A DNA stretch of 64,000 nucleotides. Origin: Tetradesmus obliquus (Eukaryota; Chlorophyta; Chlorophyceae; Sphaeropleales; Scenedesmaceae). The translations under genes and the position numbers were made by a program. Below are positions 1-64,000 of this stretch, piece by piece. How positions within the stretch are numbered: position 1 is the stretch's first letter; each line of letters starts with the position of its first letter. The DNA is taken from NCBI GenBank assembly GCA_030272155.1, contig CP126206.1, positions 2,046,001 through 2,110,000 on the forward strand. The letters run 5' to 3'. A model generated the notes under the pieces. That model ran no database searches and was not told the DNA's origin. It saw nothing but the letters and a program-made list of their open reading frames with translations.

Positions 1-3000
1 TTTTGTGGCTCCATACTGCAGGATGGGAGCCGGGAGCCCAAGCTCGGCCAGCAATACTATAACTAAAGTTGCTTCTGCATCCCTACACAGTAAACCAAAT
101 TCACTACGCGGCAGCCCGCCCTCCAAAGACCTACATGTCACTAGTAGTGACTTTCGCGCACTCTCCCACGTGCTCATCACACAGAGCTCGCTTTACGCCA
201 TGATTACGGTGTTAGACGTCAGCTGAAATTTGAAGAGGGTGTCACCTTGCCGACTTGGCGGGAGGAGTCCCGCCAGTGTCCCTGCTCCAGCATGCTGGGC
301 GGGGCACAGCAATGCAGCAGTGCAGCATCAGCTGTCGACGGCTGCGGTGTAGGCAACAAATGTAAGCTGTTACCAGATAACAGCAACCACTCTCACCCTA
401 TGGGCAGGAGCCTGCAGACCTAGCAAGTATCTGAGCTGGCCAGGCCGCCAAAGCCCTCCACCCAACCAAGCGGCTGCACCATGATGATCACGGCATCAGG
501 GTGTTGCCATACCAGGTGATCAACGCCCAAGCCGGGCGATTACCACATCCACGTGCAAGCGAAGCCGGGCGTCGGCACCATTCTGTGCAGGACATATACT
601 AACAGCCATGCAACGATGCAACGGCTGCTCTCTGCCTGCCAGATGGCAGCCGACTGGGATACCCCAGCTGGACATGCCACATCTCTCCCACAAGAATGTT
701 TCGAACAGTACATCCGTACACCCTAGCTCAGCACACGGCATGCCATGCTGCTAGAAGCCACCGCCAGCGCTGGCGTAGCAGCGGCCTCCACAATGCTACT
801 CAACTAACCAAACGCTTCTGCACTGCACACTGCATGCAGCCTTTCATTGCCAGCAGGCCTTGCAGGAAAGCCAGGCTTTGCAGGAAAGCCACCAGATCTC
901 TGGAGCTTGGTTGCTGCCTAGCCAGGCCTGCTGCGTGATGTCAGTCAATGCAATGCAAGTGCTGCTGCGCTGGCAGCAGCACACTACAGAGGGCCTGCTG
1001 CAGTGGCAGCAGCACAAGAGAGAACCACAATGCAACCAAACGTCTCATGCACCGACAATTCATCAGGCATATGAACTGCAACTCAAGCTGCCGCAGCAAA
1101 CACTCCTGCGTGCTGCAAGCACATCCAGGTGTGCTGTACAAACAAATTGCTTCTTTGACTTATCACTTTACCAAGTGGGAAATCAAAGCAGGAGATGTTT
1201 GAGCAGCAGACCTGGAGGTACTTGCGGCAGCAGCGCCACTGGCAAAAGCAGTGCAGCAGCTGTCAAGTGCGTATTAGTGTAACAACAGTGTGACATGCCA
1301 CTCTTCAAAGCAGAAGTGCAGCACAGTGCACAATGCACCGCGCATTCAGGTGGTCTCAATCGCCACTGATCCGCATGGCACGCAGAGCGTTTTATGACGT
1401 CTGTCTGTATAACAGAGTGACATCATATCACCTGCATATGCCTGTGGCAAATTGCAGCCGGCATTGCCGGCCCTGCACCTGCGAACTGTACAGGCAAGGA
1501 GAGCTCTTGTAGCAGAAGAAAACAACAATGTCCAGCAAGCTGCAAACAAGCCACAGCATCAGCTGCAGGGGCACCACTAGATGCACGCAATAGCTGCAGC
1601 CATCAAAGCATGGCGTTTTGTGCAAGTGCACCACACACAGCAGCAGCCAGAATAGCATCAAATGCTGCTGCAGCTAGCTCTGACCAGCTGATCTGTTACC
1701 ATCACTGCAACACGTGTAAAATGAGGAACACTGCCTGTTAAAACAGTCTGTAGCATCAATCACTCAAACGCAACAGGCATTCAGAAAGCACTTTGTTAGC
1801 AAGCTGCAGCTGCACCGCGGGCCTGGGCACCCTTTATTGTTGCTGCTGGCGATACACCCGGGCCCCAAACACCACTTGCCTCTCTTGTAGCGTCGGGAAG
1901 CCATGGTCAGGCACGCTGATATCTGAAAGGACAGTCAATGCAGCAACTGGCACGCCACACATCATCGCCTTTCAACTCAGAGTAGCTCCACAGAAGAGAA
2001 GAATAATGTCGCACGCTGCAGCTAGGGACAGATGTGCCTCGCAACAGGCTCTCTAAAAAGCTGCAGACATGAAGACGAAGACAACAGAAAGACAAGCAGC
2101 ACACGAGCCAACCCTGCAAAGAAGCGTGCCAACTGTTGCTGCAAGCAAGGCTTCAGTACAATATAAGCGGACATGCACTGCATCCGATTTCCCACAACTG
2201 ACACATGCCAGCAGCCACAGGCACACCCGGCCATTGCAGCTGACACATGCTGTGGGCCGCACCGCACAAACAGCACTGGCTGCTGCAGCCCAGCAATCTG
2301 CACCCACACCGCCGTACAACAGCATTACCTCTCAGCAACAGCATGTCAGCAGCTGCAGGCAGCAACCGCCAGCCAGCTGCTGCTGCTGCGCTGCCAGGTC
2401 AGCAGCCATTGCACACACGCAAACCATGACACCATCCCCAGCAGCCAAGCACCCGCAACCAAAGCTCGACCCCATGCCTCAGGCTGCTGAATTTCAAGCG
2501 CGCAACTACCGTATACAGGCGCAAGCAATTGCCTGCCGCAGTGCACTGTGGCATGAGCACCCAAACCTCCAGCTGTGCTAGTGAGCTGGATGTAATCGAA
2601 GCATGAAGACGTACATACCGCAAGGGGCATTGCATACGGTAGGTGTGTGTGTCTCCAAACAATGGGCAAACACACATATGCATGCATGCGGCAGGGCCAT
2701 ATCAACCCCAGAACTCCAAATCGTGCTCTCCCCAGCGTGACAAAAAGGTGCATTGTACACACGCTCCACTATAACTTGCTCCTGCCTTGTGCAAGCCAGA
2801 CAGGGCACACCCCAGCCACATGATCCCTCGAAAGCTGCAGCGCACATATCAGATCAAATCGTATCCAATAGTGTGCTGCCGCAAAGACACCAGGGTTTGG
2901 GGTTGCGCAACCCCAAAAAGAGTAGCATACACGCGCAACCCTAGGACAATGTGTCACTTCGGCCGCAGACGGTCGCACTCACAGGCAGGCAGCATACAAC

Positions 3001-4672
3001 ACGCAATGCCAGAAATGGTATACAAACTGCCGTGCCCTGCCGCTCACATCTGGAGCCATCTGCCGCACCGCCACAAAACATTTTTGCTCACTATGCCGGT
3101 ATACCCGTGTGCAAGCGACTGAGCAGCGCCCAGGATCTTGCAGCCAACCCACGCATTGTTATACAGACTGAATAACATAACAAGCAGCAAAGGCCCAGGC
3201 TCTAAGATCGCTTTTTGGTGACAGAGCTACAAGCCCATCTCCTTTTGCTGCAAAGTGCACGGACCACACACCACAGCCCGCCACGCCAGATCAGAAAAAG
3301 ATGCCAGAAAGCGGCGGAAAAGTCAAAAGGCACACAGGAGGTCAGCAAGCATGCCGGATCATAGGCAGACGCATGCTGTGCTGGCTCCTGCAGCCTCATT
3401 TTAAACACAATGCACGGACAGAAAGTCAAAAGTCAAAGCAAAGCACAGCAATCCTGCAAGCGCTACCCTGCAGGAGAGCCGGTACAGTCAATTTCACACT
3501 TCGCTGCCCTGATAAGCAACCGCCAAGCACAGCATTTTTCCTGCTTATCGATTGTCAGAAGTGGCCTGCTGACAATCAATGAAACATGTATTGATACAAC
3601 AGCAGGATCAGGTGTGCGCGGCAGTAACCTATCAAGGATGCTCAGAACCCTGCAGAAGAAAAACAATGACGGAAGCCCTGCAGCCAACACACTGCTAGTG
3701 TACATGCAGTTGCAGCATACAATCCATCTACCCGCTACTGACGGCGGGAAGATGCCATGCAGTGCAACTGCTTCATAACATATTGTAGATACAAATATGT
3801 ATAGATAGGCACGCCACAACTCTGAAGCTCTCACAGGCCGCTAAGTTAACTCCAGACAAGGATGTAGTCGTGCCTCTACTCATGCTCCTTCAGCGCCTCT
3901 AGTTAGCACGACAATGCTGCAGTTTCCTCAACTGCCTATCCAGGCCTTGATTCAAGGCCAGACACTCTCTCCTCAGTATGCTCAACGGTGGCCTCTGCAC
4001 AACCAACCAACAGCGCAGATTATGCAGACAAAGCAGAACACACAACAGCAAGCACGCATTGCATTGCTCCGTGCAGTACGTTCAGCATACACATGCCTGT
4101 GTATCGTGTGCACACGCAACTCGCAGACTCTGGCGGGGTACATGCAAGACAGTCGGTGCTCAGCAACCCTGAACTGAACACATTTAGCATTGCTCACCCT
4201 CCATCACAGTCACTCACTCTTTCACTCTGCGCTGCGCAAGCCCCGTATGAATACTGCCACCATGTGCGTCAACTGCAGTGTGCCGCTCCACCCATCAGCA
4301 AGCAAGTGACTCCGCACCATGCCACACACATAAATAAAACCTGCTGATTCCCGCTCAAAGCTCTCACATCGCATCCCTGCACAGCTGTCAGCAACTGCGT
4401 ATCACTCAAGAACCCGCTCTTGCAAAGGCACTGCACCTTTAGATCACGCCTCAAAGCCCCACAAGTCAAACTCCAGTCAAACTTCAGTCAAACTCCCTGC
4501 ACCTTCTGCTTCAGCAGGCATCACCAGCCAGACAGCCGAGGGTGTGCTGCTGCTTCAGCAGTTGTCAGCGGTCGCAAAGCCGAGGTGCACTACCGCAAAG
4601 TTTGTGTCGAAGAGGCCGCACAGCACCCCATCAGCCTCTGCCCCTGCACCCGCTGTATCAGGGATCGCTGCT
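1..4672. other. Left flank without a recognisable gene
   Basis: This 4.7-kb stretch has short open frames on both strands, the longest 170 codons at 2069-2581 on the plus strand. Their translations are low in complexity (Gln, Ala, His, Thr and Cys rich) and match no family I know. I found no convincing acceptor-exon-donor chains. A partial copy of the last exon of the neighbouring F-box gene lies at its right end. It may contain the 3' UTR of that gene; otherwise I see nothing supportable. Confidence 0.5.
4553..4621 (-). repeat. Partial copy of the last F-box exon beyond the stop
   Basis: About 69 bp here repeat, with a few changes, the 3' part of the last exon starting at 4671, including its stop region, at an offset of about 118 bp. 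It lies downstream of the stop codon, so it would fall in the 3' UTR or beyond. Confidence 0.75.
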
Positions 4673-4813
4673 TCAGCAGTTGTCAGCGGTCACAAAGCCG
4701 AGGTGTGCTGCCGCAAACTTTGTGGCGAAGAGGCCGCGCCTGTTGTGGCTGGCCTTGCCCCTCAGCGCAACCACCACGTGGCTCACAGGGGCGCCCTTGG
4801 GCAGCACCATCCT

Positions 4814-4866
<53 letters not shown>

Positions 4867-6749
4867 GCAGCCGTCAGCAGGTTGTGTAAAAAGTTACATC
4901 GCATTAAGCCAGCCCGTCAACACGATCACAAAAGGAACAGCCTCTGATCTGCCGGGCATGAGCATCCCTGCAGGCTCGCATGTTTCCTGCAAGCCGCACG
5001 CCCGTTCCCTGCAAGCCGCGACGTTTCCTGCAAGCAGCCCACCTGCAGCTGTAGCGCATCCACTCCCCGGGCGGCGGCTGCAGCGGCGCCTTTGCAAGCA
5101 GGCTGCTGCTGCTGAGGCCCAGGGCCTTGAGGTTTGCTGCTGCTGTCTGCTCAACCCCTGCTGACCCAGCTGGAGGATGGCCGAAAGGCAATGTCATGCG
5201 GGGAAGGGCTGCGAGAGGGATGGCTGCGGCGGCTGCTGCTGCCACGTCTGCTGCTGACAGCAGTGTGGTTGCCACCTGGTACTCTCCGCCAGAGATGGCC
5301 CTGCAAGTTGCGGTTGCAGGCGGTACAACCCGGTATGGAACAGCAGCAATTTTGATAATGAACGGTGGCAAGGCGTTTTGTAGGTGTTGCAGCATTGAAT
5401 TGCAATGCTGCTGAATTGCAATGCTGCTGACAGTGTGGAGCATGAAAGCGACCCAAACAAGAGCTCGACCGGTTCTCACGACATGGCGCCATGCGCCTCC
5501 AGTTTAGGTTACCTGATAAAGTTCATACTTATGAACACACAGCAGATTATGTGACGGCCCAGCAAGATTCTAGCAGCTTCAGCACAAAAGCGGAGAACAA
5601 AGCAGTATTCATTCACTACGCATTGTCGGGTGCAACTGGGATGTCTCACCCTCCAGCCACGTAGACGGACAGCTCCAGAGTAAGCCCAGATGCCAGCAGC
5701 TGCTGAGACAGCTCGCTTGGCAGACCTGCTGCAGCCAGCGCTGCAGACAGGTCGCACACCTGCAGCAGCAGCAGCAGCAGCGGCAGCAGCAGAATGAAGA
5801 TTCAACAGCAGTTGTGTAGATGTTGCTAGGTGTATGTTACTGTCAGTGCACAGGAAAGGAAATGGAGTTCCAGTTGTACACAATGCCGCACCTGTGCCAC
5901 CTCGGACCAGCCAGGGAAGCTGAGCATGCCTCCTGGCCCCAATGCCAGGCACCCCACATTAAACGGCTTGGCGGCACTGAAACATATCAACACACGTGGT
6001 GTATCAATGCTCTTGTGTACAACGCCAAATATGGTGTTAAATGAAACACCCTCGCACCTGTGCCACCTCAGACCAGCCAGGGAAGCTTAGCATGCCCCCT
6101 GGGCCCACTGCCAGGCAGCCCACACTGAACGGCTTGGCGGCCCCGCACTCTGCTGGCAGGGGTGACAGCTCGGGATGGAAATCAAAGGGGTGTGCCCAGG
6201 TCATACCGCGCGCGTTGTGTGTGGCCTCCTGCAGCAGCAGCAGCAGCAGTAAGTAAGTAAGGCGACAGCTTAGGGAGATTGGCTTGCACTGGGGGCGCCG
6301 GTACGTCATACTGATGTGGTGAACGGCAACTTGCACGTCAAAGCCAGTTGCATTTACTCACGCCTGCTGCCGTGGCGCAGACTGCTTAGGAACCAGTCAA
6401 CTGCAAATCACCTGCAGTTCAACTACAAGTCAAGCCCACTCACCCAGGCCAGCTGCCGTGGCGCCCCTGCAGCCTTAACCGCATTCTCCCTCTCCAGGAA
6501 GGAGCTGTTGCGCAGCAGGTTGCATTGTTACAGGCAGCGGAACAGCCCTAAACACCACATACACTCACCCAGGCCTGCTGCCGCGGCGCGCCAGGCAACT
6601 TGACTGCATTCTCCCTCTCCAGAAAAGAGCTGTTGCGCAGCAGGTTGCTCTGGTACAGGCAGCGGAACAGCCTTGCAGGAGACAGCCACGGCTGGCCCGG
6701 CAGGGGGCCCTGACTGAACAGCTCCAGCACCTGCTTGTGCATGCGCCTG

Positions 6750-6797
<48 letters not shown>

Positions 6798-7234
6798 TGA
6801 GTGGCATCAGCCCTGGCTGGCCCGGCAGTGGGCCCTGGCTGAACAGCTCAAGCACCTGCTTGTGCATGCGCCTGCAGCGGCAGCAGCAGCAGTGAGTGGC
6901 AGCAGCAGCATAAGTGGCAGCAGCAGCAGTAAGCTGTCGAACTACAGCTCAACCGAGAGCATTGCCAAGCACTTGCTCCACAGCTCCACAGTGACATGTC
7001 CTTGCACTGGCTACTGAATAGCCTACATGCAACACGCGCAGTGCTACTTCATGCGCTACAGCCAAGGTTCGAACATAACAATGACATTAGCTATAACATA
7101 TTAGTAACATGTTATTTACTTGTTAGTAACGCACCTCCTCCACACCTCCTTGCACTGGCTGGCCTGGCGCCAGTGGCTGGACACCAGTGCAGCTGCACAC
7201 AGCAGCTCCTGGACCTCCAGGAAGGACAGCACCT

Positions 7235-7284
<50 letters not shown>

Positions 7285-7674
7285 GAATTCAGTTGCTACT
7301 GCATATAGTTCAGGCTTCCATGGCATTCCTGTGCAGAGGTTGGCAGCACTTAGCAGCAGCCGGCACAGGTGCCTTGATAAAAACAGCTGCTGGGAGATCA
7401 GACGCTGGTTCAATCCTGCCCTGATAAGTGGGGCTTGCTGTATGTCAGGCTGTTCATATGTTATAACAAGTCACCACACCACCAGCTGGTATGGACATCA
7501 AATGCACCGGCATACTGTGCAAGCAAACATACTGCTGCTGCAGGTGCATGCTCAGGGCCACGGAAGGGTTCAGCCTGCAGCTGCTGCTGTTTAGGCCCTC
7601 ACCTTGCGCAAGGTATAGTCACACAGTACTGCCTCTCTCTCATCTTGAAGCTTGGCAAGCGTCTGAGACCTCAT
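4673..7674 (-). CDS. F-box protein with FBA-type substrate domain
   Basis: Probable substrate receptor of an SCF ubiquitin ligase. Seven exons, in transcript order: 7674-7603, 7232-7135, 6746-6569, 6228-6058, 5759-5650, 5300-5043, 4811-4673. They sum to 1026 bp (341 aa) with matching phases and GT-AG borders. Residues 20-57 form an F-box (VLSFLEVQELL, then SSHWRQAS and EVWRR). Residues 91-98 read NLLRNSSF, close to the NLLRN signature of the F-box-associated (FBA) domain of the FBXO2/6/44 and NCCRP1 group. The end (SHVVVALRGK, then ATKFAAAHLGFV) fits the last strands of that fold. FBXO2 and FBXO6 bind N-glycans of misfolded glycoproteins; whether this protein binds sugar cannot be told. An Ala-rich insert at about residues 211-290 is not typical. 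The first exon rests on frame, phase and an ATG, so the start is less certain. Partial copies of exons 3, 4 and 7 lie nearby. Confidence 0.75.
4814..4865 (+). repeat. (CAG)17 tract at the end of F-box intron 6
   Basis: Read on the gene's minus strand this is (CTG)17 directly abutting the CAG acceptor of the last exon. Similar shorter tracts precede exon 2 (7234-7275) and exon 3 (6748-6797) of the same gene. Confidence 0.9.
5885..5985 (-). repeat. Partial copy of F-box exon 4 with donor
   Basis: Copies the 3' half of the exon at 6058-6228 (the part encoding GGMLSFPGWSEVAQ) followed by a GTGCGG donor-like sequence. It lies inside the following intron, about 170 bp away from the original. Confidence 0.75.
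6350..6550 (-). repeat. Partial copies of F-box exon 3
   Basis: Bases 6431-6550 repeat the 3' two thirds of the exon at 6569-6746, including the NLLRN-coding part and a GTGAGT donor. A weaker remnant precedes it at about 6350-6410. A third partial copy, of the 5' part of the same exon with its acceptor, lies at about 6800-6880. Confidence 0.75.
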
Positions 7675-9530
7675 GGCTGCTGCAGTACTGGGGTTGCGCT
7701 GCTGTTGCTGCTTTTGCTACTGCTCAAGGGCAACACAGGTCAGGCTGAGCTGAAGCTGCGTCGTGTTTTGCACTTTTTAGCCCCCTAACCACGCCGGTAA
7801 TGTTGACCTGCGTTTGCAGGAACCAATGCAGGCGGTGCACGGGCAGAAGCAGCAGTGTGCAGGCTGGGTGAGTAGGAGAGCTGACGCTGCAGCCAGCACA
7901 GGAACGGTCGCAGACCAATTGCTCCGCGAGCCAGTCAAATAACTGTATGTCTGGATGTAATTCTGTAGTTGCGGTGCGCTGGGCCAAAGCGTGCGAGATG
8001 GCAAGCAATTGACCCGCGTCCTGTCAGGGTGGTGGGCTAGGGCCAAGACAGAAAATGCAGAACTGAAAACGCATCCGCTGCGTTTAAAAAGTATCTTGTA
8101 CTATTGTAGGTGCCTGAAACAGGGTTCGCTGCGCTACAGCTGCTCAATTATGAAGCACTGATGTGGTAGTGGTGGGTGGATTGCAAGCGGCCACCCTAAA
8201 CTGACTTGCCCACCCTAGACGCTAATCTGACAGTAAGTTACGGTTTCAGAGGGACTGCGTACCGGTGATGTTGGCAGCTCTTGCAAGTTGTGCTCGTTCT
8301 GCAGCAGACGTTCCCAGTTCCCCTGCAACCACGTCTCAAAAATCAAGACAAGATGATACTGTTCAATCGTGGGTGCAAGCAAGTATTGTGCAGCCGCACG
8401 CCTGCGACGCTGTGCGTGACAAGTTTGCCATGACACTGTTATTGACCATTGTTGAGGCCAGGAGCCTGTAACGGCTGCATTCAGGGCTGTTGCGGACGTA
8501 GGTGCACAGCGGATGTCGCTTACGATGTGTGATTGCCTGCCAGCGGTCGTCCTGTCAACGGAGCAGCTGAAATTTGGGTGCACAGTGTGGTGCCACTGCA
8601 ACATCCTGGGGCCTGAGCACCAGCCTGAACCTGTGCGAGCATCATGCCTGCTAGCAAATGGCGTGCTCGCCAATTTTCCCAGCCATTATCTTCAATCTGA
8701 CATGTTTGCTGTATTGAAGCTGCGAGCTTGGGGCAGCTGCAGGGACTGTCAACACCGCGGTGCATTGCAATGCCTGCCGGGCAGGCTGCTGCAGATGACA
8801 CCTAGATACTCACTGAACATCCACCACCACACACATCATGAAGAATTGCAGGAAAGACGATACATTCATGAGTTGATTGCCAGCTAAAGATAACCGTCAT
8901 TCTCTGTTACAGAGCGTTGCCATGGCACTCAACAATTGGATTTAAAGAAAGCCAAGCAGAAGCCATGCCATCACTCTCAAGGCAGCAGTGATGCAGCAGA
9001 GCCTCGCAGCATGCCATGTTTGACCAGCTGCAGGAATGCTTGAAGCACTGTTCCCAAACCTGACACTACTGTGCATGCTGCTGTCGCCACTACCGCTGCA
9101 GGAGCAGCAGCCGGCTCATAGCAAAGCATCACACTGTGCCTTGCGTTTCTCATAGACCTGAGCAGCGCTGCGCAGCAGGTGCAATGCTGCAGGCAGCACA
9201 CGCACACCAAAGAACAGCCGCCACAGGACCACCAAGACTACAACAACGCCTCCCTCCATGCACAGCAGCAGCCGCTGCAACGCTGCTCAAGCTGCCGCTG
9301 CAGGCAAACCGCCTGCTGCAGCAGCTGCAGCGCTTACAGCATCGCGGCGTCTGCTGCAGCTGCCCTGCATAATTGCACGGTCAGCTTGCTGCAGTCGCAA
9401 CAGCCGCCAAAACCACTCCTGCAGCTGCAGGTGCGGTTTCCTCCACCAAACCGCTCCACCCAGGAAGTTGAAGAGACCCTGGCTGTTACAACATGTGTTA
9501 TAACAGCTCAGAGGCTGATCGGCTTCCTGC
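7675..9530. other. Intergenic stretch between F-box gene and PETC
   Basis: It should hold the promoter of the F-box gene (minus strand, right of 7674) and the 3' UTR of PETC. A TGTAA on the minus strand at 9486-9490, about 40 bp after the PETC stop, matches the polyadenylation signal used by Chlamydomonas-type algae. The open frame at 8215-8673 (minus, 152 codons) resembles no family I know. Confidence 0.45.
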
Positions 9531-12303
9531 TTAGTTCCACCAGGGCTTCTCACCGGTACGGAAGTCGGTCTCGGACCTGCAGAAAAAAGGATAAAGATTG
9601 CAGTAGAGAGGCAACAACTCAGCAGAGCACAGGTCAACAGAACCTGAAGCACACGCAGAGAAGCTCAAGTGGTTGCTACAAAAGTAAACTTCAGGCATCT
9701 GCCGTCACGCTGCATGATGGCTGCAGCTGCAGCCACCATCTATGTGGGCCGCACAGCACTACCCTGATCACGACAGCTGTTGTGCTGTGCAGTGCCTATT
9801 GACGCTTGGGCATGCACATCATGTCCCCCCTCCCTCGTGACATTGATTGATGCTGCAAAGCGTGTGTATGACAGACGCAGCAAAATCCTGCTAGCAGTGG
9901 CTGGCACTCACCATGTGCTGAACAGCACGGTGTCGTCCTCGGCGACGGTGATGTGTGCCAGGGCCAGGGACTGCACAGCAGTTGAATTGCAGGCACATGT
10001 CATGTCAGTGCAAAAGGAGGTGAAGTAATAAAAGACGTTTGAATTTGAGCTGATATGGGCGCACGGAACGAAACCAGCTGGACAAGTAGACGGCGATGGC
10101 GAGGAGTCCAGTAGCACCCATACAAACCATACAGGACACTTGTTCACAGCAGCTGCAGAAGCAGTCCCAAGAGCATAATGATACAACTATGATCGTCCAA
10201 AGGGGCCACTGTCTCCTAAATGCACCACTGTCTCCAGCAGCCTATCGCTGCAAGCAAACGAATTTGCTTGTCAACAAATGCGGAGCTGCTGCCACTCACC
10301 AGGGGTGCGGGGCCGCGGATCTTCTTGCCAGTGCTGTCGTACTGGGAGCCGTGGCATGGGCACTTGAACTTGTTCTCGGCCTGCAGATTAGGCAGGTAAC
10401 AATATTGAGGCAATGGAGAGGCAATGGAGAGCAGAAGCATCAGCAGAGTTGCTGGACTTCAGGCTGGGGTGGTTCCAACCTGGCAGCAGTACTGCCTGCA
10501 CATGCTACTGCACATCGGACGCAGGCAACGCACAGCAACCGCAATATCCGAAATAAAGAAACATCTCGCTAGCACAATGCTGGTTCGCGAGAGCTGCAGC
10601 AAAAGAGCAGAGGCCGGCCACTCACCCCGACCCAGGGGACGACGCAACCCAGGTGGGTGCACACGGCGTTGAGGCCGTAGCTCTCGATGCCGCCATCCTG
10701 GGTGACGATCAGGTAGGTGGGGTCACCCTGCGAACGAAGGAGACGGGCAGGAGACGGCAAAGAGCAGCATGGGTCAGTCGCGCAGGTCGTGGCTCGCACC
10801 GCCCTGAAATGCGCCGATCTCGCAGCCAATGCCCCATAAAATATGAAAAGTAACAAACAAAAACGTAAGCTACGATCGCCGAGCCCAATGCGAGTACAGC
10901 TGGCGAGGTCGGAAGTCAACCCCTGTCACTGCCTCACATGGGCTCCCATGAGCTGCCCTGCTGCAGCACACTCCTCTCCCTCCAAAACACCTCTCCCTAT
11001 CACTCCCTGTCTTACATCTTCTGTCCTGCCCTACTGCTCAAGTCCACACCACCATCAACATCAGCTGCTGCCACTTCCCATCATCCACTACCAAGTACAA
11101 CTACACAACACCACCGCAGCAGGGTTCGAACCACCCACCTTGAGGCCCTGGGTCAGAGACCTGTCGCCCTTCTGGTGGGTTGCCAGCCACGCGTTGGTCT
11201 TCACGTCGTTGCCGAGCGCATCCTTTGCGGCCTGGCCGCCAGTGCCGCCGCCAGCGCCCTTGGGCACGAAGAACAGCAGGTAGGGCCCGCCCAGGCCTGC
11301 CACTGGCAGGGAGATGCCGCCTGCAGGAAACAGGGAAGAAACAGCAGCAAAGAATGCCAAATTTTGTGTCAGAAGCCAGCAATGCCAGGAAATTGGCTGC
11401 CCCATGCAGATGGAGCTGCAGGCAGTGGTGCATGTACTGCTGCTGCTGCTTTGGGGTCGTGAATGTCCCGGCCAAGGCAACTGCATGATGGTATGGTCCC
11501 TTGCTGCAGAAGCTGTAGAACTGCAGCAGCTGCAAATACGTGTTTAGGTGAATGCTGGCTGTCAGCTGCCATCATTCTGTCATCTGGCAGGGCTGGTCTG
11601 TGGCAGCAATGTGTGCCTGGTACGTCTGCTTGCGCTGCTTGCTGACACTTCAAGCAACAAAGCCAGCTACTGACCCAGGAGCAGCAGGTTCATGATGTTG
11701 CGCTTGTTCATGTCAGGCCTGCAGGACAGACAGGGTGAACACAAAGCGTGGGTCAGGTTACTGCCTGTGACTGCAAGTAGTACTGGCATTGAGCTCCTGC
11801 CTGCTGTGGCTGCTCCATCCAGTGCTGCATCTAGCTGCATGGAGCAATACGAGCAGGCATGCTGCAGCTGCTGCTGTCCAGGGTGCTTCTGCATCCATTG
11901 GCATTGTACCAGCGGAGCAAGCAGCCAGCCAGCAGCACATGCAGGGCCCAGATGGAGACACCACTGGCACCCTGCTGCTGAAACAACCGCAGCTGATCGA
12001 TCACAGCAGCGATCGATGCAGCCAACGGCATATATCTCTGGCTATTTGGCGCAAGCCGGCTGGCACGCTGCCAATGGATGCGTGATTTAGCACCACGGCG
12101 AGCAGCAGCGATTTAGGAGAGCTGCTCCCCCTGTCTGCACCACAGCTGAGCTGCACGCTACTGATTGATACGGCCATGGTTTCGCTATCTACGTACACTT
12201 CAGCGGCAGCTGCTGCAGCGCGGGGAGCCACCACACGGCGCTGCACCCTCTGGGGGGCCACGGGGGCCTTGAAAGCCGCGCGGTTGCCTAGTGCGAGCGC
12301 CAT
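9531..12303 (-). CDS. PETC: Chloroplast Rieske iron-sulfur protein of cytochrome b6f
   Basis: Nuclear gene for the Rieske 2Fe-2S subunit, which passes electrons from plastoquinol to cytochrome f at the thylakoid membrane. Seven exons, in transcript order: 12303-12197, 11718-11675, 11320-11139, 10727-10626, 10380-10300, 9970-9912, 9576-9531; 621 bp, 206 aa, the usual length for algal PETC precursors. Residues 1-35 form an Ala/Arg/Val-rich transit peptide. [15 protein letters not shown] starts the membrane anchor (about 45-68), followed by a Gly-rich hinge ([12 protein letters not shown]). Cluster ligands sit in CTHLGC (C134, H136) and CPCHGS (C152, H155); C139 and C154 give the conserved disulfide. 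The protein ends [12 protein letters not shown], close to the Chlamydomonas end. The intron before exon 7 splits the Trp codon (TG|G). It is the only gene here in which I found no partial exon copies. Confidence 0.97.
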
Positions 12304-15300
12304 TTTGAACAATGTCTGCTGGTGACTGCTCAAAGGTGGTGTGCACGGGGCCAATTGGTCGGGGAAAAGTCAGCTGGGTAGCACTGCAGTGAGTGTGGTG
12401 GTTTATGTCTGTAAGAGCTCTGTCCTGGCGCCACGATCTTTTGTTATGACCAGCCGTACGTTACTTATGCGAGCTGTTGTTGCTTTCTGTCAGGCAGATC
12501 CTTCGGCGAGGCTGAGCTCTTTCGCTGGCGAGGGTCCTTCTGCTGTCTTGTTCCTGTGCGCATGTCAACATCAAAAGAGTTCTTAGTTTCCAATTTTGCT
12601 GTTCTGGGTGCGCTTGTCGTTTGCATGGCCACCTGGTGCTCATCCCTCTGACAGCAGGTTGACCACGGTGGTCAGCCAACTGTCAACGTCCTGAGCGCTG
12701 CTGCTGCTGTTCCCAGCTGCTACATATTGCCCTTAACAATCCACTGTCTCGGGGCCTGCTGCTTGATCAAGATTGAAGCAACTGGCGCTGCTCAGGTTGA
12801 CCTGGTCAAACGTCCCGCCAGATGCTACAGCTGTAGCCATGTGCGCCCAGCGCACTCGCTATCCATCCACAGCTCAGTCTGCTGCCCCCTGATGCTGGTG
12901 CAGATACACCTTCAGGACTCAAGGACATGTGCGATGCATGTGCACACTCCAAACCCATGCAAAGTTTGCGTCCATCCGGTTTCAGTTAGAATTACTAATT
13001 TATGTAGTACATGGCGTAGGCTGCTCCGACCATGCAACTTGAGTCACGAGCGCTGCAGCACACAGTCATCATCATTGTGATGTTACCAACGATTCATCTG
13101 CGACAGAAAGTGCAATTATTCTGCTGTTCAACACCTGATTCAGTATGGATGTGGCATTGTGACACGAAAGTACAATCACGGGCACTGCGTTCCAAGCGCA
13201 AGCATACTAACACGTGTGTGAACCACGTGCACACGCGTGACCTGTGTGCACCACGCGCAGATGCATTCAAATTGTGGTAGCGTCAGACGCTACCTTGCTG
13301 CTGAACAGCTAGATCAAATTGAAATTGGCATTGAATAAGTTCTGCAGTTGTCAAAAGCTGGCCCGCTGCCCAGCACATGCACACAACTAAATGAATCGGT
13401 GGTATATGTGTTGGCCACGCAACAGAGACACCTGCATTAGGACAGATCACACAATGCTGCACAACAAAAACGTGCAGCTGCAGGCAAAACTGCTGCAAAT
13501 GGCGCATTACACACGCATTGCATGACAAAACAGTTGCTTGCACAACCCACTCATCATGTGCGTCACGGTGGGACAATCGCAACCGGCAGGTGTAAAGGTA
13601 GCAGAGCAGAATGACAACACGTGGCACAAAGTGATAATGTTTTTACAAATTGTTTACACAAATCCCGCATATACACCCATGCGCCTGATCAGACTGCCCG
13701 TTGGTGGTACAACTGCCAGCAAGGCAAAAAAGGATAGCAAGATACAGACCAGAATGCTTGCGGCAAGCAGGAATTGGTCACAGCAACGCAATGCACCTCG
13801 CATGCCCTTGCAACACACGAGCTCAGCTTAAATATGATGTGCTGCACATGCTGCGCTGCTACTAAATGCACACTTCTCTTCTATCAGCATATCCGAAGGC
13901 AGCAGTTCACATGCGCCAGTCAGCAAGCTGCTGCAATGGAAGATAGCACACACCGAGATCACATTGAGGCGCTGCCATGTCTGGCTGCTGCACTTGCCCT
14001 GCTGTTCACGTGCGGTCACTGTGCAGTACACCTGTTGCATAAAACCCGCTGCACGGAGTTGCTCAGAAGGCATATAAAGGTCCTCTGTGACACCAGCAGT
14101 TGCGCATGGAAATGCCAGCTGTTGCTGAGCTCCACCAAACTGCCATTGCGTAGGCGTTGTAGGTCTCAGCTGGCTTTGCCGGTTGCGGCTGCTGCAGCTT
14201 TGCTCTTTGCTGCCTTGATCTGCTGCATCAGGGGCCTGATTGCACCATACCCCAGCAGCAGTGTGAGGGAGCACCAGCCCCTGCAGTACAATGAACAGCA
14301 GTGCACACATGAGCCAAAAGGCAGCAAAAATGAGTGATATGGACCCTGAGCAAGGTGAAGTGACAAACAGTGATGTAGCCTGGAGCTATTTCATGGGCTT
14401 TGCATGAGCTGCAACAGAAACTTGGCTGAATATACCATGAGCTTGGCTGGAAGCATTCTTACTACGATGATTAAGCTGGGACGCTGCCTGCACACACAGG
14501 TTGCAGCATCACCAACACAACGCACACGCACACATGCTGCAGTGATCAATGGCAGTCAAAGCACGCTGTCTCAAGCACAGGGCATTGCCACATTGCCCCA
14601 CTGCGCTTCACTGTTCCAAACACCGCCTTACATCAGCTGCTCGTGGCCCAGCCCAGCTTGCCAGCACAGCCTGCCCGGCAGCAGCGCCTGCCAGGCTGGT
14701 GTGCTGATTGGTGACCAAAGTCGCTACTGCTCAAGCAAGGGTTACTGCCACATCACCGCAATACTGACAAGCGTTTCCTTAACAGTAACTCACATCAGCT
14801 GCTCGTGCCCGAGGCCAGCTTGCCAGCACAACCAGCCCGTGAGCAGCGCCTCCAGTGTGTGTACACCCATGGCTGCCGTCATGAGCAGCCGCACGTTGTG
14901 CTCAGTCCTGCAAGGACACGCAGCAGGCAAGCAGGTGCAGGCTATGTGTCTTTCCTGCAAAACCTGAAGATCATTGGGTGCAGCGGCTGCAATGAAGGTG
15001 CACAGGTCAGTTGATTTCCTATCACCTGTGCATGATGCATGTCCTAAAAGCATCTACGTGCGGTCTGTAGCAGGGCACATGGCGGTCCTGCATGGTCAAT
15101 TGTTCAAGTGATTTCCCAGCAGTCAGCAGCATTTGCTGCCCCTGTTGGGGGACACAAAGGCACCAAGCAGCAGATACGCTTGCGCTGTTGCTGGGCTGTG
15201 AGTGACAGAGCAATAAGCTTGCTCACATAACAGCGCACCTGTGCATTGTGATTGCCACACTCCATAGCTTATCGAGCAGCGGTTGCTGCCTGGCGCCTGG

Positions 15301-15319
15301 GCAGAAGGCAACCAGCACC
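12304..15319. other. Divergent intergenic region between PETC and the MORN gene
   Basis: Three kilobases that must carry the promoters of both flanking genes. Overlapping open frames of 160-190 codons at 13774-14337 (plus) and 13828-14310 (minus), and one of 187 codons at 14404-14967 (plus), are Cys, Ala and Gln rich, have no recognisable domain, and are probably chance frames. A near-perfect palindrome sits at 13276-13294. Confidence 0.45.
13276..13294. other. 19-bp palindrome with a one-base centre
   Basis: Nine-base arms (GGTAGCGTC and its complement) flank a single A. The core AGCGTCAGACGCT recurs at 42371-42383. It may be a protein-binding dyad or an unrelated hairpin. Confidence 0.6.
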
Positions 15320-18300
15320 ATGGGCACATATGCCAGGGTGATCATCCACGGCACGGGTCCTGACGGCCAACGCGCTGGTATGTTTAGCCTGGTAGCTTTC
15401 ATCGTTGTGGAAGCGAATTACAGCCAAGTGAGCAGGGATCAGCAGCGATGAAACGCTCAAGCAGCAGTGAGTGTGCACTGAACAGCCTGATGCAGCAGCA
15501 GAACTAAACGGGTAGCGTACGAAGACTTTGAGGTCTTACTTTGAACCAAACGACATGTTCAGCAAAAGCACGGGGTCCTATTCAATAGTATTGCCATCAA
15601 TCTGTAACGAGGGTTTTTTCGTGCCAGGGGCAGTCTGATTTTCAACAATGCGTCTAGATTACTCACATACAACTGTAAGCATTTGCTTTTGATACTGTCG
15701 TTGGCTGCCATCACTGCGTCGTACGTTTGACTGGTGAAATCACGGGCGAGCATGCAACGGACAGCATAGAACGGCTTTTGCCGCGCTGAAACATACTATT
15801 TCAATCATGGGGATGCCAATTGGGCCTACAGTTCTACCGTTCAAGTCGGAGAAGCTCAGGTGCCGCAGCTGCAGCACCAGTAGTTGTCAGCATGCTGATT
15901 ACATCAGGCTGGAGCTCACAAGCATGCATGTGGTGCCTGCAGCTTTTCACTAGCTTACAAAAATGATGAGTTTCCAAACGCACAAGTGGAGCTTGCCTGC
16001 CTCTGCTTTGGTAAGCCTCTAAGAGCAGCACATCTGACAACAGGCAGCGTGCCAGCAGGGCTACGCTTCAGTGTTGAAGCAGCCATTCTGCAACCAAACT
16101 TCACATGAGACAATGAGACATGCCACGCCATGTTCAGTATCAGCTGTCTGCAGCCCAAGATATCAGGAGCAGACACAGTCGGTGCTGTTGTCAGGGAAAG
16201 GGGCAACCGGCTGCTCTTGCCCACAGCCTGCCAACGAGCACAGCAGCAGTGTGATGTGCTGACAGTGCAGCTGGTATATGCTCTATTGAACCACTCGGAA
16301 TCATCTGCATGCACCTCGTTATTGCCATGTGTGCTGTCCTGCAGACCGCGAGGGCAAGGTGCTCGATTTTGTGCAGTTCAACAGGCGTGCAGCGTTGAAC
16401 AGCGCTCTCAAGCACTCCAGCTGCTCATACCTGCCACCCCAGGATGCTGTGCCTGGGGATGAGGCGATCCACATGTACCCCTTTGACTTTGCGCCACAGT
16501 GCGAGGTGAGCAAACGCTGCTGCTCAGGAGCAACGTTGCAACTCCTGCAAGTGTTTGCCGTCACACGAACTGAGTAAGTAGCTGAGGCCCTATGGCAGCT
16601 GCTACAAATGCAGGCTTGCAGGACAGTAGTTGCGCCATTGCAGATCATCCAGTCAACCTGTTGGTGCATGCATCGACTTCAGTGTTATGGCTGCTGCTGC
16701 TGATGGCGCCCTTGTGTGCTGCAGGTGATGCTGCTGCTGGCGTCAGCGCCAAAGCATGCGCTGCACCGCAACGACCTCGGCTGCAGCAGCAAGCTGCAGT
16801 TCAAGGTGCATGCGCGGGAGATGGGCAAGGAGCAGCTGCAGCTGCTGGATGTGGACCTCAGCCTGTTTGTGGGGCACAACACCAGCGCAGCCGGCCCCCT
16901 GAGCAACGGCCACCAGACCATGGTCATTGCAGGCGTGTACACGGTGAGCGTGGATGCTGCTTGCAGGATGCTTCGTGAATGCATTAAACACCAAACTTGT
17001 GAGCAGCTGCAGCAGCAGCAATATCTGGTTTGAGTTCTCAGCATGCTGGTGTTGTGGTGTTGTTTCAGTTGGTGCGGTGATGCAAGCATATCTCAGTTGC
17101 CACGAGGCTTCTCCCTCTGTCTGCTGTCCACAGTTCCACACATTCGGCTGCCGTGTGCCTGCCATGTGCCTGCCTGGTGCCTGCAGAACCCCCAGGGCTG
17201 GACCCTCAGCTTTGACTGCAGCACCTTCCCAGAGGACTCCTGGGGCCTGCTGCTGCCGCAGCTGCGCAGCCTGCTGCAGCGCTGGCCCAGCCTGTCTGCA
17301 GCAGACAACGCACGCAAGCTGCCACACCAGACCGTGGTGTGCAGCCGCAAGGGCGAGGACCATGCAGTGCCTGCGCTGGCTGCACAGCTCTGGCCACATG
17401 CTGAGGCTGAGCCTAGAGCTGATGCAGCAGCAGGGAAGGCTGACACCAGCGGCCCAGATGCACAGGATGGTGCGCCAGCGGAAGCCGCAGCAGTGCAGGA
17501 GCAGGAGCCACGAGGCAGTCTTGATGGCAGCGTGGCTGCTCCAGCAGCAGCCGCGGTGGCAGCTGCAGTCAACGTTGACCGGCTGGTGCTGGAGTTGGGC
17601 TGGGAGGTGTTCAAGCCGAAGGCTGCGGGTGATGATGAAGAGGAGGAGGATGAGGAGCCGCCAGTTGTGGACTTCTCCCTGACGCTGTACAATCTGCAGG
17701 TGTGTTGATCAGAGTAGTAGAGTTGCTGTGTTGCGGCTGAGCAAGCTGAGTGGGCAGCTTCGCACATAGGGGTACATCCTGCATGCTTGCTGCATGCAGG
17801 CGTTACCAATCAGCAGGATATTGCAGCCAGGTACAGGCTACCAGATGACTCTAACACAGCATCCAGCCGCAGCTCAAACGTCTTTGCGCTGAAGCTTCTT
17901 GGTTTGCCGTTGTTACACTTGCGCAGGGTGAGGAGCTTGCCACCATCAACCCAGACAGCACAGAGGCAGACGGCATCATGCTTGGCGATGAGGAGCCAGA
18001 TGAGCCCGAGCCTGAGCCTGAGCCAGCAGAAGATCCAGCAGCAGCAGCAGCAGCAGCAGCAGCTGAGGCCAGCAGTGGCTCCGGCGCAGCTGCAGCTGCT
18101 GATGAGGACGCTACCAGCCAGCAGGATGCAGAGCCAGCGGGCGCAGAAGGTGATGCTGAGGGAGAGGAGGGAGAAAATGAGGGCGAGGGTGATGGCGAGC
18201 AGCAGGAGCCACCAGAGGAGGATGAGGAGACAAAGGCACGCAAGGCTGCAGCTAAAGCAGAGGCTGCGGCAGCGGCAGCGCAGAAGGCTGCTGCCAACCA

Positions 18301-18872
18301 GCGGCCGCTGGCGGAGCGCTTCCCGATGCGGCGCAAGGTGCGCAGCTGTGCAGCAGTGCAGGTGGCAGGCGGTGGCATGGCCACACACCTGTGCATTTGC
18401 TTTTGCTGTGAGAACCCTGTTCCGGCATTCTGCCCTTGCTGGTCACATGCATGGGTATCACAAAGCAGGTGAGGGCTTGTCACACGATGCTGTTGGGTGC
18501 CTCCGATGATATGTGGCTGCAGGTGCACCTGACCTTGCCTGAGCTACCGCCTGGCACGCGTGCGATGCTGCTGAGCATGTCCAACTTTGGCGGCGGCGGC
18601 TTCAAGAACATCAAGAGCCTGCAGGTGCGGCTCAGCCGACATCAGTGATATCTGAACATTTGGTTTGAAAAGATTGCCTTTGGCCGTGTCCTCAGTGCAG
18701 CTTTGAGCTGCCTTAAAGGCGGCAAGGTCCATCTGCTGCACGCTATGTGTGGCGCAGTGTTGGAGCCCAATGCATAGCATTGCTGATGCTTGTGGGGCAT
18801 GGCAAGATCTTCTTTGTGGGGACGTGGGCTGTACCACTTTCTGACGATGCATACAGACCTGAATACAGCAAA

Positions 18873-18912
<40 letters not shown>

Positions 18913-21900
18913 GCAGGCGCGGCTGGTGCTGGCTGAGCCTGAGCAGCAGGCCAAGGAGGGCGAGGGCCAGGAGGCAGCTGGGGACGAGGCGGAGGAGGAG
19001 GAGGCGCCAAAGCCTGTCAATAAAGGACCCAAGCCACCACCAAAGTGAGTGCAAGTCATGCTTGCCTGCCATGGCACTAGACCACCAGCAGCAGTGTATG
19101 GTTTTTCAACAACATTGTTCGCCAGCAGCAGCAGCCACAGAAATCTGATTGGTTCATACGGTGTGCTGAAAACTTGTGCGGCAGCTGGGGATGAGGCAGA
19201 GGAGGAGGTGGCGCCAAAGCCTGTGAAGAAGGGCCCCAAGCAACCACCAAAGTGAGCGCGCACATGCCATGCAGGCCCCAAACTACCAGCAGCACACTAC
19301 AGGTGCAGAGTCTTGGTAGTCCTTATGCAAAGCAGGCGACTTGCTGGGACGCAGGACACCCACAGTTTAGTGTGCACAGTGGGCGATTGCTGCACATGGG
19401 TTAGCACTCCTTGCTCTGGTTGCTTCGAGCTGATACTGCAGCCACAGCAATTAGCAGATGCTGTGGTTTCCAGGAATACTTGTGGTTGCATGCTGCTGTG
19501 TTGCTGTCGCTTGTTGTTGCGCAGGGTGCTGATGCAGTACCGCTTTGACAGCTCAAATCATATGAACTGAGAACGCTGTTGCTGTGCTGTGCCACTGCTG
19601 CGTTGACGGCGCAGGGTGCTGGTGCACTACCGCTTCGACAGCGTGCAGGGCGCAGACGGCCACCTGAGCCAGCTGTTGATGCTGAAGCTGTACAAGGAGT
19701 ACCCAGACTCCGCCTTTGCTGTCTGGCAGCAGCAGCAGGTGAGAACCAGTGAAAACTTGGCACATCTGAAGTCTGGCAGTCTCTAGTGGCAAAGCGTTGA
19801 TGACAAGGTCTGCAGCAGACCACGCAGCGTGTATTTGTAGTTTAGGTGCTCTCCGTGGTTACTCTTATTGGGTTGGGCAAACTGCCTGACATCATCCTGC
19901 CGCGCTGCTGTTGATGGCTGCCAGGTGCCTGACATCGCAGCCTTGCTGGGCGGCAATGCAGCTGCTGTGGCTGCTGAGGCGGGCGGCACTGCGCCTGAGC
20001 GCGCCAAGGAGGTGCTGCAGCAGGTGCTGGCAACGCGCAAGCAGGTGAGACCGGTATTGATTATGTTGCAAACTAGTTGATGTGTGCATCCTGTCTGCCA
20101 AGCTGCTGCTGTGGCTGCTGCATGTCCAGCCTCAGTTGCCCATAAGTTATTAGCACCCCTGACTTGGGGATGGTGCCTTGCTGCTGCTGCTGCTGCTGCC
20201 TGCTGCTCCAGCTTGAGGCTGAGCTGGCTGCGCTGCGTGCCAAAGCAGAGGAGGAGGGGCTGGATGAGGAGGAGGAGGAGCAGGACCTGCGGCTGGTGAG
20301 CGCAGCAGCAGCAGCGTATACAGCAACGCAGTGCCGATAGTGATGCCAAATCAGAGGCTTTTCTGCAGAATCAAACCATGCAGCGGCAGACACAGCTTGG
20401 CAACATGGTGCAGGGCCACGCATTTTGTGTCGTACTGGCAGCAGCGTCAGACACGGTCAGCACTCCACACACAATAAGCTGCTGGATCATTTTGATCTGC
20501 TGCTGCTGCTGCTGGTGGTGGTGGTGGTGCTGCAGGAGCGTGGTGTGTGGCGTGTGCGTGTGTTGGGCGTGGCAGCTGGCGGCTCGGGGCCTGAGGACCT
20601 GGCAGAAACTGTCAACAACCTGCTGGCGTATGATGGTGCGAGGCAGGATGCAGCAGCTTGCTTTTGTACAGCAATTCCTCTGCCCAACCAAAGCCCACTG
20701 TATTAGAGGTGTCCACTCACAGCTGCAGAGTGCAGTTTGTCACGACGCTGCACACACTGCATCCGCACTGCAAACATATGTATGTGCATGTTTGTGAATG
20801 CCATGCTGCAGCCGAAGCGGGTGCTGGCGGCTTGCGCAGCAGCGCAGCAGCCAAGGTGGTTCGTGCTGAGCAGTGCATGTGTGTGTGCAATGCTGCCTGC
20901 AGGCGAGCTGGATGCATCTGGCCTGCGCAGCAGCGCAGCAGCCAAGGTGGCCTTCCCGATCAGGGACACCTACTTTGGCGGTTATGCGGCTGATGCAAAA
21001 GCAGGCCTGGGGCTGTATGTGTTTGCAAATGGCGGCTGCTATGTGGGGCAGTACAAAGGCGGGAAGCGGCAGGGACAGGGCTTGATGGTGCTGCCTGATG
21101 GCGGGCTGTACAGGGGCAGCTTTGCAGCTGACAAGTTTGACGGCCAGGTGCGGCACAGAGCTCTAGGATGTGTTTTCATCAAGGGTGTGGGTTGAGAGTT
21201 GTCTGGCAGGCGTGGTGGCGTTATGACCATGTTGAGTGTTTATTGGGCCTGGGGCTGTATGCGTTTGCCAAGGGGCAGCTTCGGGGCAGCTTCGCGGCTG
21301 ACAAGTTCGATGGCCAGGTGAGGCATAGAGCGCTAGGATATGTTCAAGTTAAGGATGTGGGTTGAGTGTTGCCTGGCAGGCGTGGTGGCGTTATGACCAA
21401 GTGTTGGGGGGTTGGTGGGCCTGAGGCTGTATGTTTGCCAACGGCGGCTGCTATGTGGGGCAGTACGAGGGCGGGAAGCGGCAGGGGCAGGGCTTGATGG
21501 TGTTGCCTGATGGCGGGCTGTACAGGGGCAGCTTTGCGGCTGACACGTTTGACGGCCAGGTGGGTAATCTTCGGACAGCTTGCGTGCGAGGATTGTTTTT
21601 GCCCGTCTGATGTTCTGCTGCTATGATCCCGTGTAGCAGCAACCAAGCATTACATGCGAGCCAGAAAAACAATCACTTGCAGCGTTTGGCTGCGCGCGCA
21701 GGGCACCTACCTGCACCCCAACAACAGCCACTACACCGTCAGCTGGAAGGCAGGCAAGCATGACATATGCATCACACGAATCAACACCTTGCACCTTCAA
21801 GGTACAAGTTGTACTGCTGCTTGCGCTGCAGGGCACCTACCTGTACCCTGACAACAGCTGCTACACCGGCAGCTGGAAGGCAGGCGAGCATGACATATGC

Positions 21901-23519
21901 AACACGAATCAACACCCTGCGCCTTGTACCCTTACTGCTTGCGCTGCAGGGCACCTACCTGTACCCCGACAACAGCTGCTACACCGGCAGCTGGAAGGCA
22001 GGCAAGCATGACATGGGCATAAACCTGAACCAACACCTTGCACCTTGTACTGCTGCTTGCGCTGCAGGGCACCTACCTTTACCCCGACAACAGCTACTAC
22101 ACCGGCAGCTGGAAGGCAGGCAAGAAGCACGGCAGCGGCACCTACTGGGACACCTCAGCAGGCTGCCTGCGCGGCGAGTGGGCGGGCGGCGCGCTGCGCG
22201 GCCAGGGCCAGTATGACCAGCCGCACTACCACTTTGAGGGGCAGTTTGCGCAGGGCGTGCCGGCAGGTGGGGTTTTGGGAGGTGTAAGGAGTTTCAGTGC
22301 AAGCTGTGCAGGGATTGGCAGTGCGACCAGCCGCACTACCACTTTGAGGGGCAGTTTGCGCAGGGTGTGCCGGCAGGCGGGTCTTGTTCATGCAGGGCGC
22401 TTTCAAAGCGCTAAGTTAGCGCAGGATGTGCAAGGGTGGTTGGTTAGATGCAAACATGAACACTGCAGCTGCTCATGAGCATGATTTCTGATGCGTGATA
22501 TCAAGTTCAATACCTCACTCACCTTATTCCAACTGCTGACTTCTGCTGCTGCTGCTGCTGCCGCTGCTGCTGCTGCTCCTGGCAGGGCCGTGCTCCTTCA
22601 CTGTGTCAGCCTTCAGGTCGGTGGACCTGCCCCAGCCAGCAGCCAGCTACAATATTGCCCCGCACGGCCCCACACTGTGCGGCCAGGGCCAGTATGCAGT
22701 GCCACCAGGTGGGCTGAGAGCATGGATGAATAAACATAGCCTGGTGCCTACTGGCCTGCAGCAAGCACGTTGCCTGGTTGGATGCCCAAGCATGCGTGGT
22801 CGTCGCCGAGCAGCAGCAGCAACAGCTTGTGGAACATCCTCATCAGAGGTTTCAACAATGCTGTTCACCTGGGCGGCCGGCGTACATGAGCTGAGCTGTG
22901 TGCTCTATAAATGCCATGCACTGTCTCAGTAACACGCATCCCTGATTTGCCGTCCTGCAGGTGCTGCAGACGAGCCTGAGGCTGCTCAGGGTTTATCAGT
23001 GCTGGGGTACTTGAGCTGATATGTGCTGTATACAGCCGTGCAGTGTCCAGTGTGGCAACATCATACTTGACTTTGCTGTCCTGCAGGTGCTGCAGACGAG
23101 CTTGAGGCTGCTGGAGAGGATGGCGAGCCAGCAGAGGCTGATCTGCTGCTGCATTTCGTCACTGTCACAGTGTGAAACTTCACCCTGCTCCTTGTTTTGC
23201 CGTCCTGCAGGTGCTGCAGACGAGCCTGAGGCTGCTGCAGAGGACGGCGAGCCAGCAGAGGCTGATCTGCTGCTGCATGCTTTCACTGTCACAGTGTGAA
23301 ACTTTACCTTGCTCCTTGTTTTGCTGACCTGCAGGTGCTGCAGACGAGCCTGAGGCTGCTGCAGAGGGTGGCGAGCCAGCAGAGGCTGATCCCGATAAGC
23401 CGCCGCTGCCAGCCTGGCCCAAGTATGAGGGGCTCAAGTATGAGTCTGGTGCAGCGCTGCCTTGCAGCCAGGCAGATGTGGCTTTCCCACCCCCAGCTGC
23501 CGCTGTCGCAGCAATCTAA
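15320..23519 (+). CDS. MORN-repeat protein with long N-terminal domain
   Basis: Fifteen exons: 15320-15377, 16345-16505, 16725-16943, 17187-17699, 17927-18337, 18523-18624, 18917-19044, 19615-19738, 19925-20044, 20212-20295, 20536-20635, 20903-21147, 22068-22266, 22586-22708, 23335-23519. They sum to 2772 bp (923 aa) with all phases agreeing. Residues 1-300 form an unrecognised globular region (starts MGTYARVIIHGTGPDG; later YPFDFAPQCE and DVDLSLFVGHNT). Residues 320-455 are Glu/Ala-rich and acidic; 590-640 look coiled. From about 690 to 825 there are MORN repeats (YVGQYKGGKRQGQG, YRGSFAADKFDGQ, YYTGSWKAGKKHGSG). The tail (PLPAWPKYEG) is Pro/Glu-rich. MORN proteins of the RSPH1 type serve cilia; others bind membranes or phosphoinositides. 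No name can be given, and a ciliary role is only a guess. A TGTAA at 23886-23890 could be the polyadenylation signal. Confidence 0.8.
18873..18911 (+). repeat. (GCT)13 at the end of MORN intron 6
   Basis: The run ends a few bases before the CAG acceptor of the exon at 18917. A pyrimidine-rich CTG run stands where a polypyrimidine tract is expected. Similar shorter runs precede exons 10, 11 and 14. Confidence 0.9.
19185..19255 (+). repeat. Partial copy of MORN-gene exon 7 with donor
   Basis: Repeats the 3' half of the exon ending at 19044 (the part encoding GDEAEEE and APKPV) and ends in a GTGAGC donor-like sequence. A matching truncated copy of the 5' end of exon 8, with acceptor, lies at about 19525-19560. 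Confidence 0.75.
21229..21565 (+). repeat. Two partial copies of the first MORN exon, each with donor
   Basis: Copies of the 3' part of exon 12 (20903-21147), encoding YRGSFAADKFDGQ-like residues, end at about 21317 (GTGAGG) and 21560 (GTGGGT). Each carries its own donor-like site inside intron 12. An acceptor-side copy of the exon's start lies upstream at about 20815-20880. Confidence 0.8.
21695..22067 (+). repeat. Three copies of acceptor plus MORN exon start
   Basis: Before the full exon at 22068, three units starting near 21703, 21829 and 21949 repeat its acceptor and about 55 bp of coding sequence (GTYLYPDNS...YTGSWKAG). Spacing is about 120-126 bp. None carries a normal GT donor in a useful phase, so they are likely part of a 920-bp intron. 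Confidence 0.85.
22958..23334 (+). repeat. Three copies of acceptor plus last MORN-gene exon start
   Basis: Units at about 22958, 23086 and 23210 repeat CCTGCAG and the first 50-60 coding bases (ADEPEAA...EPAEAD) of the exon at 23335. Period about 121-128 bp. Confidence 0.85.
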
Positions 23520-24921
23520 GCAACATACATATGGCGTGGCATCACCTTTGGTGGCTGGTTGCAGCGCCTCCAAGCAGCCAGGCAGATGTGGCTTTCCCGC
23601 CGCCAGCTGCAGCTGTTACGGCGACCTGAGCAGCAGATATGGCGTGCCGTTACCCTTGGTTGCTAGCGGCAGCGCCTCCTAGCAGCCAGGCAGATGTTCC
23701 TGGCCCCAACTGCGGCTGTCGCAGCGATCTGAGTTCAGAAGGGGGATGGATGGGTGGGGGTTGACTCTGGTGGCTATGGCCGCAGGTAGCAGCTGGTGCA
23801 TGAGCTGCTGTAGCACAGCTTGCTGGGCACTGGCAGCAGCCAGCGAACAGCTGAGGGGCTGATAGTGTCTAATGTTATTTTTATGTGTAAGTTCGGCTAG
23901 AAAAGCATGGTAGTGTCGACTATGCGCTCTTCTGGCTTGACGTGGTGGTCAATGTGTTCTGAGTCAACCCATAGCCCCCCACCAGCTAGCCTTAGAAAGG
24001 CGTTTGCACTCACATTACTATGTGTGTATAAACACATTAACATATTATTGCGACTTAAACCTCCCACTTAGGGTGAATGCAGGTGCAGTTCCTGGGCAGC
24101 ACACACACCAGCGTAGGCAGACGATTGTACTGCAGTGCGTACTTCGACCACTGCACTCTACTGCTGCGCCAAAATGACAACAAGCGTTTAGATCGTGTGT
24201 TACTGCTTGCTTTGGTGTTGTTTAAGCTCAGCACAGCAGCAGTACAGCAGGGTGTGCTGCAGTGATGCACCTCATGCAGCAGCAGGGGCTGTAGCGTGGT
24301 CAAACATGCTGCAGCTGTTAGTGACAAAGCCACGGGGTCGAATTTCTTTGAGAGGGCTTCGCTACAGCATCTAAGTGCTATTCAGGTCACGCCTCTGCCA
24401 ACGACATCAGGAAGGACGCAGTAGCTGCGCAGTTTCGATTGCCGTCCCGGTGTGCGGCCTGATTGTTGCACCTTCACGATACCCTGCTAGCTCAGTTTCG
24501 CACATTTATTAGCAATAGCTACTAATCTTCTCTTTAAGCCTTTAAAATCATTGGGTGACAAGCAGTACCAATATATACCGTGCTAGGCAGCTGGTGCTTG
24601 CTGCTGGTGGTGCTGGTGCTGCTGCTGCTGGTGGTGGTTGGAGCACCTCATGAGGCTGTACGGGCAGACATCTGCTCCAGCAGACAAGGTCTCTGAGCAT
24701 GCAGCAGGTGGGTCGCCAACATTGTTTTGCACGTAGCAGCATGTGGCCTGCAGCATGTAGCAGCTGAGCCTCAGCGTGCAGCATGTTTGTCTGCTCCAGC
24801 AGACAAGGTTTCTGAGCATGCAGCAGATGAGCCACCAGTGTGTAGCTGCAGCAGCATGTAGCAGGCAGCAGCGCATTACAGTTAGCATGTGCCACATGCT
24901 AACTGGGCTGAACCCGTCAGC
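23520..24921. other. Intergenic stretch between MORN and methyltransferase genes
   Basis: After the post-stop repeats there is a more AT-rich stretch (23860-24560) without recognisable coding sequence. A direct repeat of about 35 bp (24674-24708 and 24793-24827, offset 119 bp) follows, in GCA/CTG-rich sequence that leads into the methyltransferase gene. Confidence 0.45.
23540..23740 (+). repeat. Two copies of the C-terminal coding end beyond the stop
   Basis: The stretch encoding SQADVAFPPPAAAV and the sequence after it recur at about 23570-23630 and 23675-23735, downstream of the stop at 23517-23519. They are increasingly diverged. Confidence 0.7.
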
Positions 24922-25204
24922 ATGCAGCAGGTGGACCATCAGCTGTGGCTGTGTGCAAAGCTTGCTAGCATGCTGCCGAGCAGGCATTCACATCTGCTGT
25001 CCAGAGCTTGCAGTGTCGAGTCACAGAGATACCTTGTGCATAGACATCGCAACGCATTCAATGAATGCAGCAGCAGGCACGTACTTGGCGGCTGTTTCAA
25101 TTGCTCGGAAATCAATAGCAGGTGCAGCAATGCCTTCTGCAACACCTCCTTGAGCTATCCTAAAAACCAGCAGCAGCAGCAGCAGCAACATCAGCAGCAG
25201 CGAA

Positions 25205-25235
<31 letters not shown>

Positions 25236-25289
25236 TCAGCAGCAGCGAAAGCAGCAGCAGCAGCAGCAGCAGCCGCCGCCGCCGCCGCC

Positions 25290-25335
<46 letters not shown>

Positions 25336-26678
25336 CATGCTGCCCAGCAGGCGGTTGCTGGTGCTGCTGCTCCCTGCATGCAGTGCCGCAACGCAAGCTT
25401 GATTTTTCAAACTTTTTGGAACAACAAAAGAAGGAGCTGTAAGGAGCTCCTGCAGCTGCGCAGCTGCTTGCACTGCATCCCAGCAGCAGCAGGCACGTGC
25501 CTTGCCGCTGTTTGGCGGGGCACTCTTCTCAACAGCTGGTTTTTTGCACTCACAATGCTGAAAAGTGCTTTTCTGCTGCTGCTGCTGCTGCAGCCAAGTT
25601 TGACAGCCAGGCTGGCCACTTCTGGGACCTGTTCTACAAGCGCAACGCTGACAAGTTCTTCAAGGACAGGCACTACTTCGACAAGGAGTGGCCGCAGCTG
25701 CTGCAGGGCCCGCTGACAGTGCTGGAGGTGTGTGTTTGTTAAGTTACTGTGTTGTTACTTGTTTGCTGTTGTTTAGCGACAATTGGTTGTGGGCAAGGAC
25801 AGGCACTACTTTGACAAGGAGTGGCCGCAGCTGCTACAGGGCCCGCTGACTGTGCTGGAGGTGTGTAATGTAACATGCCAACTTAATGAGTAACAGTGTA
25901 ACGTAACAATGTGGCAAGATGTTGTGATGGTCATAAATAAGGACCGGCACTACTTTGACAAGGAATGGCCGCAGCTGCTGCACGGCCCGCTGACTGTGCT
26001 GGAGGTGTGTAACTGTGACATGTTATACCTCTAAAAGCAACAATGTCAAGTGACATGTAGTAAGGCATTGTGCTCGTTAAGGAAGGACCCGCACTACACT
26101 GACTGTGTAAAGCGGACATGTTTGATATAAACGCCTGTGAATGCTGACGTATACATGCAGCACCACTGACATCTCACCATCATCAGTTCACCAATTAAGC
26201 CGTAGCAGTAACCACTGACTTCTGCTGTTTTGTGCTGCGCAGGTGGGCTGTGGTGTGGACAATCTTATCTTCCTTCTGCTGGAGATGAACCAGCAGCTGC
26301 GCATTTGACCAAGGACGAAATGCCCTTTATCAATGCTTCAGGGGTATAAGCAGTGCTCACAAACACTTGTTGTGGTGTGCTGTGCAGGTGGGCTGTGGTG
26401 TGGGCAATTCTATCTTCCCCCTGCTGGAGATCAACCAGCAGCTGCGCGTGTATGCCTGCGACTTCTCTGCAACAGCAGTGCAGATTGTGCAGCAGCACCC
26501 GCAGTATGCAGGTGGGTGGGGAAGCAGCAGCACTTTGCTGGATTGTAGTCGCGGACGCAAGAATGCAGCAGCAGCAGCAGAAGCTTGGTGGGCAGTACAC
26601 GCAGTATGCCTGCGACTTCTCAGCTACTGCAGTGCAGATCGTGCAGCAGCACCTGCATTATACAGGTGGGCAAAGATA

Positions 26679-26709
<31 letters not shown>

Positions 26710-28543
26710 TCTTCAGCTTCATGGAATTGCCAGCTTGGATGTAGAAGCAAGAATGTTGCACTGGCAGCAGAGCTTGTGCAGCAATGTGGGGGTGTTTATG
26801 GCTGACATCACTGCAAACGGGCTGGTTCAGCAGCTGCCAGGGCCCTTTGTTGTCATGACATGACACGAGTGTGTCACTAACAGATTGTTATTTGTCACTT
26901 CCAGGTGGCCGCGCAGAGGCATTTGTGGCTGACATCACTGCAGACCAGCTGACACAGCAGCTGCCGGGACCCTGTGTGGACTACTGCAGCATGGTGTTTG
27001 TGCTGTCAGCGGTGACACCAGAGAAGATGCCGCAGGTGGGCTTCTCATGATGTTATGCCATATTGTACTATGTTATGCGATGTTATGTTATGTTGTGTTT
27101 TGTTGCATGTTCTGTTGTGACAGCATGTACGTGTCATGTAACTTTGCACCAGAGGCAGCTGTCAGAGCCCGCAACACACGTGAAGCGACGTTTTGCTGCT
27201 GCTCCTGCTGCCTGTTGTGCAGGCGCTGAAGAACGTTGCATCAGTGCTCAAGCCTGGCACTGGAAGGGTGCTGTTCCGGGACTATGCTGAGGGTGACCTG
27301 GCACAGACACGCTTTGAGAGCAGCAGCAGCGGTGTAAAGTTCATCCGGAAGAACTTCTACGTGCGCGGCGACGGCACCTGCTGCTACTACTACACAAAGG
27401 TAGGTCACATGATGAATGTGAAGTTCATAGCAAGGCAGCACAGTGGTGTGAAGTTCATCTGGAAAAACTCTACGTGCACGGCGACGGCACCTGCTGCTAC
27501 TACTACACGGAGGTGGGTGGTTCACTCCATAGTCTTAGGTGTGAAGTTCAGGGCACTCCCTCGAGATTGTGAAGTTCATCTGGAAGAACTTCTACGTGCG
27601 CGGCGACGGCACCTGCTGCTACTACTACACGGAGGTGGGTGGGTCGCTCGATAATGTTAGGTGTGAAGTTCATGGCACTCGCTCAAGACTGTGAAGTTCA
27701 TCCGGAAGAACTTCTACGTGGGCGGCGACGGCACCTGCTGCTACTACTACACGGAGGTGGGCAGGTGACTCGATAACATTAGGTGCGAAGTTCACGGCAC
27801 TCACTCGAGACTGTGAAGTTCATCAGGGAGAGCTTCTACGTGGGCGGCGACGGCACCTGCTGCTACTACTACACGGAGGTGGGTGGGTCACTCGATAATG
27901 TTGGGTGTGAAGTTCATGGCACTCACTCGAGATAGTGAAGTTCATCCAGAAGAACTCCTACGTGCGCGGCGACGGCACCTGCTGCTGCTACTACACGGGA
28001 GGTGGGTGGGTCGCTCGATGATGTTGGGTGTGAAGTTCATGGAACTCACTCGAGACTGTGAAGTTCATCCGGAAGAACTTCTACGTGGGCGGCGACGGCA
28101 CCTGCTGCTACTACTACACGGGAGGTGGGTGGGTCGCTCGATGATGTTAGGTGTGAAGTTCATGGCACTCACTCAAGACTGTGAAGTTCACCCGGAAGAA
28201 CTTCTACGTGCGCGGCGACGGCACCTGCTGCTACTACTACACGGGAGGTGGGTGGGTCGCTCGATGATGTTGGGTGTGAAGTTCATGGCACTCACTCAAG
28301 ACTGTGAAGTTCATCCAGAAGAACTCCTACGTGCGCGGCGACGGCACCTGCTGCTACTACTACACGGAGGTGGGTGTGTCACTCAATAATGTTCGGTGTG
28401 GAGTTCATGGCGCTTAATCGAGACCGTGAAGTTCATCCGGAAGAACTTCCCTGTGCGCAGTGATGGCACCTGCTGCTACTAGTGCGGCTTCGTGTGTGAT
28501 GTGATGCTGGTGCATGCCAGCAATATCAAACTGATACGACACT

Positions 28544-28592
<49 letters not shown>

Positions 28593-29117
28593 CCAGGAAG
28601 CACTGGCAGCACTATTTGCCAGCTGCGGCTTTGTGTGTGAGTCAATGCTGGTGCATGCCAGCACTTTCAAACTCATACGGCACTTTACTGCTGCTGCTGC
28701 TGCTGCTGCTTTTCAGGAAGCACTAGCAGCACTGTTTGCCAGCTGCGGCTTTGTGTGTGAGTCAATGCTGGTGCATGCCAGAACTGTTGAAAACAGGAAG
28801 TCAGGTGTGAAGATGCCCCGCCGCTGGATCCAGGCAATCTTCAGATATGCTCCCGGTGAAGTTCCCACCAGCCAGGCCGGGAACTCTGACTGGGAAGTAT
28901 CTGCTGCAGGGGGCGGGAGCCATGATCTACAGCAGCAGTTGGGAGCTGAGCAGCAGCAGCAGCAGAAGCGGCAGAGGGTCGTGGCTGCTGCAGCAGCAGC
29001 AGCAGCAGATCTAGGGGAGGTGCAGTGTGCTGGCAGATCCTGGCATCTGCCAGCTGGCATCGGCAGCAGCAGCAGCAGCTGTGCACATCAGCTTGCAGCT
29101 GGCCTTGACAGACTTCT

Positions 29118-29194
<77 letters not shown>

Positions 29195-30043
29195 TGCTGC
29201 TGCTAGGGCGCAGAGTGCTGCTGCTGCCGCCGTGGCTGCATGTGACATCCACGCAGCAGGAAGCACAGCTAGTACAGCAGCGGCCGCAGGGTCAATGTGT
29301 TGACTTGCTGGACAATCAAGAAGCAGCAGCTCAGCATGGTGTCTTTGTTAGTAACGATGACCCAGCAACTAGCCCCAGCAGCAGCAGCAGCAGCAGTTAC
29401 CAGGCGCAGTTTGTGCAGGGAGCTGCTGCTGGCCTTCTTGCACTGGTGGCTGTGTGGCTCGGAGCAAAGCGAGTGTACGCCTGCTTGCCCAGCAGCAGCA
29501 GCAGCAGCAGCAGCAGTGGGGCATGCTCGGGGGCTTACGAGGCAGGGTTTACTGCTGTGGTGCAGCTGAATGAGTGTTCTGTGGTGGTTGAGCGCATCCG
29601 GCCGCGCAGGTGGGTGGAGGGTAGGCCACAGCTTAGGGCTGTTGTCGTTACAGCGTGATTCACTGCAGTTTGCAGGAGCCTTCTGTACCTGTGTGCTGTC
29701 ACTGAAACAAACTAAACAGCAACTTAGAATCGTGCTTGAACCTGGTTGCTTCACAAACTTTACCTGTGACTACTGAGTAGATGAGTTGTGGAGTGAAAAT
29801 CGCTTGCTCTGTGCTGGTGCGTGCTGCAGGTGGCAGGCGTCGGAGCAGCGGCAGCAGCAGCTGCTGCAGCGGGAGCTTCTGCAGCAGGCAGCACACCCCA
29901 TCGACCTGCTGGTGGCAGCAGCAGCAGATCCAGCAACAGCAGCGCAGCCTGGGAAACTGCAAGGGGAGCTTCAGGGCTTTGTGTGTGGGCTGCTTGCGGC
30001 GTCGCAGCAGCTGCTGCTGTGGCAGCCGCAGCAGTCTGTGTGA
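24922..30043 (+). CDS. METTL2/6/8-type tRNA m3C methyltransferase with C-terminal extension
   Basis: SAM-dependent methyltransferase of the Trm140/METTL2/6/8 family, which makes 3-methylcytidine at position 32 of some tRNAs. Supported exons: 25594-25727, 26388-26511, 26905-27035, 27223-27399, 28717-29609, 29830-30043 (stop). FFKDRHYFDKEWPQ, motif I LEVGCGVGNSIFPL, ACDFSATAV, FVLSAVTPEKM, LFRDYAEGD, NFYVRGDGT, VENRK and MPRRWIQAIFRY follow the family order. The first exon is uncertain: a poly-Gln/Pro frame ending at 25438 joins in phase (FWNNKRRS then KFDSQAGHFW) with an ATG at 24922. After the core come about 200 Gln/Ser-rich residues, then GLLALVAVWLGAKRVYAC and NECSVVVERIRPRRW, which resemble a Methyltransf_16 domain; the land plant protein At2g26200 has such a tandem arrangement. 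The second domain lacks a clear GxGxG, so its activity is doubtful. Confidence 0.85.
25168..25332 (+). repeat. CAG-rich tract encoding poly-Gln with a poly-Pro centre
   Basis: Runs of CAG broken by CAT, CGA and a (CCG)6 block encode Gln runs with PPPPPP in the presumed first exon of the methyltransferase gene. The block is itself a duplicated unit (the QHQQQRKQQ pattern occurs twice). Confidence 0.9.
25780..26010 (+). repeat. Copies of methyltransferase exon 3' part with donor
   Basis: Two clear copies (ending at about 25860 and 26004) of the sequence encoding DRHYFDKEWPQLLQGPLTVLE, each followed by GTGTGTAA, lie downstream of the exon 25594-25727. A third, decayed one is near 26080-26100. 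Copies of the start of the next exon (26243-26308) and of its end (26585-26666) lie on either side of 26388-26511. Confidence 0.85.
27337..28482 (+). repeat. Ten-copy 122-bp exon-derived tandem array
   Basis: The first unit is the real 3' end of the exon 27223-27399 (KFIRKNFYVRGDGTCCYYYT and donor). Nine further units follow; the shared GACGGCACC core starts near 27371, 27484, 27606, 27728, 27850, 27972, 28094, 28218, 28340 and 28462, giving steps of 122 bp apart from 113 and 124. Nearly all copies keep a GTGGGT-type donor after ACGGAG. Units are very alike, suggesting recent expansion; the last is the most diverged. The array fills most of a 1.3-kb intron. Confidence 0.95.
28546..28716 (+). 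repeat. CTG tracts and a copied exon start before exon 28717
   Basis: A (GCT)15 run (28546-28590) leads to an acceptor and a copy of the next exon's start (about 28597-28660, EALAALFASCGFVCES). A second, shorter CTG run and the acceptor of the real exon follow. Run, acceptor and exon start were duplicated together, with an offset of about 120 bp. Confidence 0.9.
29118..29193 (+). repeat. (CAG)25 tract encoding poly-Gln
   Basis: A pure CAG run inside the long exon 28717-29609 of the methyltransferase gene, in the linker between the two methyltransferase-like domains. Likely length-variable. Confidence 0.95.
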
Positions 30044-31000
30044 GCTGGCCGCTGGCGACTGTAAGCTGCATGGACAGCTGTGCCTGAGCAGAAAGTTTCA
30101 CTTGGTAATGCAATTTATGTTGTCATGATGCTGCTTCTGGCTCGTGCAGCAAGCGCCACGTCTCGTCAGCTGCTGTACACTTGCACACAGGCAGCTGGTT
30201 GGCATCCTGCAAGTACAACTGGGTCCAGGGTCTGGCAGTCAAGCCGTGCACCAGCTGCAGCTGAAACCAGTGACTTGTGAATCTTGACTCTCATGCGTTG
30301 CATGCACGCGAGGCTTTCCCTCGCCTGCTGCAGACGACTTGTGCCGGTGAGCTGTCTGACGGACACCTGACTGTCATTGCCAGCAAGTTTTGGCGGGCCT
30401 GTACCTCAAGCGTTACAGACACCTTGCCGTGCGGCAACGTTTGTTCTCATTGCAACACCAAGCGTCAAGAGCTTTCTGCTCACCCCAACAAACAACCCTG
30501 GTGAAACACCTGCTGTACCATTCCCTGGCTGCCCTTGCTTGCTGTGTCTGCTTGATAATCATCTTTCAGCCAGTATCTTACTGATTTACGTTGACGTTGA
30601 CCCAGTAGCCAAGCAGCTGGCGTTCCGAGTCCTTGCTCCTGCTGCTCTCCAAATCGGTGAGTGCCTCCTGTTCAGCGGCCAACGTGCTTTTAGTTCGAAC
30701 AGTATCAGTTGCATGCGTATCGGACTGTGACGGCTACATGATCAGGCATCAAGCTCAAATGGAAAGGCTGGTCTTTCAGTTGCACACGAAACGGCAAATG
30801 CCGCTATCACCCGTTGAATAGCCCAGGTTTGGTGATGTTCAGCAGCTTCAGAATCTACTGTATGATGCAGCGGCACTCAGCATGCCTCAGTCAACCAGAC
30901 GCCATCGTGTCAGCTGCTGCTCCGACACGTCTGTGTTTGCACGCGACGACGTGAGGCATCAACAGCGTCACTCATTTTCGTTACATGCTCATAGGTGAAC
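30044..31000. other. Intergenic stretch after the methyltransferase gene
   Basis: No gene recognised. A TGTAA at 30060-30064 lies just after the methyltransferase stop. A 64-codon frame without ATG at 30390-30584 ends in a hydrophobic stretch, but nothing else supports it. Confidence 0.4.
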
Positions 31001-31997
31001 ATGGCGCAGCTGCTGTCAAGGCGTGACATGGCGCTGCTGAGGCAGGCAGGCTGCAGGGCTGCCAGCAGCAACCGTTCCTGCAAGCTGGCTGTCACGGCCT
31101 TCAAAAACGGCAGCGAGCACGAGTCCAGGAGGAGGGTCAAACCTCAGTCAAAGGAGCTCAAGGCCGGGTCAACGGAGCAGGTGGAGGCCAAGGAGCAGGG
31201 TGCTGACCAGGCCAAGGTGCAGTTCCAGCTGCCCCACCATGTGGAGTGGGGCCAGGATGTGTGCCTGGTGGGAGAGGCAGGTGCGCTGCAATTTGATTAG
31301 CAACAGTTGTTAATGGAAACGGAAATATATAATAATTTGCATCTAGTAATGCTTGCGCTTGCGTGTGCTGTTGTGGCTTGGTGCGCAGCAGGCGCGAGTG
31401 CGCAAGCATGCTGCAGCAGCAGTAGCAACAGCTGGCTGCGCAGCCGGCGCAAACTTAACATCGGTTCATCATATATTTGTCTTATGTTGTTTCTGTTGCT
31501 GCTGCAGATGAGCTGGGGGCGTGGGATGTGGGCAAGTGCATCCCCATGGCCTGGCACGACGGCGATGTGTGGACCGCTGAGGCACAGCTGCCAGCGGGGT
31601 GAGTTTGTTCGTCTCAAGATGTGCTGTACTGTGTCTATCATGACTGCAGCCTGCACACAGCATGTTCGCTTTGACAGGTGCTGTGCTGTGTCTGTATTGA
31701 CTGGCTGCGGTCGGCGAGCTGAGTTTGCAGATCCTGCTGCGCGCTAGCCTGGCAGCAGCTGTCCTGCAAGGCACACCACTGCGCCAACAGAAAATTGAAT
31801 AGCAAGGCATGCAAGTGGCAGCAGTGGCATGACTCAGTTGCTGTGTGCAGAGAGGCTGGGCTGCCTCAGGGGTGCCAGCAGCAGCAGCAGCAGCACACAT
31901 CATCATGATTCGTGCCGCTACTTCTGCCGATGCTGATGCGTAGCGGTCAAGAGAGTGGGTGCCTGGCTGATCTGCTTTGCAGTGCTGGCGCTACCTG

Positions 31998-32036
<39 letters not shown>

Positions 32037-34534
32037 TTGTGTTGCACAGCACTCCTTGAGTACAGCTTTCTTGATACGACAGCGCCTCTGACATTGCTGT
32101 TCCACCGCTGCTGCTGCTCCTTTGTCCGCATGCAGCGCCCACTTTGAGTACAAGTATGTCGTGCGTGAGGGCGATGGCGAAGGCAAGTTTGTTGCGGAGT
32201 GGCTGCTGACATTGCTGTTGTTTGTCTGCCGCCGCTGCTGCTGCTGTTTCCTATGTCCACATGCAGCGCCCACTTCGAGTACAGAGTTGTTGTGCGCGAG
32301 GGCGATGGCGAGGGCAAGTTTGTGGCGAGTGGCTGCTGACATTGCTGTTGTTTGTCTGCCGCCGCTGCTGCTGCTGCCGCTGCTGCTGCTGCCTTCTCTT
32401 GTCTGCATGCAGTGCTCACTTTGAGTACAAGTATGTAGTGCGCGAGGGCCAGCGCGAGGGCAAGTTTTTTTTGCTTGAATGGCTTCTGACATTGCTGTTT
32501 TTTGCCGCCGCCGCTGCTGCTGTATCTTTTGTCCACACGCAGCGCCCATTTTGAGTACAAGTATGTCGTGCGTGAGGGCGATGGCGAGGGCAAGTTTGTT
32601 GCGGAGTGGCAGCCCTGCATGAACCTGGACCTGACGGCAGACAAGGGCGAGCTTACCCTGAGGGACACCTGGGAGGGCCAGCACGAGGTGCACGCAGGTG
32701 GGCACGCTGTTAGTTTGACCAAGTTTGACTGCAGGTTTGACCTCAAGTTTGACTTGATAAACAGCAGGCTGGTGACAGCCCTGCATGAATCTGGACTTGA
32801 CAGCAGACAAGGGCGAGCTGACCCTGAGGGACACCTGGAAGGGCCAGCACGAGGTGCACGCAGGTGGGCACATTGTTACTTTGACAAAGTTTGACTGCAA
32901 GTTTGACCAAGTTTGACTTGATGAACAGCCCTGCATGAACTTGGACCTGACAGCAGACAAGCGCGAGCTGACCCTGAGGGACACCTGGGAGGGCCGGCAC
33001 GAGGTGCGCGCAGGTGGGCATGCTGTTACTTTGACCAAGTGTGACTGTGTAGTTTCGCTCTACTGCTGACAAGGTTGAGTGGATGTTGTGGCGGCTGGAA
33101 CAGAAGCTGCGCTGTCAACTGCTCGCAAGCAAGTTCTGCTGCAGCCAGTGTGAGGGATGACTGGGAGGGTATACTTATATCTGTAATGTATCTGCGCGCG
33201 TTGGCATTCTCATACTGCACAGCGCACTGGTTCGGCCACTCTAAGTTGGCGGCACTGCCCTCACCATGCAACACACTGCTGATGTGTCCATCCTGCAGGA
33301 ATGCTGCCCATCCCAGTGCCCCCGCCCACCCCTGAAACAGAAACGGACCAGCAGGCTCCTGCAGCTGATGACTCAGCAGCAGCAGCACTGACACTCACGC
33401 CTGCGCCAGCAGCAGCAGCAGTGCCAGAGGCTCCAGCCGATGATCAGCAGCAGCAGCAGGTTGAGGTGCATGAGGCCGCATTTGCCACGCCTCGCATCGC
33501 AGCTGCATCAATCGAGCTGGAGCAGCCAGTGCTCACTGCAGAAGAGATTGCTGCTGCTGAGGTGGACTCGTCTGCTGCTGCTGCTGCACCTGCCGTGCTC
33601 GGCGGCAGCAGCAGCAGCAGCAAGGCTGCGATGGCTGCTCAGGTGATGGGGACTGCAGTTGAGGAAGAGATGGAGGCACACATCCGCCAGCCACACAAGG
33701 GCGCGGTGACACCATCCTGGCTGGCTGAGCAGGTGGGTTTTCATTTTTTGTGTTACAATGATGTTATATAACATCGCGATTTTTGATTTTATTATGTCAG
33801 TGGTGGGCACAGCTGTGGAGGAGGAGATGGAGGCACACATCCGCCAGCCACACAAGGGCGCAGTCACACCATCTTGGCTGGCTGAGCAGGTGGGATTGCC
33901 TTATGCGTTGTTGCACATGGTGTTCTAACATTGTTTTTTATGTTACTTAATAGGTCAGGCTGCGGATCCAGCTGCCTTTGCAGGTGGTCACAGCAGCTGC
34001 AACATAGCCAAGGACACTATTCACAACAAATGCTCCACATGCTGGCCTATACCCAACCCTCATCGCCCCCCATCCGCGGCTCTCTTGCTGACTTCTTCTC
34101 TATTTCTTGCCTGCAGTCCCCCAAGCAGATGCCACAGGCTCCTGCTGCTGCTGCTGCTAAGCCAGACGCCGCGGACCACAAGGCAAAGCCCAAGTCTGCT
34201 CATGATGCAAGCAGGGTTTGAGCCCCCAGTAACCTTTTGCTCTCTCTTTCCACACTCTGCTTTGATATGCCTGCAGTCCCCCAAGCAGATGCCGCAAGCT
34301 GAAGCAACTTCAGCTGCCGAGCCAGACTCCGCCAGTCACAAGGCCAAGCCCAAATCTGTGCACGACACAAGCAAGCCGGCTACTGGTGCTGCTGCTGCTG
34401 CTGCTGCCAAGCCCAAGGTCAGCTATGCAGACCTGCCCACCAGTGAGCTCAAGAGCCTCTGCAAGCAGCGCGGCCTGTCCATGAAGGGCCAGCGCGCAAG
34501 TCTGCTGCTGCGCCTGCAGCAGCACAAGGCCTAA
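31001..34534 (+). CDS. CBM20 starch-binding protein with C-terminal SAP domain
   Basis: Five exons: 31001-31280, 31508-31598, 32543-32697, 33299-33732, 34277-34534; 1218 bp, 405 aa, phases agree. Residues 1-45 are rich in Ser, Arg and Ala with few acids, like a plastid transit peptide. Residues 72-172 form a CBM20 carbohydrate-binding module: VQFQLPHHVEWGQDVCLVGE, ADELGAWDV, DGDVWTAEAQLPAG, HFEYKYVV, with Trp 99, 109, 115 and 146 as candidates for starch contacts. Residues 178-320 are a low-complexity Pro/Ala/Gln/Glu linker. Residues 368-404 are a SAP motif (YADLPTSELKSLCKQRG, then MKGQRASLLLRLQ), a helix-turn-helix usually seen in DNA/RNA-binding proteins. CBM20 alone suggests attachment to starch; SAP might bind plastid nucleic acid or protein. 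The joint role is unknown. Partial copies flank exons 3, 4 and 5. Confidence 0.85.
32130..32542 (+). repeat. Three copies of acceptor plus CBM20 exon start
   Basis: Units near 32137, 32266 and 32411 repeat a (CTG/CCG)-rich lead, GCATGCAG acceptor and the coding start HFEYKYVVREG...GKF of the exon at 32543. Spacing is about 130-145 bp. Confidence 0.9.
32770..33020 (+). repeat. Two copies of CBM20 exon 3' part with donor
   Basis: Copies of the sequence encoding PCMNLDLTADKGELTLRDTW end at about 32862 and 33013, each followed by GTGGGC, downstream of the exon end at 32697. Period about 155 bp. Confidence 0.9.
33805..34240 (+). repeat. Copies of exon 4 end and exon 5 start
   Basis: About 33812-33891 repeats the end of exon 4 (EEEMEAHIRQPHKGAVTPSW) with its GTGGGA donor. 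About 34110-34215 repeats the acceptor and start of exon 5 (SPKQMPQ...HKAKPKS), 160 bp before the true exon at 34277. Confidence 0.85.
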
Positions 34535-34599
34535 GATTGTGCAGCAGCAGCAGCAGGCGCAGCGGTGGCGTGCAGCAGCACCGGCAGCAGGCAGGGATA

Positions 34600-34680
34600 G
34601 CGGCAGCAGCAGCGCGGCCTGTCCATGAAGGGCCAGCGCGCAAGTCTGCTGCTGCGCCTGCAGCAGCACAAGGCCTGAGC
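34600..34680 (+). repeat. Copy of the SAP-coding end beyond the stop
   Basis: Repeats the last 60-65 coding bases (RGLSMKGQRASLLLRLQQHKA) with an in-frame-type stop, about 145 bp after the real one, so it lies in the 3' UTR or beyond. Confidence 0.9.
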
Positions 34681-34713
34681 AGTTGAACGGAGGCACAGGG
34701 GTGTGTGGTGTTA

Positions 34714-34824
34714 CAGCAGCAGCAGCTGCTGCTGCAAGCAGCGTGGCCTGTCAATGCAAGGCCAGTGCGCGCACTGGCCTTCATTGACAGGGCACGCTGC
34801 TTGCAGCAGCAGCTGCTGCTGCTG
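34714..34824. repeat. Large inverted repeat (about 55-bp arms)
   Basis: Centred between 34769 and 34770, with a perfect 20-bp core palindrome (34760-34779). The arms extend outward through SAP-exon-like sequence (GCGTGGCCTGTCAATG) into CAGCAGCTGCTG, with only one indel and one mismatch seen. It looks like a further, inverted copy of the SAP exon region. On RNA it would form a long hairpin. Confidence 0.85.
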
Positions 34825-35140
34825 CGCCTGCAGGCATACGGGGAGGACGCTTTGAGCAAGGCTGGCTGTATCGCTTGCACACTGCGGTGTTGGTGCTTAC
34901 CACTGGTAGGACCCAAGGTGATGGATGCATGTGAGGTGCAGTGGGCAGGCATATTTCCGCTGCTGGGCAGGTTGGGTGGCGGGGTGATGAGGCTTGCTGT
35001 GGTCACCACGTGCTGCGGATGCTTCGAAGCATAGGACACCTTATCGATATCTTGTGAAATTTTGATGTGCTGTTGCTGAGCTGGATGACCAGTCGCTTGG
35101 GTGCTTTAACTAAACTGGCTGTGGTGGTGGCGGTGCCAGC

Positions 35141-35290
35141 TGTGGAGCCCCGGGGGTTTGGAGCTTTGCAGGGTTTTGGAGCTCTGGGGTGAGCCCCGGG
35201 TTTTGGAGCTCACGTGGTGCCGGCTTGGGAGCCCCAGCTTTGGAGTCCCAGGGTTTGCAGCTTTGGAGCCCCAGGAAGTTTGGCTGGGGT
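35141..35290 (+). repeat. Degenerate GGAGCCCCAGGGTTT minisatellite
   Basis: Roughly nine imperfect units of 13-18 bp built on GGAGC(C/T)CC(A/G)GGGTTT follow one another. Its frames (GAP, LES, FWS) are repeat-derived and not evidence of a gene. Confidence 0.8.
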
Positions 35291-37203
35291 TGGAAGTGGC
35301 ATGAAGCGCAGGTGGAGGCGCAGTCAGAAAGCTTCAAGAGCAAGAAGAGGCGCATACAGAAAGGATGCAGGAGAAGGGATGCTTCAGCGGCAGCATGGTG
35401 CACGTTGTGCTGCCGAGCTGCTTGAACGCATACTCAGCAGAGCTGTGCTGTGCGCTGTGCAGGCGAGGGGTGGTGATGGCGCTGCTTGTGGCGCACATAC
35501 GACGGTGACAATCATCTCTAGCAACTTGTGGTTGGTGCATCGAGTGTGGCACTCTGCTGGACTTGTGTGGATGGCATCTGTCTAGCTCTCATCTCGCATT
35601 TTGCATGTCAGCGCGCTGTGTGTGTCCACACTGGCTCCTGCCAGTGTGCAACATGCAGCTGTGGCGGCCTGCATCATGCAGCTGTGGCTGTGTGCTATGC
35701 AACATGCAGCTGTGTGGCTGCCTGCATCATGCAGGTTTGGCTGTGTGTCCCCACTGGCTCCTGCTAGTGTGCATCATGCAGCTACAGCCGTCCTGGCCGC
35801 CTTCTTAATTCACTCCTTGCCAACAAATGCATGCCTGCAGCTGGTGCCAACATGCATGCAGAAGGCAGTACACAGATAGCCTGCACGCTGTGTGCACTGC
35901 TACTGGTGAGGCTCGTGTACTGGCTCCAGCTGGTGATGCGTTTGCCGGTGCTCTTTCTGTGTGATCGTGAGACTGTTTGACAGTTTGTCATATGCCACAT
36001 CATATGATGTGCCTGCTGGCAACTCTGCTGTTTGGTGTAAGGCATGCAGCCCTCTCACTCAACACCGAGATCCTGCTGGTTCCAATGCATTGCCATGCTG
36101 TGCTGCTCGCCTACAGTGCTAGTTGGAAGCTACACATTTATATCTATCTGCAGCACCCTGCACGGCCACGGCCCACAACAGGCATGCACAGGCACTTGAT
36201 ACTGCATGCTTGCACCGTATCGTATGTGAATCATGCACGGTGGTGCGGTGATCGCTCAGCCATCAGCCACGCAGCAGGGGGCAGTGGTCAGAAGAGGTGC
36301 TGCATGCCATATTGCATGTATCTGCTATGCTTGGTACCACAACGGCTCATCATGTGGAGTACTTGGTAATCTGATGACGATGATGATGTTGATGTTGCCC
36401 AAATGTTCCTTTCACACTGTCACAGGTGCAGATGCCGCGGCGGTTTCCATTGTGATCGCAGCAGAACAGCAGCGGCGGTTGCTGTCATAGGTCAAGCCTG
36501 TATGGTCAGGCTGCAGTCAGGGGCAGGAAGACCTTGGATCAGCTGCTCCTAAGCATCGCGCAGTGCCTGTGAACACGTGACAGCAATGGACATTATCATA
36601 CATTACATTACATTATCATTGGCTGTTACATAGGGGCCGGCACCTAGCCAGCAGTACTGCACTAGTGCAGCTGTGAGTGCACGACAAGTACGTGCACGTG
36701 TCCTGTGATTGATTGTACTGCCCGGCACATATCAACGTTGTCGAACTCAAGGCACACTGCGACTCACAGTGCACAGCTCAAAGCACACACCTGCGCAGGG
36801 TCTATAGGCATTGAAGCCATACACGACTGCTCTCTGGAGCAACCCATGCTGGCATGCTGATTGCAATCCCCTGAGCTTCACAAATCAGGCTGCTGCTAGC
36901 ATCAAGCCAGCCGGAGCTTCGTCTCTGCTGCCAACCGTCAGCAAACAGCAGCGCTACATGCCATGCATATTTTACACGGCTGCGATGGCAGCCCCTAGCA
37001 CTCGCTGAAATTGACAACTGTCAAGCTGTCAAGATCTACAGCTTCCAGCACAGCAGAACGTCTGCGCCTGCCACACCTGCCGTCACATCACCACCACCCG
37101 GCAGTCAGAGCAGCTGCTGCAAGACCTTATGGCTTGGCTGCTGCGGTTCAATGCGCAGCTACTAGCGTGGTACGCAGCGCCACATGCCTTGCCACCATCC
37201 GCC

Positions 37204-40200
37204 TCACTGCGTGGCCACGGCTGTGTCTGCCTCGCCTGCTGCTGCAGCTGCTGATGGGGCGGCTGGCACCTCTTTGTTGCAGATGGGGCAGGTCTTGTTC
37301 AGGCCCAGCCACTGCACAACACACGCAGCACCAGTACATGATAGGCGGCAAGCTTAGTGTGCATGTCACCAATGCGCTGACTAGAATGCATGTCAACCCC
37401 TGTATGGCTGCATGGCACCTCATCATGAAGCTTCCATGTAGCTGACAGTAGCCACAAATTAATGTGCCTGCCGCTGACTCACTGACTCAGCCATGTTGCC
37501 ACCCCACGTGGCGCACACCACCAGCCACCAGCTGCCAATACCAAACCAATGCAAGCTGCGTCCTGTCCGCTGATGTGCCAGCTAATTTTTTTGCCACCGC
37601 ACCTGGTCCACGCACTCCTGGTGGTACATGTGCCCGCATGGCAGCAGCCGCGCCATGTCTGCGTCCTCATAGTCGCACTGGCAGATGGTGCACCTGGATG
37701 TCACAGCGCAGCACAGCACAGTGTACACATGTACCACACAGCTTGAGTCAGGAGCTGCATGAGTGTGCAACTACAAAGTGCATTGCCGACCATACTTGCA
37801 GGATGCTGCGCCGCAGCTGGTGAGCGCCTTCAGTAACAATATGCATGGCGCACCCGCAGGCGTTATGCAGCTGGCATATGCACATCAGAGCAACGTCTCA
37901 CCACCTGCTAGCCAGCAAAAAACAAAACCGCGCCGGAACCACAGCTGCTGCATACATCACAACATCTTCATGAGTACATCAGCCCTGCACTCACATGCTT
38001 GCTGCTGCCAGCGCCTTCTGCGCCAGCTGCTGCACCTGCCGCCCTGTCGGGCTGCTGCCGCAGCAGCCGCTGCTGCTGCTGCACTGCTGGCGCAGCTGGC
38101 CCACCTGCAGCTGCGGCAGCTGCTGGATGGCGTCGCGCTGCATGCCCTTGCCGACCTTGCCTGCCACATCACCTATGGCATTCAGATCCTGGAAAGAAAG
38201 CAGCAGCAGCAGCAGCAGCAGCAGAGCATCACGTTAGATCACATATGGCATGGCAGGCTGAGGTGTATGTTCTACAGACCATCATCATCCAGGATAGCTG
38301 TCACACCCTATGGCTGTGCCGCTGGGATGTATTGTAGCCCCTGCAAACGCGCTGAGTACCGGCTGCTGCGACGACTGCTCTGCAAGACACCACAAAGCAG
38401 CAAGCTCACAGGCCGCTAGTAGTGCTGCTGCGCCCACCTCATAGCCCAGGCTGTCAAAGTCCAGCTCCTCGTCAGCATCATCAAACTGGAAGCCTGCAGC
38501 AGACACGCGGCAGCAGCAGCAGCAGGACCCACACGTGGCGTTGAAGAGCGCGTGCTGGCCACGGGTAGCCATGCAGGGGCAGGTGCTATCATGCCTGATA
38601 AGCACTGCTGCTGTCAGGCTCTAACACAGCTGCTGCAAGCGCGTGTGTATTATCACTGAACCAGCAGCACGCATGCTAATTCTCAGCCAACCGCTCACCC
38701 AGCGCCGCATGCATGCCAGCAGCTACCCCACACACGCATGCACCAGCAGCATCCCCAGCACCACTCACCCAGCCCTGCCAGGCCCTGCATGTGCCGCTGC
38801 ATCTGCCTCCCAAGCCCAGCTGGTCCTCCTCCGACTGCAGCCGCCGTGCCAGCGCCTCGTCACCCTGAACCCCGCCATACTCACCTCCCTGCTGCTGTCG
38901 GATGCATTGCAGCCATCACAAACATACATGCACATCACAGTCTGCCTCACTGCAGCAGCAGCAGACACCTGCATCCCCAGCACCACTCACCCAGCCCAGC
39001 CAGGCCCTGCATGTGCCGCTGCATCTGGCCCCCCAAGCACAGCTGGTCCTCCTCCGACTGCAGCCGCCGTGCCAGGCCCAGCAGCTGGCCCCAACAAGCA
39101 TGCACCAGCAACAGCTTCCCCACTCACTTCCTCCGACCGCAGCCGCCTTGCCAGTGCCTCGTCATCTAGATCCTCGTCATCAAACCTGTTCCTGTGCTCT
39201 GCTGCTGTCCAGATGCATCACGGCTACCCCATACATGCACATCGCATTCTGCAGCAGCAACACGTGTGTACGTCCCAGCACCACTCACCCAGCCCTGCCA
39301 GGCCCTGCATGTGCCGCTGCATCTGGCCCCCCAAGCCCAGCTGGTCTTCCTCCGACTGCAGCCGCCGTGCCAGCGCCTCGTCATCCACATCCTCCTTTTT
39401 CCCATCATACTCACCTCCCTACTGCTTTCAATTGTATTGCAGCCACCTCAGACATGCATGCGCACTACAGACTGCCGCACTGCAGCAGCAGGCATGCACA
39501 GTGCTTGGCTAAACCACAGCACCACTCACCCAGCCCTGCCAGCCCCTGCATGTGCCGCTGCATCTGGCCCCCCAAGCCCAGCTGGTCCTCCTCCGACTGC
39601 AGCCGCCGTGCCAGCGCCTCGTCATCCAGGCCCTCTAGACCCTCGTCATCATCAAAGCCCTCATCGCCCTGCTGCTGCTGCTGCTGCTGCTGGCCGCCCT
39701 GCTCGCTGCCGTCCTCGTCGTAGCTCCCTGCTGCCGCCTCGCCGGCGTAGAAGTGTGAGCCGTAGGAGCTGAGCAGGCAGGGGCAGCAAGAACAGTCAAC
39801 ACAGCAGTGTTCACGAACAGGTTGTTTGCAATCTGGTGCAGGGTGGCTCACCAGCGTAGAAGTGTGAGCCGTAGGAGCTGAGCAGGCAGGCAGCCAGAGT
39901 GGATACAGCAGTGTTCATGAACAGGTTGTTTGCAATCTGGTGCAGGGTGGCTCACCAGCGTAGAAGTGTGAGCCGTAGGAGCTGAGCAGGCAGGCAGCCA
40001 GAGTGGATACAGCAGTGTTCATGAACAGGTTGTTTGCAATCTGGTGCAGGGTGGCTCACCAGCGTAGAAGTGTGAGCCGTAGGAGCTGAGCAGGCAGGGG
40101 CAGCAAGAACAGTGAACACAGCAGTGTTCATGAACAGGTTGTTTGCAATCTGGTGCAGGGTGGCTCACCAGCGTAGAAGTGTGAGCCGTAGGAGCTGAGC

Positions 40201-41231
40201 AGGCAGGCAGCCAGAGTGGATACAGCAGTGTTCATGAACAGGTTGTTTGCAATCTGGTGCAGGGTGGCTCACCAGCGTAGAAGTGTGAGCCGTAGGAGCT
40301 GAGCAGGCAGGCAGCCAGAGTGGATACAGCAGTGTTCATGAACAGGTTGTTTGCAATCTGGTGCAGGGTGGCTCACCAGCGTAGAAGTGTGAGCCGTAGG
40401 AGCTGAGCAGGCAGGCAGCCAGAGTGGATACAGCAGTGTTCATGAACAGGTTGTTTGCAATCTGGTGCAGGGTGGCTCACCAGCGTAGAAGTGTGAGCCG
40501 TAGGAGCTGAGCAGGCAGGCAGCCAGAGTGGATACAGCAGTGTTCATGAACAGGATGTTTGCAATCTGATGTGTGGTGCCTCGCCGGCGTAGAAGTGCGA
40601 GCCGTAGGAGCTGAGCAGGCAGGCAGCAGTAAACCACAAAACTCGTGGTGTGGGAAGGTGCGTGAATGTGCGTGTACTGTATAAAGTTGAGGCACCCTGA
40701 TGCTGTTGTTGAGGTAACGAACAGGTGGTGGAGCAGCCAGAAGCTGCTGTTGCTGCTGCATAATTTGTTAGCGGTTGGCACTGCTGCTGCACATCACCAA
40801 TGTTTGACAACTACTTACCCGCCTGCGCTGCCGCCCATCAGTTCAAGGAAGGCACGCTCCTGTTCCTGCAGCACCCTGGCCAGTAGCAGATCCTGGTCCT
40901 GCAAGCATGCCACGTAACCCTTGATGCAGCGCACTGAAGCAAGCACCGGAGCTGATCATGCCAACTGCAGCAGCAGCACCACTGCAGGAACCCGTTCTGC
41001 CCAGCATGATGTGCACACATCGCCTCGAACAATAAACATTTGAGGAATTGCAACATATTCTGCAAAGTCTGCTCCGCAACTCATCAGGGCAGCTTGACGA
41101 GTAGGTGACCGTTGTCCTGGTCCTGCTGCTGTTGCTGTGCTGCTATGCAACCCTTCAACAACGGCACTCACAACGTGACCCTTTGGTGCTCCTCCAACAG
41201 CAAACACTGCCTCCTGCTGCTCTGCGTCCAT
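37204..41231 (-). CDS. BIG BROTHER-like RING-H2 E3 ubiquitin ligase
   Basis: Seven exons, in transcript order: 41231-41172, 40898-40819, 39768-39530, 38493-38438, 38188-37995, 37693-37603, 37311-37204; 828 bp, 275 aa, phases agree. The C-terminal RING-H2 finger has all eight ligands: C211, C214 (CTIC), C229, H231, H234 (PCGHMYH), C237, then C248 and C251 (TCPICNKEV). Upstream come acidic stretches (DEELDFDSLGYE) and LARVLQEQERAF and LARRLQSEEDQL, helical motifs like those before the RING in plant BB/BBR ligases. The protein should transfer ubiquitin from an E2 to unknown targets; BIG BROTHER limits organ growth in Arabidopsis, which need not apply to an alga. Introns carry two exon-derived arrays. 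A (CTG)n run on the sense strand precedes exon 5 (38205-38225). Confidence 0.87.
38755..39529 (-). repeat. Three to four partial copies of RING-gene exon 3 with donor
   Basis: Copies of the 3' part of exon 3 (LARRLQSEEDQLGLGGQMQ...GLAGL) with GTGAGTGG donors start at about 38761, 38983 and 39281 (plus coordinates of the donor end); a shorter remnant is at about 39127-39180. They lie downstream of the true exon end (39530) in the transcript. Spacing is 220-300 bp, longer than in other arrays. Confidence 0.88.
39769..40625 (-). repeat. 104-bp array of a cryptic 26-nt microexon
   Basis: Nine occurrences of the exon 3 start lie at plus positions near 39751, 39860, 39964, 40068, 40177, 40281, 40385, 40489 and 40592; steps are 103-104 bp with two of 109. 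The first position listed is the true exon. On the gene strand most copies read acceptor CTCAG, 26 nt (SYGSHFYA), then donor GTGAGCC, so each looks like a complete microexon. As 26 is not a multiple of three, including one or two would shift the frame; three would not. Units are nearly identical, hence recent. Confidence 0.95.
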
Positions 41232-42369
41232 GTCTAGTCACGCCCAGAAAGCAGTAAACGCAAGCTGACCTAGCGACTGCAGGTTTCGCCAGCAAAACGC
41301 AAATAGATTAGAGCTGATTACAGTAGTTATAGTTTGTCAAGAAGAGGAGAATAGCAACATGTGCCGGCTTATGTTTGTTCAATGTCTGTTTCTGACAGTT
41401 CAAAGGGAGACCAGCACCCAAAACAGCTGGAGCTCGACTATAAAGTTGTGCATTAGTAGTGTATTGTGACAGATTGCACGACTGCAGGCATAGGGGCTAC
41501 AACAAGATGGTGTACTGTTCATGGGACACTGCGGTTCTGGTATTGACAGCAAAGTGACACAACATTGGCTATCAAGATTGCCTGAACCAAGGCGCTGGGT
41601 TGATGCAGTATCAAGCTGCATGCGTTGATTTTTTCCAGTGAACAGTGGCCCTGGACATGTTCTGCCCACACATGTGCAATGTGCTCCACCTCCAGTAGAT
41701 GCTGTGCCGCCGCGGCACAGCATGCGGCATATGCATGCACTGTGTCATGCACTGCCTGACAACCCCTGTAACCATCCAAAAGAAAGACACTGCCGTGTAG
41801 GGGAGGACTGCCATTGCCCACGATGGACTTACTTTCTTGGTTACCAAAGGGGACCCATCTCAATGGCTGGCCACAACCGTTGAAATCTTTACTGCAGACT
41901 GCTGCAAGTTCCGCACATTGCAGAGCCTGCGCACGTGCCATCGGATCCGCCATCAACGGCTGTTACAACAAGCCATGTCAGCGGCAGGCTGCAACCGACA
42001 GCTGCCGCAGCTTGGCAAGCCATGTGACCGGGTACATGTGCTAAATGTATATGTATGTGCACGGCATGCACCAGGTGTACACACTTGTGCCCTGTAGCGC
42101 TGTTTGCATGCACAGTGCACATCTAAAAAATGCATTTGAGCAGCCGGCAGAGGACTTTGCTCAACCTGCTGTGCAGTGCAGTGTGTTCTGGATGCTGCGT
42201 TTTGTGGTGCACGCAGGCAGGTGCACAAGCAGCATTGGAACATGCCGCATGCGGCATCGTTCTACTGCACTATACTGTAAGCTGTGTCTACCTTCCAGAT
42301 GCAGCTGCACAAACAGCATCTGCTGACCCTAATCTTTTGGAGGACAGCTGACACCCCTCGAGGGAGCTC

Positions 42370-42384
42370 CAGCGTCAGACGCTG
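42370..42384. other. 15-bp palindrome CAGCGTCAGACGCTG
   Basis: Seven-base arms around a central A. It shares AGCGTCAGACGCT with the intergenic palindrome at 13276-13294. Both lie in divergent intergenic regions. Confidence 0.55.
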
Positions 42385-43706
42385 CGGCTGCAACAGTATG
42401 TCAATCTGTGTGCCGCAACATGGCCCTAGAAAGACATGGGCCTAGGCTGCAGACCATCGCTCCTCTTCTGAACTAGACGGACTCCCTCTCCCCTCGGAGG
42501 GGACAATGTCAAAACTCGCATCATGGTGCAGCTGCTGCTATCCTGAAGCTGCAGCTACAATGCGCCTTGAACTGTCAGTGTCAGCTGGACTGCAAAAAGC
42601 AGGACAGGGTGAGGTGCCCCACGCTTGCAGGAACAAGTGCAGACAGGGATGTGTCAACAGTATGGCAGCAGTAGCAGCAGCAGCAGCAGTAGCAACAGGA
42701 GCCGCCTTCTTAGTAGCCCGCACCACATGTGTTTTGAAATCATGACAGCTTCCAGCTGCCGTCAAACGCAAGTGCCCTTGACTTGAACTGAGCTTCATCT
42801 GCTGCGCGCTGCAATCTGTCCTGAGGTGGTTTGGGAGTGGCTCCCCGTCTGGGTTCTCCCCTTGCAAAAAAACTGCAATTGATTGGTTGATTGGTTGCAC
42901 TTTGTCAAATGACAGGCTCTAGGATGCTGTGACAGTCAAAAATGCTACATACGCGGTGTGCAGCAACAAAATGGTTTTGGTGTTATTGTGTTCATTGACC
43001 ACAAAAATCACTCACATACAAGCATGCACCAATGCTATATGCATCTACAAGTGTACTGCGTTGCGTGTTGCGTTACATGCCTGCAATCGCAGGGTGCTTC
43101 AGTTACCCTTGGGGCCTGGTGGTGAGCTAATTACCTTATAAGGTCCTGAATGACTGTCTGCCAGCATAATCAGTCAGCCTGATGGCAAAGTGAAGACTGG
43201 CGCCACGAGTCGGGAGGAAAGGCATGCAGCAACATTCTCAAGCGTTTAAACATATGCAGGAGCTGAGATGTGCGAAATGTGCAGCTGCCAAGGTTGAGGA
43301 TGAGTCGTGCAGCCTGTCAGGCTGCCAGCAGCTGAGCCACATTCATCCCGGATGCGAGGCTTGACCAACGTAACATTCCTCCATTATCAAACGTATTTTG
43401 CTACAGTTATGCAGCACAATCGGCGAAATGTGGCACTGCGAAGGTGCATGGGTGCATGTCGTCCAAGTTCGTTCCTTCCGACGCACAGCCTGTCTGACTG
43501 AACTCAGCCCAGCTACCATCATATAAGGTTGAACTTTATGGCACCGCACTGATCGTCACCCTGATTCACCTGCTGCCAGTACTTTGCTACGCGTCATTAC
43601 GCACGCGAATGCGAACTGCTTGGAACGACACGGACGTCCCGCCACGCCCCTTGCATCCCTCCTCTTGGACCGCAAAACGATTGCTGTTACTCTAATTGAT
43701 AACTCT

Positions 43707-43713
43707 TATATAG
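43707..43713 (+). promoter_or_regulatory. Candidate TATA box of the expansin-like gene
   Basis: TATATAG about 140 bp upstream of the ATG at 43848, in an otherwise GC-richer stretch. No other promoter element is evident. Confidence 0.35.
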
Positions 43714-43847
43714 CAACGTACGCATTTCAGCAGACAGGCTAAGGCTCGCCTGCTCGCCTGCCTGAAACCACTTCCAGCGCTTGCTTCCACCTACAAAGCG
43801 CACGCCCGGTCAAGTCACATTAAAGGAAGGTCAATCAATCCTTTTCA

Positions 43848-45288
43848 ATGTCTCTAAGACGACCAGCCAGCTGCAGCACCAGTGTGCGCGGCGTCCTCAG
43901 CTGCCAGTTACTGCTGCTGTGCTGCTTAGCACTGACAGCCCCAAGACAAATTGCCGCCCAAGGTGGCTACACATTCGGGCAGGCAACGTGGTATGACAGC
44001 ATACTGCAGTGAGTAACATTTTTCAAAGTTCGCGCAGTTTTTTTATTGTGTTCCTGAGTGCCGGGGGATTTTGCAGCATCAGCAGTGATGCGCCTTCATC
44101 AGGCTAGAAGCAGTGCTGCCGCAAGTTGCACAACTGTTCAGTCAGTAGGAACTGCAGGCACCACCACATTGCGGCAGTACAGTGTGCCTGATGCTGTTTT
44201 TGTATTGACAGGTTTCAGCCCAGCATGATGCAAGCTTTCAGGCTGGCTTGCAAGCAGCTCACTTCACACTTCAAACTGTGAAGTCTGGAGTCTGACATAC
44301 AACCGCTGTTGCTGCTGCTGCTGCTACTGCTGCTGCTGCTGCTGCTGCGCTGCCCTGCAGAGGCTTCTGTGGGTACTTTGACAACATCCCCAGCAACGGC
44401 TTTGTTGGTGAGTGCCGCACAGTGAGCTTGATGCCTGCTAACAGACGCCACTGGCCTTACATGGTGACCTTAGCACCTTAGCACCCTGCAAGCACTGACA
44501 GCTGCAATGTCCTGACCAGCACACCGCTGCCACCTGAGCAGTCCAGCACATGCCGGTGCACCAGGGTGCGCAAGCTTGTTGAACCGTTCAATTCGGCAGA
44601 TTTGGCAAATCAGCGTCTGCAGCACATGCTGCCTGTTGTTTTTGTGATCAACACAAACAAGTGCTCACTCTCTGTGTACTTTGCCGCATTGTGACGCAAC
44701 CTTGTGCTGCGCTGGATTGTGACGCATCCTTGTGCACCCTTGTGCTGCTGTGCAGGCGCCTGGCCGTATGTTGAGACTGATGCTCCCGGCACCGGCAGGG
44801 GCTTCTGGCAGGAGGGGGCAGGAGGCGACGCATGCGGGTGAGTCTTGCTGGCTTGTCTTTGCTATGATAGCACGACGGCTGTAATTCTGTTTGTTGCAGA
44901 GTGCACAGGCAGGGGCTTATGGCAGGAGGGAGCAGGAGGCGGCGCATGCGGGTGAGTCTTGATGGCTTGTCTCTGCTATGGTAGCATGATGGCTGCATGA
45001 ACTGATGTCAATTGGCATTAGCAACGAAAAAAGTCAGCCATTTGAGCCTGGCTTTGGCTCCTGTGTTTGTAGTCATGCAGTTCTCTGTGGTTGGCGTTGG
45101 CTGCAAGTAAGCTCAGCAGGTGCACGCGGTGTAATGTGGTGTGATGTAATGTATGTCAGTGCGAGTCCCAGCCATAGGCGGCATGATGCTGTTGTTTGCT
45201 GAAAGTCTGTCTGCTGAAATACATGCATGAAGTCCTGCTGATGACATGGCACTGCATGTGTGACTACGCAGCCACCGTGGTTAATTGA

Positions 45289-45347
<59 letters not shown>

Positions 45348-45808
45348 GTTTGAGCAGGCGCTGCTTTGAGGTGTCCTGTGTCCCCCGCTTCGTGGAGTCT
45401 GCTGACGGCAGCGTGTTCCTGGACAGGCGCAGCGCCTGCAGGGACACAAGCCGCGGCGCCATTATTCAAATCGTGGGTGAGTCAAAATGACGAAATGACA
45501 AAATGACAAAATTTGATGTCAAATCGTATCAAAATGCTTCTCTCAACAAATCAGTGCAACACCCTAGCAGCAGCCAGCAGCTCTTATGTGGCAGTGAGTT
45601 CCTCCGTCTGAGCATGCAGAATACGTGCAGCTGAGCGATGCAGCTGCTGTGTTTCATGCCTCTGTTGTATTGCTTGACTGCCATAAATCAGTGATGTATG
45701 CTTCAGGATTTTACCTGCTGCGCTTGCAGTTCAGGCAGGTATTGGCAGCCTTCACGTCCGCTGTGACTGTGCCTGTGCTGGCGCCACTCAAGCTGCTGCT
45801 GCCGCCGC

Positions 45809-45883
<75 letters not shown>

Positions 45884-46556
45884 GTTTCCTGCAGACGAGT
45901 GCCGCTGCAGCAACTCTGACCGGCAGCTGAGTGAGCGCGGCAACTTCAACTGGTGCTGCAATGTGAAGACGCCCCGCCTTGGTGTGGACCGGCACATCGA
46001 CATCTCCAAGCAAGTTTTCACTGAGGTGGGTTTGGGGTTTAGGATTCGAGATTGTTTGGTGTTTGGTTTTTGTGTTTCCGCTGCGCACTGGGTCGGACAG
46101 ACAGGTCAGGCACATGGACCTCTCCAAGCAGGTCTTGTCTGAGGTGGTTTGCAACTTGCAACACCCGATTGGGCGTTGGGGTTCATCTTTTGCAGCAGGG
46201 TGTCTGACTTGCACCGGCCTTCAGTGCCAGGGAGGTGTTTGCGTGCCAGCAACACCCCAAACCTTGGGGTGTCAGCCAACACAATCTCATGCGCTGGAGC
46301 ACCTGTTAGCTGCACTGCATCCAACCTAACCTGCTGAGACTTCACCGGCCGCCTGCCTGCCTGCCTGCTCTTGTAGCTCATCCGTGACGGCGATGCTGCA
46401 TCCAAACCCTGCCCGCCTGCCTGCTGCTGAACCCTGCAGCTCATCCGTGACGGCGACTTTGGGCTCGGCATCATGGGCCTGCGCTGGCGCCCCGCGCCCT
46501 GCAGCTACATTGGCCCCGTGCGCCTCACCTGCTGCATCTGAAGTTTAGCAACTAAA

Positions 46557-46621
<65 letters not shown>

Positions 46622-47602
46622 CTTTCTAAACCCTGCAGCTCATCCTTGCGACGGCGACTTTGGTCTAGGCATCATGGGCCTGCGCTGGCGCCCCGCGCCC
46701 TGCAGCTGCATCGCCTGCTGCATCTAAACCCTGCCTGCCTGCCTGCTTCTGAACCCTGCGCCCTGCAGCTCATCCGTGACGGCGACTTTGGGCTCGGCAT
46801 CATGGGCCTGCGCTGGCGCCCCGCCTCCTGCAGCTACATCGGCCCTGTCCGCATCAACGCAGACGGATCCACCACACCCATCCGCGGAGCAGCTGGTGCA
46901 GGTGGCAGCAGCGGCTCTGGCAGGGCCCCTCGGCCACCCCAGCCCTCCCAGCCACCTCGCAGGCCTGCTGCTCCTGCAGTGGCCCCGAAGGCCCCTGCTC
47001 CTGCAAGCAAGCCTGCGCCTCCTCCTGCAAGCAAGCCTGCACCTACTCCAGCTGCAGCACCGAGGCCTCCCACTCCCCCTCCTGCAAGCAGGCCACCTAC
47101 TACCCCACCACCAGCAGCAAGGCCTCCTCCTGCAAGCAAGCCTCCTTCAAACCCTCCGCCTGCCCAGCCCACGCCAGCTCCAAAGCCGAGCAGCAGCAGC
47201 TCTGGCAGCAAGTCTGGAGGGAAGAAGCCGTTGCCCGTGGAGTCGCAGTGCGGAGGCACCTCGGGAAGCTGCAGCAGTTTCGGAGGGTCCTCCGCTTGCA
47301 AGGACCAGCCGTTTTCAGGCTACGAGTGCGAAGCCGGTTTGAACTGCGTGCGACAGTCCGTGTACTACTGGCAGTGCTGGGACAAGGACCACAAAGCAAC
47401 GCTCGATTCAAATTGGTCAAAGACGAAGCCGAAAGGCACGAGGCAGTGCCCGACGTATCGTCCCCTGAACCAGCAGTGCGGAGGCATCGGAGGTGATTGC
47501 AAGGGCGAGGACTGCGTTGACCAGGCTCTGGATGGGTGCTGCGAGCCAGGGCTGTCGTGTGTGAGGTTTGACCAGTACTACTGGGAGTGCAGGAAGAAGT
47601 AA
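43848..47602 (+). CDS. Secreted expansin-like protein with two CBM1-like modules
   Basis: Six exons: 43848-44008, 44361-44407, 44756-44837, 45358-45476, 45895-46025, 46769-47602; 1374 bp, 457 aa, phases agree. Residues 1-38 form a signal peptide (LLLLCCLALTAP, then IAAQ). Residues 40-215 form a double-psi beta-barrel of the expansin/GH45 type: FGQATWYDS, GFCGYFDNI, ACGRCFEVSC, RGAIIQIVDEC, WCCNVK, HIDISKQVF, MGLRWRPASC. A Pro/Ala/Ser-rich linker spans about 225-335. Two cellulose-binding modules of fungal CBM1 type follow: QCGG (C341) to NCVRQSVYYWQCW, with an extra insert and cysteines, and QCGGIGGDC (C417) to SCVRFDQYYWEC near the end. It should loosen or bind wall polysaccharide. Expansins lack hydrolysis and GH45 enzymes need two Asp; I cannot confirm a catalytic pair, so expansin/swollenin-like is the safer name. 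Confidence 0.87.
44310..44348 (+). repeat. CTG tract before expansin-like exon 2
   Basis: A CTG run interrupted by one CTA lies just upstream of the acceptor at 44360. Similar, longer runs precede exons 4 and 5. Confidence 0.85.
45298..45346 (+). repeat. (GCT)16 before expansin-like exon 4
   Basis: Run ends 11 bp before the CAG acceptor of the exon at 45358. Confidence 0.9.
45811..45883 (+). repeat. (CTG)24 before expansin-like exon 5
   Basis: Run ends 11 bp before the CAG acceptor of the exon at 45895. It is among the longest pure CTG runs in the window. Confidence 0.95.
46095..46712 (+). repeat. Partial copies of exon 5 end and exon 6 start
   Basis: Near 46100-46146 a copy of the exon 5 end (MDLSKQVLSE) keeps a donor-like GTGGTT. 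Three copies of the exon 6 start (LIRDGDFGLGIMGLRWRPA) begin near 46378, 46439 and 46638, each after a CAG or TAG acceptor-like end. The third has an extra base. All lie within intron 5. Confidence 0.88.
46559..46621 (+). repeat. (TGCC)n tetranucleotide tract
   Basis: About 15 uninterrupted TGCC units inside intron 5 of the expansin-like gene, seeded in the TGCCTGCCTG sequence that separates the exon 6 copies. Confidence 0.95.
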
Positions 47603-47990
47603 TTAGCTCATGGTTGATCTGCTGTTCTTCACATGCACTTGAGCTTTGTGGGTGTGAACTGTGTGTGGCATGCATCATCATGATCTGCGCGCAACTGCTT
47701 GCAAGCAGGTAGATATCCATTGATGCTGCGCAGGCGATGTTGGATGCACCATTGTGGCTGCACTAACTGCAAGCAACGCTACTGCAACGCCTGCAGCTGC
47801 CGCCGCAGCGCCTGTTCTTCATCGGGTGGTTCTGGAGTGGCTCGTGGCTCCAAAGCCCTCAGGTACAAACCTCGGACGTCCTTAGTTGTGTGATGGCTGG
47901 CTGCATTCCTTGTTGTTTGTGAGCTCCCAACAATGCCGCTGTGCACTGCGCACATGTTGTCTGGCTGGGCTGAGTGTTGAGGTGTTGTTG

Positions 47991-48015
47991 ATGCTGCTAG
48001 CTCAGCTAGCAGCAT
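47991..48015. other. 25-bp perfect hairpin
   Basis: Twelve-base arms (ATGCTGCTAGCT and its complement) around a single C, about 390 bp after the stop of the expansin-like gene. It could be a transcript-end hairpin or chance. Confidence 0.6.
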
Positions 48016-48695
48016 GCTGCTGGCAGTGACTCGGCTACTTACCAGCCGCCAGGCCACAGCAGTATGTGAGGAATTGGTTCGAATCTAGGGTTTTGTGGTG
48101 CGATCAATCGGCAGTGTGGCCATCTGGGACTCGGTCTGGGCAGCGCTCTGCTGCTTGTGCTGGTGTTTTGGTGCACATGCACTTGCATGTGCTCTACCGT
48201 GGCAACCTGCCGCAAGTTGGTGGGCCACTGTGCATGCCTTTGTGCAGCGTGCACAGGTTTCTGGGATCGTTCTGTGGGCAATAACACATGCGCAATCATC
48301 ACCTCAACGCTCTGCATGTGATCAGCTTTTGGAAGAGATCAGCTCTGTCAGTGACATACAACAGAGAGCATGGCTGCCAACGTGCAGCCTATCATGGTGT
48401 CGCACACCCTGTCACACCTTGCCACGCTTTGCCACACCTTGCCACACCTTGCACAGTGCAACAGCCTGTGCCAGCAGCCTGTTCTAACAGGCTGCTGCAT
48501 CTGCACGCGAAGAAGATTAATCATACACCCTGCTCTTAACTTATTTCACAGGCCTTTTTACGGCCACGCAATGTTGTCATACCACGCAATGCGTGTTGAT
48601 CAGTGTGCTGCAAAGTGGTTTGTGGCTGCTGGTGTGGGCTTACACGCGTCACAGCAGGCAGGGTGCGCTTGCAGCCGCCTGGCATCCATCACTTA

Positions 48696-48800
48696 TGGAT
48701 TGATGGAGTGGCACTGTGGTTGGATTGATGGAGTGGTACTGTGGTTGGTGGTGTGGTACTGATGGATTGATGGAATGGTGCTGCGGTTGGTGGTGTGGGT
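48696..48800 (+). repeat. GATGGAGTGG/CTGTGGTTG minisatellite
   Basis: Four to five imperfect units of about 21-32 bp combining TTGATGGAGTGG and TACTGTGGTTG follow each other. Not coding. Confidence 0.75.
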
Positions 48801-49448
48801 GGGTGGCTGCAGCCTGCCCTGAGCCTTTTCGCCCAGTGTGGCTGACTGACACTGACTGACAATGGCCGTGACAGGCCGCCAGATGCCGGCAATGCGGAGA
48901 ACTTGGATCGGCAGCATCTGGCTGCTTGACCAGGGATGCAACACACTGTGTGGTAGTGCAGGCACTTACTGTGTTGCCGCTGCCATGATGAAGCAGCCTG
49001 TGCACAAGCTGTCTTTGTGTGTAGTGCTACTGTGGTGACGTTGTACTGCTGTACTGCTGTACAATGTAGTGTACATGTACTCTGCACAGATGCTGGCTGC
49101 ATTGACCACAGCATGGGTCATGTATATGTTCATGACAGCTGCAGCATTTGTTCTGCACATGTTGCCACAGCCTCCTTGGCGGATCGTGTACTTGTGCAGT
49201 ACGTGTGTGCTGTGCAGTCCGCTGCATTTGCATGCTTTGCAGCGCCATGGCTGTACATCACGTGAATTGCTCGCTGCATTGCGTCATGATGATCCACGTT
49301 GGGGTGTTTGAAGGTGGTCTGTTGAGTTGCTGGAAGAGTCTTTGGGGCAAAACACTGAGGTTGATGCAATGCATGCTGTGCCTTCGTGGCACCCTGCCTG
49401 CTGGCAGGATTTTTGGGGAGCACTGTGGTGTGATCAGGCGTCGGGGTC

Positions 49449-49450
<2 letters not shown>

Positions 49451-49497
<47 letters not shown>
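49451..49497 (+). repeat. (GCT)16 tract in the RAF1 upstream region
   Basis: Pure run outside any assembled gene, followed by CTGCGG and, shortly after, TGGCAG, which could act as an acceptor. Confidence 0.9.
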
Positions 49498-49644
49498 GGC
49501 TGCTGCTGTCCTGGCAGGTGGCAGCTGTGCTGTTGTGAGGACTGCTGCTGCCGGCAGCCTGGGTTTCTTGGCCCTGCCGTAACGGCAGGCTGGCGGCAAG
49601 CTGCAACATGCTTGCCTTGCTCTGTTGATTTGGCTTGCACACTA

Positions 49645-49675
<31 letters not shown>

Positions 49676-50176
49676 CGACAGCCATATGTGACATGTGACT
49701 TGGTGTTGGTGTGTCAGCAAAGGATGAAGTCATGACTGATCTTCACACTGCCTGTGCACGTGGTGGTGCTTGTCGTGCTACCACAATTCACCGTGAAGTG
49801 CGACGGCTGTGTATTTGCTGTAATATTTGATCGTTACCCTGTGAAGCCGCTTGAGTTTCCTTTGTCCTGACGTGCCACCACCGGCTGATGGTTGTCTGCC
49901 AGCAAGTGGCACTGCCCTAAGTTAGGGTTTCGCTTGCAGGGCGCCTGAGCTACTTTTTACTCCAATCATAAGGTTCAGCCCCCCGTGTCAGTCACATTGT
50001 GCAAAACAGCAGATGTTGCAGGCAACAGATCGTGCAGAAAGCCAAAATTGGCAAAGTTTGCAGCCAGGCATGTGCAGTTATGTCAGTGACAGGCAGAGTG
50101 ACAGTCTGGGTGTGGCATGCTGGCCTGCCCTGCTATCACCCCCTGATCACCCCAACACCCCGGCAAATCCGCTGTC

Positions 50177-50871
50177 ATGCATACCCTCAATACGATGCTG
50201 CACTCACACAGCCTCAGCAGCAGCCTGCTAGGCAGGCCTGCCCCGCGGAGCAGCAGCAGCAGCTCCCATGTCGCAGCATCCATGGGCGGGCGTGGCAGAG
50301 GAGGCTGGAGCGGCAGCAACGATAATGGACTCATTTTAGGCCCAAATGGCGGTGGAATGGGACGTTCGGGCGGACCTCAGGGCCCGCCTGGTCGTCTCAT
50401 CATCCCAGGAGGCCCCGGACAATCGTTCGGAGGGCAAGGCGGGCCAGGCAGGGGAGGACCCGGGCCAGGCGGGCTATCGAATCTCGGAATAGATGATTCA
50501 GTGCCTAGTTCGGGCCCCGGGCAGCTGCCGCAGCCCAACAAGTACAGGCCCCCGCCTGGCTTTATGAATGAAGCAGCGCAGGACCCAGCATTAGCACAGC
50601 AGGACCCGCAGGATATGCTGGGGAGGCTTCGGGCACGTGCGGGGCCCTGGCATTCGCTGGCGAAGCTGCTGCCGGTGCTGTATGCAAAAGGCTTCGACAC
50701 AAGTACTGTGGCTGAGCTGACTGGGGTGAACCCGGTTGACCAGAACCTGTGGGTGGTGGCTGGCACGGTGTATGACTCCATCGTGTCTACAGGTGGGCTG
50801 AATTTGAGGGTTTCAGGGGTTGTAAGAAAGGTAGAGGGGCAATGGGGGCAGCTGGGGCATAGCAGTGAGTG

Positions 50872-50908
<37 letters not shown>

Positions 50909-51168
50909 ATCATGCACATGCACTTTTTGCTCTCCTGCAACATGTAACACGGTAACCGTGTTTGTTGCTGCTCTGTTGCTGCTGCTAGACAGGCTGACAC
51001 AAGTGCCAAGCAATGTGCTCATCCTTCATGGAGCAGCTGCTGAACAAACTCTTGCGCTGCCGCTGCTGCTGCCGCTGCTGCTGCCGCTGCTGCTGCCGCT
51101 GCTGCTGCCGCTGCTGCTGCCGCTGCTGCTGCCGCTGCTGCTGCCGCTGCTGCTGCCGCTGCTGCTGC

Positions 51169-51209
<41 letters not shown>

Positions 51210-51979
51210 GCAGGCAAGGTGGCGCCGCAGGTGCTGTCATTCTTTGACTTTAATGGGGAGGAGCTGCTGTACCACTTCAGGTTCCTGCCAGCGGAGCGGC
51301 GCGCAGCAGCAGCGCAGTACATCGCAACCAACACACTGGATGCGCCGGTGAGCATGTGCTGCAGAAGAAAACTGAACAAGTAGTGGCCTGTGTTCAGTTT
51401 GTGCGGCAGCAGCAGTGCCAGCAACATTGCAGCAGCAGCAGCAGCAGCAGCGCCGTACGTTGCAACCAACACGCCTGGACGCTTTGATGAGGCTGCTGCC
51501 TGCGGCCCAGCAGGCCAGCAAGCAGCTGCACCGGCCAGCAGCAGCAGAAGCAACAGCAGCGTTCACTGTACCTGCAGCTCAGGCTGCACAAGCAGCGTGC
51601 TGCAATGCTTCGCAGCAGCAGCAGTGCTGGACTTGTTGGAGGGAGGCGTAGTATAGTGATGATGCAGCAGCAGCAGTAGCAGTCGCCACCGCAGCGGCCG
51701 CAGCAAGCGTATAAGGCTGTACAAGCAGCGCACTGCAATATGCTTGTTGGCAGCAGCAGTGGAGGGAGGCATGCGCTGGTGATGATGGCATACATGAAAT
51801 GGCTGCCACCGCCGCAGCAGCAGCACCATATCTGCCTACCTCCTGCCACTTTTTTGTGCACTGCAGGCCAGCGAAGCACTGGCGCGAGCCATGAAGGAGG
51901 GGGAGCGGATGTTGCTGCCTGCTGCTTGTCTCGCAACGCTGGCTCACATGACGTTGCTGTTGCTGCTGCTGCTGCTGCA

Positions 51980-52012
<33 letters not shown>

Positions 52013-52272
52013 AATTCAATAGCTGAATGCAGGCCAGCAAAGCACTGGCTAGGGCAATGAAGGGGTGGGATGATACTGCTGCCTGCTGCCTGCCTGAAAT
52101 ACTGCCTCACCTGCTGTTTGCTGCTGCCGCTGCTTGCTGCCTTTCTTTCTGTATCTTGTTTACTGCAGGCCTGCGAAGCACTGGCGGGGGCCATGAAGGA
52201 GTGGGAGCGGCGGCCCTGTGCCGCATTGGTTGCTGCTGCTGATTCAACCCCTGTGCAACAACTTCTGACTGG

Positions 52273-52307
<35 letters not shown>

Positions 52308-53575
52308 AGGCCTGCGAAGCACTGGCTAGGGCCATGAAGGAGTGGGAGCGGCGGCCAGGAGAGAGGACCGGCTTTTCTGACAGCCCTGGGGACTGCCTGG
52401 CCTTCAAGTACCTGCGTGACGTGAGTGGCAGGGTTTGAGCAGGTTTTAGGAACATGTGTGCAGGGTTTAGGCATTGATGGGTCAGATCTAGATGCATTAA
52501 GAGGTGACAAGGGAGAGGACAGGCTTCTCTGACAGCCCCGGCGACTGCCTGGCCTTCAAGTACCTGCGCGATGAGTGGCAGGGTTGAATCTCAATTGTGT
52601 TCAAACAGCGTTCAGGCACACATGTGCAGGGTTTCAGGGTGTCCAGTTCAGGCATGTGCAGCGCTTCAATTGATTGCCTGTTATACACTCCTGGTGTACT
52701 GCCTGTACAATTCATGCTTGCACTGCCTTTGTGCCCCACCCTTGCCTGACATACAGTATTTCTGGTCTGTACTGCCTGCAGGTCATCGAGTGCCGCTTTG
52801 CTTAGGCTGCTCCGCATATGTACTGCCAGACATGACTTATTTTGTTGTACTGCCTGTGGCTTGTGCTGCCTGCAGGCTGTTGAGTGCCGCTTTGCTGAGG
52901 AGGCAGCGCAGAAGCTGGCAATAGCATTCCAGGTGAGGGCTTGGGGCTCACACTGTGTGATCTCAGGGGTCAGGTTTAGGCTGAGCAGCATGTAGCAGAG
53001 CAGCTTTTAGCAAAGCAGCTGGCAGCAGAGCAGCTGGCGGTGGCATTCTAGGTATGTGGGTGGGCTCAGTCTTTGGGGACCAAGGGCTTGGGTTTCTGTC
53101 ATGGTTTGATGACAGTCACGTGTTGATGTCAGGGCTCAGGTTTGGGCTAAGCAGCTGGCAGCAGAGAAGCTGGCAGCGGAGCAGCTGGCAGTGGCCTTCC
53201 AGGTGGGAAGGCGGGGCTCAGGTCTACTGTGCTTTGGCCAAGCAGCATGAAGCAGAGCAGCTGCCAGCAGAGCAGCATGTAGCAGAGAAGCTTGTATAAC
53301 AGCAGCTGGCAGCAGAGAAGCTGGCTGTGGCCTTCCAGGTGGGAAGGCGGGCTTGGGTCTTAGGTCTTATTGTGCTTATGAAATTTCAACCTGCAGCAGT
53401 GTGCAGCTGCTTGTGACAGCATCATTGACCAGGCGTTGGGCTATGCGCATAACATGCGGCAGTTGCAACAGTGGGTTCCGCAGTGGCTGTTTGACATCCA
53501 CCTGTTGACTCCTTTACTTTACGCTTATTGCAACATGACAAAGAGCTAAGGCATAACATTGGTTGCTCATGTTGG

Positions 53576-53606
<31 letters not shown>

Positions 53607-54574
53607 AGGCGTCAGACACGGAGGGGGCAGCAGCGCGGCTGAGCGAGTGGCGGGAGAACGAGCTGGCGGCAGCGGAGGCAGCCACCACATCATTTGCCAG
53701 CAAGGCGGTGCTGCAGGTGCTGCGGCTGCAGCAGGACGAGCTCGGGTTCAGGTGAGCGTTCCCAAATTGTTGGTTCTTTGGGGCTTGCCATTCTGTTGTG
53801 ATGTTCTATTACAGCTGCATCAGGAAGAGCTGCGATGTGATTTTCACGTCTCAGTTGAGGGTTGTGATCGGAAAACGAGCTGGTGGCAGCGGAGGCAGCT
53901 ACAACATCATTTGCTAGCAAGGCAGTGCTGCAGGTGCTGCGGCTGCAGCAAGATGAGCTGGGCTTCAGGTGAGGCAGTTGAACAGGCAGTTTGGTCGATT
54001 AGTTGCTCGATCTTACTGCAAAAGGGAAAAGTTCCGTGTGACTTTACCTATTGGGTTTAGGGTTGTGATCGAGAAATAAGCTTGCGGCAGCTGAGGCAGC
54101 CACAACATCGTTTGCCAGCAAAGCGGTGCTGCAGGTGCTGCGGCTGCAGCAGGATGAGCTGGGCTTCAGGTAAGGGGTGGTCACAGTGTTGTTTCTTGTT
54201 CGGCTTGCATTTTGGGTCTGAAAAGGCAAGTATAGCTGCAGCAGGAAGCGCTGTATTGTGTTTTCTTTTTAGTTTTGGGGAGAACGAGCTGGCAGCAGCG
54301 GAGGCAGCCACGACATCATTTGCCAGCAAGGCGGTGCTGCAGGTGCTGCGGCTGCAGCAGGACGAGCTTGGGTTCAGGTGAGGCAGGTGGTTTATGGAAT
54401 GGAAGGGGTCACAATGTCGTGCGACCTGAAGGATCTGCAGTCCAGAGTCTAGGGTCTAGGGCTTGGTGGCCTGTCATCAGCTATGGGGCACTACTCACTG
54501 CTGCTGCTGCTGCTGCCGCCGCCGCTGCTGCTGCTTCTGCTGCTGCTGCTGCTGCTTCTGCTGCTGTTGCTGCC

Positions 54575-54606
<32 letters not shown>

Positions 54607-54700
54607 TGCTGCTGCGAGGCCGATGCCGCAGGTCAGGCACCTGCCGCAGCTCAGTGTGGAAAGCTACGCACTGCTACTCCACTGCCACTCACTACTACTC

Positions 54701-54739
<39 letters not shown>

Positions 54740-56735
54740 CCGCTGCCCCAGGTCAGCCACCTGCCGCAGCTCAGTGTGGAAGAGCTGCAAGGCGCACCCA
54801 CCACCAGTCAGGAAGGAGCCTTTGGCACGTTCAACATGCCGGTGAGTTTTTTTGTTATGTTATTTGTTATTTGGGCATTGACAGCCACTTGTAACACAGC
54901 AAGTCAGACCTGAGTGTGCTGCATGTAGCACCCACCACAAGCCAAGAGGGGGCCTTTGGCACGTTCAACATGCCGGTGAGTTATCTTGTTGATGTTGTTT
55001 GTTAGTTGGGCATTGACAGCCACTTGTAACACAGCAAGTCACAGACCTGAGTGTGCTGCAAGGCACCACAAGCCAAGAGGGCGCCTTTGGCACGTTCAAC
55101 ATGCCGGTGAGTACTGTTACAGTCACACATCTCATTCTTATGATAGTAGCAACCATTTGTAACCTAACATGACAGACTCGAGCATGCTGCAAGACGGGCC
55201 CACCACCAGCCAAGAGGGGGCATTCGGCACATTCAACATGCCGGTGAGTACCCCTGTCATGTTGATTTGTTATAACAACCATCTGTTACACAACATCACA
55301 CTGACTTGAGTGCACTGCAAGTAGCACCTACGGTCAGTCAGCAAGGGGCGTGCTGGCCAACACACATCTGCCTCATATTTATTCTTTCAAGTCTGGTTTT
55401 GATAGAGGATAGTTACATGTGGATCCTGGCACCATCTTGATTGGTATGAGCCGCAACAGGCCGCAACACACTGCACACCAAATTTGGTTCTGACTTGAAG
55501 CTTGGCTTTATATATGAATCTGCTGCAGGCCACCAGCCGTGATCAGAAGTGGGTGGCGCTGCCTCGATGGACGGCGCCGTCTTTGGCCTGCCGGCCAACT
55601 TACATCTGCCTGTTACTGAATATTGCAAACCGGATCTTGGTTTGTCACTTGATCTGCTGCAGGCCACCAGCCGTGATCAGAAGTGGGTGGCGCAATGGAA
55701 GGCGCTGTCACTGGCGCGCTGATCAACTTATTTTCAAATTTCTCCACGTGATTCATACTATCTCTTGTGATGTTGATGTTGATTGCGTTGCAGGCCACCA
55801 GCCGTGATCAGAAGTGGGTGGCGCTGCCGCAGTGGAAGGCGCTGTCACTGGCGCGGCACCCAGTGGCCATCCCTCTCACAAACTGCGCAGCAGAGCCCTC
55901 AGTGCTGGCAGCCAGCAGAGCCAAGGTGACTGACGCTGGGGTGACAGGGTTCAGGAAGGGGGTTTGCAGGGTTCAGTGCATGCCTCAGGCAGTTTTGCAT
56001 GCCGTGTGTCAGCACCCAGTGGCCATCCCCCTGACAAACTGTGCGGCGGAGCCCTCAGTGCTGGCAGCAAGCAGAGCAAAGGTGACTGAGGCTTGGGGTT
56101 ACTTCTAAAGATTACTATGGGTTTAGGGACAGGTTTTGCAGATTTGCCATGTACGCGTGGGGTTGTTGCATGCTGTCGGCACCCAGCGGCCATCCCGCTC
56201 ACAAACTGTGCGGCGGAGCCGTCAGTGCTGGCGGCCAGCAGAGCCAAGGTGACTGACAGTGAAATGAACCATTGTTCTGACTTCTCTTGGGGTTTACGGG
56301 TTCGTAATATGTGTGATGCGAGCTTCAGGCAGTTCTGCATGTTGTCAGCACCCAGTGGCCATCCCGCTCACAACTGTGCGGCAGAGCCGTCAGTGCTGGC
56401 AGCCAGCAGAGCAAAGGTGACTGATGCTTGGGGTTACTTCTAAATGTTACTATGGGTTTAGGGACAGGTTTTGCAGATTTGCGATGTACGCGTGGGGTTG
56501 TTGCATGCGGCACCCAGTGGCCATCCCCCTCACAAACTGCGCGGCAGAGCCGTCAGTGCTGGCTGCCAGCAGAGCAAAGGTGATTGACACTGGGGTTGAT
56601 AGAATTCATAAAATATTCTGCAGAGATGTGTTGCAAGCTTTGGGCAGTTTTGCACGCTGTCAGGACCAGTATCCACATGCAACTGTTCAGGGACTGCTGC
56701 TGCTCATCACGATGTGAACTTATCGCTGCTGCTGC

Positions 56736-56768
<33 letters not shown>

Positions 56769-56853
56769 CATTCAGACCGAGGAGGAGAAGAAGCGGCTCA
56801 CCGGCGCAGGCCTGCTGGTGGTGGACACCATCGTGCCGTGTTGTGGCTAAACC

Positions 56854-56923
<70 letters not shown>

Positions 56924-57008
56924 AAACAGACTGAGGAGGAGAAAAAGCGGTCTCACAGGAGCAGGCCTGCTGGTGGTGGACACCATCGTGCCATGCCATG
57001 GCTAAACC

Positions 57009-57066
<58 letters not shown>

Positions 57067-57196
57067 TTCAGACCGAGGAGGAGAAGAAGCGGCTCACTGG
57101 CGCAGGCCTGCTGGTGGTGGACACCATCGTGCCATGCCATGGCTAAACCACTGCTGCTGCTGCTGCTGCTGTGTTGCTGCTGCTGCTGTGCTGCTG

Positions 57197-57244
<48 letters not shown>

Positions 57245-57504
57245 ATCAGACCGAGGAGGAGAAGAAGCGGCTCACCGGCGCAGGCCTGCTGGTGGTGGAC
57301 ACCATCGTGCCAGGCCCCCTGGACCCCAATGCCTTTTATTTGGTGAAGCAGCACAACGAGCAGCGGCTAGCATTGGCAGAGGGTGCTAAGCTTGCAGGAG
57401 AGGGCGGTGCTGCTGCTGTGGCGCCACTCGCGGCCGTGCTGTTCCTGTGCCGGCCGCCAAACAGAGAGAGCATGATCACATCGTCGGAGCTGCTGCAGCT
57501 GTGA
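50177..57504 (+). CDS. RAF1: Rubisco accumulation factor 1, chloroplastic
   Basis: Rubisco assembly chaperone that holds large-subunit dimers in the plastid stroma before the small subunit joins. Eight exons: 50177-50792, 51214-51347, 52310-52420, 52876-52932, 53609-53751, 54739-54841, 55794-55925, 57250-57504; 1551 bp, 516 aa, phases agree. The N-terminus is a Ser/Arg/His transit peptide followed by a Gly/Pro-rich stretch to about residue 120, longer than in Arabidopsis RAF1. The helical domain starts at PWHSLAKLLPVLYAKGFD (157-174) with VAELTGVNPVDQNLWVVA, then YHFRFLPAERRAAAAQYI, GDCLAFKYLRD and VLRLQQDELGFR. The C-terminal beta domain has KWVALPQWKALSLA, VAIPLTN, GLLVVDTIVPG and AVLFLCRPPNRESM. 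All but the first exon have partial copies in the introns or beyond the stop, and a CTG run precedes exons 2, 3, 5, 6 and 8. Confidence 0.92.
51057..51207 (+). repeat. (CTGCTGCCG)n / (CTG)n tract in RAF1 intron 1
   Basis: About a dozen nine-base CTGCTGCCG units pass into a pure CTG run that ends at the CAG acceptor of exon 2 (51214). The composite 9-bp period differs from the simple CTG runs elsewhere. Confidence 0.93.
51860..52575 (+). repeat. Copies around RAF1 exon 3
   Basis: Three upstream units (near 51867, 52031 and 52168) repeat acceptor and exon start (SEALARAMKEWE). One downstream unit (52505-52575) repeats the exon end (GFSDSPGDCLAFKYLRD). The true exon is 52310-52420. The CTG tracts at 51961-52012 and 52276-52303 belong to the duplicated unit. 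A decayed copy of the exon 2 end lies at about 51440-51480. Confidence 0.88.
52750..53345 (+). repeat. Copies around RAF1 exon 4
   Basis: An acceptor-side copy (VIECRFA) begins at 52782. After the exon, 53000-53050, about 53150-53205 and about 53300-53343 repeat the exon end (KLAVAFQ) with a GTATGT or GTGGGA donor. Confidence 0.8.
53870..54380 (+). repeat. Three copies of RAF1 exon 5 3' part with donor
   Basis: Copies of ENELAAAEAATTSFASKAV...LQQDELGFR end at about 53968, 54171 and 54379, each followed by GTGAGG or GTAAGG. Period about 205-215 bp. The last copy is almost identical to the true exon end at 53751, so which copy is spliced is not certain; the product would be the same there. Confidence 0.88.
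54498..54660 (+). repeat. CTG/CCG/TTC tract and copy of RAF1 exon 6 start
   Basis: A long imperfect CTG run with CCG and TTC interruptions (54498-54616) leads to a copy of the exon start (VRHLPQLSVE). A second CTG run (54704-54735) leads to the true exon at 54739. Confidence 0.88.
54915..55245 (+). repeat. Three copies of RAF1 exon 6 end with donor
   Basis: Copies encoding APTTSQEGAFGTFNMP end at about 54974, 55107 and 55241, each followed by GTGAGT. Period about 133 bp. Confidence 0.92.
55525..56580 (+). repeat. Copies around RAF1 exon 7
   Basis: Upstream, 55529 and 55660 begin copies of the exon start (ATSRDQKWVA) with acceptor. Downstream, four copies of the exon end (HPVAIPLTNCAAEPSVLAAS) end near 56080, 56248, 56416 and 56579, each with GTGACT or GTGATT. 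The downstream spacing is about 165 bp. Confidence 0.92.
56720..57249 (+). repeat. Three copies of CTG run plus RAF1 exon 8 start
   Basis: Each unit is a CTG run of 14-23 repeats (56727-56768, 56855-56923, 57010-57063, and 57151-57243 before the true exon), a CAG acceptor and TEEEKKR...GLLVVDTIVP. Run length varies between units while the exon part stays nearly constant. Confidence 0.95.
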
Positions 57505-57589
57505 GGCGGCCTGGTTTCCTGCAGGCATGGCGCAGTTTCCTGCAAGGTTGACGGTTTCTTGGAAGTTGCAAGTGTTTGTCGCCAGCTGT

Positions 57590-57975
57590 TGCAATGCAGC
57601 GGCTGGCGCTGGTAGAGGGTGCTAAGGAGGAGAGGGCGGTGCTGCTGCTGTGGTGCCGCTAGCGGCCGTGCTGTTCCTGTGCCGGCCGCCAAACAGAGAG
57701 AGCACGATCACCTCTTCAGAGCTGCTGCAGCTGTGAGGCGGCCTGGTTTCCTGCAAGCACGGCGCAGTTTCCTGCAAGGTTGTCGGTTTCTTGGAAGTTG
57801 CAAGTGTTTGTCGCCAGCTGTTGCAATGCAGCGGCTGGTAGAGGGTGCTAACCAGGAGAGGGCGATGCTGCTGCTGTGGTGCCGCTAGCGGCTGTGCTGT
57901 TCCTGTGCCGGCCGCCAAACAGGGAGAGCACGATCACATCGTCTGAGCTGCTGCAGCTGTGAGGCGGCGGCGGGC
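57590..57975 (+). repeat. Two copies of RAF1 coding end beyond the stop
   Basis: Sequence from about QRLALAEGAK to the stop recurs at about 57595-57737 and 57828-57962, followed each time by the same GTTTCCTGCAAG-rich 3' sequence. Period about 230 bp. Confidence 0.9.
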
Positions 57976-59270
57976 TGTGTTTCCTGCAAGCGTGGCGCGG
58001 TTTCCTGCAAGCGGGGTGGCGGCGGCATTGGTTTCCTGCAAGGCTGGAATTGGTCCTGCAAGCTGCGAATGTTTCCTGCAAGCTGTTGCAATGCAGCATC
58101 CTTGTGCCTTCTGTTGTACTTGTGACGGTGCCTCTTTGACCTTGAGACGTGGCCAGTAAGCAGCTGCATCTGATGCATCACACAGCTCCGTGGCATCCTG
58201 GCATGTTCCGTGATGCGCTATGGATAGCTCTGTGCAGGTGTTGAGGTGCTGAGGTGTGCGTGGTGTGCGTGGTCGCCTTGCTGAGCTGGCTGAGGCAGCA
58301 GGTGGAGCCAGCAACCGCCAGGCTGTCATCAACCAGGGAACCTCGTTGGTTTAGTGCTCAGGAAGGTTTTGACGCTGCTGAGCTGGCTGAGGCAGCAGGA
58401 GCAGCTAGCAGCCGCTGCGCCGCTTTCCTGCAAGCGCATGTAGCATGATGTGGCACAGTTGCAGCATTCGTGGTGTACGTATGGAGCGTGTGGATGGATG
58501 TGCATGTGATGCCGTGGTGTTGTGTGCACTGCGCATCTGATGTGTTGTTTGACTGCTTGTTTGATCCACGCCAGCACTGGGCTAGTGGCTTTCACAGTTA
58601 AAGCCTATTGCAGCAGTGTTATGTACCATCTCTGGCTGCCAGTGCACTGCTCCTGCGGTTGATTGCTCTGGTTGGTTGCTTTGCTTGCCTGATGCAGTAA
58701 GTGCGGCTGAAGCCACAAGCGTGTACTACGTGGTACGCTGGTGCGCTCTGCCCCAGTTCGTGAGGTCTTTGGCACCTTGCATGCTGTAGTTGCGGATGAA
58801 ACAAGCAACTGCCGCTGCTGCCACGCACTTGCAAACTGCCTGATGCGGTTTGCAACTTGGCATAATTTGCATTTTGCAAGTGTGTATGCTGCAACTGTTG
58901 ACACGAGGTCTGGCGTGTGCATGTGCAGGAGTGTGAGTACGCACTATGTTGCATTATGCTCTGCAAACTGTGTTTATGCATACATGCCTATGCAAGCTTT
59001 TTACAGTGCCGGCCTGAGCCTCAGGCTGCTGCGCCGCTGACTACCAGCGCCAGTGCTGGCCTCCTGTACCTGTTGGATCATCATGTAACTGTTCAAGAGC
59101 AATACTACTACCTACCGTTTCTTGCGTGTATGATGTGCTGCACGCCTGGCAGCTTGTACTGGTACTGTTGCACTAGCAACTCTGAATCGAGTTTCACAGA
59201 TGATGGCAGCGGCCCGCGTTTATGTCATCGTCAAACGGAACTTGAGGTTCCAAAACTGGTGAATAAGATG

Positions 59271-59294
59271 GCGTAAGCACGGCCGTGCTTACGC
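59271..59294. promoter_or_regulatory. Perfect 24-bp palindrome upstream of the protease gene
   Basis: Twelve-base arms (GCGTAAGCACGG and its exact complement) without spacer, about 270 bp before the ATG at 59566. The length and perfection suggest a binding dyad or a recent inverted duplication; its role is unknown. Confidence 0.6.
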
Positions 59295-59565
59295 AGTGGA
59301 TGGGCATAAACCATGCTGCTGGTGACAAGCGCGCTGCAGCACCTGCCGAGACCTGCCGACGATGTAACCATAGTGTGCCCCAGACGTTACGATCGTGGCC
59401 AAATAGCTTTTTCATGCTTGAGATGAGATGAACATTCATCCATACCGCACCTGCTGACAGAAGCTGCTGTATTCGTTGGTGCCCGGCTCAACCCCAGCGT
59501 CCACTGCCACGTTATGCTGCAATGATACGCTTAACAGAGCTCAATCGACGAAAAGTTTAGAGGCG

Positions 59566-60563
59566 ATGGCCCATGCAAGCCAGCTGCGGGCCGCTGGGCT
59601 GGTCACTGCTGTGGCCCTGCTGGTGCTGCTCAGCTCCCCCTGCGCAGCCAGGAACAGCAGCAGCAACAGCAACTATTATATATTCCCGGTCGACGTACGT
59701 CATGGAGCAATTCGGAGCCAGGGGCGCAACCTGCTGCATGCAGGCAAAGTGGACATAGCTGGCAGGTGGGGCCCCATCCATCATATCATCGCAAGCACTT
59801 CCGACTCGTTGGTCAACGCAGGATGCATGCACATCTATTTGACCTTCTAACCAGCGCTCAAGCACGCCCGCATGCCGCTCCTGCTGTGTATGCAGTGTCC
59901 GTATTGGCTACTTTTATGCCGTGCTGCCTCTGGGGACCCCGCCAAAGAACTTTCATGCCATCGTAGATACAGGCAGCACAGTAACATACGTCCCATGCTT
60001 CGACTGTCGGCACTGTGGGGCTCACAACAGCGCCCCCTTCAACCCTAGCCAGTCACCCACAGCAAAGTATCTGTCCTGCAAGGACCCCCAGTGCAGCAAG
60101 CAGGTGCGGCTTTGCTTGTGTTTGTATGCGCAGCAGGTGCTAGTCAGCATGCTGTGTTTACTGGTTTGTGCTAGTTTGTGCTAGTTTGTGCTTGTTTGTC
60201 TTGATAGGGTTCAGCTTGCAGCATCAGGCATGGCCGTGAGCTATTTGTAGCAGCAGCAGAGTTGAAGTAGCAGCGGACTGGTGCCCAAGCGAGTTCTATT
60301 AATAGTAGTCGGTGTACAGCTTGTTCGCAGCAGCAGCAGCAGCAACAGGAGCAGCAGCAGCAGCAGCAGCAGCGTCGTGCCGGGGTGCAGCTGCGTGCAC
60401 AGAACCGCTCCCAACCCACATGTGCATGAGTCAGCTTTCGCGCAAGTGTATGCTGTTGACAGCACGGGTGTGTGCTAAGCCACAGCCGGCAACACTTTTG
60501 CCAGCGTCACTAAACCGAATGTTGTTGCTGCCGTTTGTTGTTGCTGCCGTTTGTCGTCGTGCT

Positions 60564-60616
<53 letters not shown>

Positions 60617-60849
60617 CAGCTTCAGTACCCATGCCTCGCTGGTACCCTGTCTCACTTCTGCAACTGCTTGTCACTGCCGCACTACTGCTGCTGCTGCTGC
60701 TGCTGCAGGCCACTGTCTACTTCTGCGACAGCAGCGATCTGGGATTCAGCCAAACCCCAAACCCTAATGCACAATGCCGCTACCGCATCAGCTATGCAGA
60801 GCAATCCAGCAGCGAGGGCAGGTTGGTGCAGGATGTGTTCACCTTCCCC

Positions 60850-60894
<45 letters not shown>

Positions 60895-61241
60895 GTGCCG
60901 GTTGTGTTTGGCTGTGAGGCGAGTGAGAGTGGCGAGATCTTCAAGCAGAAGCCGGATGGGATCCTGGGCATGGGCAACAGCCCTGGCGCCTTCCACAGCC
61001 AGGTGCGTGAATGACACTTTAAGCAACAATTTCAACATGTTACGTAATGTTGGAGTTGCAGTTATCAGTTGCTGATCACCACAAGCATGTGGCTGCGCCT
61101 GTGAAGCGCGTGAACAGCATGAGCAGCAGTAGGGTCCGGAGATTGTCATGGCTGCTAGGTGAATCCTTGTGTTGCACGTCTGCAACAGCTTGATACCCTG
61201 GATAGCTCAATGAATGGAATGCAATGACATCCATGCGCTGC

Positions 61242-61303
<62 letters not shown>

Positions 61304-63930
61304 AGCTGGCTGCTGCAGGGGCCATCCCCCACATGTTCAGCCTGTGCTTCGGCTTCCCTACGGGCGGAGCGCTGCTGCTGGGTGAGCAGAAGTCCCATTG
61401 CACAAATTACGTACATGTTACTATGATGTTGTAATGTAGCTGGTGTTGAGAAGACATAGTGCTTCGGCTTCCCACAGGCGGCGCGCTGCTGCTGGGTGAG
61501 GCAACGCAACCAGCAGCAGCTCTCTTCTTTGTTTTGGTGCTTTGTTCTATCATAATCTTTTGTCCTTGGCAGCAAGTGGCAGCACTTGTTTGAGTTTGTG
61601 TGCTCCGCATACGTGCTTGTTTGCACACCCCCACATCGTTGCTCTCTCCCTACAGGTGATGCGCTAGTACCGGGCAACCCTACTTATTCATGGACCCCAC
61701 TGTCAGCATCGGGTTGGTCTGAACAGCAGGCATTTTCACCTCACTCTTTGACTCTTTTCGTCCTGCTCACTCTTTTCCACTCCCCTGCAGGCGATGCGCC
61801 AGTGGCAGGCAACCCAACTTATTCATGGACCCCACTGTCAGCATCAGGCTGGGCGCAGCCGCAAGCTCTGCTGAACTTTTGCATCACATGTTACGTCTTT
61901 GCAGGCGATGCGCCAGTGCCAGGCAACCCCACCTTCTCCTGGACCCCACTGTCAGCATCGGGCTGGGCTGAACTGCAAGCTTTGTTGACTTCGCTCCTTG
62001 ACGTGCCTTTTGATTCGCGTCTGTCTCCCTTTCTTCCCTGCAGGTGATGCGCCAGTGCCAGGCAACCCCAGTTACTCATGGACGCCGCTGTCGGCATCGG
62101 GCTGGGCTGAGCAGCAAACCCTGTTTGAAGTCATCCTTTGACTTGCCTGTTGTTTTGCCTCTGTGATGCCATCCTGCAGGCGATGCGCCAGTGCCAGGCA
62201 ACCCAACTTATTCATGGACCCCACTGTCAGCATCAGGCTGGGTTCATCCACAAGCCATGTTGCAGTCGCTCGTTGACTTTTTTCCACACACTCTTTTCGA
62301 TGCGCCAGTGCCGGGCAACCCCAATATCTCCTGGACCCCACTGTCAGCATTTGGCTGGGCCCACCCACAAGCCCTGCTGAACTTTTGCTTACTTGTTTTG
62401 TTTGCAGGCGATGTGCCAGTACCGGGCAACCCTACTTATTCATGGACCCCACTGTCAGCATCAGGCTGGTCTGAACAGCAGGCATGGTCACCTCACTCTT
62501 TGACTCTTTTCGTCCTGCTCACTCTTTTCCACTCCCCTACAGGCGATGCGCCAGTGCCGGGCAACCCCAGTTACTCATGGACGCCGCTGTCGGCATCCGG
62601 CTGGGGGGACTTCTTCGCTGTGGCAGTGGACCACATCAAGTTTGGGGACGAGCGCCTGGGCGTGCAACAGTCCATGTTCAGCAAGGGATACAGGACGGTG
62701 CTCGACTCAGGCACCACGTTCATCTATCTGATAACCCCGGCATACAGGGCCTTCGCAGCAGCAGCAAAGGCGGCAGCCAAGGCGGCTGGCCTGCAGACAA
62801 CCAGCGACGGCTATGGGGACATCTGCGTGAGTGCATATCATGCTATATTATAGTATGATTATTTTCAAATTTATATTGTAGATGTATTTATAAGAAAAAT
62901 AGAGGCCTTTTTGGCAGCAGCCAAGGCGGCAGTTTAGGCGGCCGGCCTGCAGACCACCAGCGACGGCTACGGAGACATCTGCGTGAGTTTGGTACCGCTA
63001 CTGTTGTTCAATTCGATTACTTTGAATGTCGTCCGATAACACCACATTTCTTCTCCTGCCCTACAACAGCTGCAGCTTCAGCACGCCTTTTTGACGATCG
63101 TGGCCGTCATGCTAGCACTGCATTGCTGCATCTCCTACTGCCCGTGCCATGTTTTTGCCGCCGCTGCTGCTTCACACACAGTGGACGGGCGCCCAGGCGG
63201 ATTTTGCAGGGCTTGAAGAAGCCTTTCTCAATGCAGAGCTGCCGTTGTAGCACACTTCCTGATACAATCATATAAGTCATACTTGCTGTAACGTGTTGCA
63301 CCTGCCGCTGCCCCTGCCTCCGCTGCCGTCGCTCTTGCTTGTCAAACAGTGGACCGGCGCCCAGGCTGATTTCGCAGGCCTCGAAAAGGCCTTTCGAAAT
63401 GCTCAGCTGCTGTTTGTGGGAGGAGGCCTTTCACAATCATAACGATCATAACAGTTATGTCTGCCGTCACGTTCGCGCTGACTTTGCTGCATCTCGCACT
63501 GCTGCTGCCACTGCTGCTGCTACTCTTTCATACAGTGGACCGGCGCCCAGGCTGATTTTGCAGGCCTCGAAAAAGCCTTCCCAAATGCAGAACTGCAGTT
63601 TGTGGGAGGAGGCCTCCTACAATCATAACAATCATAACAACATGTGTGCCGTCACGCTCGCGCTGACTTTGCTGCATCTCGCACTGCTGCTGCCGCTGCT
63701 GCTGCTATTCCTTCATACAGTGGACGGGTGCCCAGGCCGATTTTGCAGGCCTTGACAAAGCCTTCCCTAATGCTGAGCTGCAGTTTGTGGGCGGAGGCCG
63801 GCTGGTGCTGCCTGCGCACCGCTACCTGTTCCAGCTGTCAAGAAAGGGCAGCTACTGCTTGGCTGTGTTTGACAACGGCATGTCTGGGAGCCTGATCGGG
63901 GGAGTGGCAACACGTAACGTGCTTGTCAAG
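59566..63930 (+). CDS. Pepsin-like aspartic protease (A1 family), 3' end outside the window
   Basis: Exons: 59566-59765, 59896-60103, 60709-61002, 61306-61381, 62543-62826, 63721-63930 and more to the right; 424 codons so far, phases agree. Residues 1-31 form a signal peptide (VALLVLLSSPCAA). The two catalytic motifs are IVDTGST (D91) and VLDSGTT (D314). Other family marks are YFYAVLPLGTPP, CFDCRHCG, YAEQSSSEG, VVFGCE, DGILGMGN and SLIGGVATRNVL. It resembles plant nepenthesin-like A1B enzymes in its N-terminal Cys pairs but is shorter there. A poly-Ser run (60850-60894, AGC codons) is inserted in the N-lobe after DVFTFPG. The enzyme is predicted to be secreted or vacuolar. Two introns contain copied exon parts: seven units before 62543 and three before 63721. 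Confidence 0.92.
60567..60615 (+). repeat. (CAG)16 in protease intron 2
   Basis: Unlike most intronic runs, this one shows CAG on the sense strand. A (CTG)8 run (60685-60708) stands at the acceptor itself. Confidence 0.9.
61243..61299 (+). repeat. (CTG)19 before protease exon 4
   Basis: Run ends directly before TTGCAG, the acceptor of the exon at 61306. A copy of this exon's end with donor (GALLLG, GTGAGG) follows at about 61480-61500. Confidence 0.93.
61650..62542 (+). repeat. Seven copies of acceptor plus protease exon 5 start
   Basis: Units start near 61657, 61791, 61907, 62044, 62181, 62299 and 62409 before the true exon at 62543; steps are 110-138 bp. Each repeats GDAPVPGNPTYSWTPLSASGW-coding sequence; most keep a CAG acceptor, while the unit at 62299 has lost it. 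Steps fall into two classes (110-117 and 134-138), as if two unit types had expanded together. Confidence 0.95.
62900..63720 (+). repeat. Copies of exon 5 end and exon 6 start
   Basis: About 62915-62982 repeats the exon 5 end (AAGLQTTSDGYGDIC) with a GTGAGT donor. Units near 63181, 63351 and 63537 repeat the acceptor and start of exon 6 (WTGAQADFAGLDKAFPNAEL); the true exon begins at 63721. Spacing is 170-186 bp. Confidence 0.92.
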
Positions 63931-64000
63931 GTGAGGGCGGCTCGCTGCTTTTACACGAGATGTGTTTCGCAATGAGTGCGGACGGGTGTGCGGCGCGTGG

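What the first reader, a model, noticed from the sequence alone, without database searches (positions are those of the whole stretch)
4553..63720. Partial exon copies flank exons in eight of nine genes
In every gene but PETC, units of about 100-230 bp that span an exon-intron border are tandemly repeated. Upstream units carry acceptor plus exon start, downstream units carry exon end plus donor, and last exons have copies past the stop. About 25 separate arrays occur in 64 kb. Tandem duplication of a segment containing AG|GT is a known route to new introns, but such density in unrelated genes looks like a genome-wide, ongoing process of intron birth and growth.
Basis: partly seen in the sequence, partly recalled or inferred. 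Interest (0 to 1): 0.88.

Follow-up and report, generated by a model that had tools for sequence, protein, structure and literature searches.

The report
Exon-edge copies lengthen algal introns
In a pond alga, many genes carry strings of partial copies of their own exon edges in the neighbouring introns; they mostly lengthen old introns rather than create new ones, and in some genes the copied stretches keep the amino-acid text although they do not look usable as exons.

Summary
The window, from a Tetradesmus obliquus-like genome (RAF1 99% identical), holds 37 local-duplication clusters. Collapsed to one unit each, 34 of 37 overlap a predicted exon; random placement within genes gives 20.8. 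Elsewhere it is patchy: 10 of 17 random non-satellite 10-kb loci have clusters, at a third of the window's density and with weak exon excess (21 of 32, 18.3 expected, P .22); 16 of 20 kinesin loci have none.

General intron birth is not supported: 2 of 371 introns have the tandem-duplication signature, both ambiguous, and some array-bearing kinesin introns are shared with array-free paralogs. Existing introns grow.

Unexpected: copies stay similar over coding sequence and in several cases become unrelated at the splice site or stop codon. Among copies alone, window variable sites fall 40/42/92 on codon positions 1/2/3, mainly in RAF1 and an aspartyl protease, although a second splice site is no commoner than chance. 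I favour tandem duplication tolerated by splicing, plus exchange between copies and the working exon; the direct exchange test is only suggestive. Many other arrays look neutral.

The parts
4549..4737 (-). F-box-like gene (Pfam just under cut-off): last exon end with stop codon, one copy downstream
   Evidence: 91.5% over 71 bp
5887..6141 (-). same gene: exon end + donor, one downstream copy; homology stops at the donor
6437..6923 (-). same gene: exon-start copy upstream and exon-end copy downstream of one exon
19007..19259 (+). exon end + donor copy
20789..20950 (+). acceptor + exon-start copy
21004..21562 (+). MORN-repeat gene (weak Pfam matches): exon end + donor copies
21698..22124 (+). 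MORN gene: three upstream acceptor + exon-start copies
22209..22381 (+). MORN gene: exon end + donor copy (copy's GT reads GC)
22876..23391 (+). MORN gene: acceptor + exon-start copies
23450..23733 (+). tandem copies near the 3' end of the MORN gene, type uncertain
24671..24837 (+). 5' part of the METTL6-like gene (assignment inferred): one copy, type uncertain
25661..26103 (+). METTL6-like gene: exon end + donor, two downstream copies
26204..26447 (+). METTL6-like gene: acceptor + exon-start copy
26450..26686 (+). METTL6-like gene: exon end + donor copy
26795..26977 (+). METTL6-like gene: exon-start copy upstream
27327..28481 (+). METTL6-like gene: about nine downstream copies of exon end + donor, 122-bp units, young, neutral-looking
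28483..28785 (+). METTL6-like gene: upstream acceptor + exon-start copy
32102..32613 (+). starch-binding-like gene (name from my reading): three acceptor + exon-start copies
32606..33047 (+). same gene: exon end + donor, two copies
33643..33897 (+). exon end + donor copy
34108..34373 (+). SAP-domain gene: acceptor + exon-start copy
34464..34679 (+). SAP-domain gene: last exon end, 98.6% over 72 bp, homology ends at the stop codon (TAA vs TGA)
38744..39635 (-). RING gene: several copies of exon start and end
39738..40627 (-). RING gene: eight upstream acceptor + exon-start copies, 104-bp units, about 95% identical
44789..44995 (+). exon end + donor copy
46394..46856 (+). acceptor + exon-start copies
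51854..52356 (+). RAF1: acceptor + exon-start copies (ACEALARAMKEWER exon)
52356..52585 (+). RAF1: exon end copy (GERTGF..KYLRD), copy's donor damaged
52763..52910 (+). RAF1: acceptor + exon-start copy
53652..54389 (+). RAF1: four copies of exon end + donor; among the three non-exon copies variable sites 0/1/14 at codon positions 1/2/3
54582..54781 (+). RAF1: acceptor + exon-start copy
54784..55349 (+). RAF1: exon end + donor, three downstream copies
55515..55855 (+). RAF1: acceptor + exon-start copies
55853..56660 (+). RAF1: exon end + donor, four downstream copies
56725..57316 (+). RAF1: acceptor + exon start, three upstream copies
57360..58097 (+). RAF1: last exon, 3' end copied
61647..62605 (+). 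aspartyl-protease (TAXi-type) gene: seven upstream acceptor + exon-start copies
62748..62988 (+). protease gene: exon end + donor copy
63103..63799 (+). protease gene: three upstream acceptor + exon-start copies
9417..11971 (-). PETC gene, the exception: no array

Best explanation
Segments of roughly 95-240 bp overlapping an exon edge are duplicated in tandem. The duplicates survive because splicing can still use the outermost site (first donor or last acceptor), so the message is unchanged and the pre-existing intron grows (duplication and polarity shown; use of the outermost site inferred, in line with a public predicted RAF1 that has one copy of each exon). Later the non-coding part of each unit drifts apart. 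In several RAF1 and protease arrays the coding part does not: it varies mostly at third codon positions. Since these copies have a second splice site no more often than chance, I infer that their coding parts keep exchanging sequence with the working exon (gene conversion or unequal crossing-over), so that amino-acid changes are purged whenever they enter the working position. The copies would then behave as silent cassettes of the exon.
For: Exon overlap beyond random placement in the window and in the pooled set. Polarity 57 of 58 and 51 of 51. Coding-biased similarity: 28-31% of window 30-mers at +10 to +50 into exons have a local copy, 12% at -10 and 3-8% at -30 to -90 in introns. Copy-to-copy differences in five RAF1 and protease arrays: synonymous .24-.37, non-synonymous .01-.07, intron .24-.30. 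Codon positions among copies without the working exon: window 40/42/92, P 3e-7. Homology stopping at a splice donor or stop codon in the cases displayed. No complementary splice site beyond chance. No RAF1 paralog seen: all 14 matches of a 151-residue RAF1 query lie in this locus. Public predicted T. obliquus RAF1 has one copy of each exon.
Against: Direct evidence of exchange is weak. Incompatible site pairs are 45 of 97 against 9 expected in a simple model, but a conservative model gives a mean fraction of .35 and a 95% bound of .53, so the observed .46 is not significant; the rise with distance has P .007 with locus L023.15 without it. The codon bias is carried by few genes; METTL6 exon 4, MORN, starch-binding, L018 and kinesin L039 arrays show none, and two other RAF1 arrays do not fit (55793.16/.08/.19; 57446.05/.07/.08). 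In random loci copy-only sites are 21/41/44, not a synonymous pattern. In one displayed pair (L039 2470) the intron part is still similar. The synonymous divergence is higher than homogenisation would normally leave. No transcripts were seen.
Confidence: 0.48

Rival explanations
1. Neutral debris: border-spanning duplications are tolerated because splicing ignores them, and copies then decay. No exchange, no function.
For: Many arrays look neutral: kinesin copies 5/5/4 by codon position, METTL6 exon 4 pS .03 pN .06, L018 pS .10 pN .17. The working exon's own synonymous drift explains part of the exon-to-copy bias. In random loci the exon excess is not significant by the stricter count (21 of 32, 18.3 expected). 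In one search, leaving out the two rows of one RAF1 array, decoy-private changes are mixed.
Against: Copy-to-copy comparisons in five RAF1 and protease arrays, where the working exon is not involved, give pN far below pS. Homology ends at coding ends while exon parts are 96-99% identical in displayed cases. The window and pooled exon excess is not predicted.
Confidence: 0.27
2. The copies are translated: alternative, mutually exclusive or extended exons under direct purifying selection.
For: Amino-acid-level constraint in RAF1 and protease arrays. Splice sites kept: GT in 54 of 58, AG in 49 of 51 copies. In the 53.6-kb RAF1 array one copy (54273-54377) has both sites.
Against: Acceptor near the inner edge of exon-end copies: 19 of 58, random 19.5; donor near the inner edge of exon-start copies: 0 of 51, random 6.9. 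Distance to the nearest copy is a multiple of three in 13 of 52. One RAF1 copy at 55.9 kb has a frameshift and two lack an adjacent AG, yet they vary almost only at third positions. Public predicted RAF1 has single exons.
Confidence: 0.12
3. Copies derive from diverged alleles: unequal recombination between very different haplotypes or hybridising strains placed allelic exon pieces in tandem recently, so their differences are ordinary allelic (mostly synonymous) differences.
For: Fits low pN with high pS and unalignable introns. The closest public T. obliquus RAF1 differs from the window's exons by a few residues, so strains are not identical.
Against: Needs several alleles differing by up to a third of synonymous sites. 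No second RAF1 locus was found in this genome.
Confidence: 0.08
4. One reading: ongoing intron birth by tandem duplication of AG|GT-containing exon segments.
For: Mechanism known (PMC3443670, passages read); tandem duplications abundant here. L019 holds a 132-bp predicted intron whose flanks match at 94% across both splice sites, a possible nascent intron.
Against: Only 2 of 371 introns match, both ambiguous: in L019 the first copy has its own stop so no splicing is needed, and in L023 a copy was probably mis-predicted as exon. Some array-bearing kinesin introns are shared with array-free paralogs.
Confidence: 0.05

Closest known systems
Intron gain by tandem genomic duplication (reviewed in PMC3443670, passages read; potato RdRp case PMC4974935, title and abstract start seen)
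   Same: Tandem duplication inside a gene; splice sites included in the unit; message spared by splicing
   Different: There the duplicated segment is exonic and becomes a new intron; here units overlap an existing exon-intron border and lengthen an existing intron
Tandem exon duplication and mutually exclusive exons (Dscam type, recalled; PMC6071210 and PMC4835542 seen in search listings only)
   Same: Tandem copies of coding sequence with conserved splice sites and, in some arrays, third-position variation
   Different: Copies are mostly partial exons (7 of 140 whole) with one splice site
Decoy exons in retained introns (mammalian OGT type, recalled)
   Same: Non-productive exon-like segments inside introns
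   Different: Here many per gene, tandem, copied from the adjacent exon; no retention data
Silent cassettes maintained by gene conversion (chicken Ig V pseudogenes, recalled)
   Same: Non-expressed copies that keep a coding text because they exchange with an expressed one
   Different: No diversification role is evident: amino-acid text is conserved, not diversified; exchange not proven here
Introners (PMC9860276, listing and abstract start seen)
   Same: Fast change of intron content
   Different: In the window no sequence is shared between arrays of different genes apart from simple repeats (matches of 60 bp or more listed)

Membership tests
Intron gain by tandem genomic duplication | Sequence across the donor repeats the sequence across the acceptor of the same intron | tested here: not met
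   2 of 371 introns on uncollapsed models at 66% or more over 50 bp, both ambiguous. The earlier 0 of 306 used collapsed models, blind to recent births. Not met as a general feature; one possible case (L019)
Intron gain by tandem genomic duplication | Intron is new relative to homologs | tested here: inconclusive
   Kinesin arrays at profile positions 177, 221, 264 lie at intron positions of array-free paralogs (3, 8, 4 cases within 5 residues); position 139 has one; five of nine positions have none. No other species' DNA
Mutually exclusive or tandem duplicated exons | Each copy has both splice sites | tested here: not met
   Complementary site 19 of 58 (random 19.5) and 0 of 51 (random 6.9)
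Mutually exclusive or tandem duplicated exons | Copies used in transcripts | not testable with these tools
   No RNA data; a public predicted T. obliquus RAF1 has one copy of each exon
Introners | Same sequence family in introns of many genes | tested here: not met
   In the window's self-comparison the listed matches between distant places are CAG-type simple repeats; a 151-residue RAF1 query matches only the RAF1 locus. Not tested genome-wide for other arrays
Concerted evolution by gene conversion | Mosaic sharing of variants between copies beyond recurrent mutation | tested here: inconclusive
   45 of 97 pairs incompatible; simple model 9 expected, conservative model mean .35 of pairs, 95% .53
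Concerted evolution by gene conversion | Coding part more similar than adjacent non-coding part among copies themselves | tested here: met
   Decoy-decoy identity .84 exon vs .65 intron over 50 borders, background .52 (that call had no low-complexity filter and its copies were found by exon similarity, which favours this outcome); with a filter, pS .15, pN .06, intron .23 over 32 rows
Decoy exons of retained introns | Copy promotes intron retention | not tested
   needs RNA

The most novel reading that the evidence does not exclude
Introns of this alga serve as reservoirs of silent exon-edge cassettes: partial-exon copies that cannot be exons themselves exchange sequence with the working exon often enough to be kept amino-acid-clean for long periods, while hoarding synonymous variation and lengthening the intron. 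That would be a form of concerted evolution between an exon and its own intron.
Probability: 0.35. Interest if true: 0.82.

Novelty: new variant of a known kind. Interest (0 to 1): 0.65.

Why it matters
Intron lengthening is usually credited to transposons (general knowledge). Here collapsing the arrays removes 11,078 of 64,000 window bases, in units whose splice sites are nearly as good as the real ones: 44 of 58 copied donors and 37 of 51 copied acceptors reach the level met by 50 and 40 of their working counterparts. This poses a clean splice-site-choice problem. If the coding parts do exchange with the exon, introns would hold a store of exon variants, and tests of selection or gene models in such genomes would be misled by constrained non-exons. 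It also warns that duplicated splice borders need not mean new introns. A published table gives T. obliquus a mean intron of 462 bp against 230-302 bp in the four other algae listed (PMC5966456, passages read).

Tried and rejected
Pfam on raw frames found few domains because exons are short, so I trained a small gene finder. A first version barred phase-0 introns by an ordering bug, corrected. Permutation tests: one search used aligned length instead of unit length, which made the null too easy; searches used unit length but counted any exon overlap as observed while the expectation counted single-edge placements only, which overstates the excess; repairs this and is the one I rely on. The first intron-birth test ran on collapsed sequences, where a recent birth would have been removed; one search repeats it on uncollapsed models and inspects the two hits. 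After this check I lowered the favoured explanation from .50 to .48 and raised intron birth from .03 to .05.

Survivorship (only exon parts stay alignable) as the whole cause of the exon bias: judged insufficient, since the excess holds for recent and fully alignable arrays in the pooled set; 5 of the 34 fully alignable ones overlap no exon. Functional alternative exons: argued against by splice-site and frame tests. RNA- or DNA-level function of the copied sequence: disfavoured for RAF1 and protease arrays because third positions vary most. Paralogous donor: none found for RAF1. CAG-repeat content correlates with array density over 38 loci (rho .45, P .005), not pursued. One search compared copies with the collapsed exon sequence, which may carry a copy's bases, and includes low-complexity rows; I rely. 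Decoy-private changes: over 28 arrays 117 synonymous, 141 non-synonymous, 4 stop, 72 synonymous expected; one RAF1 array enters twice, and rows share copies, so rows are not all independent. Some copies remain ambiguous as copy or exon (for example 25777-25860 and 54273-54377).

Ten literature searches: among the titles and abstract starts listed (several searches had far more hits than were listed) I saw no report of exon-edge arrays in green algae. In three Scenedesmus or T. obliquus genome papers a term search found no use of 'intron' and no relevant use of tandem, repeat or exon. The library is open-access only.

Full report
What was examined. The window is bases 2,046,001-2,110,000 of contig C16 of a 104.66-Mb, 17-contig genome. 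RAF1 assembled from its exons is 99% identical to a Tetradesmus obliquus protein and 71% to one of Scenedesmus sp. PABB004, so this is T. obliquus or a very close relative. I compared the window with 20 scattered 10-kb loci (three, L013, L021 and L028, are satellite arrays and were dropped) and with 20 kinesin motor loci chosen from a Pfam search (L039 was picked after its copies had been seen).

The arrays. Tandem Repeats Finder and self-BLAST find them directly. With one set of settings the window has 37 clusters, the 17 random loci 33 (32 kept), the kinesin loci 10. The smallest copy offset per cluster is 114-157 bp in the middle half and 95-237 in the middle 80%. Printed alignments show what they are: exon end plus donor repeated downstream, acceptor plus exon start repeated upstream, last-exon ends repeated past the stop.

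Are they at exon edges more than chance? I collapsed every cluster to one unit, predicted exons on the collapsed sequence, and placed segments of the same unit length at random within genes. Part of the pattern is plain geometry: introns have a median of 240 bp after collapse, little more than a unit, so most random segments meet an exon. Beyond that: window 34 of 37 overlap an exon (20.8 expected, P below 1/20,000), random loci 21 of 32 (18.3, P .22), kinesins 10 of 10 (6.4, P .011; without L039 5 of 5, 3.4, P .15), pooled 65 of 79 (45.7). Among single-edge and non-coding segments only: 25 of 28 (12.2), 19 of 30 (13.4, P .026), 8 of 8 (4.5, P .011), pooled 52 of 66 (30.2). Pooled recent arrays 19 of 21 (12.7, P .003); pooled end-to-end alignable units 29 of 34 (20.9, P .002) (all). 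The excess is thus clear in the window, modest elsewhere, and I have no full explanation for it.

How widespread? 10 of 17 random loci have at least one cluster; 16 of 20 kinesin loci have none while L039 has five and L036 three. The window is about three times denser than the random sample. The process is found in many parts of the genome, but the window is a rich place and genes differ strongly.

Intron birth. In birth by tandem duplication the sequence across the donor equals the sequence across the acceptor. On uncollapsed gene models 2 of 371 introns show this. L019: the end of a last exon, stop included, is copied past the stop; both copies contain CAG|GTGG, so a 132-bp intron could be spliced without changing the protein, but the first copy's own stop makes splicing unnecessary. 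L023: 68% match, probably a copy mis-predicted as exon. Kinesin arrays at profile positions 177, 221 and 264 sit at intron positions that array-free paralogs also have (3, 8 and 4 cases; 139 has one; five of nine positions have none). So mainly existing introns grow, and L019 is a candidate for a new one. A published table agrees that T. obliquus introns are long (462 bp mean, PMC5966456).

Coding text is kept. The share of 30-mers with a local copy drops at the border: window .28-.31 at 10-50 bases inside exons.21 at the border.12 at 10 bases into introns.03-.08 from 20 bases on. Copy-to-copy identity is .84 in exon parts and .65 in intron parts, background .52 (50 borders; copies were found by exon similarity and low complexity was not filtered). 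In individual arrays homology runs through the exon end plus some six bases of donor consensus and stops (L039 near 2950), or stops at a stop codon that reads TAA in one copy and TGA in the other (34464 vs 34608); in L039 near 2470 the intron part is still alignable.

Amino-acid constraint in some arrays. Between copies, leaving out the working exon, synonymous, non-synonymous and intron differences are .33/.01/.30 (RAF1 53.75 kb).31/.04/.24 (54.84 kb).24/.01/.24 (55.9 kb).29/.06/.27 (protease 62.5 kb).37/.07/.29 (63.7 kb) and .17/.02/.24 (METTL6 exon 1, one pair). Others do not show it: RAF1 55.8 kb acceptor .16/.08/.19 and 57.4 kb .05/.07/.08, METTL6 exon 4 .03/.06/.15, kinesin L039 acceptor .02/.03/.11, L018 acceptor .10/.17/.30. 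Counted by site, copies alone vary at codon positions 1/2/3 as 40/42/92 in the window, 21/41/44 in random loci, 5/5/4 in kinesins. RAF1 and the protease carry most of the window signal.

Yet copies do not look like exons. Of 140 copies, 58 are exon ends, 51 exon starts, 24 internal and 7 whole. Their own splice sites are kept (GT 54 of 58; AG 49 of 51). A complementary site at the inner edge is at chance for exon-end copies (19 of 58 vs 19.5) and below chance for exon-start copies (0 of 51 vs 6.9; composition may contribute). Distances to the nearest copy are multiples of three in 13 of 52. A public predicted RAF1 of T. obliquus has each exon once.

Mechanism. The simplest process that keeps an amino-acid text in a piece that is not an exon is exchange with the exon. 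Mosaic patterns fit (45 of 97 site pairs incompatible, 9 expected in a simple model), and all 14 matches of a RAF1 query lie at this locus. However a harsher model of recurrent mutation reaches the observed level, and the distance effect rests largely on one locus. I therefore hold the exchange step at about even odds, and the duplication-and-tolerance step and the intron-growth reading as better supported.

Limits. P values treat clusters or sites as independent.

Noticed in passing
L019 minus strand, 1487-1708: Last exon of a gene that reads like an acetyl-CoA synthetase (name from my reading): its end, stop included, is tandemly copied with CAG|GTGG in both copies, making a 132-bp candidate nascent intron.
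   Followed up: partly
L013, L021, L028 (C2:4500001-4510000, C7:2500001-2510000, C14:1500001-1510000): Tandem satellites of lower GC with periods near 312 and 333 bp on three contigs; candidate centromeric or heterochromatic repeat (my guess).
   Followed up: no
window 34714-34824: A stretch of about 110 bases matches its own reverse complement at 96%: a long near-perfect palindrome beside the SAP-domain gene.
   Followed up: no
P0017: A RAF1 reading frame from the eukprot source, 93% identical over 43% of the query, runs on after ..AFKYLRD into VSGV and stops, as if the intron after that exon were retained; in the window this exon has the copy at 52508-52585.
   Followed up: partly
G000:C16:3397051-3398503: A Rieske-domain gene shows overlapping partial matches to the same profile region, some with stops inside, likely another set of exon copies.
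   Followed up: no
window, many places (e.g. 29118-29193, 51056-51208): Long CAG/CTG-type runs are common; their density correlates with array density over 38 loci (rho .45).
   Followed up: partly
window 21004-21562: MORN-repeat exons make it hard to tell real protein repeats from exon-edge copies in this gene.
   Followed up: no
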